Shown in pieces: positions 1 to 64,000 of a stretch of DNA of 64,000 nt. Within the stretch, counting starts at the first letter, position 1, and each line of letters opens with the position of its first letter. The notes under the pieces are model-generated. The model had not been told where the DNA came from. It worked only from the letters and a program-made list of their open reading frames with translations, and searched no databases. The stretch is from NCBI GenBank assembly GCA_902728285.1, contig CACVBU010000402.1, positions 62,001 through 126,000 of the forward strand, in the 5' to 3' direction. This DNA comes from Clytia hemisphaerica (lineage: Eukaryota > Cnidaria > Hydrozoa > Leptothecata > Clytiidae). The translations under genes and the position numbers were made by a program.

Positions 1-165
1 GATTTGCTATTATTACCTCTAAGTGTCAGTTTGATATGAGCAGAAACAATGCGATGATCTGATCTGACTCCTTGAAATGAATAGAAAGATCTGCAGTCTT
101 TTGCGCAATTTTCCTTCCTCTAGATCGGCTGTGTTCTGTTCCAAACAGGGGCACCTCGTGAAGGA
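1..165 (-). pseudogene. LINE apurinic-type endonuclease, C-terminal fragment, cut by window edge
   Basis: Read on the minus strand, the first 60 bases encode SDHRIVSAHIKLTLR, the end of the AP-endonuclease domain of non-LTR retrotransposons: SDH carries the catalytic Asp/His and is followed by a basic strand. Upstream, up to about position 165, lie WNRTQPI, a stop and a remnant of the QLDYIL...KW..S segment. The domain nicks target DNA for reverse transcription. The frame has a stop and the reverse transcriptase would lie beyond position 1, so only a degraded piece is visible. Confidence 0.6.
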
Positions 166-479
166 TATGGCTCCTAACACACACACACAGCAGTCTGAGA
201 ATGTGAGAGGCTATGTGTTAAAGCGTCAACCTTCCCTGCTTACTTTCCCTCACCGAAACACCACCCCTGGCTCCCGAGGTGCAGGTTGAACTGGTGAGCG
301 ATGAGGTTTTCGGTTTTCGGTTTTCAGTCGATTTCTTTGGAGATCGTCAACTTTAATTGACGAGCTTGTGGAATGGTTAGGGGTTCGATCTCTTTGTGGC
401 TTTTTTGACAGAGATGTGTTTCTTGCAGGAAGACATACTAACAACGAGAAAGGTGGAATAGTCTCATTCTATTTCATTT

Positions 480-960
480 GAACTGCATTGGAAATTGTAG
501 ACCATATTATCTGGTATCTTAAGGTAGCCCAGTTAAGTTTCTTGATAAAGATTTTCTTAGTAGTGCGCAGATTCAATTTCAATTTACTTTTACATACTAC
601 GATGAGATGATCGGAGGCGACAGGGTTAAATGATGAGATGACTTAGTTGCATAGAGTGTTTCTCCAACGTTTACGGCAGAGAATGTAGTCAGTCTTGGAA
701 AGTTGATTCAGAGGAGATAGCCAGACTTTTTCTCAGTTTTTGAAGCATGTATTTGAATCAAGTAAATTAAATTCATGAAATCTTGTTAGTGAGAGCCGTT
801 CCTATTGTATGATAGGAATTCACCTTTAAGTTACTCATTAAAGTTTCCACAGACAAGTAAGAATGAGTGGTTGGGAATGGATGTCATGTGATTAAAGAGA
901 GATTCAAAGAAATCCTCGACTTCGGCTTCTGTTTGAGCAGACGATTGTGGTTTTAGAGTT
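480..960 (-). pseudogene. Second LINE endonuclease relic
   Basis: Minus-strand reading gives, in order, CGNFNE at about 853-836 (family GDFN, with the catalytic Asp lost), YILCRKRW at 688-665 (family QLDYILxxxRW) and ASDHLIVV near 615-595, followed by a basic KLKLNLRTTKK stretch and LNWATLR. This is the normal domain order of a LINE AP endonuclease. Several frameshifts and stops are needed to connect the motifs, so it is dead. It is a different copy from the fragment at 1-165 because both contain the SDH block. Confidence 0.55.
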
Positions 961-1196
961 ACTATATAGGGTAACGATCAGAAATTTCATCGATTGACGA
1001 TATTATGACTTCCGTGCAGACGTTGTAAAATGTGTATAGGAACCAAAGACATGAGAAACGATTGCTGGGTCGGTATCAAAATGCTATATTTGATTGAAAA
1101 GCACAGACCGAGACCTTGTGCTCGAAGGAATTGCTTGAATTTTTTTCTCGTGGCTGTCGAATTTAGTGTACGGAAATTTAGCTTAACAGTTAAGAT

Positions 1197-1445
1197 GTGC
1201 ATGTTTTTTTATAAGCATTGCACTTATAAGCATATCTAGGCTCAGATGGCGAAAACTTAAGCATATAGTATTTACATTTTGGCTGTTTTTGGCTGGGATT
1301 TTGCGGATTTTCGGAATTCCCCTAAATTTTTGCTTATGATATTTAAGCATCTCCAAGCATTTTTCAGCCTTGTCAATCTCTCGATCTAGGCATCTCCTAA
1401 TCAGTTTTTGATTTTTGTATGCTTATATAAAAAAGAAAACATGTA
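1197..1445. mobile_element. TIR element, family A, TAAGCAT word
   Basis: The left end TGCATGTTTTTTTATAAGCA mirrors the right end ATGCTTATATAAAAAA...ACATGTA. Between them the word TAAGCAT (or its complement ATGCTTA) recurs at about 1212, 1226, 1259, 1331, 1346 and 1420. It also carries a GGCTCAGA motif related to the AGGCTGAGA motif of the elements at 10133 and 25818. No coding capacity. The target duplication is not clear. Confidence 0.55.
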
Positions 1446-1627
1446 GGTGCCAAATGGTCCTTTTCCCTTTCTTCTGTTATAAGTATGAATTTCGGGTTTA
1501 GGATAGATGCTTCATCATGATTCTCAAAGACACTATCAGACTCGAGTGTCTGACTGAACACTTCAGGGGCTTCAAAATTGATGGCTGTTTTGAGATATAA
1601 TTCATGACTTCTTGTACATACAATCAT

Positions 1628-2340
1628 GGTCGAAATATATTGAGAACTACGGTTATTTTAACGTTTTTCAAGATTTAACCCTTTGCGTGCCGTTACCTTA
1701 TTTTTGTACCCCAATCCATTTGCCGAGGGGTAATTTTTTTTAGTAACCTGATTTGCCGATGTCGTATATATACGACATGCAAATTTTAACTCGTGTTGCC
1801 GCATGTCGTATATATACGACAAGGATATTTTATTCCTATTTGCCAATGTTTGACATTTGTATTTGACATTTGTTTTATATATATTTTATGATAGACTAAA
1901 ATAAACCTGAAATTAATCTTTTGAGCACTTAATATATACTTTCACTACTACTATGGATTTTTTTATGTCGGATATATACGACATTGGCAAATAAGAAAAC
2001 CATTTTCCTAAAAGCTGATTTCTCGGCAATAGCGCTGACTCTTTTTTAAAGGCCTCGGCAATTAGGTAAAAAAATTGATGTCGGATATATCCGACATTGG
2101 CAAGTAGAGTGAAAATTTGCATGTCGTATATATACGACATCGGCACGGAAAGGGTTAAAGTTCCGGCGAGAACGATTTTGGGCTATCTCTTTAATTTAAT
2201 CGAATGTTTCAATTTGGGATGGGTTGGCAGACTTCCAGGTTATATTCTGAGCCTTGGACTATTTTTAAACTGTTGGATCCTCAGATCGCGTTAAAACTCT
2301 ACCCTTCGAACCTACTTTAGAGCACTTACAAATCAATTGT
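1628..2340. repeat. Dispersed repeat, interrupted copy (partner at 13204-13440)
   Basis: The flanks of the piggyBac-like MITE (1628-1674 and 2159-2340) line up with one continuous stretch at 13204-13440. Shared words include GGTCGAAATATATTGAGAA, AGTTC.G.CGAGAA, TTTTGGGCTA and AGACTTCCAGG.TATATT. The 13204 copy has a single TTAA where this copy has the MITE, so it acts as an empty site. No coding signal is visible in the repeat. Confidence 0.7.
1675..2158. mobile_element. piggyBac-like MITE with palindrome ladder
   Basis: The element is bounded by TTAA (1675-1678 and 2155-2158), the piggyBac target duplication. Inverted ends are CCCTTTGCGTGCCG and, complemented from the right, CCCTTTCCGTGCCG. 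Inside are five near-identical 18-20 bp palindromes of the form TGTCGTATATATACGACA or TGTCGGATATATCCGACA at about 1766, 1805, 1965, 2080 and 2121, mostly beside TTGCC or TTGGCAA. There is no transposase. The empty paralogous site at 13204-13440 confirms the borders. Confidence 0.75.
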
Positions 2341-4734
2341 GGTTTCAAAACTTCCTGGGGAATTTCCCCTTGATTGTAGTAATGTAAACATAACAACGGT
2401 GAATGGCTAATTTCTGTCGTTGCCTTGTCCTACTCTGTAACAGAAGCAATGCACAAAAACAGCTGCACTGCAATGTGAACAATGCCAGAGAGTCGGTATG
2501 TTGACACCTGCCATTGACACTACGACTGCCACCAAGAGAAGTTACTTGGTTTGGTCTTTGTTTTCCTTCAACGTTATCAGACTAGTTGCGTTGTAATTCT
2601 GATTCTTCACCCTAGGCTTGTCGGAAGACATGATAATGCTTGGCCTCCATTAGACCATCAACTACCAACCCTCATATATGCTGTAGCTCTCCGAAAGAAT
2701 CACCCCTGGCTCCCTAAGCGCGGTGGATCTGATTCAAACTAAAAGTTACGACACCAGAAAGCTGAGATTTATTTATTTAGGTTCCTTTAGATCCGCTGTG
2801 CTTCGCTCTTTCAGGATGTGGCTCCAAAAGTACAGGTAGAACTGACCTGTACATAAAATTTTCTGATTCACCGCTAACATAACCCGGGTCGGGCAGTTTT
2901 GGCTACTGAGCCTTGCTGAAGGGCAAACCGCGCGATTTAGATAGTCATATGGCAATTGAATTAGGACTTCATGATATGCCTTAAAGCTCAAAGTTTTGGC
3001 TTTAAATTATCAATCTTTATTTCATTTCAGTATGATTCAAATTCAATGAGTGGCACATAACCCAAACCAATCTCGCTGTCATGCGCGAATATTGAGTATG
3101 AAAACTATCTTGAAATGAACTCTGACAGGTAAGATTTAGTTTATGAATCGGCTATCAGTCAGACTCCCCCTACCTCTTTTATGCGTATTTACTTGAATAC
3201 CTCCAGAAGTGAAAGAAATGATGTGATGTGAAAGAGCCGAAAATATATCATACACTTGTGTGTAAAGGATAGGTCAAAGCAGTCAGTTTGAAGCAAGAAG
3301 GGCTAGAGAGGAATCTTCTGTTTTCCCAAGCTAGAATATTGAATCCTTAAGATCTGCGCTGTTTTTAAAATGGTGCGTTTACTCTATCGCTTTGTTTATT
3401 TTCACCTGGCATATTTTTCGTAATCTAACCAATGCACATTTCTTTCAATCCGGCCTTCGTATGAAAACGAAGCGAGTGAGGATTGGTTTATTTGATTAAT
3501 CTCAGTGTGGACAAAAATTGGAGGATAATTTTTTGGGCCATATTTCGGCCAATTTTTGCAGTGAGAGGGGGTGTATATAAAATGGCCGAAATGGGTGAAT
3601 AAGACCAATTAAAATGTTTTAATGAAGGAATGAGGGGGGGGTAATGCTATTACTGCAGAAATTAGCTAGAGCGTGAGATACCAATGAAAATTAAGCTCGC
3701 TGTTTATCTAGTTTTCAAATTTATGGCTAAATGAAATGATGGTTACGAAATCATGTAACTCTAGTTTCATTGGATACGATCGCACAATCTCACTCAATTA
3801 GTTAATCTATTTATTGTGAATGATAAGAGAATCCAAATCGACCTGTCCATAAGTTCCATATTCTGTTTGTTAAGATATAAAAGACGTCTCTGTCCTTGTT
3901 TTTCAGAATACGAAAATTTGGCGTGAAAATCCCAATTATCATGGAAATATCTGTTGTTCGATAAGTATTTTAATGATGGAATTGTTTTGGCATAGCTGAG
4001 GGACCGTTGGTGCGAATGCTTGCTCGATGTTTTTTATAGAATTGGACGTGTCTTGATGAACCAATTCAATCAAATGATATAATGGTAATGGATGGATCAT
4101 CTGGAAGTGATTTCTTTGGTTGAATGTAGAAGTATTTAAATCAGTGTATTCAATGATGATGATGAAAGATGGCCTCTTCTAGCCCCGTCGTCAACCGCGG
4201 TCCATGTTGCTTGGCCAGTGTTTTAGATTATATCGTTCATTTGGAGAGAGTTGACGAAATTAAGTTGTCTCAATATCAACTCAATGATATTTCTTGTTAA
4301 ATTTCACCAAACGTTTTTTGATGAGGTGGACTTTTAAATTTCAAAATGAATTAGTTAGACATTTTCCACCAAACTAGCCGATGATTTGTGTCGTTTTAAA
4401 AACAATCTCAATTTTTAGCGAGCCTACCTTTTCAACTCAGTTGGATTTTTTTTGTGGTTCTGGTTTGTCCCATACTTTAAATACTAGTTCAAAACAATAT
4501 TTTGCTTGCAAGGTGACTTTAAAGGAGTTCGCTTTAATTATATTTTACAAATAGTGTTTTGACCGGTGTAAATAATTTTTTGTGGCCTGGAAGGGGCTTT
4601 TCCTGAAATCTAACGTTTCACTGCCACAATTTCTTTTCTATCAGAATTGTTTTTTACCGAGCGTCTCACAACTAATGAGTTGCAAAGGTCCATTCCATTT
4701 TATATCCATACATGTTTGTATTATCTCGAAGTTT
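2341..4734. other. No recognised gene
   Basis: I see no conserved protein motif, RNA gene or clear repeat border here. Short open frames (for example 2551-2742 plus, 2773-2991 minus, 3402-3608 minus) carry no family signature. The stretch looks like AT-rich non-coding DNA or very old element remains. Confidence 0.4.
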
Positions 4735-4985
4735 TCAAAGAAAAGTTTTGGGATTTCCAGGGACCTATTTTTTTTCCGGGGCGTTGAAAATTATTCTGAA
4801 ATTCCAAGCGCTAAAAGATTGACTTCAGTTTGCCCATCCTCACTTTGTGGTACAAAAGTTTTTCCAGGACAATACAATCCTTTGCGAATGATATTTGCGA
4901 ATGTTGTCGTTTTTCTAGGAAATAATAGCACAATCTCATAAACCGTTTATCTTGAAAAGGGCCGTCAACCCACCCCATGGATGGA
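4735..4985. repeat. Degenerate TTTCCAGGGG-word repeat
   Basis: GATTTCCAGGGACC, TTTTTCCGGGGCGTTGAAA, ATTCTGAAATTCCAAG and GTTTTTCCAGGA follow in the same order as the TTTCCAGGGG/CCAAGGG words of the repeats at 6425-6660 and 55650-55905. This copy is the most diverged of the three. The open frames across it are by-products of the repeat. 4986-6007 next to it shows nothing I can identify. Confidence 0.4.
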
Positions 4986-6007
4986 TATAAAATGAAACAG
5001 GCCAATGGTTCTTTTTCTTCGATATTTTCTTTCATTTTCTCATTCTGGAAAAGCCCTTGCATAAGGAGTTGAGAAATCAAACAACCTTTATATTTTTGTC
5101 AACAAGGCACTCTATCCTATCTGCCAATGAGAGGTGAAAGAGCTGCTCTGATTACGAAGCTATATTGATCCTAGTGACATTCTAAATGGGCTGGGTACAA
5201 GGGAAGGGAAATGATAGAAGTGTCACTCACCATTTCTTCGATGGTTAATACTTGAATATTTTTGCAGACTATTATTTTTTAGCTTTTGTTTTTGCTTTTC
5301 ATCTAGTAGCCGTTTAGACTTCAATTTTCTATTTTGATCAAATACCCTTGACAGACAAAACTCGAAAAATTACTTTCTTCGAAATTCTGTATATGAATTT
5401 CCTGGTCAAAAAAAGTTTTTGGGGTGGAAGTTCTGTCTGTTAAGGGAGTGCAACAAACGTTACTTGGCTGAATAGTTCGGACGGTATTTTGAGAATTTTC
5501 TTCGTGAATCTTCCTCCGCAATCTTAAGGTTCAGAAACTTTAAGGAAGTGTTGGTTTTTGATGATTTTGTGATGGGACCGGGGAAAGGATGTACAAATTG
5601 AATACAAATCCATTGGATAGAATTTTTCACCAATGTTTGAACTTTCTTTGTGACCATTTACTTTATGCACAGGTGTTTATTTCCTTCATCATACTTCATC
5701 ATCGCTCAAATAGGTTTTACCTAAAAGTTGGCTCTCTCCATTATTGCGAAAAAGGCGTTCTCTCTATCCTAATGGTCAGATAGGTTGTACAGAGCACTTT
5801 GCGTGGTCAATTAAGCGCTTTATCACGAATTTTACCAAATGCCTTCATGTCTTTGTGTTCCAGTTGATTGCTTCCCCTTCAAATTTTTAAAAACTTGCTC
5901 CCAGGCAAACCCCTCCACTTTCGGGAATTGTTATCAATTCGGGGTCAATGAAGCCAAATTATCGACAAATTAAAGTCGTTTATCTATTTCTATCCGCATA
6001 ACCCACA

Positions 6008-6289
6008 TTAGGCTTTTCCAGAGAAAAAACGTATACTCCCTGTTGAGGAGGTCCATTTCCGTTCCAAGGGGGTAAGGTTTTATATGTGGCGGAATTCCAG
6101 GGAAATAAAAAATCTGTCAAAAATAACTGGAATCCCATGGGGGTAGCTTTTAAATCCTACTAAAATTCAGAATTCCAGAGGGGATTACACCTGAAATTGC
6201 CTGGAATTCCAGGGGGTCACAGCATTTCCAGCCACAGAGGGATGGACCTCCTCAACAGGGGGTATATGGTTTTTTTCTGGAAAAGCCAA
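6008..6289. mobile_element. TIR element, family B, GGAATTCCAGGGG word
   Basis: Long inverted ends: GGCTTTTCCAGAGAAAAAAC then TGTTGAGGAGGTCCAT on the left, and their near-perfect complement (6241-6287) on the right, about 48 bp per arm. The interior holds GGAATTCCAGGG at about 6092 and 6203, with variants GGAATCCCATGGGGG (6131) and GAATTCCAGAGGGG (6173). The element at 61868-62189 has the same GGCTTTTCCAGAAA ends but the word GGATATCCAGGGG. Confidence 0.65.
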
Positions 6290-6424
6290 TTTTTTCCCAT
6301 TGATGAAGAAGTTAACGGGTTTACTGTTTCATCCGGAGATCGCTGCTTTTCTTGGTCTACACAATAGACAGCTCCAGACTTTCAGGAGTTTTACGCTCGA
6401 AACGACGAAAGCTACTTCGTTGAA

Positions 6425-6660
6425 AGTTAAGACCTGGGGGTAATCCGAGAAGAATTTCCAGGGCGTCCAAGGGAGTGTTTTTTCATTTTTCCAAGGGTTA
6501 AAAAAATATTCTAAATTTCTCACTTTAAGGAAATAATTTTTCCAGGGAATCTTTGCTGATTTTGCCATATTCCAAGGGGTATCCACACATTTCCAAGAGT
6601 TTTATTTTGACTTGCAAAGGTTCGTCCACCACTCTATGGTTATTTAACGGAACAGCCCAA
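6425..6660. repeat. Dispersed repeat with TTTCCAGGG words
   Basis: GGGGGTAATCCGAGAAG at the start and GGAACAGCCCAATA at the end are shared with 55650-55905. Inside recur ATTTCCAGGG, TTTTCCAAGGG and TTTTTCCAGGG. It is non-coding; the minus-strand open frame 6329-6586 is an accident of the repeat. Confidence 0.55.
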
Positions 6661-6909
6661 TACTCTCATAATTGAATATCTTTGAAATTTGAAAGATGGC
6701 ATCCATCATTGACGCCAGATGAACGTCAAAGCAATGTTTCTGTTAGCAGGGTGACCTATTGAAAAAATCACCGAAAAACACCAAAACTTAAACTGGTCTT
6801 TTATTTGTTAAAAACTCCGGACTATGTAGAAAAATATCCCATTTTCGCAACCTTTTATAATACATTAAAGACCCTGTAACTAACGCTTAACACCGCTGCT
6901 CTGTACACC

Positions 6910-7253
6910 TACAGTGAATTCTCGCTTAAACGAACTTCTATTCGTAATATGCACCAATGCAATGTCTTCCACGGACCCAACAGCTGATTAGTTGCAAGTG
7001 ACGTATTGACTGATTTTACGTCACTTACAACCAATCAGCTGTTGGGTCCGTGATGTAATGTCAGAAGACATTGCAATGGTGCATATTATGAATTAATGAA
7101 TATACACCATTGAATGAATGAATCTTTCTAAGAAATTCTCAGCCCCCGTCGTGGGAAAAACCTTCGCAGAATGTTCTCTTTTTTCCAATTTATCTGCAAT
7201 TCGAGCAAATTACATACCCCGTTTGAGTTCGAATTAGCGAGAGTCAATTCTAC
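6910..7253. mobile_element. pogo/Tigger-like MITE with nested foldback element
   Basis: The left end CAGTGAATTCTCGCTTAAAC and the complemented right end TAGAATTGACTCTCGCTAAT resemble pogo/Tigger-type ends, which read CAGT.GAA.CTCG followed by TCGAACT. Nested inside at 6941-7092 is a strong hairpin: about 65-75 bp arms containing ACGGACCCAACAGCTGATT and its complement, separated by a dozen bases. The left arm lacks about 10 bp present in the right arm. No coding sequence. Confidence 0.55.
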
Positions 7254-7539
7254 CACTTGCTTGCTTACTACTTTACGCTGTGTTAAAACTGGGTGGTGCT
7301 CTCAATCTTGCGTCAGGACATGCAATTTATATTGGAAGTATTAAAAAAGAAAAAGCTATTTGAAAACACGCAATTCACGATATTCACAACACAATGTTTT
7401 CTACGGAGATACCCCAATTAGGGAGGTTTTCAAATTTGCCTCAATATTGATAAAACCCGGGTTAATTCCCTATAAAACATTACGTAATGAATATCATGAA
7501 TAGCGATGTTTCATCGCAAGAAATTCAACAATATTTAAG

Positions 7540-7840
7540 CAATTTTGACACCTCATTCTCACAGACTCACTTGGAACCCTTCCCACTGAGAAAATTGGCC
7601 AAAATATTGTCCCCAGTGGAAATTTTTACTCCAATTTTTGTCCCCGCTGAAAACAATCGGATAAATAAATCCCCACTGCAATATATTATGCTATTTTTCC
7701 CATCCCCACTGAATTCTCTGACTAGAAAACAACGAAATTCAAATCGCCATCCATCAAAAACACTGGAATATCAACCCCCATCGAGTTTTGGTCCATTATT
7801 GTTACCCTCACTTGGTGATAAGATCGCACCGGGTCAGTGA
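7540..7840. repeat. Array of TCCCCACTG words
   Basis: CCCACTGAG, CCCCAGTGG, CCCCGCTGA, CCCCACTGCA and CCCCACTGAAT recur between 7566 and 7720, spaced by AT-rich DNA, with a mirrored GGTCAGTGAGAAGGG near 7832 opposite CCCTTCCCACTGAG near 7558. This fits the word-array elements elsewhere in the window, but the borders are not certain. The 117-codon open frame across it is probably incidental. Confidence 0.35.
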
Positions 7841-9222
7841 GAAGGGATGTATTTTGACTCCTTAAAAACAGCATTTTTAAACGGTAGAAAGATTTGTGAC
7901 TGAAATACAATTAGATGATTATTTTATTTAGAAGGGAAATTGCTTATTTTCTTAAATGGCTGTAAAAACGGCATGTTTTCCCCCAAAAATGATCCAGAGT
8001 AGTACTTGCGTCAAAAATACAATCTGTGTATATTTATTTAAAAAATAAACCCATTCAAAAATTTATGCCGTCGGATTAATTTGCAAAAATTGCTTTTATG
8101 CGCCTTCAATGTGGGAAAGGGATAAGTTTTATTAACCAGGAAAAAAGGAAAACGAAAATGATGTTTAAAAACACATTTCATACCCCGCCCAATTTTCTAT
8201 CCCCGCGAAATGTTATCACCAAAAGTACGCTTTCTGAAACTTATTTAAACTGCCCAAACACTCAATTAAGTCGCACCCTATAACTTTTGTAAAGCCTTTT
8301 GAACGATTTTGTAGTTGATGAAGGAAATAAATTTCTGTGAAGTTACAGTAAATGGTCACGCGATAGAATTAGTACTGCTTTCTCTTCCGACATCTCATAA
8401 GATAGGCCACTTCCCGTTGAATAAGAGAAAGTTCGAATCTTGGTGAAAATTCCAGACGATGGGTTTGTAAGTCAAATAGTGCCGTGTGCCTGGCCCCGCT
8501 ATCTCTGAGACGAAATCATCAAAAACCGGTCCTTTTATCTAAAAGTCTTTGAATCGGAAGATTTCCGAGGTTGGAGGTCGAAGAATTTCCTGAAATACTT
8601 AACTGAGCTATTCGGCAATTCATGCGTTTCATGGCGTCATTTTGCAATCAGAGAGAGTAATATTAAAAGCTCTCAGATATTTCTTCTTCTCTCAGAGTCT
8701 TTTTCGCCCTGTCAAAATGACATCATCGATCTCATGAAAAGTAACGTTTGTTGTGCTGATTTGCTCAAAAATGAAATACTGAAAATTAAACGGCTACATT
8801 GATGAAAAGTAAAGATAAGGGTGTAAAAATAATGACTTGCAAAATTTACACATTCAACTATTAGTTCATCGGGAAAATGGCGGTGGCATTTCTGCTTTTC
8901 CTTTCCTTTGTCTCAGTCTTAGAATGTTCACTAGTGACAGGCTTCGTTTTTGGAGTTCTCAAGTAGCCTCTCAGGGCGGATAGGATAGAGTGCCTTTATA
9001 TTTATTTTCGATTTTTTTTTGTAAATTTTTGTCATAGTTTTCTCAGAAAATATAGCAACATGTCTTGTATTTTATCGCATATTTCTTGTCTTTGAGGTAT
9101 TTGGGACCGCGAAATATTTTGTGAAATTACGTAGTTGATTACACCGTATGCGTGAGAGTTTACTCATTGCGATACCAGGAATTCGTTTCTAGATCAATCA
9201 CTTCACTGTATCGACATTAGGC
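7841..9222. other. No recognised gene
   Basis: No protein family, RNA gene or convincing inverted repeat is visible. Only short open frames without similarity (such as 8098-8283) occur. Confidence 0.4.
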
Positions 9223-9329
9223 ATGCGCAACGAGAGGCCGGTGCATTTTTCACCTTCCTCTCGTTTACGACTCGCGGTTTTGCTACAATTTCTTCTGATA
9301 AGTCCGGCCGACGAACTTGATCGATCAAT

Positions 9330-9465
9330 TTGGTTCATTTCTTCACACGTCTTAGAGTGGTCCGATTATGTTTTTACACGGTGGTGTTTGAATCCACGAG
9401 TGGGTTCGTACCCACAACCCTGAGATTAGAAGACTGACCCTCTAACCATTAGGCCACGCTCCCTC
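9330..9465 (-). repeat. tRNA-Arg-derived SINE unit, copy 1
   Basis: On the minus strand the head reads GCGTGGCCTAATGGTTAGAG (A box), an anticodon loop region CTTCTAA as in tRNA-Arg(TCT), and GGGTACGAACCCA (B box). The T arm and D arm are recognisable but the acceptor ends do not pair as in a working tRNA. A body containing CACGTCTTAGAGTGGTCCGA (plus-strand sense) follows. The same unit recurs about 285 bp downstream. Confidence 0.6.
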
Positions 9466-9900
9466 TTATGTAAGTAAGTGAGTTGTTTAACCAAATCTTT
9501 GATACTTTGGTTACTAAACTGGAAGGGTCTTCAAATTTTGTGTGACAAATACGGCACACTAACAAGCTCTCAGCTCTATTATGCCGATTTGTCTTGGTTA
9601 AACTGTCACACCAATCGCTTCATTTCTTCACACGTCTTAGAGTGGTCCGATTATGCTTTTACACGGTGGTGTTTGAATCCACGAGTGGATTCGTACCCAC
9701 AACCCTGAGATTAGAAGACTGACCCTCTAACCACTAGGCCACGCTCTCTGTCATGTGAAGAGTCAATGACTTAACCAATACTTAAATACTTTGGTTACTA
9801 AACTAAAACGCCGCAAGAAGACTCTTCGAATTTTGTGATATAAGTGGGACGCACTAATCATCTCGAATTGTTTTCGACATAGTTCTGGTTAGACCACCAA
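9466..9900 (-). repeat. tRNA-Arg-derived SINE unit, copy 2, and tail
   Basis: This second unit (head complement at 9690-9757) is nearly identical over the tRNA-like head and the CACGTCTTAGAGTGGTCCGA body. Flanking words ACTTTGGTTACTAAACT at about 9503 and 9789 show a tandem arrangement with a period near 287 bp. The open frames here run through the SINE and are not genes. Confidence 0.55.
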
Positions 9901-9914
9901 CTAACTTTATTTCA

Positions 9915-10070
9915 TTGCACAGCTTGAAAGAGCCGTATCAGTCAAATCTCTGTACCAGGCTGTGGTGACTGGGTGGATTTGAACACACAAACTTCTGATT
10001 GAAAGCCGAGCGTCTTAACCACTCGACCATGCTCTCCGGCGCAGTTACATAATTCTTCAAGCTGTGCATT
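9915..10070 (-). repeat. Second type of tRNA-headed SINE between inverted repeats
   Basis: Minus-strand reading gives GAGCATGGTCGAGTGGTTAA (A box) and GTGTGTTCAAATCCACCC (B box), a class of tRNA head different from the Arg type upstream. It is flanked by GCACAGCTTGAA (9918) and its exact complement TTCAAGCTGTGC (10057), an unusual inverted rather than direct flank. Anticodon identity is not certain. Confidence 0.5.
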
Positions 10071-10132
10071 TCTTCCTTCTGGAAAGGGATAAGAATGCTA
10101 TGATAAGCCTGAGATGTCACAAATTACAAAAA

Positions 10133-11587
10133 TACACATTTTTTATAAGGAACACGTTTATAAGGAACTTGAGGCTGAAAATGGTCTGAAAAATAAGGAA
10201 TTGTTAAGGAACTGCTCAAGCTGAGAATAAAAAATCAAGTTAAGGAACAGCAAGAGTTCAATTTGAACTTGCACACATTTACAACAACCGTCGTCTGAAA
10301 GATGCACAAAGATGGCGGAAAAAATTCAAGAAAATAATCAAAAATCACCATCAATAAACGACTTTTGCAGCCCGTCAAAGTGCATCATAAATGAAGAAAG
10401 CGCACTAAAAGATACCCTACAATGCAGGAAGTGCCACCGTTTAGTCCATTATCTTTGTACAGAACTGCTACTTTACCAGATCCAGATATGCTTGTCATAC
10501 AAATCAAGAAGTTTCCAGTGTCAAAACTGTACCAAAATCGCACCACAGGTAATGGAAAGGTATAATTCAAATGAAACATCAAAAATTGAAGGATTCAAAA
10601 ACGAAATCAAAGCTTGTGAGAATATAATGAAAAGGCAGGACGAAGAAATAAACCATTTGAAAGCACAAGACGTCAATGTTATGGTCAACGAAATGAAAGA
10701 AACTATCGACACCAGAATAACCACGCTTGAAAAGAAGATTGAAAGCATCATCGAAAAGAAAGAAGAGAAAAGACCACCAATAAGCTACGCTAAAATAACA
10801 TCCAAACACATCGAGAAAAACATTGGAGATGCGATTCGAAAAGAAAAACAGGAGGAGCAGCTGATTCGATCTACAGCACGCAACCTAATTTTTCATGGGA
10901 TTGATGAATCGACAGATGAAACTGAAGAAGAAACAAAAATCGAGGACGAAGAATTTATCCATGACAAAATTATTGGTCAGCGGCTCAATCTGAGGAATAT
11001 AAAGATTACCGAGACGCAGCGGATCGGGAAATTTACGAAAGAAAGAGAAGATAAAGCGAGATACCGACCAATTAAAGTCACATTTACGAACGAAGAGGAC
11101 AAGAACACAGTGTTGCAAGCAATAACAAAAGAAAAAGGCTTTCCTTACCGAGTGACAGAGGATTTGACCAAAAATGAAAGACAGATAATTAAAGAATGGT
11201 GTAAGGAAGCCGAAAAATGAATGCTAAAATCAAGGAAGACAACACAAAATGGAAAGTCCGGGGGAGCCCGCGAAAAAAACTCTATTTCAAAAAGGTCATT
11301 GTAAAAAGTACGAACGGTTTATAGAGGCCCATGTGTCTTCACGGTGGCCTGCAAACCTGTAAAGCTTTATTATTATATATTATTAAATAAAAAGACGGAA
11401 AAAATTGCTGAAACGCCTTTCAATATGTCAAAAAGACAAAAATGCTGATAAAGAAGCTACACACTTAGCAAATCCAAATTTAACAGTTAAGTAACTAAGG
11501 GCGAGTCTTTGAAGCTGAAACTCTCTGCCAAAATAAGGAACTCCAGGCTCGGAGCCAAGTTAAGGTTCCTTATAATAAAAACGTGTA
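10133..11587. mobile_element. TIR element, family A, AAGGAAC word, carrying a LINE ORF1-type gene
   Basis: The left end TACACATTTTTTATAAGGAA mirrors the right end (complement TACACGTTTTTATTATAAGG). Near the left end ATAAGGAAC or TTAAGGAAC occurs at about 10146, 10160, 10204 and 10243; near the right end AATAAGGAAC at 11531 and a complementary copy at 11562. AGGCTGAAAATG and AAGCTGAGAATA lie between the words. TA at both outer borders could be a target duplication or part of the ends. The middle is LINE-like sequence (10312-11385). Confidence 0.6.
10312..11220 (+). CDS. LINE ORF1-type nucleic-acid-binding protein (PHD-like finger, coiled coil, RRM-like core)
   Basis: A 302-codon open frame. 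Residues about 19-75 hold paired cysteines and a histidine in a PHD-like pattern (FCSPSKCII, LQCRKCHRLVHYLC, FQCQNC). Residues 90-155 are a charged coiled coil. Residues 180-290 match the ORF1 core of CR1/L2/jockey-type LINEs: ARNLIFHGIDE, an acidic patch, KITETQRIGK, RPIKVTF, VTEDLTKNERQI. Such proteins coat LINE RNA. The stop at 11220 appears secondary: one extra A in the run before it would extend the frame through TKWKVRGSP to about 11320, the usual ORF1 ending. A LINE-like 3' tail (AGAGGCCCATG, GGCCTGCAAAC, then ATTATT) follows directly with no ORF2, as in ORF1-only half-LINEs. The ATG in AAGATGGCGG is the first start in frame. Confidence 0.7.
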   Translation: MAEKIQENNQKSPSINDFCSPSKCIINEESALKDTLQCRKCHRLVHYLCTELLLYQIQICLSYKSRSFQCQNCTKIAPQVMERYNSNETSKIEGFKNEIKACENIMKRQDEEINHLKAQDVNVMVNEMKETIDTRITTLEKKIESIIEKKEEKRPPISYAKITSKHIEKNIGDAIRKEKQEEQLIRSTARNLIFHGIDESTDETEEETKIEDEEFIHDKIIGQRLNLRNIKITETQRIGKFTKEREDKARYRPIKVTFTNEEDKNTVLQAITKEKGFPYRVTEDLTKNERQIIKEWCKEAEK

Positions 11588-11636
11588 CCGTAAAATATCA
11601 GTAGAGTGTAGTGGATATAAAAAATGACGAGTACAG

Positions 11637-11900
11637 GAGGCCACCCCAGCGGCACCCCTAATCACGCTATCACGCAAAAATAATTTCTCCATCACGCATC
11701 ACGAAAATCGCTAAAATTTGTCATCACGCAAAAAATAGTCAAAAATAGCCCAAATTACGCATCACGCCTCAAATTTTTGCCCTATCACGCATCACGCCAA
11801 AATCTTGATCACGCAATCACGCCAAAAAAAATCTCTAATCATTCCATCACGCAAGAAAAAAGTCCCAATCACGCCATCACGCAAACCGCTGGGGGGCCTC
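11637..11900. mobile_element. TIR element packed with ATCACGC words
   Basis: Ends GAGGCCACCCCAGCGG and CCGCTGGGGGGCCTC are inverted repeats. GTACAG precedes (11631) and follows (11901) the element, a 6-7 bp target duplication. Between the ends the 7-mer ATCACGC occurs 12 times in one orientation plus close variants (ATCACGA, TTACGC), separated by 0 to about 25 AT-rich bases. No coding capacity. Confidence 0.7.
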
Positions 11901-11906
11901 GTACAG

Positions 11907-12512
11907 GGCTCTATTCCTTCTCGTGACTATGTATGATATGATTGACAAAGCCCTCAGAGCCTTAAAAAAGGTACCCTAACCAGGGCCTAGTACGTTAGAT
12001 GGCAGGCATATCTCTTTGTTAGTCCGGTTTTAATTCTCTTATTTGACTGTAGAAAAATTACCTTCATTACTATACCATACTAAGAATCATCTGAAACGCG
12101 TTTAAAGCAGGGAGAGTTTACTTTTCAAACGAGTGCCCGAAAATGGAGGAATTCTTTTCAAACTGAGGAAAGAAAACATTTGTTCAAAATTACAATCTTG
12201 AGTTATCTTTTCGTGAATTTTTATAGTAGCAATAATTGAAAAATCTACAAAATCTGATTAATTTTAGCAAACACCTCCCCGTATTACAGAACAAGTGGAC
12301 CCCCAACTGGAACCATATTAACTCTCTTTAGGAAAAGTATTTTAAGATTTTACCCCGTTGCAAGAACCACTGAATTGTTCCCATCCCAACGACAAACGGG
12401 CAATTTATCTCTGATGATAGAAATTTGAATTGAAGCCGATAAAATACAAGAGGTCATCCATTTTTGCATTTGGTTTCTTCATTTTTATCCCTAACTAAAA
12501 ATTTCTCACGCC
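11907..12512. other. No recognised gene
   Basis: AT-rich sequence without recognisable motif, RNA gene or open frame of interest. Confidence 0.4.
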
Positions 12513-13119
12513 TCACTGAGACAGGGGTGTAATAAATGACAACAATTATTACAAATTCATTATGTTTGAACCTAGAAATAAAAAAATCACTATTTCCATT
12601 AATGATACTCAAGACAAAAATTACAAAACAACCAAACTTATAAACCTAGAAATAGCTGAAAAGTTACAAATTTAAAAAAAAAACTAAAAAGTCTTAGAGT
12701 ACCTTTTGCTCACGAAAATTCAAATTAAAATAGACCTTCAACAGACTTATTAGTAGGATCCTTAGCAAAATTTAAAAATACAAGACACTCCACTTTGAAA
12801 TGAAAGCACCACTTACTTCCTTAAAGGCCAATGTTTGAAATTTTGCGAGTCAGGCGCGGTGGAATAAAGTTTTGAATCAGGAAAATTTGTTTTTTATCTT
12901 GTGATTTTGTTTTCGGGGAATAGAATTTTCCGAACAAGAATACCATAGTAAAGTCTTATATGGAAAGAGAAGATTGCCAAGACTAGCATGTAATACATCC
13001 CTCGAGTAAATATTCGACTATTTTATAAAACTTTTTTGGCATTGCTGGGAGTAACGTTAGATGAACGTTTAAAAAAAGTCAAAACATGTGAAGCTTACTT
13101 AACACCCCTGTCTCAATGA
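12513..13119. mobile_element. TIR element with GAGACAGGGGTGT ends
   Basis: ACTGAGACAGGGGTGTAA at 12515 mirrors TTAACACCCCTGTCTCAAT at 13099-13117. Related single ends occur at 33766 (ACTGAGACAGGGATGTGTAA) and 14337 (AAAGACAGGGGTGTTG). The 600-bp interior is AT-rich and non-coding. Confidence 0.5.
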
Positions 13120-13203
13120 CTCGGTGCTAATTATTTCCAGCCAGTTTTGTTTAGATAGCGATGATTTTAAATTCTCATCGTTGCCAGTAAAGATGTGGAA
13201 GTC

Positions 13204-13440
13204 TGCAGCGGTCGAAATATATTGAGAATTTTGGTCAATTCCTCGTTTTAGTAATTTAAAGTTCGGACGAGAAGGTCACTTTTGGGCTAATTGATGAATT
13301 TAATCAAATATTTCAATTCGGGAAGGGTTTATAGACTTCCAGGCTATATTTATTTTGAGCCCTATTGGACCATTCTTAACTCCTAAATGTTAAGTCTAAC
13401 GTCTACCCTTCAGATTTTTGTTCTCAAATATTATGACTTT
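13204..13440. repeat. Dispersed repeat, uninterrupted copy
   Basis: Partner of 1628-2340. At about 13256-13259 it has a single TTAA in AGTAATTTAAAGTTCGG, the position at which the partner contains the 480-bp piggyBac-like MITE. This makes it the pre-insertion reference. 13441-13989 beyond it shows no gene I can support. Confidence 0.65.
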
Positions 13441-13989
13441 CATTATAGCTTGTACCACAAAAAGCTGAAAGTTTCCTCGAAATTTAATTTGTAATGAAGT
13501 AAATGCTGAGCATGCTGAACCCTAGACGCTCCAACGAATCGCTGAACTCATCCCAAATACCGCGAAGTCGGGTACTTGCATCACTGGAGGGAAACATGCA
13601 TATAACTCCAATTAACAGACCAACTAAGGTGTATCCAGATATAATTGGATGTCAGACGAATTTTACCCGTCAAGTCGCAACGCTAACATCCCCGGGGCAT
13701 GACAGCATGCAGTCGTAAAATGGAAAACAGGACAGAAGCACAAAACTGAAACTTTTGTATTCACTTATAGAGTTTTATAAATTTAGGTTTGCCTTAATTT
13801 CAGTGAACGTTACGATGATGACGATGTCTATATCACTCCGTCTAGGTTCTAGTTCAGATTTCCTTCTGTAGAAATGCATTGCATTAATTGCCTGTCCAAT
13901 AAGGCATAATGCTGTTCTGAAATTGTAAGCACAGTTCCTCTGTATCGACATCACTGTTTTCCTTATTTTGACGGAAATTCTCAATTTGT

Positions 13990-14310
13990 TGCCAGAACAT
14001 CCTCCTTTATGTTTTTGTCTGGGATGTAATTCACTATGTTTTGCTCTATATAATCAGCAAGTTCTTCATTGAGGTTCCATTTTGTCCTCTATGCTGTACA
14101 ATTCAAGCTTGGGCCTCTTGCCCTGCTTGTCTTTGGGTTTTTTACTTTTACCCTTTCTCTTTCTCTTCTTGTGTTTTTCCTTTTTCCTCTTTCTTTCTTC
14201 TTCAGAAGAGCTTTATGACGATGAAGATGTTTCGTTGTTTCTGCTAGAGCTTGACGAACTTGAGGATGATGACGAATCTCTGCTTCTTTTCCTATTATTT
14301 TCCTATAATT
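13990..14310 (-). pseudogene. Possible DIRS-type gag fragment (Ser/Lys-rich)
   Basis: Minus-strand translation gives a serine run, EEERKRKKEKHKKRKRKGK, then KLELYSIEDK and, after a frameshift, WNLNEELADYIEQNIVNYIP followed by IKEDVL. A basic RS-rich start followed by a W.L.EELA.Y......IP.K.IKE.vL block is what I associate with the first ORF of invertebrate DIRS elements. A stop interrupts the serine run. It lies opposite in strand to the DIRS at 15 kb. The plus-strand hydrophobic open frame here is its shadow. Confidence 0.35.
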
Positions 14311-14486
14311 ATGATATGCATATACGACCCTGTTAAAGACAGGGGTGTTGTAAAAATACCCGAAGATAACGCTGCCGTAAGTTAAACTGTCTCTGGAAAA
14401 AATGTGAGTGAGAAACGCCTATACCTTTAATTCGTCGTGTGTGCATTTAAATCGATCTGATTTAATTTTCCCCACTGTCTGTAGCG

Positions 14487-14820
14487 TTACACCCATGCGT
14501 TCGCGGAATTTTTCGGGCGGTTATTCTTTAACCGTGTTGTTCGCTTGAGTCTATCCAAATAAAGTTTTATAATGTCCTTGAAATCTTCGACACCAGCTCC
14601 AAACATCGAACGGGTGAGTAAATCGAGCACAGATTTGAATCTTTTGTTGTGTAAGCACAGTTGGGCGGCCAACCTTTGCTGTTGTGACTGTGGCATTTTT
14701 GCGTCGGTTGATTGTAGATTGGGTCAACCCCATTCTTATTGCGATTTTTCGTTCACTTACTGCATTTGTGCATTTGGACGTTTGAGATCCTTGCGTGTCA
14801 TCTAAAAATGCAAAAATCAT
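14487..14820 (-). pseudogene. pogo/Tigger/jerky-type transposase, N-terminal DNA-binding part
   Basis: Minus-strand reading has SERKIAIRMGLTQSTINRR (first helix-turn-helix), GRPTVLTQQ, and, in a second frame, MFGAGVEDFKDIIKLYLDRL then TTRLKNNRPKNSANAW, the CENP-B/pogo second helix-turn-helix that normally reads RF..NRPG.dW...F..R. Two frames must be joined near 14640-14690 and the DDE catalytic domain is missing, so this is a truncated relic. Confidence 0.55.
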
Positions 14821-15082
14821 GATTTATTCCAACCTCATCCCCATGTCCAATCTCTTTTTTGAATTGACGCGGATATCAGCCCTGGACCTTGATTTTAATC
14901 GCCTGTATGTAGCAATTTTAAGAAAAGATTTAATAATGTTTGAAAAGCATTACATTAGATGTTTTTTAGATAATTAGAAGAAAGAGAGACATTTCGAGAT
15001 TAAAAATCAAATAAAAACATCGACGGTGTTCGCCCTGGGATCAAGGGTGCATTCATTCATGCACTTAAATACGTACGACTAT

Positions 15083-16475
15083 GACGTCAACACAGAGATT
15101 TCAACCTTACTGGAAAAGGGAGCAATTCAAAAAGTAGCCCCAGAAAGAGACCAATTTTAATCAAATCTCTTACTAAGGGAGAAAAAAGAAACAGGCTTGT
15201 TATGACCTATCATAAATCTGAAGGAACTGAACTCTTACATCCCGTACGAAAAATTCAAAATGGAAACACTGAAGAATGTAAGGGATATCCTGAAGGAAAA
15301 AGATTACATGATGAAATCGATCTCAAAGATGCCTACTTTTCAATACCACTGAACCCCAAATCAAAGAAATATGTACGGTTCCAGTGGGAGGGCAACCTAT
15401 ACAAATTCCAATGTCTAATGTTTGGGTTTGGACCAGCACCAAAGATATTCACGAAAATTCTGAAAATACCCATTTATATAGACGACATACTGCTAGTCAC
15501 CTCATCAGTGGAGGAAATATGTCAAGCAAGGGACACAACAATATTCCTACTACAGAATCTGGGTTTCTTGATAAATTACAAAAAGTCAGTGCTGGAACCA
15601 ACACAAACATTGAAATACTTGGGAGTAATGATAAACAGTGTCTCAATGACATTTTCAGTCCCAAATGAGAAAATAATGAAATTGGAGAAACTGATAAGGA
15701 AAACCCCAGAAGTGAAAACAATCCCAACAAGGAAACTAGCAAGTCTGATAGGAAATTTAATGGCAACAGCCCCAGAGTTCACAGCAGCCCCATCGCAAGT
15801 GAGATACTTACAGAAATGTCTGAACAATCAACTAGATCACCCGACAAAAAGGGAATAATTGAACTGGTGGCTGGAGAATCCAGAAAAGGAAAATGGGAAA
15901 ACCTTAAAGATTCGACCCCCGGACATGATAATCAGCTCAGATGCAGCCAATGGGAGAAAGGGGGCTGGGGAGCCAACTGTAGGGAGATATCGACAGGGGA
16001 GAATGGTCTCAGGTCGAGAAATCGATCCACATCAACATTCTGGAGCTGAAAGCTGCCTTACTAGCCACAAGGACATTCATAAAAGGCCTGAAAAACCTCT
16101 CTCTCCATCTACTGCTAGACAATCAGGTAGCTTTAGCTTATGTGACAAAAATGGGGAGGCCAACAAACCAAACCCTATTGGAGCTAGCAAAAGAGATATG
16201 ATCGTATCTGCTTCAGAAAAAGATCACTCTTACAGCAGAGTACATCCCCTCATTACAAAACAAGGTAGCAGACTTCAAGTCAAGGAACTCAAAGGACTGG
16301 GGGGACTAGAAATTAGATTTCCAGATATTCCAAAGAATAAAACGTCTATGGGGAACCCCAGAGATAGACCTCTTTGCGTCAAGAATTTCTCATCAAGTAA
16401 CAAAATATTACAGCTGGAAGCCAGATCCTTCTTGTCTAGCAGTGGATGCACTTCTACAAGATTGGAACCAGAGTC
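15083..16475 (+). pseudogene. DIRS-type retroelement: reverse transcriptase and RNase H
   Basis: Motifs in order: DVNTEISTLLEKGAIQKVAP (15083), NLLLREKKETG, INLKELNSYIPYEKFKMETL, IDLKDAYFSIPL (about 15318), VRFQWEGNLYKFQCLMFGFG, YIDDIL (15475), then RNase H: IISSDAANG, ILELKAALLATRTFI, LHLLLDNQVALAYV, AEYIPSLQNKVAD, and the DIRS-specific DLFASRISHQVTKYYSW and AVDALLQDWNQS. Multiple frameshifts and stops break it, and about ten residues are missing just before YIDD. The RT copies RNA; DIRS elements integrate with a tyrosine recombinase rather than an integrase. Confidence 0.75.
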
Positions 16476-16477
16476 TA

Positions 16478-16939
16478 CTTTAATGGGATAAATTTTCGCG
16501 GGGATTAATTTTGGCAGATTTCGCGGATTTGGGTGTCATCCGCGAAAATAAGTCCCATTGGAAATTTGAAAAAGGCCCATCCGCGAAAATTAGTTTCCGC
16601 GAAAAATTTGAATTTTTGTTGCAATCCGCGAAATTAATATTTTTATCGTTTTTTATTTTTTTTCAACTTTTCATAGTTGTAATACATATCTCCTCGCCCT
16701 GTTCAAAAACACCCTCTTATTACTTGAAAAAAAAATTCTTAATTTTCCTGGAAAAATTTTATTTCAATGTTTTGACCCTTTTCAAAAATTTTAATTTGTA
16801 CCCCAATCCGCGAAATTAAATCCCCGCGAAAAATCAGGAAATCTCTCATCCGCGAAAATTAATCCCCGCGAAATCTTAAAATTACGCGGATGAGCTAAAC
16901 CGCGAAATTTAATCCCCGCGAAAATTTATCCCATTAAAG
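16478..16939. mobile_element. TA-flanked MITE, family D, CGCGAAA word, inserted in the DIRS
   Basis: Inverted ends CTTTAATGGGATAAATTTTC and CGCGGGGATTAA on the left are matched on the right for over 30 bp. TA lies at 16476-16477 and 16940-16941. Inside, CCGCGAAA/TTTCGCGG words recur more than ten times. Removing the element with one TA restores the DIRS frame from DWNQS to YAFSPFFLIGGR. A second copy is at 53649-54016. No transposase. Confidence 0.8.
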
Positions 16940-16941
16940 TA

Positions 16942-17380
16942 GTATACGCATTCTCTCCCTTTTTTCTGATAGGAGGAAGGTGCTTAGAAAAAACCCGCAG
17001 GTCGGAATCAGTAACAGTAATCCTGATTGCCCCGATGCGGATATCCCAACCATGGTACCCAACACTCCTAGAGATGGTAGTAGCAAGCCCAAGGAGAATT
17101 CAGACGGGGGAAAGAAGCTTGACACATCCCTCGGAGGGAAAACACCATCTCCTCAAAAACAACACTTTGAATTTGATAGTATGGAAGGTTTCGGGGGACC
17201 CAGTAATTCAGGAGAACTATCGAAAACAGCTTCCTCTCTTATCAGAAATTCCAAAGCAAAAGGACCAAGAGACCGTTACAACTCCACCTTGAAAACTTTA
17301 TGGGTTGGTGCAGTGAAAGGAAGGTGGATCCCACTATCCTTTTCAAGAGCAGATCGGCACTGAGGAATACTTAGTAGTAG
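16942..17380 (+). pseudogene. DIRS continuation: RNase H end and start of tyrosine recombinase
   Basis: After the MITE the protein continues YAFSPFFLIGGRCLEKT, ILIAPMRISQPWYPTLLEM, and after a frameshift NFMGWCSERKVDPTI, which is the start of the DIRS tyrosine-recombinase core-binding domain (pattern tl..F..WC.er..DPt). The catalytic half of the recombinase is not found downstream; 17382-17726 has basic open frames I cannot assign. So the element is 3'-truncated or diverged beyond recognition. Confidence 0.6.
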
Positions 17381-18735
17381 TGTGGTTCAAAAACTTAACA
17401 TGAAAGTCCATGATAAACTGGTTGAAGTTTTGCATAAGAGCAAGCGACCACGTGTATCAAAAAATCAAATTGTCTCTGGGCTACCAGTGCGTCCTGAAAA
17501 TATCACAACTTCTCCTGAATCTCAATCGCCAGCAACGCCGTCTGCACGCAATAAAAAATATTCCCGTCCACGTCAGTCAGCTTCCACGAGCAAAGCAAGA
17601 AAAGCTGTTTCCCGCAATATTCGTCAAACAATCAGAGTTTTTCCCGTCAATCAACTTCAAATCGGAATCAAAGATCTCTTACAAATCCGTCACACATTCC
17701 AAATCCTAACCAAAACCCGAACGTAACCAACGTAGACATTCTCAATGCTATTTTGATATCGTGCTTTTAATTGAATTTTTTATTATACAAAGATGGTTTT
17801 TGGCTTCGTTTTAATAGGATTCAACAATTCTTTTAGGAAAGCAAAAAATAATCGGCTTCTTAAATTTTGGAAATAACAAACAAAGTAATGCGATTTTTAG
17901 CCTTTTTTCCTTTTTTCCAGATTTGGATTTCCACTAAATAAATGATCATAAGTTGTCGTATCACAGTCACAGTCATTTAGGTTTTCTTTTTTATTTAGTC
18001 CATTTTTGCCATCGTGTTGCATTTTACCTCATGACATAAAGAAGAAACATTTTCATATGATGAAATGGTCACAATTTCGTTTGCAAATCTTTTGTTTTTA
18101 TTCAATATATCTTAATATTCTCTCCTCTCTCTGAAAGGGTGGTCAATATTTTACCGAGTGGGTGGGGAAATCAGGCTCATATCTATCTACCAATCATATT
18201 TTGGAGTAATGACGTAATCGCGACTCCGTCTTTTGAAAATTCTAAATAACATGATGTCAGTTGTCAAGCTCGTTGCAAGAGTGAGGTCATTTGGGAGACG
18301 CAATTTATGGTAATTATGATAATCTTCCCTCAATTAAATACATGTTCTTTTTATTTGATTTTCGTATACAAAGGTGAGAAAACAATGACCAGACAAGTCA
18401 ATTAATTGAGGCCAATGCATGTTTCATTCCAGTGATGCAAGTTACCCAATTTTACGGTACATCACTCCGCTAAACTGGTTTGATTTGACTTTCATATTCC
18501 CTCGATATCATAGAAGATAATCTTAATCAAACTTCCAAAGGGAAGGGCATCTTGCCAAATCCTGAGGAGCACCTGGACATGACAGAATTTACAACTAACT
18601 GATCAGGTAAAGTTTTCATGTTTTTCCTGATTTCAACCCAGACAGAGGTACCCACCTTGCAAAAGAAATCTCCTCCAAATACCACACCCACAATCAAAAG
18701 CCAAGGGCAATACCCATGCCCTACAACAACGTCTG
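17381..18735. other. No recognised gene
   Basis: Two overlapping open frames at 17382-17726 are Ser/Lys/Arg-rich without a family I recognise. The rest is AT-rich and silent. Confidence 0.4.
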
Positions 18736-18739
18736 ACTT

Positions 18740-20225
18740 TGAGGAGAGTTGGAAATTTTGAACAACTTTTGAATGAATCTCGAGAGATTCAATCACGATT
18801 GACTAAAAAGAAATCGAAAACTGAGCAATCGTTAACAGCTGAGTTTACGAAACACATGTTTCTTGGGAATATACGTGCTCTACACGCACTACTGGAAAAC
18901 TCTACCAAAAATCTACCAAACTAGGTGTTCTTGGATTAAATGAAAACATAAAGAACATTCTGCGTAACCTTCGCCCTGAAAGTGTCGTACCACAGCCGGA
19001 AGCACTAGTAAATGAGCATATCATTCCGATAGACCCCATATTGTATTCGAACAGATTGACAGCTTATATCCATCATGCCTGCTGCTTTAAGAACAAAGGG
19101 TCAGCAGTTCCATCAGGAATGGATGCATGGATGGGTGGCGAAGGATTCTTGCCTCAAGAAACTATTGGAGAACTGGGGAAGAATTTATAAATGAACTAGC
19201 AACAATGCTTTAAACCATGTGTCACCAATCACTTTCTTTTGAATCGCGTAAAAGAGAAAAGAGACATTGAAGCTTTCTTGGCATACTGTCTTATTCCTTT
19301 AGATAAAGACTCCGGTGTCCGTCCGTGTCCCATCCCTATAGAAGTTATTCATCGAATTTTTAGGAAGCTCTGATCTTAATAGTGAAAGAGAGCATTATGA
19401 AAACTGCAGGTTCTCTAAATGTGTGTGGACAACAGGTTGGATGTGAGGCCTCAGTTCATAACAAACGCCTTCAACCCTTTAAATCGAACTGCTTTTCTCC
19501 ATAATGTTAAAGTTTTATGTCCAGCCCTCGCAACCTATTACCATGATTGTTATGCTAGGAATTCACGTTTGCTTGTTGATAGATATATTATGATCCTCTG
19601 GCCATGCTAACTTATGAAATTGGTCTCCTACCCCTCCAGCAGCTTCTTCGTAGGGAGGTCGATTCAAATGATGTTCAAAGTGTGCTTATGTCGATGATCT
19701 AGCAGGTGCCGGCAGTCTCCAAAACCCGTTGAAATGGTGGCATGCAGTAGAACGACTACCCTAAGGCACCAAAATTGTGGTTAGTGGTTAAGGACTGAGG
19801 CAGAACGTATTTTTGCAGGGACCAATGAAAATATTACTTGCTCAGGAAGAAAATATTTGGGAGGAACAGTCGGTACACAGGATTTCAAAACCGAATAATT
19901 TAAAGGACTTGTTAAAAAGTGGGTGAAACAAATCGAAAGGCTCAGTGAGATAGCAAAATCACAACCCCAGTGCGCCTATAGCTCATTTGTCGGTGGCTTC
20001 CTCCACAAATTTACCGATCACCCACGTGTGCTCAAGGACATTGATAAACCATTTGATACCGCTCTGACAGAAGTTCATCGATGCAGCAGACTCGAAAGGA
20101 AGCTCTTGACCTTCCCAGTCAGACAAGGAGGTCTAGGGATACCTATCTTCTCTGACATTGCGAAGATGGAGTATAAGAACTCTCAAACTGTCAGTGAAGA
20201 ACTTCACAAGAACATTGTTGCATAA
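18740..20225 (+). pseudogene. Reverse transcriptase of the GMDA...CGQ...NAFN family, heavily mutated
   Basis: Collinear blocks over three frames: PSGMDAWMGGEGF (19110), IEAFLAYCLIPLDKDSGVRP (19270), PIEVIHRIFRK, GSLNVCGQQVGCEA (19410), TNAFNPLNRTAFLHNVKVLC (19458), DPLAMLTYEIGLLPLLQQLL (19597), and C-terminal VHRCSRLERKLLTFPVRQGG (20070). This is the RT family annotated in many cnidarian and lancelet genomes as RNA-directed DNA polymerase with CAGQ and NAFN motifs. The catalytic Y-D-D box falls in a damaged stretch near 19690. It is non-functional here; I cannot give a firm clade name. Confidence 0.55.
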
Positions 20226-21150
20226 ACAACAAAGGTTTCCGGGAAACAACACAAAAGCGAAATATAAGATAATGAGAGATAATGAAGCTAGACACCAAAA
20301 GGGTATTGGAAGAATAAGAAGAATAATAAGAAGAATATTTTAGTAGAAAGAGTAAAAAGCTGCAAGTTAATTTAATGAGTCACTTTGGACCAGCAACTTT
20401 ATGCGAAGGCTTACTAAATCGTTGCATCAGAGAATTTAATTGCAATTGCGTGGGTTGGAGTGTTTCACCAATCGGTGAGCTTCTCATTTATTTCTGGATT
20501 GCACAAAGCCCTTGAAACCGTTTACGCATCCGTGACGTGCATACATATTTAAAATGCATTTCCGTGCAAAATTGTCGAGAACCTGTTTTTCCAGCTTTTT
20601 TCAATCGCTGGAAACCTCGTGTTCAAAACATTCCTTTGGCCACCACTCCTAATCTCTTATTTCAATGATTTCATTAAAATTCTTAAGTGTTCTTCTGACA
20701 GTTTGGCCAGTTTGGCCTTTATATTCTGTTCGAAGAAATTGAAAAAATCCTTGTTCTTGCATTAACTCAATCTTGTGTAAAGAGGTAGTATTTACGTGGC
20801 CTAATGGCTAAGATTGAATGACATTTAATTCTTAGTACCATTAGGCATATTGAATCTGTCCGAAGTCAGCACTTGCAATAGCGGTTAAAAGCACTGATTT
20901 GAGAGCCGGGAATAGTCGATCGTCACCTAAGGAAGAAACCTGCACCGGTTGGATCGGAGGTCGCACTACAAGTGCTCTTCTCTTAGATCAAGGCCCTTGG
21001 TGCGGCCAGCGGTCTACTGGGACCGTCAGGCTGGCCCGAGTTGGCCAGTCCAAGCGAGGACATCGATCCACGAGTAGTCTTTTCCGTGAGGATAAGCTGC
21101 TTGTGGTTGTTGAACTTTTTCACAAAAAATCTTCATTTTTTGTGGATTAG
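20226..21150. other. No gene; tRNA-like scrap
   Basis: Mostly unassigned. At about 20795, ACGTGGCCTAATGGCTAAG matches the A-box half of the tRNA-Arg-derived SINE at 9.4 kb, followed by a mirrored ACCATTAGGC. 20880-21110 is GC-richer and may be a 5' LINE remnant because a LINE endonuclease block follows. Confidence 0.35.
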
Positions 21151-21152
21151 AT

Positions 21153-21260
21153 CCTCTAATTCTGGGCGGGGACTTCAATTTTGTAGAGATGCCCCTCAAG
21201 GACAGGGCGGGAGAGAACATAAATCTCTCCAAATTCACGAGGGGAATTGACCAGAAAAAG
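21153..21260 (+). pseudogene. LINE endonuclease fragment (GGDFN type)
   Basis: In the frame starting at 21153 the sequence reads PLILGGDFNFVEMPLKDRAG, the catalytic GDFN block with the downstream DR of L1/Tx1-type AP endonucleases. It ends within about 35 codons. The RT that begins near 21400 belongs to a CR1/jockey-like LINE, so the two pieces are probably from different elements. Confidence 0.5.
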
Positions 21261-21399
21261 CGCGCGGTGTGCGTGCAAGGAGCGGTCTACTCCTTGCCAA
21301 AACTTTCGAAAAACCAAACTCTTATTTTTACTTTAGGGTGAAATGAATGTTACTGTGTTCCACGCCACGTGGATCTGAGGTTTCTGAAGGAATAACTGA

Positions 21400-22745
21400 G
21401 ATAATAGTAGTCTGTAAGTTGATGGAAACAATGATACGAAAACATATCATGGAACACCTTATCAGCGAAGAGCTTCTATCGAACAAGCAATACGGTTTCA
21501 TCAACAAAAGGTCAACAGTCACACAGCTTATCTCCTTTATAGATATGTGTTGCGAATCAACTGCAAAAAGTGAAGTGGTCGACTGCATATACTTCGACTT
21601 TGCCAAGGCATTTGACACGGTACCCCATCGAAGACTTATGATGAAACTAGAACGCTACGGGATAAACGAATTAATTCTGAACTGGATCAAATCTTTTCTA
21701 TCGAACCGCAAGCAATTAGTGAGTGTTAATGGTGCAAAATCATCTTTAGATCCAGTGATAAGTGGCATTCCTCAAGGAAGCGTGCTCGGTCCTCTGCTTT
21801 TTGTTATTTATATTAATGACCTACCAGAACATGTTCTATCAAGCATTTTCTTGTTTGCAGACGACACGAAGATTATAAAGGAAATCAATTCCATTCTTGA
21901 CTCCTTAATCGTACAACATGACATTGAAGCACTTGAAAGATGGTCCCATGAGTGGCTGTTGAAATTCCACCCCGACAAATGCCACGTTTTAACGATAGGT
22001 AAATTCGAGAACATAAAGCATGCACACCCGTATCAACTAAATGGAGAGCAACTTGAACATGTCTTCACAGAAAAAGATCTCGGTGTTTTGATAGACTCAG
22101 ATCTTTCATTTGAAGAACATATCGCTAAGCAAGTAAACAAAGCTAATTCTATGTTGGGATTGCTCAAAAGAGGATTTCAAGACCCTAGTCCTCACGTATT
22201 CCAGACACTTTATACCACCTTTGTACGACCACATTTAGAGTATGCTCAATCAGTATGGCAACCAAGATCTGATCGAGAGTGTCCAAAGACGTGCGACAAA
22301 ACTAGTAAAACCAATCTCACGGTTACCATATGCAGAAAGACTAAGACGCTTGGCGCTACCATCCCTTGAGTTTCGAAGACTTTTCTGTGACATGGTCCAG
22401 GTGTATAAGCATATCCACATCTATGATAGTAAAACAACACCAAAAAAGTTTATCAAAAGGACGCGACCATGTAGAAAGCATATACACGAGCTTCAGATGA
22501 ATTTCCCGGACGATGGAGTACGTGGTGCACAAAGCAAGTCCTTCTTTTATAGAACTATCTCAACATGGAACGCGCTTCCAAAATACGTGGCAGAAGCATC
22601 ATCGATAAAATCGTTCAAGAATAATTTAAACAAAGCATGGGCAAACCATGAACTACGCTATTTATTGTAAATAAACAAAGACCAGTTCTAGAGGCCCACG
22701 GCGTGCCTGAACTTTGTATTCGTTGTAATAATAATAATAATAATG
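21400..22745 (+). pseudogene. CR1/jockey-type LINE reverse transcriptase with 3' tail
   Basis: Open from 21347 for 340 codons: VCKLMETMIRKHIMEHL, NKQYGFINKRSTVTQL, CIYFDFAKAFDTVPH (first catalytic Asp, about 21600), SGIPQGSVLGPLLFVIYIND (21760), FLFADDTKI (catalytic Asp pair, 21850), DLGVLIDSDLSFEEHI, VRPHLEYAQSVWQP. At about 22265 the frame shifts and continues as DLIESVQRRATKLV and SFFYRTISTWNALP to a stop at 22670. The 3' UTR has AGAGGCCCACGG and GCCTGAACTTTGTATTCG and ends in a TAA/AAT microsatellite at 22727-22745. One short deletion plus a missing 5' half make it dead, but decay is light. Confidence 0.8.
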
Positions 22746-23130
22746 AAAGACATATTTGGAAAAACAATTGGAAACGATCGAAAATCTGACTTTGTAGATT
22801 GTGCAAATTTGGACACATTTGAAATTGAATGTGCAGGTTAACTAGCAAAATAGAGCCCCTTGGGTGAAGAGGCACACAATTTTAGACAGTATCTCGAAAA
22901 TAACAAAACGAGAGATATGAGAAACTGTAGAGCAGCAGAACTCAGAAAACTGACTGGTCTTGGATATCCGCCTAAACCATATACCCAGAATGCTAATGAG
23001 TGTGTTAATTCTGTTTTAAAAGGAGGGAGAAGAAAATTATCACTAAAGGAAGTGGTCCAATCACTGAGAGTCACACGTTTGTCTTTACTTAAAAATACTA
23101 CAATTTATTCTATAATTTATTTATTATAAT
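22746..23130 (+). pseudogene. MULE-type transposase fragment
   Basis: Starts directly after the LINE microsatellite tail. FVDCANLDTFEIEC, then EEAHNFRQYLENNKTRDM and GLGYPPKPYTQNANECVNSV with LK and GGRRKLSLKEVV follow. The N..e..N..lk block after a PP is typical of the region following the DDE core in MULE transposases. Stops occur near 22845. An AT-rich stretch takes over after 23100. Confidence 0.45.
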
Positions 23131-23447
23131 TTAATTCTTACTTTTATTTATTTTAATTTATTTCTTGTTATTTCATAAAATACCACGTATCCTTCAAGGT
23201 GGTCGCTAACACTTTTTAGCCAAAAAAAGGATATTTTGGTTTTTGGCCCTAAATGATCCCAAACCTTTTCCAAACATGCTCTGAAAATTTCAGGTCAAAA
23301 GAATTTGTGGTTCATTAGTTATGAGCCTTTTTGTAACAGATGGTCTTGTGATTCTTGGAAAAACGCCCCTACCAACGGAAGGGTAAAAAATTAGGTCCCG
23401 TTGCTAAGGTGTTAGAACCAAAAGGGGGAAAGTATACATGGCAAGTG

Positions 23448-24952
23448 AGTCTGTTAAATGACGCGCCTTACGCGCCCAAGCGCCTTCCATTTATTGACGC
23501 GCCCACGCACCCACGCGCCTTACGCGACCTACGCGCCTGAATTTTGACGCGCCCTCTTACGTGCCTTATTATCAACGCGCCCTAAATTTTTGACGTGCCT
23601 TACAGTATTACTACCTTAAATTTTTGTAAATTTTGACGTGATTTTTATTGCCCCCCGGCACGTGAAAAGCGAATGTTCTGCAAAAAATTATTCAGAAAAA
23701 AAGACGACAACAACGGCGGTTCATTTCATTTTTTCTGATTTCTAATCCAATTTTTTTTAGCATTCTCTATGAGACAGAAGTGATTTTATTTCTTTATCAT
23801 TTATCATATTTATCAAAAACACTTCGTAAAAATTTATTTATAGACTCAATGACACATGGTTTTATCAATATTTCATTTTCTGGTTGAATTCTCAGTGTGT
23901 TATTTTCTTGCGAGTTCATACTTAATTGATTATGCCTTATTATTTTCCAAATTTTAGCTAAATTGTGCTTTTAAGCGTTATGCTTATAAATAAATAAGAG
24001 TGTAACAGTAGGGAGATTACTCAGGCTAAAAGTAGCATTCCTTATTAAATTATCATAAATTCAGGGCTATGGGGGCATTCATAGCGATAGTTAATGCTGC
24101 TTACCATGCATCTTTAAATCAATAGTTTTAAAAGTATGCTTACGCATCAGCCCTATCTGACCAATAATAATGTAATGCCTATGTATACATATTCTACCAT
24201 TCTTCAAAAAGAAGTAAACTATTTTTGACAAAAGCTTCGGCATCACATAATTAAAGAAAAATTGTTAGGAATTATAGGAGATTCAGATTGAAGGAAACTA
24301 ATTGAAAGTTTTGTTACGAAAATGATGCTTGTAAAAACAAGTATGCTATGTTTGATTTATGAAAAAAGTTATTACCGAAAGCCAAATTCCCTTAAATCAA
24401 AAGTTATTGATTGGTTTCTTATAAAGACGATGCTTAAAAGAAAAATAGATATGCTCAGGTTAAGCACAATTCTTTCCTGGCTTTGCTAAAGAACTAATTA
24501 CCGAAAGCCTAATTCCCTCAAATCAAAAGTTATTGATTGGTTTCTTGTAAAAAAGACGTTTATAAGAAAAATAAATATGCTGACATTAAACACAATTCCT
24601 TACTTGCTTTGAAAAGAACTAACAGCGAGGTTAAATATCGGTTTTGCTCTAGAACACGTTTCCGTTCAGTTTCTCGTTCTAGAGCAAATCCGATATTTTT
24701 GCCCGGGGTATGTCTGCCTAGCTTTCGGGTTAGCATGTAGAAAAGTGCCGTAGCGCGAACGAAGGCTTCAAAAATTCGTCCGTCGTCCTGAGTTATCTAC
24801 TGATACTTAACCTCAGGGCGCGTCGGTAATAAGGCAAGTAAGTAAGGCGCGTCAAAAATTTAGGGCACATCGATAATAAGGCGCGTAAGAAGGTGCGTCG
24901 AAATTCAGGCGCGTAGGGCGCGTGGGCGCGTGGGCGCGTCATTTAACAGACT
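23448..24952. mobile_element. 1.5-kb TIR element with ACGCGCC arrays and 11-bp target duplication
   Basis: Ends AGTCTGTTAAATGACGCGCC and its exact complement lie at 23448-23467 and 24933-24952. CATGGCAAGTG is present on both sides (23437-23447, 24953-24963), an 11-bp duplication as in Mutator-like elements. Next to each end ACGCGCC or its complement GGCGCGT is repeated: about nine on the left up to 23600, about seven on the right from 24815. The interior holds no long frame; it contains TAAGC-type words, a tandem duplication and a small foldback. Confidence 0.75.
24371..24622. repeat. 126-bp tandem duplication
   Basis: ATTACCGAAAGCC.AATTCCCT and AAAAGTTATTGATTGGTTTC occur at 24371 and again 126 bp later, diverged by roughly a tenth. 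It lies inside the 23448-24952 element. Immediately after, 24629-24693 is a foldback: TTTGCTCTAGAAC and its complement GTTCTAGAGCAAA around a 17-base loop. Confidence 0.6.
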
Positions 24953-25199
24953 CATGGCAAGTGACCCCTCAAAATAACGCTAATTCCCACTCTTTTAGAT
25001 AACCGTATCAAATATCCACTTTGCTTTACGGCAAACTGTCAGTGTTCAAAGATATATTTTGAACCACAATATGAAGTGATGGGATGTGAGTGGTGACTTT
25101 TTTTATGCTTTTGGGGTATTACTGTAAGCTTAAAACACATGTTTAGACATGTTAAATGTTTGAGGTAGACATAATAATGTTTCTCCTTTCCTTTTAAGT

Positions 25200-27470
25200 A
25201 CTAACTTGTAACACAATGAGTGAGAATACTGACCCTTATATGTAAGAAACCGAAAACATCGTTCAAAGAGCTCTCGCCTTGGTAAAAATCCTAGACCACG
25301 TAAAGGTTTTAAAGGTAATCTTCTTCCTATTGACTTTAATGTTGATCATACTAATAAACCAGGGCCCTCTACAAGCAATGTTAGCCAACCATCAACTCCA
25401 TCTGTACCTAACAATCCCAGTCTACCGTCCTCAAGTCCCACGACGACGTCGTCTGCAAACAGTGATGCTGCTCAGGCTCGGATACAGAGGGAGGCTATAA
25501 CCAATTGAGGAGAGTGCACTTTATTATCGTATTACCTTATATGGAAACTAATTACTCTCCATGAATAAGATAGCCTACCTCCTGTATCCGACCCTGCTGC
25601 TACACCCAATCAATCCACGTTTTCCGAGAAACTTTCTCAAAAGTTATCATTAGAAAGAGCTGAAGTAATATACAAACCTTTGAAAAATAAAGATGCTGAA
25701 AAATTGTGTGTACGTGTTACGTAAACTTTATCAGAAAAAACGTGCAGTTGGGTTCAAATTGATTGACGCCGAAGTTTTGACGAAAGCCTTCAAAAGTTTC
25801 GAAGTGTGTAAAAACTTTGCACGTTTTTTTTTTTAAGAAACACATTTTTAAGAAACATGAGGCTTAGAATGCCTAAAAACTAAGAAACATCTAAGAAACA
25901 TGCTGAGGCTGAGAATGAGATAATAACATTTTTTAAATCGGTTTTTCTTAAGAACCTTGTAATCCAGCGTTCCATGAGGCTGATTATGTCAAAAAGTTTA
26001 GAAACATGTAAGAAACATTTAAGGCTCAAAAGGCCGATTTCTTAAGAAACATTGAGGCTGCTTGGTAAAACTAGTTTCTTAAAAAAAAAAAAACGTGTAA
26101 TGCTTTTTCCTCTATTGAAGTCCAAGATACTGAAAATCTACGCCGAGGTATGTGCAGAACATTGACAGTGAAGTGCAACAGATGTTTACATACTTACGAC
26201 TTCAAAACTAGACCGCGTTCGAAAAAGAAAAGTCTTTGCGTATGATGTAAATATAAGGTCAGCCTATGCTGCATCGCAAGTAGGAAGAGCTGGTCTACTT
26301 TCAAAATTCAAGAGCCTAATGGATCTTCCACCCCCTGTCACCTCAAAGCCATTTACTCGCATTCAAAATAACATCTTTGAAATTGTCTCAAAACACACGT
26401 CTAAAGCCATGAAGGATTGTGCGGATCGTTTATTAACAAAAACTTTAACTGACAGCCCAGAAAAAATCACTGTAACAGACAATGGGAAAAAAGAATGGGT
26501 ACTAGGTTACGGACTTACAAAAACAACATGCAGGTCAGAAGCTTTCCGACGGAAAGGGTGTTGGCGGTGGTGGTCGACTCACAGACAAAACAATTGACGA
26601 GATCCAGATTTTCTTGCATACGAAACAATGCTGGACAGAAAGATGTCATAGTGAATGATTGAATGATATTTGGGCAACATACAAACATATGATTGTTGAT
26701 GAAACCAAAACGCTTGAAGAACAGCACGTTAATTGCCCGAAAGATGAGTCGTCATGGTGTAAAAATTGGTCAGATCGAGATGCTTATCATGAGAACATGA
26801 GAACAATAGGTTACCGTCTGTTTTCCTAGATCAGCTTAAACCAATAATTGATGCGCTAACAGAGGATGAATTACTTGATAGGGCTCACCCAAAATCAGAA
26901 TGAGGCATTAAACGGAGTTCTTTGGTCAAAATATCCTAAAATAAAATTTGTGGGACGTAAGCGTGTTGTTCTTGCAGTATGCGAGACAATCAATCAGTTC
27001 AACTCAGGAGCAGGAAATGAGGTGGAGGTGCTAGAATCCATTGGTTTGCCAGTCTCATCTAATGCATTGTTTGCATTTCAAAAAGAAGATATCGTGAGAA
27101 TCAACACCGCAGAACGCAAAGTTTCAGTAAAATCAAGAATCGCAAGAAGAAAGCTCCGCACGAAAAAATCTAAAGAGGAATCTGCTAAAACCATTTATTT
27201 TCCAAGAGCTTTTGGAACATCAGCAGAGCCAGAAGTCAATGTTGATGGCGAGAAGAAGGGAGACAAAACTACATAAAAACCAAAAGCTAAAAAGCGCAAC
27301 GCTTCAAAACCGAAAGGACTGCCGTTACCCAGTATCGCAAAACGGTCGAAAATGGACTCTCGAGTCTGATGATGACAATGTGCCTTTAAGATGCCTCAAG
27401 GAGGTTAAAGTTACCTTTATTAGTGATGAAACTGTTCAAATGATAACTTCAAAGAATTAGGGACTTCCCG
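25200..27470 (+). pseudogene. Mutator-like transposase relic
   Basis: N-terminal basic tail HRSKSSRLGKNPRPRKGF, then a Pro/Ser/Thr-rich linker (25360-25490). After the small insertion at 25818-26099: SIEVQDTENLRRGMCRTLTV, VNIRSAYAASQVGRAGLLSK and LMDLPPPVTSKPFTRIQNNI (26230-26370). Then GLTQNQNEALNGVLWSKYPK and FVGRKRVVLAVCETINQFNS (26880-27010) and a basic KSRIARRKLRTKK tail. This is the domain layout of the animal transposases annotated as Mutator-like transposase domain. Stops and shifts occur near 25500, 25720, 26600 and 26830; the element is dead. Confidence 0.65.
25818..26099. mobile_element. TIR element, family A, TAAGAAAC word, inside the Mutator relic
   Basis: Ends TGCACGTTTTTTTTTTTTAA and the complement of AAAAAAAAACGTGTA. 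TAAGAAAC occurs about eight times, in both orientations, with AGGCTGAGAATG, GAGGCTTAGAATG and GAGGCTGATTATG between. The element sits between KNF and the SSIEV segment of the transposase. It has the same architecture as 10133-11587 and 1197-1445 but a different word. Confidence 0.7.
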
Positions 27471-28063
27471 CTCACTGTTTACATTCCACACAAAACTCGC
27501 GGCCGCGCAAAATCCGTAATGGGGCGCGGAAAGTAAGTTCATGTATCAACATACAATTAACTTTTAGATCCGACAAGCATCAGAGTTCGTATTTATCAAT
27601 TCGATTTAAACCTTGACGAGAATAATCTGCTACTCTTCCTTATTACTTACGCATTCAGTGTGGATAGAAATCTTTCAATCCACTTACTGAATAATTCCAG
27701 AGTTTCATTAGCCTCTCAAGAAACTAACAAAATTACTCTTCCTTAGTCAAAATTTCAATTGTTCACAATTTTTAATAAAAGAAATTCACCTCCCCCTAAA
27801 CTCATTTTGCTGGGGTCCCAACGCACGTTGCAGCTGCTAGAAAAGCCATCCCGAGGGCATAAATCAAAACTATTCAAAAGGGCAAATCAAACTTGGAAAC
27901 ACTTATGACGGATCTGAAGACACTGATCAATGACATTAAATCCATGAAAACCATGCATCCTTCCAAGGAATAATGCGAGTAGCTTGAAACACAAAGACTT
28001 CGTAGACGACGCAATTCTTAAACTTTCGGACACTAAATGTATACTTGAACTTAATAACACTCC
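27471..28063. other. No recognised gene
   Basis: GCGGCCGCGCAAAATCC near 27500 is the only GC-rich spot. No motif is visible; 27880-27980 reads as a short charged helix (TLMTDLKTLINDIKSMK) that could be part of the retroelement starting at 28064. Confidence 0.35.
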
Positions 28064-28282
28064 ATGATTAGTAGCAAAGGAAAGCTGATGCTAGTAATAG
28101 ATCTAAGAAATATCAACAAGCTCGTAAAAAACCGATATTACCATATCGACAAAGCAACAAAATTATTCAGATTTTCAGTGGATATTTATTTAAAGACAAT
28201 AAGATATTTCCAATTCGCAGTGCTTCCCATGGGTCTTTCGACATTCTGTAATGTTTTTATCGGAGCGAATTTATTAATATAG
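28064..28282 (+). pseudogene. Reverse-transcriptase fragment of a tyrosine-recombinase retroelement
   Basis: KGKLMLVIDLRNINKLVKN corresponds to the K.R.V.DLR.iN block, and IRYFQFAVLPMGLSTFCNVF to the yfqFavLPFGLs.A..vF block of DIRS/Ngaro-like RT. The region between is deleted or scrambled and the catalytic YxDD box is absent. It probably belongs with the gag, RNase H and recombinase fragments just downstream. Confidence 0.5.
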
Positions 28283-28510
28283 GTTATTTATCGATCCTGC
28301 ATCTTCCGCACTACGCCTTTCAGGGGTTGTACATCCCGCTTCTACAAGATTACCACTCTTTGCTGCCATTTTATTTATTTCATTGTCGGCTTCCGGCGAT
28401 TTTTTTATCAGCTACTCCCGCTTGCTACATTCCCTTAAATTGGTCTCTTTCTTATTTTCTACCTTTCCTACTACCTGATCACATTGAGAATGATTTTACT
28501 GACACTCAAA

Positions 28511-28692
28511 ATGACTTTACAAAATATCTTTAAAATAATCGTTATCCTTTCTTTGGCCACAACTGTGTTGTGTGGACCAAAAAGTAAGAAAAAAAAGATT
28601 GATGATGAACAAGAACGCCAATCCCACTCCCAGCCAGTTTTTTATCGAGATCAACGGAACACTCCAAAACGACTCACCTGGTTCATCCCCTG
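28511..28692 (+). other. Short frame with signal-peptide-like start
   Basis: From the ATG at 28511: a short polar start, a hydrophobic core (IFKIIVILSLATTVL) and CG, then PKSKKKK. This has the shape of a secretory signal peptide with cleavage after CG. It is followed by low-complexity Gln/Ser/Pro sequence that runs into the gag-like region. It may be chance within a decayed retroelement; no gene model can be built. Confidence 0.2.
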
Positions 28693-29310
28693 TTTTACTA
28701 GGACGTGCTCAACGAGATGATGGTCCACCAAATATCATGTCTACCAGTACCACTGCCAGGAGCTACTGCAACAGCCAATCCACACAACTTTATACACCAT
28801 CTTCATCCTCTTTATCTCGGCCAGACCAAAAACGCATCGGTACCGAGAAATATTCCACCATTTCCATTACAACAACAAGAAGTTCAAAATGGTCGTACAC
28901 AGGAACTTTCCAATCTACAACTTCCACCAGTTCCAGCGAACGTAGTCAATAGAACCAGACGCGGTGAGTTCGTTAACTTTGACTCTCTACTCCCTCAGCA
29001 CGTTGGGCGATCCACTAATACCCATATTTCTTCGAACATCGATGGGGATAGTATTTCCTTGGCAAGTAAAACGACACATCCTCTACCACTAAAGATAACT
29101 CAAAATACAAGGCCAAAGTCACCGATTTCCTTACCTGGTCTCTTGCATGGACATTTTTTTCTCTCCAAATCATGGTCCAGTTTAACTCTCAATTGACAGA
29201 AAAACTTTTACAGTACCAAATTTACATCACAAACATGGCAAACCAGTACATTTTTCCACTTGGGATTTTGTTCACGGCTTCGAGTAATACTATAGGGAAC
29301 TAAAAGTTTT
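28693..29310 (+). pseudogene. Gag-like fragment of the second tyrosine-recombinase retroelement
   Basis: A Pro/Gln/Asn-rich stretch leads to RRGEFVNFDSLLPQHV and, after a one-base shift, VTDFLTWSLAWTFFSLQIMV and LTEKLLQYQIYITNMANQY. A kGeFvdf..LL block followed by a W..AW...... block and ...LL.Y...I is the layout I know from the first ORF of Ngaro/DIRS-like elements. At least one frameshift. The RNase H piece follows almost at once, so the RT between them is deleted. Confidence 0.4.
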
Positions 29311-29329
29311 GCGAAAAAACTGAAAAAAC

Positions 29330-29545
29330 ACGACGGTTATTCTATCAAACACAAACCAGCATTTACAAAAGTGTTTTTTTCGGACGCAAGCGATACAGGG
29401 TTTGGGGGATTCATCTGCGAAAGACTAAACAAGGAGATTTGTGCAAGCAGATTTTCATCATCAGAATCGTCACAACAAGCTGGACTTGCGGAGAATTATT
29501 AGCAATTAAGTAGGTTCTTCAAAGTTTTCAGCCGTTTAGGCCAGT
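29330..29545 (+). pseudogene. RNase H fragment (DIRS/Ngaro-like)
   Basis: KVFFSDASDTGFGGFICE carries the first catalytic Asp in the SDAS..GfGG form used by tyrosine-recombinase retroelements. It continues with RFSSSESS and, after a shift, ELLAIK then a stop and VLQSFQPF, matching the E...SS..REllAi...L.sf block with the second catalytic Glu. One stop and one shift. Confidence 0.55.
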
Positions 29546-29559
29546 ATACGGAAAGGAAA

Positions 29560-30275
29560 CTAGTCTAGAAAGGAAAAAAGGCAACAGAAAGAACAGATTG
29601 AAAAAAAAATGGACGTTAATGTGCCCAGGATAGCGTATAAAAAGATTGTCTCAAGACAATGTGATGGGAGGAGCAAAGTACAGGTGGTTCGCGGTGAGGA
29701 AATCTGAAGTATGCTAAATAATCTAAACAAATTGACAATGTTTTGAACCGGCTCCATGGCTATAGTCATGACAGCCAAGATTAATGAGGAAGTTTGGTTC
29801 CTGGAGGTTAGAATCCCATCGGATTTTTACTGCCCTCCGGAGCTGAAACCCGAAAGCTTGGTCTTTGAACGTATATGCCAGCTTACAGAAGTAGAGAACA
29901 TTCTGACTATCAATGTATCGAAAGCCAACAGAGTCAAAGTATACGTAACTGCTGCTGGTTTAGGGGGCATAGATGGTAGAGACTTGACTATAGGGAGTGC
30001 GAAACATGGCACTGAACACAAGAAATATAGACTAACATGCAGAAGGGAGAACAATTATTCATAAGCTATAGAAACCACACAAATGTGTTACAAAAGATAC
30101 TGTGGCAAGGTGGTGCAAACATATATTACAAAGTTCTGGCATCGATACTTCTATTTTTTCAGCTCGCTCGACCAGATCCGCAACAACATCAAAAGCAAAG
30201 TTATGAAACGTCCCAATAGAACACATCATCAGTAATACTGGAAACTTTTGTTAATCACTATAATAAAAAGGTCAT
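29560..30275 (+). pseudogene. Tyrosine recombinase of the second retroelement
   Basis: The C-terminal half is clear: EQLFISYRNH (30040), VTKDTVARWCKHILQSSGID (30089), SARSTRSATTSKAK (30160) and ETFVNHYNKKVIEDIN (30240). This is the H-x-x-R plus final Tyr segment of Ngaro/DIRS recombinases. The box that normally reads AHSTRSA is ARSTRSA, so the catalytic His is replaced by Arg. Frameshifts occur near 30080 and 30205. The frame at 29756-30064 is probably part of the N-terminal half. Confidence 0.6.
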
Positions 30276-30574
30276 TGAAGACATCAATCTCTTAGGGATT
30301 TATGATGGGAGTGAGCCGGAGTTGATTGAGTAATTTGGGCAGTCTGGAATTCTGAGATCCTTAACCCGGCCGGAACCGAATCCATTCTATAAATCACTCG
30401 TATGAGCTTGGAGGCCCAAACCTGGTGGCGAGGTTCTCCATCAGCTTTGGTAAAGAACCACCAAATGTTTTCCATCTTGATGGAACCCTAATCTCTCTGT
30501 GATTATCCGACCCATCTGAGCATATATTTTGCTATAATTCTCGAACGAACTCTGATGCTATTTCTACAAAACCT

Positions 30575-31118
30575 ATGACTCTGACTGTTTCTCGTCTGGA
30601 CAATAGCATCACCAGGGAGGGCCTAGTGAGCGAACAAAATCTAAGAACGTCGGACGAAAGGGGAGTAATCCCGAGCGGGAGATGGTCAACAAGACAGAAA
30701 GCCGCAAGCAAACAGTTAGCAAAAAGGATAGAAAGCAAGCTCAGAAAGATATCGAAAAAGAACCAGAAAAGACAAAACCAATGGACTTATCGTGCCCAAA
30801 ATCACATACAAGAAAAGAAAGAACAGAGGAGGCAAAAACAAAAACAGAAACAGAAGATTCATCTATGAATGTAGAAGAGAGAAAAAGGAATACAAAGACT
30901 TGAGGCAGCTGCTACAAGAGAAAAGAATAACCTCCAAAAACGCCTTTGTCCAAGGGCAAGTAAAGAACGTTGAAAAAGAGAACAACAGAAATGAAAAGTT
31001 AAAACAAGACAGGAAAGAACGTTTCGAGGCAAGTTCGCCAGCCATAAGAAAAAGCGAAAAGAAATGCCCTTCTAAACCGGCAATAAAGGACACTATAAGT
31101 CAACCCACAAATAGTTGA
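30575..31118 (+). other. Overlapping Lys/Glu-rich frames, unassigned
   Basis: Three overlapping frames (30575-30868, 30682-30903, 30792-31118) share a purine-rich strand and encode almost only K, E, R, Q, N and T. They resemble a charged nucleocapsid tail or low-complexity coding sequence broken by frameshifts. A LINE RT end follows at 31370, so this may be a LINE ORF1 or linker relic. Confidence 0.25.
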
Positions 31119-31369
31119 TTGAAAGAGAAAGTTATTCGGTGACCAACAACCTGATTGAGAATCGCCGAGTAGAGGTAAGTACTGGGGAGGGGGAGGGAGC
31201 CAGTCCTGACTTGTTTACTCTCGTTAGAGGGCCATCACCAAAGATTCAAGGTGCCGAAGTCCAGCACGAGGAAACAAGTCAACAACAGATATATGGATAT
31301 ACATGCATGGATATACCGCACATTCAAATCAAGGAAAATTGAAACTATGTTAACTTAATGGAAAGCACT

Positions 31370-31735
31370 AGCCATCCCACATTTGGACTATTGTTCTCAA
31401 CTCTGGTCACCCTGGAAATGTAGTTTTGTCCAGCAACTGGAAGAAGTTCAGAAGTCGTTTCGGTATTTTTTTGGTATATGGTATTCCATCCCTTAGACAT
31501 CTTAATTATTGGGAAAAACTAAAATCAGTAAAACTGTATAGCCTTGAAAGACGGAGAGAGCGGTATCAAATAATTTATACATGGAACGTCATTGAAGGCA
31601 ACGTCCCGAATTTTAGTTATGACGAAAGAAAAAAATTGGTACAAATAGGTAGGATTGTATTAGACCATTTTTTAAAATCATTTACTGATCTCGACCTTTG
31701 TGTTAATTTATTGGAACCACAAGACAAAGCCTGAT
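31370..31735 (+). pseudogene. LINE reverse transcriptase C-terminal fragment
   Basis: WKALAIPHLDYCSQLWSPWK then QQLEEVQKSF and, in the next frame, LNYWEKLKSVKLYSLERRRE and RYQIIYTWNVIEGNVPNFS. This is the post-catalytic thumb and C-terminal signature (LDYCSQLW..., LNYWErL..L.lySLqRRReRY) of CR1/jockey-type LINEs common in invertebrates. The frameshift lies near 31460. The polymerase core is absent. Confidence 0.65.
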
Positions 31736-31989
31736 AAACGAACTATATGTTGTTAATTTATTTGGGGGTCTAACTGTGAGTAAGATTAGGCAAGAGCGGT
31801 ATTTATGTAGGTACTCGTAGGTAGTAGGTACTTATGTAGGTACTCAATTAGAAGTTAGCGCAGCCATTTGCGAAGGGGATGTTCAATGCTTAAAAGACCC
31901 CCTTTTCATTGAAAAGTTCTGAGACGTCAGGGTTTGAATTAACGTATCGCGTTTCATTAAAGTATCGCGTTTCAAATAAAATATCATTA

Positions 31990-33601
31990 AAGGAGTGCTT
32001 ACTGAAGGCACGGTACTATTCCATGGAAGTACTGACACAAGCGTTAAAGAGAAATAAGTTACGTTCTGTTCCTTAAAGAAGGTCGAACAATTTTGAAATT
32101 TCTTAGCATTGAGAATCCACATGTTGCTGATGCTAAACATTTTGTGGAATGTGTTAAAGAAGCATCCCATCGTTTCGCGATTACTGATTTCCATTCACAC
32201 CTCTCTGGTTTAATGTTGATGGTACATCAGTGAACCTTGGAATCCATAAAGGTGTAGCGACTTTGCGTTGAACGGTGAAAAAGAATGCGGGTATTATATT
32301 TTGATTTTTCTCGACATGTTTCGGACTTGGTTCGTTCTCAAGGGAATGATATTTGTAATGATAGATGTAGCAACTTTGTTAAGAGATGCTTCAACCATCG
32401 AGCAGAGTCAGAAGACGCTTTTGAGAACTCTTTTTTTGAAGATATCGACAAAATGCTTGTGTTTTTATACTACCTTAACCAAAAAAGCTCTAAGAAACTT
32501 CAGGCATTGAAGGAACTTGGGGCAGCTTCAGGAGAGAATATTCCAAAACCAGTGAAGGCATCTGGCACGCGATAGATTCCCCATATATACAATGCCATGA
32601 AAGTCATTTAAAAACATTATTGCATCTGCATGACACATCTTGAGCAATTAGCTAACAATGACAACTCCTGAGAAACGAGCTGAAATCAAAGGCTTCTTAA
32701 AGAAATAAGATCATGCGAAAAAATTCAATTCACGTTGCCGTAATCTTGTTGCTCTGAGTATCTTGGTCCGCATACGAGCAAAAAGATTTACATGAACCGG
32801 TCAAAGCAGTTGGTAGGATACAGGACTTTAATTAGACAATGGCAAAGCTCCAGATATACATTGATGATTCATTGGACGAAAAGCAAATAGAGGAAACAGA
32901 GGGATCACGCCTCACTCACTACAACAAGTTCCGTAGTGAGGTTACAAGCAACGATTTTGGCTACGTTTACCAAGGCAGAACGCTTAAAGCTTTTGAAGCA
33001 AGGGATGGAACAGTCAGGACAGTGTACAAAGAAACAATCTGGGCCAATTTGGCCATGATGGGGAGGTTTGCCACTTGCCCAGTCTTTAAAAATCTTGTTT
33101 AGATTTTAAACTGTGCAAAATGGCCGAAGAAGAAGGAAGACCTTCTTCATTACGGTGGAGTTAATGGATTGGTCGACCATTTCAAGGTGCTCCTAGAGAA
33201 AAAAGGATGTGTTATCGAAAATGTTCCTCCGGAACATTACATTCTTAAAAACAAACTTTTCCAAACTTTGTCTCAAAATCAATCTTATCTCGACGTTTGG
33301 TCAAATGTTTTTAAGAATGATGAGTTTAACACAGAATGCCAAAACATTCTCCATATCATCGGCATAGGAAGGGCCCCAGACTTGATGCTAGTTTAAGGAT
33401 TAAGGAAGAAGGCTGAATTGTTGAGTATTGCCCAGATATAGAAATTGATATTTGGTTTAGAAGTAAAAACCACAGGATGGATAGATCAAGCCATAACTAT
33501 CCAAAGAAACGAAAGACCGCTACTTCCTCATCAAAGGATGTCATTGACATTACAGAATTGACAATGTCAGATCTTGAAAACGATGAAGACTTTGATGAGT
33601 G
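31990..33601 (+). pseudogene. hAT-derived transposase of the ZNF862/KIAA1586-like group
   Basis: Blocks over several frames: TEGTVLFHGSTDTSVKEK (32000), LSIENPHVADAKHFVECVKE (32101), GTSVNLGIHKGVATL (32222), FDFSRHVSDLVRSQ then DICNDRC (32300), FFEDIDKMLVFLYYLNQKSS (32437), PKPVKASGTR (32545), THLEQLANND (32636), MAKLQIYIDDSLDE (32839), VDHFKVLLEKKGCVI (33172), NTECQNILHIIGIGRAPD (33328) and an acidic end near 33595. The order fits the RNase H-fold and C-terminal dimerisation parts of these hAT relatives. The zinc-finger start is missing, the ERGFS..NRIK core of the dimerisation domain is deleted, and stops are frequent. Confidence 0.6.
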
Positions 33602-34484
33602 ACGTTCATTTTTAAACTGTACAATATTTTTCAGCTTTTAAACTTTCTACCACTTATTTCTAACTCATTTTTATCTTTTTTTTAAAAGTAAACTTTTCTT
33701 TGGCGAAGCCACACTTGTTAGTAATTTTTGTATTTTCCCTTTTATTTTTATGATCCCCTAATTACTGAGACAGGGATGTGTAAAGTTAAAAGCTTGATTT
33801 TCGACATAATAATATCAAAACATGTTTACGACTTCCTCTATCGAAGAAATGATATTTCGTATTTAATTCATGAGAATGCTTTACTTCCCGAAGAAAAGGT
33901 CACGTCTCCTTTAGACAATGACTTATAATCGAAATAAATATTTTGAGCCTCCAAGCAAATAGAACTGTTATTTGGCTTATAGATAGTCTATAGAGTGAAA
34001 AATGCTTCGTATATACCCTTTCATTGTAACATCGTCTCTCTAAGAGGAAAAAGAATTCGGCCACTCTTTGTTGTTTATAGGTCTGACAGGAGAAAACAGG
34101 AGAAAACATTTTATATTTTCATACTATATATATATAGTGAAGATATGTAATATCTGTCATTTTAGAAAAAGAAAAGTATTGATATATAAATAACTCAAAC
34201 TGATAAAAACGAAAAAAGTTAAGAATATTTTTGTTAATTGTGTGTATTTACGATTTTTTTGGTATTTTTTATTTTTTAATCATTCCGAAACAGAGGGTAA
34301 TTTAGCAAAAAGTTAAAGGGAATTTAAATAGTGGTATGTGAAAGAAAAACCTAATCCAAATAAAGATAGAAAGGTAATAGTGGAGAAACAATGAATTGCA
34401 AAAAACTTTTTTGATAAACACACTTCCGTAAGTTCATCAAAATACATACAAAATGGGGACAAATACAAAAGCAAACACATCAAA

Positions 34485-34523
<39 letters not shown>

Positions 34524-35540
34524 TACATAAACAAAACAAAACCCGAAGTCCCAGACTTGTGACTGGCATAGTGACTTTCCACGTGTTTAAATATAGTCTA
34601 TAGTCTAAGGTGTTTACACCTTTGTTGATTCATGTTTTGTTTTCTTTTCAGTCTAACTGGAGTTTGTTGTCATCTTGTACAGGCCGCTGGGGTAATGTCG
34701 CCTGACTGTCTTAAATGACAGTCAGCCTGTCCCAAGCCAGGATAAAGACAGAGGGACCCAGAGAGGACTAATTACCCTTTCATTGTAACATCGTCTCTCT
34801 AATGGGAAAAAGAATTCGGCCAATCTTTGTTGTTTGTAGTTCTGACAGGAGAAAACATTTTATTTTTTCATACTATATATATAAAATAATTTCGGATCGT
34901 AAATATCCGAAAAATTATGGTATTTCATTCCGAAGAAATCTAATTTTAGTGTTGGAGTGCCTCACACAATGGAAATGTTTTCTAATGTTAAGAATTTTAT
35001 CAGCTGTAAGTACAAAGAGATAAAACTTGCAGAAAGACACACACAGGAATAATGCAGAAACATGAGCAAAAAGGAGACAAACTTTAGTCTCCATCTACCA
35101 TAAAATGGACATCGTGAACGTCAGGTGGGTTTTGAAACAACATTTTGTACCAGATAGGAACACATTTACCCAACCAGGATCACTTCTCGTCCATCTCATC
35201 CACTTAACTTTGAATCATCAATGGGAAATGTATGCAGTACCTGGTGAGAGACAAATAAAAAGTTGAGATAAGAAATAGCTGAGACAAACCATTGTACCAA
35301 CAGTTTTCAATCAGGAAATTGTTGGAAAATAATGGAATTTCAACGGCTTTCAAATTAATGTCATGTAAAGAAAAAAAATAGCAGAGCGTATTATCTTAAC
35401 CCTCGAGTTCCTAGACTTGTACGAGATCTGTGTTTCTAGAGGAAGCTACAGATTAGACCAATAACTAGGTGTCCCAGCGTCGCCGAGACGGCTCTTTGCC
35501 ATGATAATTAAGCTCGCTTTATTATTGAGAAATTAAATAA
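33602..35540. repeat. Gene-free stretch with a 115-bp direct repeat and a poly(A) run
   Basis: CCCTTTCATTGTAACATCGT and GAAAAAGAATTCGGCCA..C recur at 34016-34135 and 34768-34885, about 90 percent alike, both ending in CATACTATATATATA. Between them is a pure A run of about 30 (34491-34521). A related GAGACAGGGATGT end lies at 33766. TGACTGTC...GACAGTCA at 34706 is a short hairpin. No gene seen. Confidence 0.5.
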
Positions 35541-35547
35541 ATTTTTT

Positions 35548-35800
35548 AGTTATTAGAAATATTTCTTGTTTTCCAAGGAAAATGAACTACAATATTTTCT
35601 TGTATATTGAATGGCAAATTATGATTAAAACATTTTCCTGTATTTTTCAAGGAAAAATATGTAGAGAAAATGGCTTGTATTTTTCAAGGAAAATCGACCA
35701 ATACAATTTCTTGTATTTTCCAAGGAAAAAATTACATAAAAAGATCATTTTAATAGGAAAATTATCTAAAGGAATTTTTTGCTTCTTTCACCTAAGCTAA
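35548..35800. repeat. Array of TTTTCCAAGGAAAA words
   Basis: GTTTTCCAAGGAAAAT (35573), TTTTTCAAGGAAAAAT (35643), TTTTTCAAGGAAAATC (35681), GTATTTTCCAAGGAAAAAA (35713) and degraded copies. The word is an inverted repeat on itself and is the core of the 28-bp array at 42312-42890. Confidence 0.5.
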
Positions 35801-35869
35801 TTTTCAAGAAAGGTAGAGTTAATTTAAAAGAAAATAGATAGCGCTTTCTGTCAAGCGTATGATGATATA

Positions 35870-36275
35870 CCTTATCGGCCTTTATTACGCCACAGCCTGA
35901 TTTTGGGCTTACGCCAATTAGGGCTGTTAATAACGCCAAAATTTGTAAAAATGGCTACTTATACTTCAAATTAGTAAATAATGACTAAAATTTGTATTAA
36001 AATGTTATTTTTCAGTAGTAAAGTGTTGAAGATTCCATCGATAAATATATCAATTATTTCCCTGAAGTTTTAAATATGGGGTAAAACAATAGATAATTTT
36101 CGTCTTCGAATGATACCTAAAATCCTTGAAATTGAGAAATAATGATGAAAAATTAACACCGCTTTTAGGTTAAAATTGCAAAATCTTGGCCCTTTTTACG
36201 CCGGCCCTTTTAAGAAGGTACTGTGCTCCTTATGACGCCACGAGCCCAAAAGTAACGCCAATAAGGGCCGGTGTC
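35870..36275. mobile_element. Probable TIR element with ACGCCA words
   Basis: CCTTATCGGCCTTTATTACG at the left and the complement of CGCCAATAAGGGCCGGTGTC at the right form imperfect inverted ends. ACGCCA or ACGCCG occurs at 35887, 35911, 35932, 36199, 36235 and 36255, accompanied by GGGCTT/GAGCCC. The AT-rich interior is non-coding. Confidence 0.4.
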
Positions 36276-36289
36276 ATATTTAGCACACT

Positions 36290-36530
36290 GTAATTCTACG
36301 TCTTTGTACAAAAAATTAGTAAAAAATATTGAACAGATTTTTCACAAAGTTAAAAAAAATCCTATTTTTGGACATAAAATTGGCAATTCGAAAATCGGGC
36401 TGCGTCACATTTTGGTGATCACCATTTTGCACCTTTGTACCAAAAATCACAAAATCCCGAGAAAAGTTGGTAACAGACGAACGGACGAACACAGGTTAAT
36501 TTATAGGACCTCCAAGTAGGTCCAACAACT
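36290..36530 (+). repeat. Right-end fragment of the TGGACCTACC-ended dispersed repeat
   Basis: TTTTTCACAAAGT, CGAAAATCGGGCTGCGTCAC, GAGAAAAGTTGGTAAC, AACGGACGAACACAGGTTAA and TTTATAGGACCTCC..GTAGG match the right part of 51404-53010 in the same order. The 82-codon frame inside is a repeat product. 36531-37139 beyond it shows no gene. Confidence 0.6.
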
Positions 36531-37139
36531 GACGTGACGTGAAACGAGGAGACGAAAGAATGGTCTCAATTGATGGTCTACTTATGAAGATGGCGCATTA
36601 TTCTATTTCAACCAGGGATAGAGGTAGCTCTGTTAAATGTTTTATACAATTTTATATCTGTGGTTAGGAATAGTCTAATTCACAGATAAAATTCTTAAAA
36701 CTGACCACATAAAGGGAAGAGCGGACGTGCCCGTCTCCGAATATAACATCTTTGCGTGAACGTTTAGTGAACATGTTCTTTGCGCAATGCAAGTTGCATT
36801 TTAGACACCATTTTAGGCCGTAAAAGTTTTTCTATACTTGAGACATCAGTAAAACGTAGCTTCTTCTGTCTAACCAAGGAAAATTGTCAAACTTGGGTGC
36901 GACGAAAATTTTTTAAAGAAAATGTACTTTTATCCAATGATAATCTTAATAACAGCCAACACCATTTTACCTTGACTGTATCGAGAACGATTTTAGTACA
37001 CCAAACTGTCTTGGATTCAAGTTGTGTGTATCGCTTGGACTGCCGAAATCCTGAAAGTTAAATACAATTGGAAATTAAAAAGTTGATTACTAATTTTGAA
37101 GGTCGGCAAAAATTCTTGAAATATCAAATTTGCCGCAGA

Positions 37140-37262
37140 ACTTTTTTTTAGCAAGGAACTTATTTTGGCGAAGCAAAAATTTTAATAGGTTTGGCAAGAA
37201 CTAATTTTGGCAAATGGCAAAGTAAATTGGTCCTTTTTTGCCAAAACTTTGCCAAAATGAGA
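37140..37262. repeat. Cluster of TTTTGGCAA/TTGCCAAA words
   Basis: ATTTGCCG, TTTTGGCGAA, TTTGGCAAGAA, TTTTGGCAAATGGCAAA, TTTTTTGCCAAAACTTTGCC and AAAATG follow within 120 bp. It resembles one end of a word-array element, but no opposite end was found. Confidence 0.3.
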
Positions 37263-37604
37263 GTTTTAGACAAAAACTAGGGTATATTTAAAAATCACAA
37301 ATAAGCTTAATTTTGGAGAATAACTCGCTTTATGGAGAGGTAGAATATATCTAGAGAATATCTTAACGTGGCAGCACATACATTGTACAGTACTCGAGAG
37401 TGCTAGAATAAATAAGATAATAATTTTACAGAAGCACTCACAACGGGCAGAGAAGGAAGGACAACAACATTTTTCCAAACTGTTCAAAACCATCTTCCAT
37501 AGTTCCTATGAACAGAGAAAATTACATGAAGTCATTTAGTTTACTTTACTTTTGATCAGAACATCATGTCTTATTGGGTCTTTTGGACGATCTATTTTGT
37601 AGTT

Positions 37605-37720
37605 AACCCTTTCCGTGCCGCTGTCGGCAAGTGCCGACAAGAGCATTTTCGATTTCTTTGCCGGTGTCGTCATTTGCCAACAAAAGAGATCTCGACCTAT
37701 ATTTGCCAGAGGTTTTTTTT
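37605..37720. mobile_element. Left end of a piggyBac-like MITE relative
   Basis: GTTAACCCTTTCCGTGCCG repeats the end of the 1675-2158 element. It is followed by TGTCGGCAAGTGCCGACA, a palindrome with the same TGTCG...CGACA arms but a different centre, and by GTCGTCATTTGCCAAC. The right end is not found. A lone relative, CATGTCGGCATATGCCGAT, sits at 53379. Confidence 0.5.
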
Positions 37721-38046
37721 TAAAGTTTATTGAAAATTCGATTTTGAACTAGATTTATCAAGTAGCACAGTTGAATAATTAAAATATATTAAGTTGTTTT
37801 TCATAATTATACATTTTTCAACGCGAAGGAAACACATATGGGAGACTTCAATGTCTCGTCTCAAATTGTCAGTATTGTATTATCGTAAAGTTAAAGATAA
37901 AAGATATAAAACTAGCCTAGTTTCTAATCATGATATAGGAGTTTTAGTCTAGGCTTAGGGAGGTTGTGATTTTTTGTCTTCAGTCTATACTGCTATGTTA
38001 TGAAACTTTCCAGTAAAATTACACTTGATACAATACTAGTTAAATT
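37721..38046. other. No recognised gene
   Basis: AT-rich, no motif seen; probably the decayed interior of the element starting at 37605. Confidence 0.35.
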
Positions 38047-38048
38047 TA

Positions 38049-38296
38049 TACAGGGTGTCCCTAATTAAAGTATCGAGTTTGAACATGCGATTGAGTAGAA
38101 CAGTGTCTGTGTGTTATCGCTAAAATATAAGAACGTTCTCCATCACACAGGCTTATTACAACAGGTAGTTTCAACGTATAAATTAATTGTAATGACAAAG
38201 AACGCGCACATAAAACTTTCTACTCATAGTTGTGTTTCGACTCGATACTTTAATTAGTATATTAAATAGTATAATTAGATACTTTAACACCCTGTA
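38049..38296. mobile_element. TA-flanked mariner-type MITE
   Basis: TACAGGGTGTCCCTAATTAA then AGTATCGAGT at the left; CGACTCGATACTTTAATTAG and CACCCTGTA at the right. The ends start and stop with TA as in Tc1/mariner insertions. The right arm has an extra 30-bp segment with repeats of ATACTTTAA. No coding sequence. Confidence 0.6.
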
Positions 38297-39047
38297 CAGA
38301 GGACGCTGTTTCTCACAAAGATTTCATGGAATTCTGTTAATAATCGAATATAATAGGATTAATAATAACATACTTTACTAATCTTTAAAATGAGGTACAT
38401 ACATGTGGCATTTTTAAATCTGATTTGCAGCAGAGATTAGCCGTTGTTCAAAGTTCAATGTAGATATTTTTGTGATGGTATGTTTTTGTCCGAACATGAT
38501 ATCTATATATTACTAGCAAGTAGCTGTCGCTATGAATGCCCCGCCGATAGCAGATATTAGCCCAGTGGAACTTAGCCATGAAGAGAGCAAGGGAATCATA
38601 ATCAGACTATAAATTGGTGAAGCGAGTCTTCATAAAAAGTGCTCAATGTTACTAGAGCTGTTTAAAGTTAAGAAACACAAGCCGATGCGGTTAAAATTTC
38701 CTCAGTAAGATCCATACATAACGAAAGTGTCAATCCAAAAAAAAACCTGTTAAATCTACACTTTCTGATGCAAAGTGACCTAAATTAAAACCATTACAGG
38801 TTTCGCAACATGTTAAGAACTAGAATGATATCAAAGTTGATTTTCTATTCAATCACCAGATAAAAATCACTTTTGAAAACCCAAACATAAGAATGTGTAC
38901 TGTGAAACTGAATGGTGGCATACTGTAGATATAAGTTATTTGTATCATAAAGGTTACTGAAAATTATCTGGAAAACTTTAACAATCTTTATACGTGTTCA
39001 GTGTTTCTTTAGTTAGAATAAAATTTCTTCATGGTTACTAAAGATAT
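38297..39047. other. No recognised gene
   Basis: AT-rich without recognisable features. Confidence 0.4.
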
Positions 39048-39327
39048 GAATTTGCTCTAAAGATAGGCATACTGGAGAAGTGGGACGTGGGACGGTGGGA
39101 CGCTCAGGTGGGACGCTCGAGTGGGACGCTCAGGTGGGACGGTAGTGGGACGCTAAGGTGGGACGGTAGTGGGACGGTAGTGGGACGCTAAAGTGGGACG
39201 GTAGTGGGACGCTAAGGTGGGACGGTAGTGGGACGGTAGTGGGACGCTAAGGTGGGACGGTAGTGGGACGCTCAGGTGGGACTGTAGTGGGACGCTAAGG
39301 TGGGACGGTAGTGGGACGCTCTCTCGT
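39048..39327 (+). repeat. 24-bp satellite (GTGGGACGGTA/GTGGGACGCTAAG), forward copy
   Basis: Alternating 11- and 13-bp half units make a 24-bp period. The array starts with CTAAAGATAGGCATACTGGA then GAAGTGGGACGTGGGAC. The same start, on the other strand, begins the array at 44455-44850, so the two are inverted copies about 5 kb apart. The minus-strand frame (repeating SVPLPSHL) is a product of the period being a multiple of three. Confidence 0.75.
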
Positions 39328-39589
39328 AAGGCTTTTGTATTTTTGCTTCTCTGATAATTATGTACGAGTAAAAAAGAACTCAATATGAGTAAATGAATAC
39401 TTTCAGTATTAGTTGTTATTCTGATCGGAATACTCTCAAATGATTACGCCAGTATCGACAAAATAACAATGAAAATCCTGCCTATTGTTTGTATGCGCGA
39501 ATGAAAATGTTTTACGCAATTACATTACGTCATTTTTTATTACTTTTTATGGTAATATAAAAACATTTGCTCTCACCGAAGAAACATGA

Positions 39590-39670
39590 CTAAGTAGCTC
39601 AGTCGGTAGAGCATCAGATTCAAGGTCAGGTGGTCCAGGGTTCAATTCCCCCACACGTATTTTTTTTTCT
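39590..39670 (+). pseudogene. tRNA-like sequence (Lys-type D arm)
   Basis: TAGCTCAGTCGGTAGAGCAT is the canonical D-arm/A box and GGGTTCAATTCCCCC a B box; a T run follows at 39660 as a Pol III stop. The 7-bp acceptor halves (GACTAAG and CACACGT) do not pair and the anticodon stem is poor, so it is more likely a pseudogene or SINE head than a working tRNA. Confidence 0.45.
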
Positions 39671-40312
39671 TTTCTAAACTAATCTATCCACAGGGATCAA
39701 AAATATTTCAGACCTAATCAAAAATATTGATTTTTCAAGCACGGAGGACGAGAAATTTATCTTTTTAAATAGCAGATCTTGTTGTTGTCCTTTAATCTTT
39801 TGATACTTTTGATACAATTTTCATCAAAAATCTGTCTTTGAATCATACAAAGTTCCAATACACTTTCCTCGAGATATACATGGGGGGATATTGGCAAAAA
39901 GGGGTACGGATACTCCGGGGGGGGGGGATACTAGGTTTGCGAGGTGACAGGTATGTCCGAGGCAAAAATCGAAAATCGCCCCTTTGAGAGACAAAATTTT
40001 GATGATTTTGGGACCCTTTGAGAGATTTTTTCCCTAAATTTAGTTTAAAAGTCTGTACTAGACGGACACGGTCCTCCGCCTACTTTGAAGTGTTAAAAAT
40101 TGGTTGGCTAGTCAGACAGGCTAATAACGTTTTCTCTGAAACAAATATTCTTTTGACACTTTTTGCCGGACAAAATCGGTTCGGAAAAACTGGAGCAACC
40201 TTCGATTGCCTTATCGGACTTTTTAGCTGTTGGACTAGATGATGTCGGATGCATGACTTTTGAAGACTCCTCCCCCCAGTTTGTGAAATCATCATTCTGA
40301 GCAGTTTTCCAA
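39671..40312. other. No recognised gene; G run
   Basis: A homopolymer of about ten G lies at 39918. Open frames on both strands at 40018-40335 show no family signature. Confidence 0.35.
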
Positions 40313-40516
40313 GAGAAAAAAATCTGTATTTCCAATTAAATAAGACAGGCTATGAATTTTCGCATAGGAAATTGATTTTCTGTGGTTTCTCAAGGGAATA
40401 ATAATCTTCTTTTTCAAAAAGAAAAATTCAACTAATGATTGCTCAAGGAATTTCAGTTATTTTGTATTTTTTGCAAGGGAAATACCTTTTCTTTCAAAAG
40501 AAAATCAATAAAGTGC
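40313..40516. repeat. Left part of a CAAGGAAAA word array
   Basis: CCAAGAGAAAAAAATC, CTCAAGGGAATAAT, CTCAAGGAATTTC, GCAAGGGAAATACC and CAAAAGAAAATC are degenerate forms of the word in 42312-42890. The element at 40517-42311 separates the two parts and both borders carry AGTGC, so they were once continuous. Confidence 0.45.
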
Positions 40517-41375
40517 CAGGGTGGCCAGCGATTTTAGTCATTGAAAATCAAGTATATTCAAGTACTTTTTGGAGCATTTTTGATAATTTTCAAGTATATC
40601 TTTGCTATTTTCAAGTATATGAAGGTGCAAAATTCAAGTACATTCAAGTATATTTTGAACTTTACGTATGGTGCTTCGTTAGAATAGGGATATCTGGATC
40701 CCCAATTTGCCAGAAATTTTATGGGCTTCCCTTTCTTAAAAATATTATGACAAAATTGTGTGCACAAAATACTGATGCCAGAATTATTTTGACATTTTCT
40801 CAAATTAAACAACAGATCAAAATGTGCTCTAGAAACTAGTGGATTTATGACACCATGGCGTACTACAGCGGTTGTCTAATTTCTAGAATTTTATTACTAA
40901 CAGCTTACGCAGCAAGGTTGTCAAATCAGAAGATTTGGTTGCGAGCGAAGTGGGTAGAATTTCTTTTATTGCAATTCTAAGTAGTAGGAAGAAATTTTCC
41001 GATATTTCCAGAATGTTTTCTAGAGACTATCAGAAATATTTTCTTCAAATATCAGACTTCAAGACTTTTAAGACATTTCCAGTTCGAGCAGACGAAGAAA
41101 CTGTGTAATTAAGAGTTTAGTCAATTCAGTCAAATCAAAACTTTGCTGAAAAATTGACATTTTCCCAATTTTCAACTTCTTATTTCTAGAATCATTTCCC
41201 TATGGCTCACTGCTCCCAGAAGGTTATTTTCTAGCAAGAGTTTTTAACATAGAAAATTGGCGAGCACTTTTCATGTAGCACTTTTCATGTCACTACCTTT
41301 CAAACTTTCAAAAATACCACCATCAATTTTAGATAGGTCAAGTGTCCTGATATTAGTGGGTTTCATGATTACTTG

Positions 41376-42090
41376 GAGGACCCACCATGGTTGGGTCCGA
41401 CAAAGAAAATTTTGAAAAATAGGGATTCAAAGATTGGCTAAAACCATCAATTTCAAGGGACTATAGAAAGAAATTTCCTGACTTTTCCCTGACTTTTGAA
41501 GAATTTTACAAAAATTCCCTGGCTTTTCCATGTTTTCCCTGACTTTTTCTAAAAATAGCCCTTTTTCCAGGTTTTCCAGGTTTTCCCTGACCGCTTTAGC
41601 ATTAGCCTGCACAATTCATTTACCATGGGCTCCATTTTTCAGCAGTAGCTTGATTTGCAAATATCAGATATCCATTTGGCAGAGAAAGAGTGGAAATGTG
41701 CACATTGGATATATTCTTTCATTACATGCCCCAAAGGCTAGATTTTTGAAATTCTCAATGAGGGTTATCTTGCAGTAAATAACTTGAGCTGAAGAATATC
41801 TAAGATTCTGCTTTTACTTTTTTTCATATTTTGTATGCTCCAAAGACTAGATTTTTGAAATTCTCAATGAGGGTTATCTTGCAGTAAATAACTTGAGCTG
41901 AAGAATATCTAAGATTCTGCTTTTACTTTTTTTCATTTTTTGTATGCCCATTAAGGTTCATCTTTTTTAAAAAAGCCATATCAAATAGGTTAAGTCAATA
42001 AGACCAACCAAGAATGTCTAACCTTACAAATAGGGTACAATACATTGTTATCAGGAGGACCCACCATGGTTGGGTCCGAATAGAAAATTT
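41376..42090. repeat. Direct 45-bp repeat and 107-bp tandem duplication
   Basis: GGAGGACCCACCATGGTTGG followed by GTCCGA and GAAAATTTTG occurs at 41376 and 42055; the core is itself a near-palindrome. Between them AAGACTAGATTTTTGAAATT and TCTCAATGAGGGTTATCTTG appear twice in tandem (41731-41837 and 41838-41943), almost identical and therefore recent. Confidence 0.65.
41468..41590. repeat. TTTTCCCTGACTTTT word cluster
   Basis: TTCCTGACTTTTCCCTGACT, ATTCCCTGGCTTTTCC, GTTTTCCCTGACTTTTT and CCAGGTTTTCCAGGTTTTCC occur within 120 bp inside the larger element. Similar TTCCCTGACTTTTCC tracts are widespread in arthropod and other invertebrate genomes. Confidence 0.5.
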
Positions 42091-42311
42091 TGGAAAATTT
42101 ATACTTCAAAACAGCCTGTAAGAGCCCTGGAAATAGAAGATTTGATTGAAAAAAGAAATTCAAGTATTTTCAAGTATTCCAATTTATCATTTTCAAGTAT
42201 ATACTGGAAAAATGGGCATTTTTTCAAAAACTCCAGTATAATCAAGTACCAATATATTTTTCCAGTATATTCAAGTATTTTCAAGTATTTCCAGTATCGC
42301 TGGCCACCCTG

Positions 42312-42890
42312 AGTGCTGTGATTTTCCTTGGAGAATACGTGAAAATTGATTTTCCTGGGAAAGAACAGAACAAAGGATTTTCCTTGGAAAATACGCAACA
42401 ACTAATTTTCCTCAGAAAATACGGACCAGTGATTTTCCTTGGAAAATACGCAACAACTAATTTTCCTTGGAAAATACGCAACAACTAATTTTCCTTGGAA
42501 AATACGCAACAACTATTTTCCTCAGAAAATAAGGACCAGTGATTTTCCTTGGAAAATACGCAACAACTAATTTTCCTTGGAAAATACGCAACAACTAATT
42601 TTCCTTGGAAAATACGCAACAACTAATTTTCCTTGGAAAATACGCAACAACTATTTTCCTCAGAAAATAAGGACCAGTGATTTTCCTTGGAAAATACGGT
42701 CTAGTGATCTTCCTTGGAAAATACGCAATAACTAAATTTCTTTGGAAAATACGCAACAACTAATTTTCCTTGGAAAATACGCAATAACTATTTTCCTCAG
42801 AAAATACGGAATAACTAAATTTCCTTGGAAAATACGCGATAACTAATTTTCCTTGGAAAATAAGGGACAACTAGTTTTCCTTGAATTAAT
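42312..42890. repeat. 28-bp tandem array built on TTTTCCTTGGAAAA
   Basis: About 20 units, typical sequence TTTTCCTTGGAAAATACGCA then ACAACTAA, with variant units TTTTCCTCAGAAAATA.GGAC and CAGTGA. Each unit is a hairpin of 6-bp arms with a TT loop. The minus-strand frames (VFSKEN/RIFQGK repeats) are incidental. Unit variants alternate in blocks, which points to local unequal exchange. Confidence 0.75.
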
Positions 42891-44454
42891 TATTTTAATC
42901 TTCTTATCTTCTAATCTTTCTTATCCTTTCGGGCTGACCTTGCGTTTCTCTTTATAAAAATAATTTTACATAAAAATAATAGCATGCTTTTGTTTCGAAA
43001 CTGCTGATGCAAGATTTAATTACAAAAAAATATAACATGATAGTTTTCGAGTGTTATATATATTTAGTGCAATCGGCTCTTGCATGTTGGAAATAATCTA
43101 AAATCATTTCTTTAAGAAGTCAATACCTTGACAGGGTAAAATTATACAAGTCATGGCAAAATAAAGGTCTCATGATAATCATTGTTCACTTCTCTTGCAC
43201 ATCAGCTGCGTGGCCGAGTGGATAAGTCGATGAAACGGCAACTTAAGGGTAATGATTATAGAGAGTTTGAATCCTATACGGGTGCGACGAAAATTGTGTT
43301 ATTTTGTCTGTTTTGTCAACATTGATCAAACTTTTTCTGGTTTTATGAGCTCTTATTGATATTTTTGAAAATTTCCGTAAAAATTTTAAGAAACAAAAAT
43401 TGGGGGGGGGGGCAGTCAGGCAAATTTACCGACGCCGCGACGGGTATCTGCAGCGGTTTAGGCTATCTGATATTCCGATGGCGTATTGGCGGCCGCCCAC
43501 GCTAAAGCATACTGTCAATTGGTAACCCCCCCCGGAGTGTCACCTCAGCTCAATGCAGTTTGATTCAAGTACAGTATTTCAAAATGGATAAGGTTGATTA
43601 GCAGGTGGAGAGTCAAGAGTCAAGAGTTATGACTTTCCCTTGTATTGAAAATCTAATGTTCCAAAACTTTCAACTAAAAAAATGCTAAAAAATCGGCTTT
43701 CGTCTTTTTTTATTATATCTTATAAACACTTTTTTCAGAACCACGATGAAAAGAAAAGCAAAACTGACTGAATATGCTGCCAAAAAAGTGATTGACAGGT
43801 CTAGAAAATGATTGACAGGCCCGGGTTAGATATTTCCGTGAGCAATCTCGTTATATTTATCAAAAAGTAATATACTTGTGGAAAGCCCAATTATTCTACT
43901 TTTTCGAATGCTGTGTCATGGAATTTTTTTAACAATTAAATAGAACGGGGTTTCCTCTGATGTAAACAAACCTCGAGTCCTATCCTGAAAATTGACATTG
44001 AGCGTAGAAAAAAAGACAAATGAAAGTATTTTCCTTTCTAATTCATATTTCCAATAATTAAAGACTGAAAACACCGAGAGTGAAATGTAGCTAAATGATT
44101 AGAACGCCTTGCGACTTAGAATTTTTTTTCAAAACTGAAAATTTGACCCTGGCTCGAACTACTAAAGTCTCTTGTCAATGATTCTGAGTCCGGCACGCTA
44201 GCAATGTACTATCGAACCGACATGATACTACGCAATTCAAAAATACTTATAAAAAACACTACTGCATATACGGGTGAACTGACCTTGGACCTCATGGGCT
44301 AGGTCTTTGTAGCTTCGATCAAATTGATTATGTTATTATTTTATAATCCATTCACTATGAAAAAAGTCAAAAACATTTCGATCGATCTGTGTATTGTTTA
44401 TAAGTACTTGACCTGTCCCTCTTCACTGTATTATAAAAAGAAAAAGACAAAATA
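42891..44454. other. Gene-free; two tRNA-like sequences
   Basis: 43206-43290 reads as a class II tRNA-like sequence: GCGTGGCCGAGTGGATAAG (A box), a loop CTTAAGG (Leu TAA-like) and AGTTTGAATCCTAT (B box), with weak acceptor pairing. 44095-44170 has TGTAGCTAAATGATTAGAAC and GGCTCGAACTAC as poorer boxes. Neither folds well enough to call a tRNA gene. A G run lies at 43404. Confidence 0.4.
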
Positions 44455-44850
44455 CATATAAAAGAGCGTCCCACTACCGTCCCACTTGAGCGTCCCACTA
44501 CCGTCCCACCTTAGCGTCCCACTACCGTCCCACCTTAGCGTCCCACTACCGTCCCACCTTAGCGTCCCACTACCGTCCCACCTTAGCGTCCCCCTACCGT
44601 CCCACCTTAGCGTCCCACTACCGTCCCACCTTAGCGTCCCACTACCGTCCCACTTTAGCGTCCCACTACCGTCCCACCTTAGCGTCCCACTACCGTCCCA
44701 CCTTAGCGTCCCACTACCGTCCCACCTTAGCGTCCCACTACCGTCCCACTTGAGCGTCCCACCTGAGCGTCCCACTCGAGCGTCCCACCTGAGCGTCCCA
44801 CCGTCCCACGTCCCACTTCTCCAGTATGCCCTAAAGATATGCTATCAAAA
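44455..44850 (-). repeat. 24-bp satellite, inverted copy
   Basis: About 12 units of the complement of GTGGGACGGTAGTGGGACG with CTAAG, ending in CTCCAGTATGCCCTAAAGAT, the mirror of the start of 39048-39327. Frames of 114 and 138 codons on the two strands arise because 24 is divisible by three. Confidence 0.75.
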
Positions 44851-45518
44851 TTGGCAGTTGAATCAGATACTTTTAATAAAGGTATTAATTTTCAGGGATT
44901 AAAAATTTCCCGGATTTCACAGCCTTTGTTCTTATTTACAAAAGACTATATTAAAATAAAATCCTAAGAAAATCTGAAAAGGTGCCTTCAGCGAAAATTA
45001 GTCACCATGAAAATATTAAAACATCATCTAATCCGCCACTGTACACAATTTTTTCTTTTGCTGTAATCCACTTCCACTTCCCTGGCAAGCAAGAAAGCGG
45101 AGATTCTTCAACGAAAGGACTGTTAATACATAAAAATACCAAAACGGATTTTATCACTTTTTGAAAATAAATTAACGTGGGAAAACACGAAAATAAGTCC
45201 TTGCAAAAAGCTTAAATTTTGTGGATAGTGGATGCCCAACCGTGAGTATAAATTAATGGTAGAATAAATAATTATGCGGAATTATTCAATGTGACTGGCT
45301 GAAAATTGCCAAATTTAAATAATGCGAATTAGGACCTAATTAATTAATTCTGCATTAATTAATCCTGCCGCATAAATTCATACTCTTAAGGTAATTCCTG
45401 CGAAATATAAATTGATCCAATTAAAGTAGTGCCAGACTTTGTATTTTAACAAGTGTGTTTGTTTCGCTCCCATAAAAACAGATTCATCTTGTCTTCAATC
45501 CATATGTTTTGAAAATAA

Positions 45519-45745
45519 ATGGTAATTTAAGAGGTTAAGTTTTAGTTTAACTTTTATTTTGTTACGACGTCACGCCCATTAGCCTATCTAGCTAGTGTGG
45601 CTTCGGTAGGCCGTCCGCCCACAGTACGCCCCCGTCGCATTTGCTCCATTCGGTAGAATCTATAGGTGGTTTAGAGCTATGACTTCGCGCACTGATCTTC
45701 CATTCGCTAAGAAGTTCATCTTACAGTGAAGATAGAGAAAAGAAA
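45519..45745. repeat. 225-bp direct repeat, copy 1
   Basis: TGGTAATTTAAGAGGTTAAG, TTTTGTTACGACGTCACGCC, GGCTTCGGTAGGCCGTCCGC and CCATTCGGTAGAATCTATAG occur here and again at 48842-49065 with only a few differences. GC content is higher than the surroundings. No coding motif. 44851-45518 before it and 45746-46029 after it show no gene I can support. Confidence 0.7.
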
Positions 45746-46029
45746 ATTATTTTTTTCGTTGTTGTTGAATCTTCCAAGATCTCTCAAGGCAGGTCCATAA
45801 CTATCAGTGTTACTAAACGTAAAGAGATTTAGAGTATGCACATTCATGGATATAAATGTAGTTTGTGCAGTGAAGCGTACAATTTTCGTAGCACACGAAA
45901 CGAAAGGAGACAACATTCAAACAGTAATTTTTTTTTGGAAAAACTGTCTGAAACAAACCATCAAGATATTATCAAGTATATAACGATATCTGCAACTGAA
46001 TTTGGCAAAGGAGATGGGCGGTGATGAGA

Positions 46030-46275
46030 TGTTGGGCCGAGGTGATTGTCGCTGGTTTTTGGAGATGATGGCCAAGGGGATTGTCGCTGGTATTGGGAGA
46101 TGTTGGCCAAGGTGATTGTCGCTGGTATTGGGAGATGTTGGCCAAGGTGATTGTCGCTGGTATTGGGAGATGTTGGCCAAGGTGATTGTCGCTGGTATTG
46201 GGAGATGTTGGCCAAGGGGATTGTCGTTGGTATTGAGAGATGTTGGCCAAGGTGATTTTCGCTGGTCGATTGGAT
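46030..46275. repeat. 35-bp tandem repeat
   Basis: About seven units of GAGATGTTGGCCAAGGTGAT then TGTCGCTGGTATTGG. The period is not a multiple of three, so the minus strand is open in all three frames (three overlapping frames of 87-118 codons); these are not genes. Confidence 0.75.
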
Positions 46276-47615
46276 GATTGGGACCATTGGGGTGGCTGAC
46301 ATAGCTTTATATTGTCCCAGGTTATCATTTTATTTACATACTTTAAGAGAATGCTAAAGTTCAGTTGCTTGGAACAAGGTGGAACAAGAAGAAGCCATAT
46401 GGATAAAAAACTTTCAATATGATTGGTATGAACTCTACAAGATGTTTGATTGTTTGATATTTAACATATTTTATTTGGAATTAGGTTTTACCTAATTTTG
46501 GGTGTTACGCAAGGGGCTCGCAAAAATGGCAAAAATTATATTTCTGGCCAAACCGAAACAAAAAATAATACACCATTAAAACATAATTTTTTTCTCTACG
46601 AAACGTAACATTGATTATTTGAAAATTCTCTCTTTTTCTCCTTTAGCTTTTAAAATTTCTTTCAAACAAAAGGCCTATTTAGTCGATATAAGTTACGCTT
46701 CTAAAGGCACAGATGCTTTCTTTTATAAAAATCTTTCTTGTCTTGGACAGTGCTTATAAAAACATTATATAAAAAAGAGAACAAATTTCTTTTATCTCAG
46801 GTAGTTTACAAACAAAGATTTTACTTTTTATAAGCATTAATTCAATCCCACAGATCCCAGCTGGATGTAGTAATCAAGCACGAAACTTGAACATTTTAAA
46901 GTTCCTCCTGTCATGATACACCTAGGCAAGGTGGTACACAGCTGGTGCACGTCAAAAAAGTCGGTCTCTACGGCATTTATATTGATTTACACTAGCTTTT
47001 TCTAATTTGAGTTTTAAATATTATTTTACAGAACTATTATAGACTGAAGTGTCTCTGTCAGTCGGCTGACAAAGGTAGATTTGGAGTAAGACAAAGTAGG
47101 ATCATTGAAGGGCATTGATTAGATGACTTGAATAGCCTGTTAACATACAAGACTGTAAAGTTATAAACGGCTCATGCTGCGTGCAGATCAGGGGCAAGTT
47201 AAATATAGTTTTTTCATGGGCTTTGATAGATTTAGGTTTAATATAAAATCAGTATATAAAATAATAATTCATTTTCTATTACGTGTTCTTTTGCTACAAA
47301 ATTTTCCAAGAAAGAGTAGGTTTTTATTGAGTCATTATCACAAGTAGAGCATCAGTTGTACAGATAGCTGGTCAAGACTTGGGAAGAAGGCAAGAAATTT
47401 TAAGTTATGAAGAAATGATATTTGGTACCCCTCAATTGGCTAGCATGTAGTAGAATGGGCAAGGATGGAGTGAACTGTAAATGAGGTACTACCAATAACA
47501 AGTTTTTCAGAATTACTAATGGCTAGAATTGATAACGGCTAGAATTGATAATAATGAGCTACTTTGGGTATCCAAATAATCCGTTTCCCCTTTCAATAAA
47601 GGGCTCGTAATTGCG
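46276..47615. other. No recognised gene
   Basis: AT-rich sequence; no protein motif, RNA gene or element border that I can defend. Short TATAAGCA-like words near 46740-46840 hint at an old family A element. Confidence 0.35.
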
Positions 47616-48440
47616 GTTGTGATAGATTCTCCTACCGGACCGGCTGTACGGTTAGGAGTCTCTCAGCAGCGAGGATGTTAGTGTAAATGTTCGTAGTGCA
47701 AGTTGTGAGGATCCAGGCCGGCTGTCTGGGCAACCCGGCTGGTTGCGAAAATCCGACGATTCTAGGCAATTCATCTCGATAGGGAGGTCAGATTCGGAAC
47801 AAAGTCCGGCTTTATCCCGGCTGGTGGCGGACCTCCTCAGTTTTCGGGCGCACACGGTTGTGATAGATTCTCCTACCGGACCGGCTGTACGGTTAGGAGT
47901 CTCTCAGCAGCGAGGATGTCAGTGTAAATGTTCGTAGTGCAAGTTGTGAGGATCCAGGCCGGCTGTCTGGGCAACCCGGCTGGTTGCGAAAATCCGCTGA
48001 TTCTGAAGCAAACCCATCGTGATAAGGAGATCAGATTCGGAACAAAGTCCGGCTCCTTCCCGGCTGGTGGCGGATCTCTCTTAAGTTTCAGTATGCACAA
48101 GGTTGTGATAGATTCTCCTGCCGGACCGGCTGTACGGACAGGAGTTTCTCAGCTGCGAGGATGATACGGTCGGGAAACTGTCCATAGCGTTGTTTTAGGC
48201 TTTGTGTTTTCTAATTCATACAGCAAGAGATTTTGTCCCACACGAATTACGCGCGATGGACAGTTACCTGTAGCTATTAGGCTGTGCACGGTGGTGAGGG
48301 GCCAGGCCTTGAGTCTGGGCAACCCGGCTGGTTGCGAAAACCCGCCGATTCTGGGTTCATTCATCGTTTAGGAAGTCGGATCCGGTACACAGTCCGGCAC
48401 TTACCCGGCTGGTGGTGGACTTCCTGTCGGGTGCACATTG
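47616..48440. repeat. Three-unit array of conserved hairpins (CCGGCTG loops)
   Basis: Units start at 47616, 47857 and 48102 with GTTGTGATAGATTCTCCT; unit 3 has a 100-base insertion that is itself a hairpin (ACTGTCCATAGCG against CGCGATGGACAGT). Each unit holds hairpin 1 (CTCCTA...TAGGAG, in unit 3 CTCCTG...CAGGAG), hairpin 2 (CCAG...CTGG), hairpin 3 (CAACC...GGTTG) and hairpin 4 (GGAGGTC...GACCTCC; unit 2 GAGATC...GATCTC; unit 3 AGGAAGTC...GACTTCCT). Loops carry CCGGCTG or CCGGCTGG. Paired positions change together between units, which is evidence for a maintained folded form. Frames across it are not coding. Confidence 0.65.
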
Positions 48441-48687
48441 TTGTCTTATTTTTCTTTCTGTGATGTAGACGTGAAATAGTTAAGATAATTGAATATGTTA
48501 TCACATTTCATCTTATGTTTATATTTAGTGAGTTTTCTACTGGTTGATATTTTATATCGTTACTATATATCTTTTATAGGCTTATCTACTTTTACTAATA
48601 GAAGAATTTTCAAATTTGTAGGTACGCGCGTCTTCCTGCAACCGTTAAGGCGCGACGAAAGTATAATTTGGGGATACCTTCGGTTGG

Positions 48688-49208
48688 GAAATATTTTATC
48701 CCCAAAATTATTTGTATAGGAGTGGTTAGCCAATAAACAAATGCCAAAACTTAATACACTGGTTTCCCTTATCACTCCCCACTTCTGGGATATCCGTCCT
48801 GCTCACAGCGTCCTTTCCAGGAGTAAAAAATAGAAAGTTAAATGGTAATTTAAGAGGTTAAGTTTTAGTTTAACTTTTATTTTGTTACGACGTCACGCCC
48901 ATTAGCCTATCTAGCTAGTGTGGCTTCGGTAGGCCGTCCGCCCACAGTACGCCCCCGTCGCATTTGCTCCATTCGGTAGAATCTATAGGTGGTTTAGAGC
49001 TATGACTTCGCGCACTGATCTTCCATTCGCTAATAAGTTCATCTTACAGTGAAGACAGAGAAAATTATTTTTTTACCTCCCTCCCTCCCTTCAAGGCTTG
49101 CGAGCATGGTTGCAGGCGGCCATCTTATACATTATAATTAATGTCAAATATGGGAAATATTTTATCCCCAAAATTATTTGTATAGGAGTGGTTAGCCAAT
49201 AAACAAAT
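48688..49208. repeat. 58-bp direct repeats enclosing 225-bp repeat copy 2
   Basis: GGGAAATATTTTATCCCCAA and AGGAGTGGTTAGCCAATAAA occur at 48688-48745 and at 49149-49209 with no visible difference. Between them, 48842-49065 is the second, nearly identical copy of the repeat at 45519-45745. The arrangement suggests a recent duplication or insertion event. Confidence 0.6.
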
Positions 49209-49209
49209 G

Positions 49210-50997
49210 GCTAAGGGAATTTTCAGATACCGTGTCCCGTTGTAACCACCGTCAACATGGTTAAAAACTTTTCACTTCACAGGTAGGTACAACATTGTGT
49301 TTGTATTTTATTGGACGTCTGGTTCTAAAAAGTCAAAAAGTTTGTTCAGTTTTAATTTGAGCAAAGTAGGCTCCTGCGTTCAACATCAACAAGGTACAAT
49401 GTGCAGTGGTGGTATTAGTAGAGAGAATGTTCGAGTCTGTTCATAATATGAGGCTGAAAATCTTTGGCGTACATACATATCGAAGTACCGTTCTGGCACA
49501 GTGACATAAACAGCATTTTTAAAGTTTCCTAAAGCTTCAATATTGGCGTAAAGAATTATTCACAAAATAGCATCAAATACTCCATAATCCATCGTTTTTC
49601 GGCTTTTGTTCCGCTTCTGTTTACATTTTTCTGCTCGCTGATCCCCATGCTCAACCATTTTTTGCTGTAACACTGTGCTTCAAATGTCCACGAGAATGAA
49701 TCAGTTCATGTTAGTCATAGTATATTCTCATTGGCATGTCTCACTCACTAAATCTTCTGTAAGAAACTCAATGTTGGTATACCAGTTTTTGGCACGTTTT
49801 GGCGCAAGGCTTAAAAAATTTCAATTCAATTTCCTTCAAAATGAAGTCACTATATAGGTAAAAACAATATGAATTAACAGTCAATTTCCCTTTTTTCTAA
49901 GCCTTTATAATATCAGTAGGGTTTCGGTAGAGCAGCGCATAACTGGGTGTGTGTAGCACACTGTCATTGAAGATGTCCATTCTGACAATCGTGGGTTTGA
50001 TCCAATATCAGTAGTTTGATAGTTATTCATTTATCCTCTCTTATAAAGATGCTTACCCCCTGGATATCGTATTATTTTACTTGAAAAGACAAATTACCAC
50101 TGGATATCCGCTCCCTTGTAGATATTTAACCCCCTAATTTTCCACTTTTGAAAAAAAATCGTTAACCCCCTGGATACAAAGCCACTTTATCTGATTTGGT
50201 TTAAGTATTCAAGCGTCATATGCCTTAAATTTTGTAACCTTTTTGCGTGAAATCATTTTTTAATATATTTTGTGTTAGTGAATATTCTTACCCAAGTACC
50301 CAGATACCCCAAAAACAAGACTTATTGATTGAATGAATCATAATTCACTTACTTCAAGTTTGTCTCTTTGTAATTGGAATATTCTTTCTTCTCCCTTGGC
50401 TTTTGGAGTGAATTTTTTTTACGTTGAATACAAATAAAATCAAAGTCAACTTTCCAGCTGGGCCCTTATTTTTATTTTTCCCAACGGAGGCAAATTTTGG
50501 TTAAATTTCTAGTAGGCGGGGTCCCACCGGGTCTGTGAAACTGGGGTGTAGTTATCCTGTAATAAGTTTGATATATAACCAACACACCATATAATCTGTA
50601 CCAAAGCCACTTCATTTGATTTGGTTGAAGTCAATTTTTGTAACCTTTTTGTGTCCTTCGTAACTGGAATATTCTATCTTATCTATTGCTGTTTGAGATA
50701 TTAAAGTCCTTTATGTATTGTCAAACAACTTTTATATTTAGCTGATATTTATATCCTTTAGTTATCCTATAACTTAGTTTGATATATAACCAACCTTCCA
50801 GAGCTGTGTATTTTCTGAATCAACAAGCTACTTCTTTGAATTTACTTCTTCAACTAAATTACAAGAGTCATATAATATTTTTAACCTTTTTGTGAAAATT
50901 CTTTTAACCTTTTTGAGTGGAATCTTATAACCGTTTTGTAAGAAGTGTTAGTATATTTTGTATTCGTCAATATATTGGGGGCACATATCACTTATAA
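49210..50997. other. No gene; inverted GGATATCCAGGGGG word cluster
   Basis: At 50040-50175, CCCCCTGGATATCG, CACTGGATATCCGC, ACCCCCTAATTTTCC and AACCCCCTGGATA appear with AAGATGCTTA and CCCTTGTAGATATTTAACC, the reverse complement of 61918-62040 in matching order. 49915-50005 has weak tRNA-like boxes. The rest is unassigned. Confidence 0.5.
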
Positions 50998-53319
50998 TAC
51001 CGGGTGTCTCTGAAAAAACTTCCCCCTGTTTGATTCAAAATTGCGAAAAAGTGAAAAAATATGTTAGCTTGATTTTTTCTAAATCGTTTAGAGGAGGGTT
51101 TAACTTAAATTTTGGTATATCAAACTTTAGAATTGCTTCATTAGACCAAAAGTTATGACAAAAAGAGTAAAAAATCTTTTTTCTAAAAGAGCGAAAAAAG
51201 ACGAAAAAACAGGGTATCAAATCTTTTGTTAGAAAAAAAGACACTCAAACTTTCTCTTCTCCACTCAAATAGACTCGCTAAGCTTTGGAAACTTTTGGAA
51301 AAATTTTGATAAAAGTTTGTTGCTTGTTTAAACTTCATGCTCATTAATGAATCCAAAAGGAGCTCTAAATTGGCAATAAAAATCATTAACAAGTGATACT
51401 TTTATGGACCTACCTGGTTGTGCATTTAACACATTTATAATTGATATCTACGTGACGTGACCATTAAACAATCATTCAGAACACAAATATTGACGATCTA
51501 TTAAAATTAGTCATTTTTTTCTTATAAAAAAAACATTTAGAAACTAAAATTTCATGCTCTTGAAATATTCTTTCATATTCAAGACTTCGTGAGCAAAAAA
51601 ACATCCATCTCGTCAAAAAATTGACCAATTTGGCTAAGAACATTGATTCATGCTTATTAATAGTGATTCTTATGGATAAAGATGCGTTTTTTGAGCTGAA
51701 AAATTATTTTTTTACAAAAATCTGCTTGAGCCATCTTTTACCTAATTTCATGCAAAAAATCAGAAAAAAACAATGATCCAATATTTCACAAAGTCCAAAA
51801 AACTCTTTTTTTGGCCGTTTTTTAGCTGAAATTTACCCCAAAATTTTTTTCTCAAAAATCGAGCTCCGTCACATTCAAGGGTTTATAGTTATGCATCTTT
51901 GTGCAAAAAAATCATAAAGAATAAAACCGCCAATCTCGAGAAAAGCTAATACCTAAGTAATTGATAATGTGCTTATAAAGAAATATCGAATTTGGCCAGT
52001 TTTTCCATAAAAACATGCCAAGCAAACAAAATTTCCTGTCTAAACACACATATTCTTCAAAAGTAAGCCCTCATGAGCAAAAAAAACATCTACCTCATAA
52101 AAAAAATTGAGTAATTTGACTAAGAACATTGATGTATGCTTATTAATAGTGATTCTTATAGATAAACATGCCTTTTTTGAGCCAACAAAATTTTTTTTGC
52201 AAAAATCTGCTTGAGCCATCTTTTACCTATGATAGGTCCCTACTTTCATACAAAAAATCAGAAAAAATTAATGATCCAATATTTCACAAAGTCCAAAAAA
52301 CCCGTTTTTTAGCCGTTTTTTGGCCCAAATTTGCCCAAAAACATTGTTTTTCGAAAATCAGGCTCCGTCACATTCGAGGGTTTATAGTTATGCATCTTTG
52401 TGCAAAAAATCATAAACAAAGAAAAAACCTATCTCGAGAAAAGCTAATACCTAAGTAATTGATAATGTGCTTATAAAGAAATATCGAATTTGGCCAGTTT
52501 TTCCATAAAAACATGCCAAGCAAACAAAATTTCCTGTCTAAACACACATATTCTTCAAAAGTAAGCCCTCATGAGCAAAAAAAACATCTACCTCATAAAA
52601 AAAATTGAGTACTTTGACTAAGAACATTAATGTATGCTTATTAATAGTGATTCTTATAGATAAACATGCGTTTTTTGAGCCAACAAAATTTTTTTGCGAA
52701 AATCTGCTTGAGCCATCTTTTACCTATGATGGTGCCCTACTTTCATGCAAAAAATCAGAAAAAATTAATGATCCAATTTTTCACAAAGTCCAAAATACCC
52801 ATTTTTTAGCCGTTTTTTGGCCCAAATTTGCCCAAAAATTTTTTTTTTCGAAAATCGGGCTCCGTCACATTCGAGGGTTTATAGCTACACATCTTTGTGC
52901 AAAAAATCAGAAAAAACTAATGAGCCAATCTCGAGAAAACTTGGTAACGAACGAACAAACGAACGAACGAACAGAGGTTAATTTATAGGACCTCCACCGG
53001 GGTAGGTCCAAAAACGAATAATAAAACAAAAAAGATGCACAGAAGATCAAAAGTAAAACTTTACTGTCAATAAAGTACAGTGTTTTCTTGTCTAATTTGA
53101 TACCCTGTTTTTTCGTCTTTTTGCGCTCTTTTTGAAAACAATTTTTTTACTCTTTTTGTCATAACTTTTGATCTAATGAAACAATTTTAAAGTTTGATAT
53201 ACCAAAATTTAAGTTAAACCCTCCTCTAAACGATTTAGAAAAAATCAAGCTAATATATTTTTTCACTTTTTCGCAATATTGAATCGAACAGGGGAAAGTT
53301 TTTTCAGAGACACCCGGTA
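50998..53319. mobile_element. Element with about 235-bp terminal inverted repeats
   Basis: TACCGGGTGTCTCTGAAAAA at 50998 and the complement of TTTTTCAGAGACACCCGGTA at 53319. The arms continue for about 235 bp with high identity (CAAAAGTTATGACAAAAAGA and TTTAGAGGAGGGTTTAACTT on the left, complements on the right). TA at both outer edges is consistent with a Tc1/mariner-type insertion. The middle is filled by the dispersed repeat 51404-53010; no transposase is left. Confidence 0.7.
51404..53010 (+). mobile_element. Dispersed element with about 490-bp internal tandem units
   Basis: Starts ATGGACCTACCTGG and ends GGGGTAGGTCCA, short inverted ends. CTGCTTGAGCCATCTTTTAC recurs at 51722, 52207 and 52705, giving three units of 485-498 bp; each also has GGCTCCGTCACATTC.AGGG and CTCGAGAAAAGCTAAT. 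It ends with an AACG-rich stretch. Copies: 63085 onward and 36290-36530. The 96- and 127-codon frames inside are parallel products of the repeats, not verified genes. Confidence 0.65.
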
Positions 53320-53648
53320 TTTTTGATATTTTTCAGAAAATAAAGCTAAATGTGATGATAAACTCTGTGGTCGCTCATGTCGGCATATGCCGATATCTGG
53401 CAAATAGGTCAAACCTTAATCTTTTTCTTATTGTGATCACATCCGTAAAAAATACGAACGGCAGTTAAAGGTATTAATGAATTCTGATGGATTGTCTCCA
53501 TAAAGATAATAATAAAATTGATCGTCCACCTCTAAGTAAAACGCAATGTCGAATATTTTTAGATATCCGATTGCAAAATATCTCTTCTGTAGCAGCGAGC
53601 ATTAAAGAAAATAGTTTTTTGATCAAATAATTATTTAAATGTCACATA
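53320..53648. other. No gene; lone palindrome
   Basis: CATGTCGGCATATGCCGAT at 53379 followed by TGGCAAATAGG is the same kind of palindrome plus TTGCC unit as in the piggyBac-like MITE at 1675, without its ends. Confidence 0.4.
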
Positions 53649-54016
53649 CTTTAATGGGATAAACTTTCGCGGGGATTAAATTTCTCGGATTTCGCGGATT
53701 CGGGTGTCATCCGCGAATATCCTCGAAATTAAGTCCCATCGGAAATTTGGAAGGGCCTCATCCGCGAAATACTTCTAAACAATACTTAAAATATGTCAAA
53801 TAAATACTATTTGAATGGTTACTTGCATCAAAGAAGCTCAAATAATGTGTATTTCAACAACCAACATGCATGATTTGAAAGTAGAAGTCACAAAATCGTG
53901 AAAATATTGCCATCCAATAGTGCCACACGCGAAATTAAGTCCCCGCGAAATTTTTGAATCTTGCAGATAGGCTCAACCGTGAAATTTAATCCCCGCGAAA
54001 GTTTATCTCACTAAAG
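53649..54016. mobile_element. TA-flanked MITE, family D, second copy
   Basis: Same ends as 16478-16939: CTTTAATGGGATAAACTTTC at the left, mirrored with three changes at the right. TA lies at 53647 and 54017. CGCGAAA words are fewer and more decayed. The 200-bp middle differs from the first copy. Confidence 0.7.
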
Positions 54017-54327
54017 TACCTATATATGAAAACAGATAGAAAGAAAGTTCTATTTTACAAACACAAAAGAGAAATGAAATTCGAACGTTTCGAAATCAAA
54101 GAGAAAAAACAATGAAATTGACACCCTTATTCAATAAGATTCGCTTATTGAATAAAGACTTCGAAGCTTTGCTTCGTCGAATATCATCAAGCTCGACTGA
54201 ATAATTTTCGATAAATAACTTTTCTTGTCGAATATCTGCTTTAATATCTAATAATCATTCGTGAATTAGATTAAACTTCGGTAGACACATGTGTAAGCTC
54301 AAGCTTAGGAAAGACCATCACTTTCTG

Positions 54328-54402
54328 GAGCGATGGCCGAGTGTTCGGGCGTCAGCGCCTGAAACCAGGGGTTCCCAGTTCTAATCTTCGCCCCTTCCAA
54401 TG
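54328..54402 (+). pseudogene. tRNA-Ser-like sequence
   Basis: GGAGCGATGGCCGAGTGTTC has the class II A box, a CCTGAAA loop fits a TGA anticodon, and AGTTCTAATCTTCGCCCC ends with a strand that pairs with GGAGCGA at six of seven positions. The variable arm is very short and the T arm poor. Likely pseudogene or SINE head. Confidence 0.4.
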
Positions 54403-54587
54403 TTCCGTTCAGCTTATAGATAGTCTAGCAAGCTGGCCGTGGATTCCGTGAATAGAAATGAAAGACTGTCTTAAAGTCCTAGATTACTGTACTGAGCTAT
54501 CCACGTAAAATATCGACTCTATCGACTCCACTCAAAGCACCAGTAATTTCTAAAAAACACTGGGAAATGATCATGAAAAAGCATTAC

Positions 54588-54642
54588 CTTCAACAGTCTT
54601 TTCAAAACTGGCTTCTCACGTTATTTCGCGTACGTTGGAAAA
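54588..54642 (-). CDS. unc-13: unc-13 exon 6 of those visible (MHD2), with in-frame stop
   Basis: Acceptor TTTTTGCTTTTCAG and donor GTAATG flank 55 bp. Continuing the phase of the exon at 55070-55168, the codons read N-FPTYAK, stop (TAA), REKPVLKRLLK. Apart from the stop this aligns residue for residue with the MHD2 pattern D-N-x3-(F/Y)-A-K-x2-E-K-x-V-L-K-R-x-L-K of Munc13 proteins. The other two frames also contain stops. Either the gene copy is inactivated, the base is wrong, or a truncated product is made. The next exon (expected to begin ELW) was not found. Confidence 0.55.
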
Positions 54643-55069
54643 CTGAAAAGCAAAAACAATAATATACATGTTCAGATAGGATAAATTACAACCACTCCTT
54701 CGGGCAACTTGTTCCTCTCAAATTATGTATCTTCTGAAGCGTCAGCAAAGAGTCTCCGATTTCTCGAAAAAGCCAAAGATCTCTCCAAATGCAACAAACT
54801 AGACAAGATTCTTCAAACTGGCAGAATTTTGTTGACTTCGAAGAGGGAAAGTTTTCTTTTTCTACCTCGCTGAGACGGGAAATACATCTGAGACGAAAGA
54901 ACTTCAAGATATGCACCTCTACAACGACTTCAGAAAACTATATAACTTATCTGTGCTATTCTGCCATATGCACTTGTAGTCTATCATTGGTATAAAAGTG
55001 ACGCAACGTCCATTTTGCAGAGGTTCATATCTTGAACAGTGATATAAGTATAAAGGACTGAGTACTAAC

Positions 55070-55168
55070 TTGTCTTCCATGAACATGAAAAGAGAATCCA
55101 TGACGTCACTAGCCTCTTTTTCCATCTGCTCTCGTTCTTGTATGGACACTGCGTTGGCTCCTTTCACT
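55070..55168 (-). CDS. unc-13: unc-13 exon (linker into MHD2)
   Basis: Acceptor CCTCTTCCGCAG, donor GTTAGT. Codes VKGANAVSIQEREQMEKEA then SDVMDSLFMFMED, preceded by one base and followed by AA of split codons. VKG.N.V corresponds to the VKGTGN.V segment of vertebrate Munc13, and the helix after it to the start of MHD2. Phase 2 on both sides matches its neighbours. Confidence 0.75.
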
Positions 55169-55296
55169 CTGCGGAAGAGGAAAAAACTCATAATTGGAGA
55201 AGGTACTGTGCTCCTTTGTAAGCAAGGAAAACACGAAGAAAAATTCATAAAATTGATTGCACTTTGCTTGTCTCATTTGTAATTGTTTCGATTGCA

Positions 55297-55462
55297 CAGT
55301 CGACTGGAATCTTCACGGGGAACACAAATTTGTTTGAGTTAAGGAAAATTCAGAATTATGGAGTAAGAGTTTTAAGGCATTGTTACCTGAAGGGATGAAC
55401 AAATTTGATCGAGTTAAGGGGTCATTCGAGTTGTAGAGGCTCGAATTAAAGAGACTCTAATG
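55297..55462. mobile_element. pogo/Tigger-like MITE in unc-13 intron
   Basis: CAGTCGACTGGAATCTTCAC at the left; complement of the right end reads CTACATTAGAGTCTCTTTAA then TTCGAGCCTCTACAACTCGA, followed by ATGACCCCTTAACTCG. Such TTCGA/GTTAAGG end sequences are typical of pogo-group non-autonomous elements. Confidence 0.5.
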
Positions 55463-55649
55463 TAGCATCAAATACTTAAGAGGTGAGATCAATGGATTAA
55501 CGTTGTCTAAAAGCACCACGGGTTTTTTTGGGAACTTATCCTCAAATGTGCTGAAGCAAAGAAAATTATATGAACAAAGGAGCGTAGAATAGGGAGAATG
55601 GACCATTCCATTTTTACTTCCATACAGACAGACGGGCAAACATTTCAAG

Positions 55650-55905
55650 GGGGGGGGGGCTGTAATCCGAGAAGTATTTCTAGGGGGTCTAAAAGAGTAT
55701 CTTTTTATTTTTACAGGGGTTAAAAGTCATTCTAAAATTTCCAGGATAAAATACCGATGTTAATCCGTCCACCCTCACTTTAAAGTACAAAAATAATTTT
55801 TCCATTCCAAGAGTTTGCCATTTTCCAGGGGTTATCCACATAATCTTTTTTTGACTTGGAAAGATTCGTCATTCCCCTGTATGGAAATTTAATGGAACAG
55901 CCCAA
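55650..55905. repeat. Dispersed repeat with TTTCTAGGGGG/TTTCCAGGGG words
   Basis: Shares GTAATCCGAGAAG.ATTTC, TTACAGGGGTTAAAA, ATTTTTCCA, TTTTCCAGGGGTTATCC and GGAACAGCCCAATAAC with 6425-6660. Starts after a G run of ten (55651). It lies in the intron between the exons at 55070 and 55914, ending just before the donor site of the latter. Confidence 0.55.
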
Positions 55906-55913
55906 TAACTTAC

Positions 55914-55967
55914 TTGTACAGTTGAACGTTCAAAAGCTTACAACATTCTTTGATCTTGTCAGATACG
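55914..55967 (-). CDS. unc-13: unc-13 exon, 54 bp
   Basis: Acceptor TTCTTTCTTTATAG, donor GTAAGT. Codes SVSDKIKECCKLLNVQLY plus split codons (AG|C at the start, AA|A at the end). It fills precisely the ATS....IEEC.......LS.VKG gap between the neighbouring exons in the Munc13 alignment and keeps their phase, which is strong evidence that this chain is real. Confidence 0.75.
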
Positions 55968-56136
55968 CTATAAAGAAAGAAAGAAAGAAGTGAATTTTTT
56001 AACAAATTGCAATCGAGACCTACAGACACTTCGAAAACGAATTTTTTCCACTAAATGAGAATATCCCTCCATTGTGGTAAAAAAAAAAAAGGGAATTAAT
56101 TAAACTTTAATAGTTTAATTTTTAGGAGTAACTCAC

Positions 56137-56225
56137 CTTGTGGCGTGGAAGACACTTGGGTCGTCCAAGCATTGTGATAAATTCTGTTGAAGGTTTTTAA
56201 ACGTCTCCAGTGTACCTCCATCCAT
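56137..56225 (-). CDS. unc-13: unc-13 exon, 89 bp
   Basis: Acceptor TATTTTTTCAG, donor GTGAGT. Codes MDGGTLETFKNLQQNLSQCL then DDPSVFHAT and AG of a split codon. The GG.l..LK.LQ..L...LD..S.VFAT pattern is the segment just upstream of MHD2 in Unc13A-type proteins. A further exon (the ILMNN.QQLR segment of other animals) is expected between this one and 62302 but I could not locate it. Confidence 0.75.
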
Positions 56226-56341
56226 CTGAAAAAATAGACATAATACGCATTTGCTAATTATCAAGATAGAAAGTATCGCACACTATTTTTTATTAGAACA
56301 ATTTTATAAGAACAATTAGGCTAAAAAAAGCCAAAAAAAAT

Positions 56342-56445
56342 CTTAAGAACAACCCTCAGCCTGGAATGGCTAAATTTTGCGCAAATTAAAGGTCAACACG
56401 GTAAAATAGGGTATCAGCTCAGAAATAACCCAAATCTCCCCTTAT
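56342..56445. repeat. 100-bp dispersed repeat, copy 1 (partner 60369-60472)
   Basis: CTTAAGAACAAC.CTCAGCCT, GGAATGGCTAAA, TTTGCGCAAATTAAAGGTCA and ACGGTAAAATAGGGTATCA occur at both places, both inside the same intron and in the same orientation. The TAAGAAC words just upstream (56297, 56312) tie it to family A. Confidence 0.65.
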
Positions 56446-57049
56446 AAAATTAAAGTCTGTGTCAAATTTATTTTTGACTATATTTCACTTTAGTACTATA
56501 TTTCAAAATTCTCACAGGGAAAGACCCGAGTCTTTTTGGCGATCTAGCCTTCCTGAAGAAAAGTAGGATCATTCACAATACAATGAGGTAGGCATCGAAT
56601 CGTTCGTGACAAGCAACAAGTAATAATGAATGATTCAATAAAATTTCTTCTTTTTGGAGAAAATTTTTCCGTACTGTACTAAAATCTAAAGATATTAAAA
56701 TCTTCGTATAAAGTGCACCACCCACTATTAAGAAGTGGTATTTTAGAAAAAACTAAGAATAATAAAATTGCTAGTTTTAGTACTAAAATGTAGTAAGATT
56801 TCTCAGGTCCTCCCTTTTATACCACCGTTTCGGTATTTTGGTACCAAATGACACCAAAAACACCCCTGGTGGAGCCTCTTCACAGAGTGGCGGAGAATTG
56901 TTTTGGAATTTCCCAGAGTGAGAATGAAGATTTCAATCGAAATCTCAACGGGGATAGAAGTTCTATTGTTCTCAGGTTCTCAAATAGTCGAACGTGCGCA
57001 ACGCACTGGGCTCAACTTCAGTGCCTTTAAACTATTCATAGGCCCAATT
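56446..57049. other. Intronic, no recognised feature
   Basis: AT-rich unc-13 intron sequence; 56860-57049 begins the unit flank of the satellite that follows. Confidence 0.35.
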
Positions 57050-57800
57050 GTAGACCACCAGATATTCACCCAAGGAACAAGTGTGCTAAATCCAACCCTT
57101 TTTGAGGCCTGTAGGCTCTGCTCTAAAGATATAGCCTCGTTTTGGCGGAAAACTCGTCCCAAGGCCCCAAAAATCAAGATTTTTGAAAATTTTGAAAAAT
57201 GAAAAAAATTCTTCCAGATATTCACCCAAGGAACAAGTGTGCCAAATTTCATCTAAATCCGACAATCTTTTAAGTTTCCAGGCTACCCAAAAGTTTTAGC
57301 CTCGTTTTGGCGAAAAACTCGTCCCAAGGCCCCCAAAATCAAATTTTTCAAAAATTGAAAAAACACCCCCAGAATTTCACCCAAGAAACAAGTGTGCCTA
57401 ATTTCAGCCAAATCCGACCATTTTTGAAGTCTCCAGGCTGCCCCAAAGTTTTAGCTTCGTTTTGGCGAAAAACTCGTCCCCAGGCCCCAAAAATCGAAAC
57501 TTTCAAAAAATGAAAAAAGTACCCCCAGATATTCACCCAAGGAACAAGTGTGCCAAATTTCAGCCAAATCCGACCATTTTTGAAGTCTCCAGGCTGCCCC
57601 AAAGTTTTAGCTTCGTTTTGGCGAAAAACTCGTCCCCAGGCCCCAAAAATCAAAACTTTAAAAAAATGAAAAAAAAACTTCCATATATTCACCCAAGGAA
57701 CAAGTGTGCCAAATTTCAGCCAAATCCAAGCATTTTTGAAGTCTCCAGACTGCCCTAAAGTTTTTGTGACAGACAGACAGACAGACACACACACAGACAG
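57050..57800. repeat. 156-bp tandem repeat, five units
   Basis: ATTCACCCAAGGAACAAGTG recurs at about 57064, 57219, 57376, 57531 and 57688; each unit also has TTAGC.TCGTTTTGGCGAAA and AACTCGTCCC.AGGCCCC. It ends in a GACA microsatellite (57766-57803). Because 156 is divisible by three both strands stay open (148 codons minus, 98 plus) with a 52-residue repeat; no known protein motif. Confidence 0.7.
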
Positions 57801-57965
57801 ACATTGTGAGATTGTAGCTCAACTGAAGTTGAGAATTTAGTGGGAATGGTTTTGGAATGCAATTTTCGAGTGAAGCTGGGGTTCCAGTGGGTCTTTGACA
57901 AAGGGTGTCCAAAACGATTTCCATGTTTTTCTTGTCTACAAACACGTCACTAAAAACGTCATGAC

Positions 57966-58056
57966 TCGGTTGGCACAGAACGTCATGATAACGTCCATCT
58001 GACGTCCCTAACGTTCAAATTACGTTAAAACAACGTGATGTGCCAATTGGGTACTG
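57966..58056. mobile_element. Small foldback with AACGTC words
   Basis: GGTTGGCACAGAACGTCATG and the complement of AACGTGATGTGCCAATTGGG face each other. Between and just outside them AACGTCA, AACGTCC, GACGTCC, AACGTT and ACGTT recur. It has the word-array architecture at a size of only 90 bp. Confidence 0.5.
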
Positions 58057-58162
58057 ACCCCGTCTGATTTAATTCTGTTTTCAAAAATTAACTTACAAAT
58101 GATAAAACAATCAAAGCCTAATCTTTCTGATTGAAATGTTTTGTGGCACTGAGTTTTCTTCG

Positions 58163-58950
58163 GTATACCAAAGATTTATTATACACTGGATAAACGACTC
58201 ATAAAACGATGGAGAGCGATCATTGTATTTTCATTGTTTCAGAAAACAATTGATGTTCTAGCTTTGTCCGCAAAGGACAACTGTCATGGCGGATCGAAAA
58301 GGTCTGATTTTTAAAAATGTTTATCAGTCTTATTTTTAAAAAGTTCTCTAGCTCTCTCTTTTTATACATTTGCAGAAAAAAAGTTTGAAAGTAAGGCTAG
58401 CATTTCGAGCTGGATACATTTGTGAAATCTAATGTGAGAAAAACATCATTAGACAAGAAATTCAGACAAAATGCTTCTAGTGACACGAAATTTTCAATTG
58501 GAAATATCTTTCCAAGACTGTCCCTAGAAGAGCTGAAATTAACATACATAAGACTTGAGTGTCTTGGCTCCACTGTGATATGAAAATCCTTTGGAGGCAC
58601 GTGGTGGCAAGGTGGTTTTTTTGAGGCTGAAGTTTGAAAATTCCCGGTGTCAACATTACATTTCTTATACACAACACGTCTTTTGCATCTTTCTCACGGC
58701 TTGAAACGTCATAACGACTCATAATTAGCAATTAAGTGGAAGAATCCGACTCTCACAGGAAAGTTTTAAGTCTCTTTTGGGAATTGGATGAGTGATTTTC
58801 GATAAGAAATGCAATAAAAATGTTTCGAAAAATCATTTAATGAGGGAAGGAGAGTGAACAATAACATCATTACTGCGGACATAGCTAGTACACGAGAAAT
58901 TGGCAAAAATCTGTTACTTGTATATCCAGTGTATAATAAATCCTTGGGTA
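58163..58950. mobile_element. Probable TIR element downstream of the 339-codon ORF
   Basis: GGTATACCAAAGATTTATTA then TACACTGGATA at 58165 is mirrored by TATCCAGTGTATAATAAATC and CTTGGGTATAC at 58924-58949. TCTAGCTTTGTCCGCA (58258) and the complement of TGCGGACATAGCTAG (58876) extend the arms. The interior is non-coding. Confidence 0.45.
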
Positions 58951-58972
58951 TACAATACTTGGTATATTTGAT

Positions 58973-59992
58973 TCAATTCAAAATTCCAAAAACAATTGCA
59001 GATAGTTCATCACCGAAATAAAAATCTTTTGAAACATTAACAACACGCCAATATTCAAAAGAAGTGCCCTGATTCCTTCGTTGAAACTTTAAACATTTCT
59101 CAAAATCCTTTGTATGGAGAAGAAAAAAGGTTGCAGTTTCCCATGCAATTTTCAAATCTTCAACCAGAAAATCCCCCAAATCTTCTTGGTACCTGTTGTT
59201 TTTTCTGTTCACGAAATCCAGACGATTACGACCCTTATTGAATTCCTTTCTCATGAATAAATATTTATCCGTCTTGAACATTTTTTTATTCCCCATCATC
59301 GCGGAGATCGCTTTGTACCAGTTACCATAAGAAGGGTACAAAAGTGAAGATTTATTTCCTTCGTGAAAGTATTCTGCTCCCCAAACCAAACGATCGATCG
59401 TCGTCATATTTTCCACAACTTCATTCGCAGCTTGGTTTTGCTTTTGAATGACGCTTTTCAAATTTTCAATTTCTCCGTTCAAATGTTGGACAGTTGCTTC
59501 TTTCTCTGTCATCTCTTTCTCCATCTCATTCAATTTTGTCTCCGTTTGTAAGATTTTAATTTTGTGTTCGTTTTCCAAATCTTTCATTTTCATTTTCCAT
59601 TCATTTTCTTTTACTACTATTTCCTTTTCGTGCTCGTTGGCTACTAATTGTTTCTCCTTTTCAAACAAGTTATTTTGCAGCTCGTCGTTCTGTTTTTGGA
59701 GTTGTTGATCGGCTTGAACTTGACTTGATTGAGATTCACAAGAATTCTTTAATTTGAACATCTCAAATTGATGAGATAAAGTTTGATTTTCTTTTTCTAG
59801 CTGCATGATTTTCAACGTTTTTTCGTTTTCAGATTCCAGTTGTTGAATCTTAAATTCCATTTTAAGTTTCTCAATCTCTTTTTGATGTTCTTCTTTGAGC
59901 TTTGCAATTTGCTGATCGTCAGCAACTTGTGGCACATTCCTCCCACTACCACTGTGAGCCAAATTCCTCTCGTCAGAATAAGCAGTATCCAT
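58973..59992 (-). CDS. Intact intronless coiled-coil protein, 339 residues, unknown family
   Basis: One uninterrupted frame from ATG (59992) to stop. Residues 1-25 are polar (MDTAYSDERNLAHSGSGRN). Residues about 26-195 are a near-continuous coiled coil rich in Glu, Lys and Gln, with heptad leucines and several EKE...NE repeats. Residues about 200-339 look globular: WGAEYFHEGNKSSLLYPS, NWYKAISAMMGNKKMFKTD, FVNRKNNRYQEDLGDF, WETATFFLLHTKDFEKCLKF, YWRVVNVSKDFYFGDE. No signal peptide or membrane span. It lies in the 6-kb unc-13 intron on the same strand; no transposon signature is seen in the protein. It is the longest undamaged frame of the window, which argues that it is expressed or recently was. 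I do not recognise the family. Confidence 0.65.
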   Translation of the reverse strand: MDTAYSDERNLAHSGSGRNVPQVADDQQIAKLKEEHQKEIEKLKMEFKIQQLESENEKTLKIMQLEKENQTLSHQFEMFKLKNSCESQSSQVQADQQLQKQNDELQNNLFEKEKQLVANEHEKEIVVKENEWKMKMKDLENEHKIKILQTETKLNEMEKEMTEKEATVQHLNGEIENLKSVIQKQNQAANEVVENMTTIDRLVWGAEYFHEGNKSSLLYPSYGNWYKAISAMMGNKKMFKTDKYLFMRKEFNKGRNRLDFVNRKNNRYQEDLGDFLVEDLKIAWETATFFLLHTKDFEKCLKFQRRNQGTSFEYWRVVNVSKDFYFGDELSAIVFGILN

Positions 59993-60368
59993 TCTTCAAT
60001 TTATAATTTAACTATTCAATTAATCTAAGAAGAAATCACAAAATATGAAGAAGATCTTAGATTTCAGCTGTTTTTTTTTCACTTTTTCGCTTTCAAATGT
60101 AGTAGCACAGTTATTTGTATAAATCGAAGTGAATTTTTCCAGAGAGTCTGGCGCCTATGGAGTTCCCAACGAAAATTCGTTTCATTCGAGGGATTATCCA
60201 GGCGCTTAAAAATTTTCAAAGTGAAAACAACTGATCATAATTTAGTTATGAAAATCCGCAGAGCAGAGAGTGGAAAGGCAAAAAATATAATGACAAATAG
60301 TTGCGATCATGATTTGGGGCGACGGAGGAAATTTTGATTTTGACCCCCTACTATGCCTTAAAATGCCC
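59993..60368. other. Upstream region of the coiled-coil ORF
   Basis: AT-rich; no promoter element can be assigned with confidence. GAGTCTGGCGCCTATGGAG at 60147 is the only GC-richer spot. Confidence 0.35.
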
Positions 60369-61065
60369 TTAAGAACAACGCTCAGCCTGGAATGGCTAAA
60401 ATTTGCGCAAATTAAAGGTCAAAACGGTAAAATAGGGTATCAAGTCAGAAGTAACCCACATTTCTATGTCAATTTTTTTCTTAAACAGCATAAACACACA
60501 CGTACATACAGAGACTCAGACACAAACAAGGACGAATAAAAGAACTCAGTGCTTCAAAAACGCAAGTAGTTGATTTCATTTAAATCATTCAAATGCCCGA
60601 ACTGTTTTTGAAATATATGAACTTATCCTCCCCTCTCTGTCTTTCTATTGATATTGTTTCAGATTTCATTCTTGCTCAAACAAAAATAAATTTAGATACC
60701 ATGACAACTTCAGTTGGGTACTATCTTGCGGTTCATATTTCATAACGCCGGCCTCCACTTGCGCGCGCTGCGATCGCACCTTTTGGCTTCAATCCTTTTT
60801 GCTTGATAAAAACGTTATCTCATAAAAATGTAGCGCGCGCTGGAAGAAGAAGTCGAACACATTTCAACTTATAGGTTTTAAGCCTAAAAAAATTCTTAAC
60901 ACGTTCTTATTTTCACCATTTTGTGAGTATTTTTCTCCATTTTTTCTAAGAAATCGGGTGTTATAAAGTCTGCAAAGCTTTAAAACGTTCTTAACTACTT
61001 GTTCTTAATATTTTCGCCATCGAAGCTATTTGTTCTTATGTAGTTTGTTCTTATATACCAGGTGC
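60369..61065. repeat. 100-bp repeat copy 2 and GTTCTTA word cluster
   Basis: 60369-60472 repeats 56342-56445. Further right, TTCTTAACACGTTCTTATTT, ACGTTCTTAACTAC, TTGTTCTTAATATT, TTTGTTCTTATGTAG and TTGTTCTTATATACC (60891-61060) are complementary forms of the TAAGAAC word of family A, with AAGCCTAAAAAA beside them. GCGCGCGCTG at 60757 and its mirror AGCGCGCGCT at 60832 bracket a 65-bp stretch. Probably an eroded family A element. Confidence 0.45.
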
Positions 61066-61867
61066 ACCAAAAAAAAGTATACAACTTTGTCGAGATATTG
61101 CGAGCTTCAGGATTTACATTTTTTGTTCATTCTTTTTTTTATTATATAAAGGATGCTCTAACTTGAATTTTGAGCTATCATACATTAAGTTTGAAAAAGT
61201 AGTTCGAAAGTTATTTCCAAAAAATTGACTTTTTTTCCATGTCGAAATCTCAAAAAATCATTAAAAACAGCGAGCAAACTTTTCTCTTGACACTTACATT
61301 GTTTACACATAAAAATACAAAAAAATGCAACTGTGTTCATCAAAACTCGTTGCGGAATTTAAGAATATGTAAAACAAGCTATTCCCACGTGGGATAATAT
61401 TTTTAGAAATCTCCAAGAGAGGTTTTGATGTTATGTGTGTGCTATGTGAGAAAATTTTTGAAACTGCCAAAGTTTGTTCCAGTGAGTAAAGGTTTTGTTT
61501 TTATAAATAAGAGTGATATCGTTTGATTACTCATCAATTTTAATTCACAAGCTTTTCCACATTGGATTTACACAGGTGTGGAGCAAGATTGGTCAGGCAA
61601 GACACTGTCCTGGTATGAAATATGTGTCTGATATGAAACGGAAACACCTATGTAAAGATAACACCTTTAACTCTGCTTTTAAAGTAGAAGATTTTTGACC
61701 TTCACATCAGTCAAGCCCCTGAAAATCTTTCATTAGTGCATCCTTATAGGCCATTTAACAGTCGCAAAGCGTAATGGGTAATCAGGACCAGTGCGCGCTA
61801 ATGACGGCTTACTATTGGTCCAAAGTTTTGAAAATATTTTGAAGATTTTTGCGTCTAGCCAACCGGC
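61066..61867. other. No gene; possible mariner-type end
   Basis: TATACCAGGTGCACCAAAAA at 61057 looks like one end of a Tc1/mariner-type element (compare TACAGGGTGTCC at 38049) without a partner. No exon or other feature is seen. Confidence 0.3.
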
Positions 61868-62189
61868 AATGGGCTTTTCCAGAAATAGTATATAAATAGG
61901 ATATCGGATATCCAGGGGGTTAACAATTTTTGTTCAAAAGTGGATATCCAGGGGGTTAAATATCTACAAGGGAGTGGATATCCAGGGGGTAAAGTGACTT
62001 TTCAAGTAAAAATACGATATCCAGGGGTAAGCATCTTTATAAGAGAGGATATCCAGGGAGTTGAGCATATCTTTAAGAGCGGATATCCAGGGGTCTTTAC
62101 TATTAAAGTAGGATATCCAGGGGGTTCAATATTTTGAAAAATCATTATCCTCAACAGTGGGGTAAAATTTTTTTCTGGAAAAGCCCAAT
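61868..62189. mobile_element. TIR element, family B, GGATATCCAGGGGG word
   Basis: ATGGGCTTTTCCAGAAA at 61869 and the complement of TTCTGGAAAAGCCCAAT at 62173-62189. Seven copies of GGATATCCAGGGG(G) or CGATATCCAGGGG, all in one orientation, at about 61905, 61942, 61978, 62010, 62047, 62080 and 62111. Compare the element at 6008 with GGAATTCCAGGGG and the inverted cluster at 50040. Located in the unc-13 intron. Confidence 0.7.
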
Positions 62190-62301
62190 CGTTACTGGAG
62201 AGCAATCAGTCCTGATTACCCATGATTCATTTCGATTGTGAAATTGCCTATTGAGATCAACAGTTCGAAAATAACATGAATCAATTGTTAGTTCTACTTA
62301 C

Positions 62302-62379
62302 CACGAGACAACATTGAGAGATTTTGTCAAAGATCTGCATGATTAGTTCACAACAACGTAACAACACTTCCACCAATGT
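62302..62379 (-). CDS. unc-13: unc-13 exon, 78 bp
   Basis: Acceptor CATTCGCAG, donor GTAAGT, phase 0 at both ends. Codes TLVEVLLRCCELIMQIFDKI then SQCCLV. It continues the preceding exon in the order known from Munc13 (F.KT...VLL.Y..I......C). The intron to the next visible exon is 6.1 kb and holds the coiled-coil ORF and several elements. Confidence 0.7.
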
Positions 62380-62746
62380 CTGCGAATGAAAAGAAAAAAA
62401 AAGTGCTGAGGTAATGTAATATAGTCTAGCTCATTGATTTCAAAGATCCGAATAAGCAGGGGGTAGGAAAATTTTCTAAATTCTAATAAGCGCGGGGGGG
62501 GGGGGGGTAATTTGAAGACAGAATTTTTGTAAACTGATATCAATTTTAACAACCAGAAAGAAACTTTAACAAATAAACACGTAAAATAAGGACCAGTACT
62601 AACAAAAAGGAGAATTTTAACAAGTTTAAGGTCCATCTATGTACACTGTAATAAAATATTGAATTATACGAATTTAATTAGCGGGGGGGTCTTAATAAGA
62701 GCGGGAATGTAAATCAGAAGCACGATGGAAATAATTTTGTTCTTAC

Positions 62747-62821
62747 CTTTGAGAAACAATCCAGGAATTTTCTTTCAATCACTTGATCGGGTACTTCTAA
62801 CTTCTTGATGATGTTTAAACT
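62747..62821 (-). CDS. unc-13: unc-13 exon, 75 bp (first visible)
   Basis: Acceptor TTCTCCTTTAG, donor GTAAGA, phase 0 at both ends. Codes SLNIIKKLEVPDQVIERKFL then DCFSK. S..IIKKLE.PD is a signature of the MUN domain of Unc13 proteins, which open syntaxin and prime synaptic vesicles at the presynaptic membrane. Exons further 5' (C1, C2 domains and the rest of MUN) would lie beyond 64000; none is seen at 62822-64000. Confidence 0.75.
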
Positions 62822-63084
62822 CTAAAGGAGAAGATGAAATACGCTTATATATAACGAAATGTTAGTATAAGAATGAGCTTTGTATAATTAAACGGTTTTC
62901 GTTCATTTCAAAGTTGATATGTTCAGTTTTAAGTGTAGTAAGTTGCAAAAAAAAATTTGAAATCCAGAAGAGAGTTTAGTAAAGTTGGGGTGGATTTTTC
63001 GCTTCATTTTCGTCAGATTTTCGCCTAGAAATCATTTACAGAAACGAAACTAAAAATTACTGGAGAATTACGAACGAACAAGTA

Positions 63085-64000
63085 ATACTTTTATGGACCT
63101 ACCTGTTTATGCATTTAACACATATATAATTGATATCTACATAAGCGTGACCATTAAACAATCGTTTAGAACACAAATAGTGACGATCTATTAAAATTAG
63201 TCGTTTGTTTCTTATAAAAAAAAACACGTTTAGAAACCAAAATTTCATGCTCTTGAAATATTCTTTCATATTCAAGACTTCGAGAGCAAAAATATATATC
63301 TCATCAAAAAATTCAGCAATTTTAAGAACATTGATGTATGCTTATTAATAGTGATACTTATAGATAAATATGCGTTTTTTGAGCTGAAAAATTCTTTTTT
63401 TACAAAAATCTGCTTGAGCCATCTTTAACCTACTTTCATGCAAAAATTCAGAAAAAACAAGTTCAACAAACCCTTTTTTTAGCCGTTTTTTAGCTGAAAT
63501 TTACCCAAAATTTTTTCCTCCAAAAATCTGCTTGAACCATCTTTTACCTATGATGGTACCCTACTTTCCTGCAAAAAATCAGAAAAAATCAATGATCAAA
63601 TTTTTCATTAAGTCCAAAAAACCCATTTTTTAGCCTTTTTTTGGCCCAAATTTGCCCCCAAGTTTTTTTCTTCGAAAATCGGGCTCCGTCACATTCGAGG
63701 GTTTATAGTTATGCATCTTTGTTGTTCAAAAAATCATAAAGAAAGAAAGAGCCAATCCCGAGAAAAGCTAATACCTAAATAATTGATAATGACGTGCTTA
63801 TAAAAAAATATAGAATTTGGCCAGTTTTTCTATAAAAACACGCCAAACAACCAAAATTTCATGTCGAAACACACATGTTCTTTAAAAGTAAGCCCTCCTG
63901 AGCAAAAAAAACATCTATCCCATAAAAAAATTGAGTAATTTGACTAAGAACATTGATGTATGCTTATTAATAGTGATTCTTATAGATAAACATGCGTTTT
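63085..64000 (+). mobile_element. Copy of the TGGACCTACC-ended element, runs off the window
   Basis: Matches 51394-52200 in order: ACTTTTATGGACCTACCTG, ATTTCATGCTCTTGAAATAT, CTGCTTGAGCCATCTTTAAC, GGCTCCGTCACATTCGAGGG and CGAGAAAAGCTAATACCTAA. A partial duplication puts two CTGCTTGA.CCATCTTT blocks only about 115 bp apart (63411, 63527). It lies upstream of the first visible unc-13 exon, probably in an intron. Confidence 0.65.

Follow-up and report, generated by a model that had tools for sequence, protein, structure and literature searches.

Arrays of short repeated words, found in inverted-repeat elements along the 64,000 nucleotides of Clytia hemisphaerica DNA analysed here (hereafter the window; Table 1), most likely behave like transposase recognition sites, as judged from their sequences and arrangement. 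We consider it probable, at roughly 75%, that they represent subterminal recognition sites of cut-and-paste DNA transposons, mostly present as non-autonomous miniature copies. The words are enriched over shuffled DNA, conserved among genomic copies and biased towards one strand, and tip and inner words change jointly in scaffold A and, with fewer changes to go by, in scaffold C. We infer binding itself, the role of the arrays and the operation of the same mechanism in families besides D.

We performed blind scans, with no words taken from the preliminary description, on the window and on a 200-kb sample of the same 417-Mb genome. They revealed 18 stretches with at least five copies of one 7-mer within 300 bp in the window (0.1 in shuffles) and 40 array regions in the sample (0.8 in shuffles). 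Separately, 18 stretches with bounds set by eye were compared with dinucleotide shuffles, the best 7-mer being searched again in each shuffle; a stretch passed if no more than one of 300 shuffles (none of 60 for a 5.8-kb stretch) attained its count. Enrichment held for 15 of them, and the three failures were the AACGTC and ACGCCA stretches, whose words had both been listed as arrays, and the 50996 element, for which no array had been claimed. In the AACGTC stretch, the best 7-mer is a different word, matched in 76 of 300 shuffles, and at 8 bases AACGTCAT was reached in 115 of 300; AACGTC (57930-58735) was dropped as a family, since shuffles reach its counts. The corresponding figures were 110 of 300 at 7 bases for the ACGCCA stretch, with ACGCCA itself at 7 of 300 at 6 bases, and 10 of 60 at 7 bases for the 50996 element, in which an AT-rich 8-mer was reached in 0 of 60.

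An array is carried by 19 of 96 inverted-repeat candidates (264 kb) and by 7.3% of control spans, so that the proposal of an array in each element was too strong. Even so, such candidates have 3.1-fold higher odds of an array than the DNA outside them (p 7e-5). It might be argued that AT-rich DNA abounds in both inverted repeats and repeated words and that the two have merely been linked by eye, and the two words that fail a fair test and the majority of inverted-repeat candidates, which lack an array, go in this direction; the blind-scan counts and these odds make such selective reading extremely improbable. Flanking inverted arms scoring at least 14 were found for 13 of 32 sample array regions examined, and 19 lacked clear arms. 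Given these proportions of candidates with arrays and of regions with arms, some arrays may be something else.

Spacing is irregular in 47 of 58 array regions, a few of them part-tandem, and regular in 11. The majority strand holds 356 of the 424 words of the 47 irregular arrays (random expectation 0.63), and 243 of 311 after removal of six part-tandem, duplicated or coding regions (random 0.64, maximum 0.71). This bias does not extend to families F and G, in each of which the arrays face one another. Mutational by-products, with slippage and gene conversion multiplying stretches of the terminal repeats as in foldback elements and with no binding role, would account for the regular regions, for those devoid of clear arms and for the true tandem arrays of family G and at 42321 (28-bp units). 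There is a precedent in Tetris of Drosophila virilis, described as a foldback element that supplies satellite building blocks (PMC4079207). We nevertheless regard this origin as unlikely, because most regions are irregular and for two further reasons given below with scaffold A and family D.

Table 1. Elements, fragments and word groups of the window
Position	Strand	Feature	Basis or remark
1200..1443	+	Scaffold A, subfamily TAAGCAT, ends CATGTTTTTTTATAAGCAT	Left end also elsewhere in genome
1675..2158	+	Family D, miniature and piggyBac-like, flanked by duplicated TTAA, TGTCG-N8-CGACA present five times	Sequence, genome copies
6011..6287	+	Scaffold B, word GGAATTCCAGGGG, ends GGCTTTTCCAGA	Sequence
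10135..11585	+	Scaffold A, subfamily TAAGGAAC, TA duplication	Sequence
11637..11900	+	Family E, ends GAGGCCMCCCCAGCGG, 6-bp duplication GTACAG, 12 ATCACGC all on one strand	Sequence, genome copies
16478..16939	+	Scaffold C copy 1, CTTTAATGGGATAAATTTTCGCGG ends, TA duplication, 12 words CCGCGAAA	Sequence
23447..24953	+	Family F, ends GAGTCTGTTAAATGACGCGCC, 9-bp duplication ATGGCAAGT	Sequence
25820..26097 (approximate)	+	Scaffold A, subfamily TAAGAAAC	Sequence
35565..35735	-	Short dispersed group of TTTTCCTTGGAAAA	Terminal repeat not identified
35876..36272 (approximate)	+	Candidate family J, CGGCCYTTATTACGCC-like ends by eye, ACGCC words, weak enrichment	Sequence
37603..37680	+	Left end of family D relative, different word centre TGTCGGCAAGTGCCGACA	Sequence
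39066..44830	+	Family G, ends GGCATACTGGAGAAGTGGGACG, 9-bp duplication CTAAAGATA, facing 24-bp arrays of GTGGGACG	Sequence
40517..42311	+	Family H, nested in G, ends CAGGGTGGCCAGCGAT, 5-bp duplication AGTGC	Sequence
42318..42890	+	28-bp tandem array based on TTTTCCTTGGAAAA	Terminal repeat not identified
50032..50176	-	Fragment of GGATATCC array, 90% to 61909-62051	Sequence comparison
50996..53321	+	Inverted-repeat element, 227-bp arms, no clear word array (negative example)	Shuffle test
53649..54016	+	Scaffold C copy 2, TA duplication, CGCGAAA words	Sequence
56283..56420	+	Scaffold A, TAAGAACA left-end fragment	Sequence
60366..61060	+	Scaffold A, TAAGAACA fragment	Sequence
61871..62186	+	Scaffold B, six GGATATCC (eight GATATCC), ends GGGCTTTTCCAGAAA	AAT both sides

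The words lie where the preliminary description had placed them, and its target duplications at 1675 (TTAA), 16478 and 53649 (TA) and 40517 (5 bp) are correct. The duplication at 11637, given as 6-7 bp, is of 6 bp, and that at 23447 is of 9 bp rather than 11 bp. Instead of at least ten unrelated families, about eight firm scaffolds hold the listed words: AAGGAAC, AAGAAAC and TAAGCAT belong to one scaffold, and the elements with GGATATCC and those with GGAATTCC have ends in common. Arrays are kept in genomic copies. For family E there are 1361 candidates, counting the window; the 40 that were scored are 93-100% identical to the element over almost its full length, and most of them end at or near identical bases. 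The word adjoins the terminal repeat in families E and H, without being part of it, and the TCAAGTA words of family H are all on a single strand. Family F harbours seven forward ACGCGCC at its left end and seven reverse at its right end. Terminal repeats were looked for around the TTTTCCTTGGAAAA groups at 35577 and 42321, and none were found. Two of the 18 regions of the blind window scan correspond to other repeats, namely a minisatellite with 35-bp units at 46026 and, at 47640, a longer duplication. Searches of the window for RNA families and tRNA genes reported none. One receptor frame had 17 similar proteins, of which one bears the name Clytia hemisphaerica (37% identity); the closest is 60% identical.

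Scaffold A provides the clearest evidence that the word in the terminal repeat and the inner words change together between subfamilies, which had been proposed as a test. Its pattern has 3542 matches in the genome and the reversed pattern has none, and its words fall into five classes. In 77 of 100 matches listed, the first word tail equals the second (permuted mean 45.5, maximum 58). Such copy counts overstate independent events, because copies within a subfamily share descent. Of the distinct strings among the matches listed, 27 of 47 are concordant (permuted 13.3, maximum 23). In 11 elements, 54 of 85 inner TAAG sites have their own terminal tail and 6 that of another subfamily; the former count has a permuted mean of 12.6 and a maximum of 47 in 20000 permutations. 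Tip and inner word are identical while the spacers differ, which argues against slippage and conversion. Exceptions include a mixture of AAA and GAA tails in 3 of the 100 matches listed, and one locus (L066) with CAA at its right end and CAT in its words. The element at 10135 contains a 317-residue open frame (10267-11220) with no Pfam match.

In scaffold C, terminal and inner words co-vary as well, on fewer changes than in scaffold A. The pattern has 3588 genome matches against 0 for the reversed one. After removal of 18 of 100 matches listed, which are second readings of one place, the word letter is concordant in 69 of the remaining 82 (permuted 41.6, maximum 54). Changes are few, with CGCG and AGCG common and GGCG represented by one copy. 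No match to the exact 23-base tip was found in viral contigs. A C-type pair elsewhere in the genome (C13:40081-41998) was rejected as an autonomous element: its long frame has a GIY-YIG domain and, from inspection by eye, is presumably a Penelope-like reverse transcriptase, and it is therefore probably an insertion.

Family D connects the words with a protein. Of 468 candidates, counting the window, 40 were scored and show 95-100% identity, and the best 20 of these 40 harbour five (16 copies) or four (4 copies) TGTCG-N8-CGACA words. The TTAA-containing tip has 129 genome matches and its reverse none. Among 20 further D-type ends read, a TGTCG...CGACA word whose outer arms are exact occurs once or more in 15 and not at all in 5. 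Eight of the 20 have a word at element bases 16-33, its start being at offset 19 from TTAA, and eight have one at offset 62. This fixed position by the tip in many copies also speaks against slippage. The preliminary description had called for autonomous partners. One relative with D ends (L061) codes for a piggyBac transposase core (PF13843, E 2.6e-87; 3.4e-54 against piggyBat chain 9c0f) and, on a separate piece, a zf-Tnp_2 zinc finger (E 3.7e-07), the pieces being separated by in-frame stops. Its six palindrome-like words follow one another at steps of 43-44 bp; four are exact and the other two have a single mismatch. A second locus (L062, C695) was rejected as an autonomous D element, as its longest frame is only 107 residues. 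In piggyBac, the internal repeat described as the target of the cysteine-rich domain is a 19-bp palindromic sequence at bp 17-33 (PMC7351741), and the comparison supports the view that the D words sit where a piggyBac zinc-finger dimer would bind, in a family whose relative encodes such a finger. The protein side was seen for family D alone. In a Pfam search that covered 5 long frames of the window and 15 of fetched loci, no transposase could be linked to any array; 7 of the 20 frames have reverse transcriptase domains, one of them just below the curated cut-off, and one has a MULE domain. Of the transposase-site co-evolution initially envisaged, scaffold A, and scaffold C with its fewer changes, thus show the DNA side, and family D alone the protein side.

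Besides co-evolution, the preliminary description had offered a common process, in which a host factor would read the words, or a host process write them, across many families. Such a process would fit the architecture common to many families of one genome, and the authors of work on Hermes propose a cellular factor for its inner ends (PMC10368747). We consider it very unlikely, as we saw no core in common among the words of different families, the words of scaffolds A and C sit in the terminal repeat and co-vary with it, neither of which a host reader needs, and family D is explained by a known transposase domain. A common host factor is unnecessary because known transposase mechanisms suffice.

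If the arrays are recognition sites, the transposase of each family, or a DNA-binding protein encoded alongside it, would have a domain that reads the short word. Words in or beside the terminal repeats would load several protein subunits per end and help the correct ends to pair, and their mostly one-stranded disposition would make the two ends unlike. Subfamilies with the same scaffold and a new word would have arisen by joint change of the binding domain and its sites, leaving each family responding to its own enzyme.

Subterminal-repeat biology of this sort is already known from hAT, CACTA and piggyBac transposons; here it comes with many private words in one genome. Mutator-like elements duplicate 8-11 bp of target, typically 9, classic hAT elements 8 bp, and CACTA/EnSpm elements, which have CAC tips, 2-3 bp. 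Families F and G resemble the first of these, as both duplicate 9 bp; one MULE domain occurs in the genome sample (L038), with no link to either family. Families E and H, with duplications of 6 and 5 bp, differ from hAT elements in this respect, although the short words at irregular spacing and the two unlike ends recall Hermes and Herves as described. The Herves transposase is reported to bind repeated CG/AATTCAT (PMC3143072), and mutation of inner sites of Hermes to leave approximately 70% activity (PMC10368747), a result that counts against our preferred explanation. Scaffold A shares with CACTA elements (En/Spm, soybean Tgmt*) conserved tips and subterminal motifs that diverge among subfamilies of one species, and further within-species diversification of CACTA elements is foreseen in PMC2613891. 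However, scaffold A is a short animal element with the word in its terminal repeat too, and its subfamilies start with CAC or CAT: copy A2 has CAC tips with TA at both sides, and copy A1 starts with CAT and is flanked by TG/TA. An ANT duplication is described for the PHIS group Pangu and an AT duplication for ISL2EU (PMC4482050); AAT flanks the scaffold B copy at 61871 on both sides but not that at 6011, and both window copies of scaffold C have TA, unlike ISL2EU. Family D is similar to piggyBac and piggyBat in its TTAA duplication, CCCTTT tips and palindrome-like internal repeat inside the tip, and in the zinc finger-bearing transposase of its relative. It differs in that piggyBac is described with one 19-bp internal repeat per end, whereas D-type elements have up to six words in 43-44-bp steps, and D-related ends vary in word centre. 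For hAT-derived CGG-binding proteins, related domains are reported to bind many distinct 8-mers, and four transposase motifs to match the subterminal regions of their own elements (PMC8097297); those are measured proteins of other animals.

A literature search retrieved no report of word arrays in many families of one genome, nor of such arrays in cnidarians, which does not prove their absence. A bolder and rather doubtful extension is that dozens of families have private words, and that scaffolds radiated by replacing every word copy, both terminal and internal, along with the binding domain. If so, word switching would be the recurrent escape of an active family from miniature copies that parasitise its enzyme, and the array sequences would be a readable record of repeated specificity changes. 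As a warning, motif clusters in such genomes could pass for host regulatory elements. Should the words be binding sites, the joint change of transposase specificity and sites would become a testable question, and this genome would be a natural library of binding domain and target word pairs, with thousands of matches on scaffolds A and C alone, and would offer many new DNA-binding domains with distinct targets.

The window is AT-rich DNA on contig C285, in an assembly of 417 Mb and 951 contigs, and contains reverse-transcriptase frames, tandem repeats and numerous inverted-repeat elements, among which eight scaffolds (A to H) are firm. A receptor frame encoded elsewhere in this genome resembles 17 proteins, the most similar at 60% identity and one bearing the name Clytia hemisphaerica at 37%, which makes a cnidarian source likely, perhaps a hydrozoan one. 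A preliminary description had attributed to each of at least ten element families an array of its own short word. We tested 18 stretches against shuffles in which the best word was searched anew each time, which accounts for the cost of word choice, and 15 of them were enriched at 7 bases. The AACGTC and ACGCCA stretches failed this test at 7 bases; the former is rejected as a family and the latter is kept as a candidate. A comparison element at 50996 with 227-bp arms also failed at 7 bases, and an AT-rich 8-mer was enriched in it (0 of 60 shuffles). Scans blind to the proposed words returned 18 array regions in the window versus 0.1 in block shuffles, and 40 versus 0.8 expected in a sample (20 stretches of 10 kb, drawn from a set of three other contigs), these regions including some satellites, a minisatellite and coding repeats. 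Flanking inverted arms scoring at least 14 were present in 13 of the 32 sample array regions examined. Further words on sample elements with ends include CACCCGAC, TAAGAAT, TTTTAGCG, CGGGGAAAA and AATTCCG, and GGCTTAC and ATTCACG are among the words of sample stretches in which no ends were found.

A converse search starting from inverted repeats yielded 96 candidates in 264 kb (window and sample). At least four copies of a word lay between the arms in 30 of them versus 12.3% of control spans, and at least five copies in 19 versus 7.3% of 5760 length-matched outside spans (odds ratio 3.1, p 7e-5), a ratio that is rough because some candidates pair by chance or through the words themselves, and because array elements with missed ends fall within the control spans. 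Arrays are associated with inverted-repeat elements, but the majority of the candidates, several long-armed ones included, have no array.

Target duplications and the coordinates of other features, including four SINE-head-like, tRNA-like stretches recognized by eye, at which ARAGORN and Rfam reported none, are collected below.

Features of the window and of loci fetched from the same genome
Feature	Location	Position	Strand	Target duplication	Remarks
D	window	1675-2158		TTAA	piggyBac-like
A2	window	10135-11585		TA	copy of A
C1	window	16478-16939		TA	copy of C
C2	window	53649-54016		TA	copy of C
B	window			AAT	one copy
E	window			GTACAG
F	window			ATGGCAAGT
G	window			CTAAAGATA	holds H
H	window			AGTGC
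tRNA-like stretches	window	9390-10040; 39580-39660; 43205-43290; 54330-54400
Minisatellite	window	46026-46266			35 bp, 7 copies, 93%; crossed by an open frame
Long-armed element	window	50996-53321			arms 95% complementary, around a 498-bp tandem repeat
Units related to that tandem repeat	window	63077-64000; 36.3 kb			recurrences
Inverted repeat	L039	3949-4977			very long arms (score 297), no word array
Inverted repeat	L040	7780-8824			very long arms (score 261), no word array
Word arrays	L040	3363-6517			GACCGAC/AAAGTGA; two long one-strand arrays, partly tandem, ~3 kb
MULE transposase domain frame	L038 (genome sample)	4695-6026	-		no link to an array family
GIY-YIG domain frame	L063 (C13:40081-41998)	442-1626	+		394 aa

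The word lies within the terminal repeat in A, C, F and G, comes after the tip in D and starts beyond the terminal repeat in E and H. Words also favour one strand: the majority strand holds 356 of the 424 words in 47 irregular arrays (0.63 with random strands), 243 of 311 (0.78) once six part-tandem, duplicated or coding regions are set aside (0.64 and never above 0.71 at random), and 119 of 153 in the 20 regions with ends found (0.64, at most 0.75 at random). Sixteen of 41 regions are entirely one-stranded; frequently, one or two inverted copies stand at one end and the remainder run in a single direction. F and G depart from this pattern, with arrays facing each other.

Across subfamilies, words covary with terminal repeats, clearly in scaffold A and on fewer changes in C. 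Scaffold A (TTTTTTATAAG, tail, second TATAAG, then GGCT) has 3542 genome matches versus 0 for the reversed pattern. Among the matches listed, first and second tails are identical in 77 of 100 (shuffled mean 45.5, maximum 58), and with distinct strings only they agree in 27 of 47 (13.3, maximum 23). In 11 A elements with inner sequence (window, three; sample, three; fetched loci, five), the inner TAAG sites, the near-tip second one included, carry their own tail in 54 of 85 cases and that of another subfamily in 6, the own-tail count under label permutation having a mean of 12.6 and a maximum of 47 in 20000. For scaffold C, which consists of TACTTTA, a heptamer that differs between subfamilies, AAANTTT and N-GCG in this order, the genome yields 3588 matches, some being a second reading of one place, versus 0, and among the matches listed its variable letter is the same in the two words at 69 of 82 places (expected 41.6, maximum 54). 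It comprises four or five heptamer subfamilies and just two common words (CGCG and AGCG), plus a single GGCG copy. In the window, scaffold B bears two words on common ends, with one full copy per word. Since copies are related by descent, independent word-change events are few: scaffold A has about five word classes, and scaffold C has two or three. At one fetched locus, the GIY-YIG frame between two scaffold C ends looks like an inserted Penelope-like element.

Recognition of the words by a transposase, the probable mechanism, is best seen in family D. We scored 40 near-complete matches to its window element, the window copy included, and the 20 copies read retain four or five TGTCG-N8-CGACA words. 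We also read 20 further D-tip ends, selected for not pairing at the usual distance, some of which turned out to belong to the window subfamily. Words whose outer arms are exact occur in 15 of these ends and are lacking in 5; counted from TTAA, the offset is 19 (element bases 16-33) in 8 ends and 62 in 8, and other word centres are also present. Two such ends, 3.1 kb apart, bound the locus L061, which is similar in sequence to piggyBat. The core of a piggyBac transposase and a zinc finger are encoded there in separate pieces, divided by in-frame stops. One end of L061 harbours six words 43-44 bp apart, of which four are exact and two have a single mismatch, and the opposite end harbours two words. 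In piggyBac, the zinc-finger dimer binds at bp 17-33, where a palindromic internal repeat lies (PMC7351741).

The convergence of so many families on word arrays had initially been taken to suggest a common process, either a host factor reading or making them, which we disfavour, or rapid co-evolution of transposase and site. Comparable systems have been described. The Herves transposase is established to bind short subterminal words that occur in several copies (PMC3143072). In Hermes, the BED domain binds a subterminal site, further sites are mapped in both ends, and ~70% of activity is left after mutation of the inner left-end sites (PMC10368747). For domains derived from hAT, the diversity of the recognised words has been determined by measurement (PMC8097297), and within one species CACTA tips are conserved while subterminal motifs diverge, with possible co-evolution with the binding protein discussed (PMC2613891). 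Two aspects seem to be new, how many private words a single genome contains and the replacement of words on fixed scaffolds; the literature searched held no report of this, which is weak evidence. Given these precedents, the word arrays are probably a large case, spanning many families, of already known subterminal-site biology.
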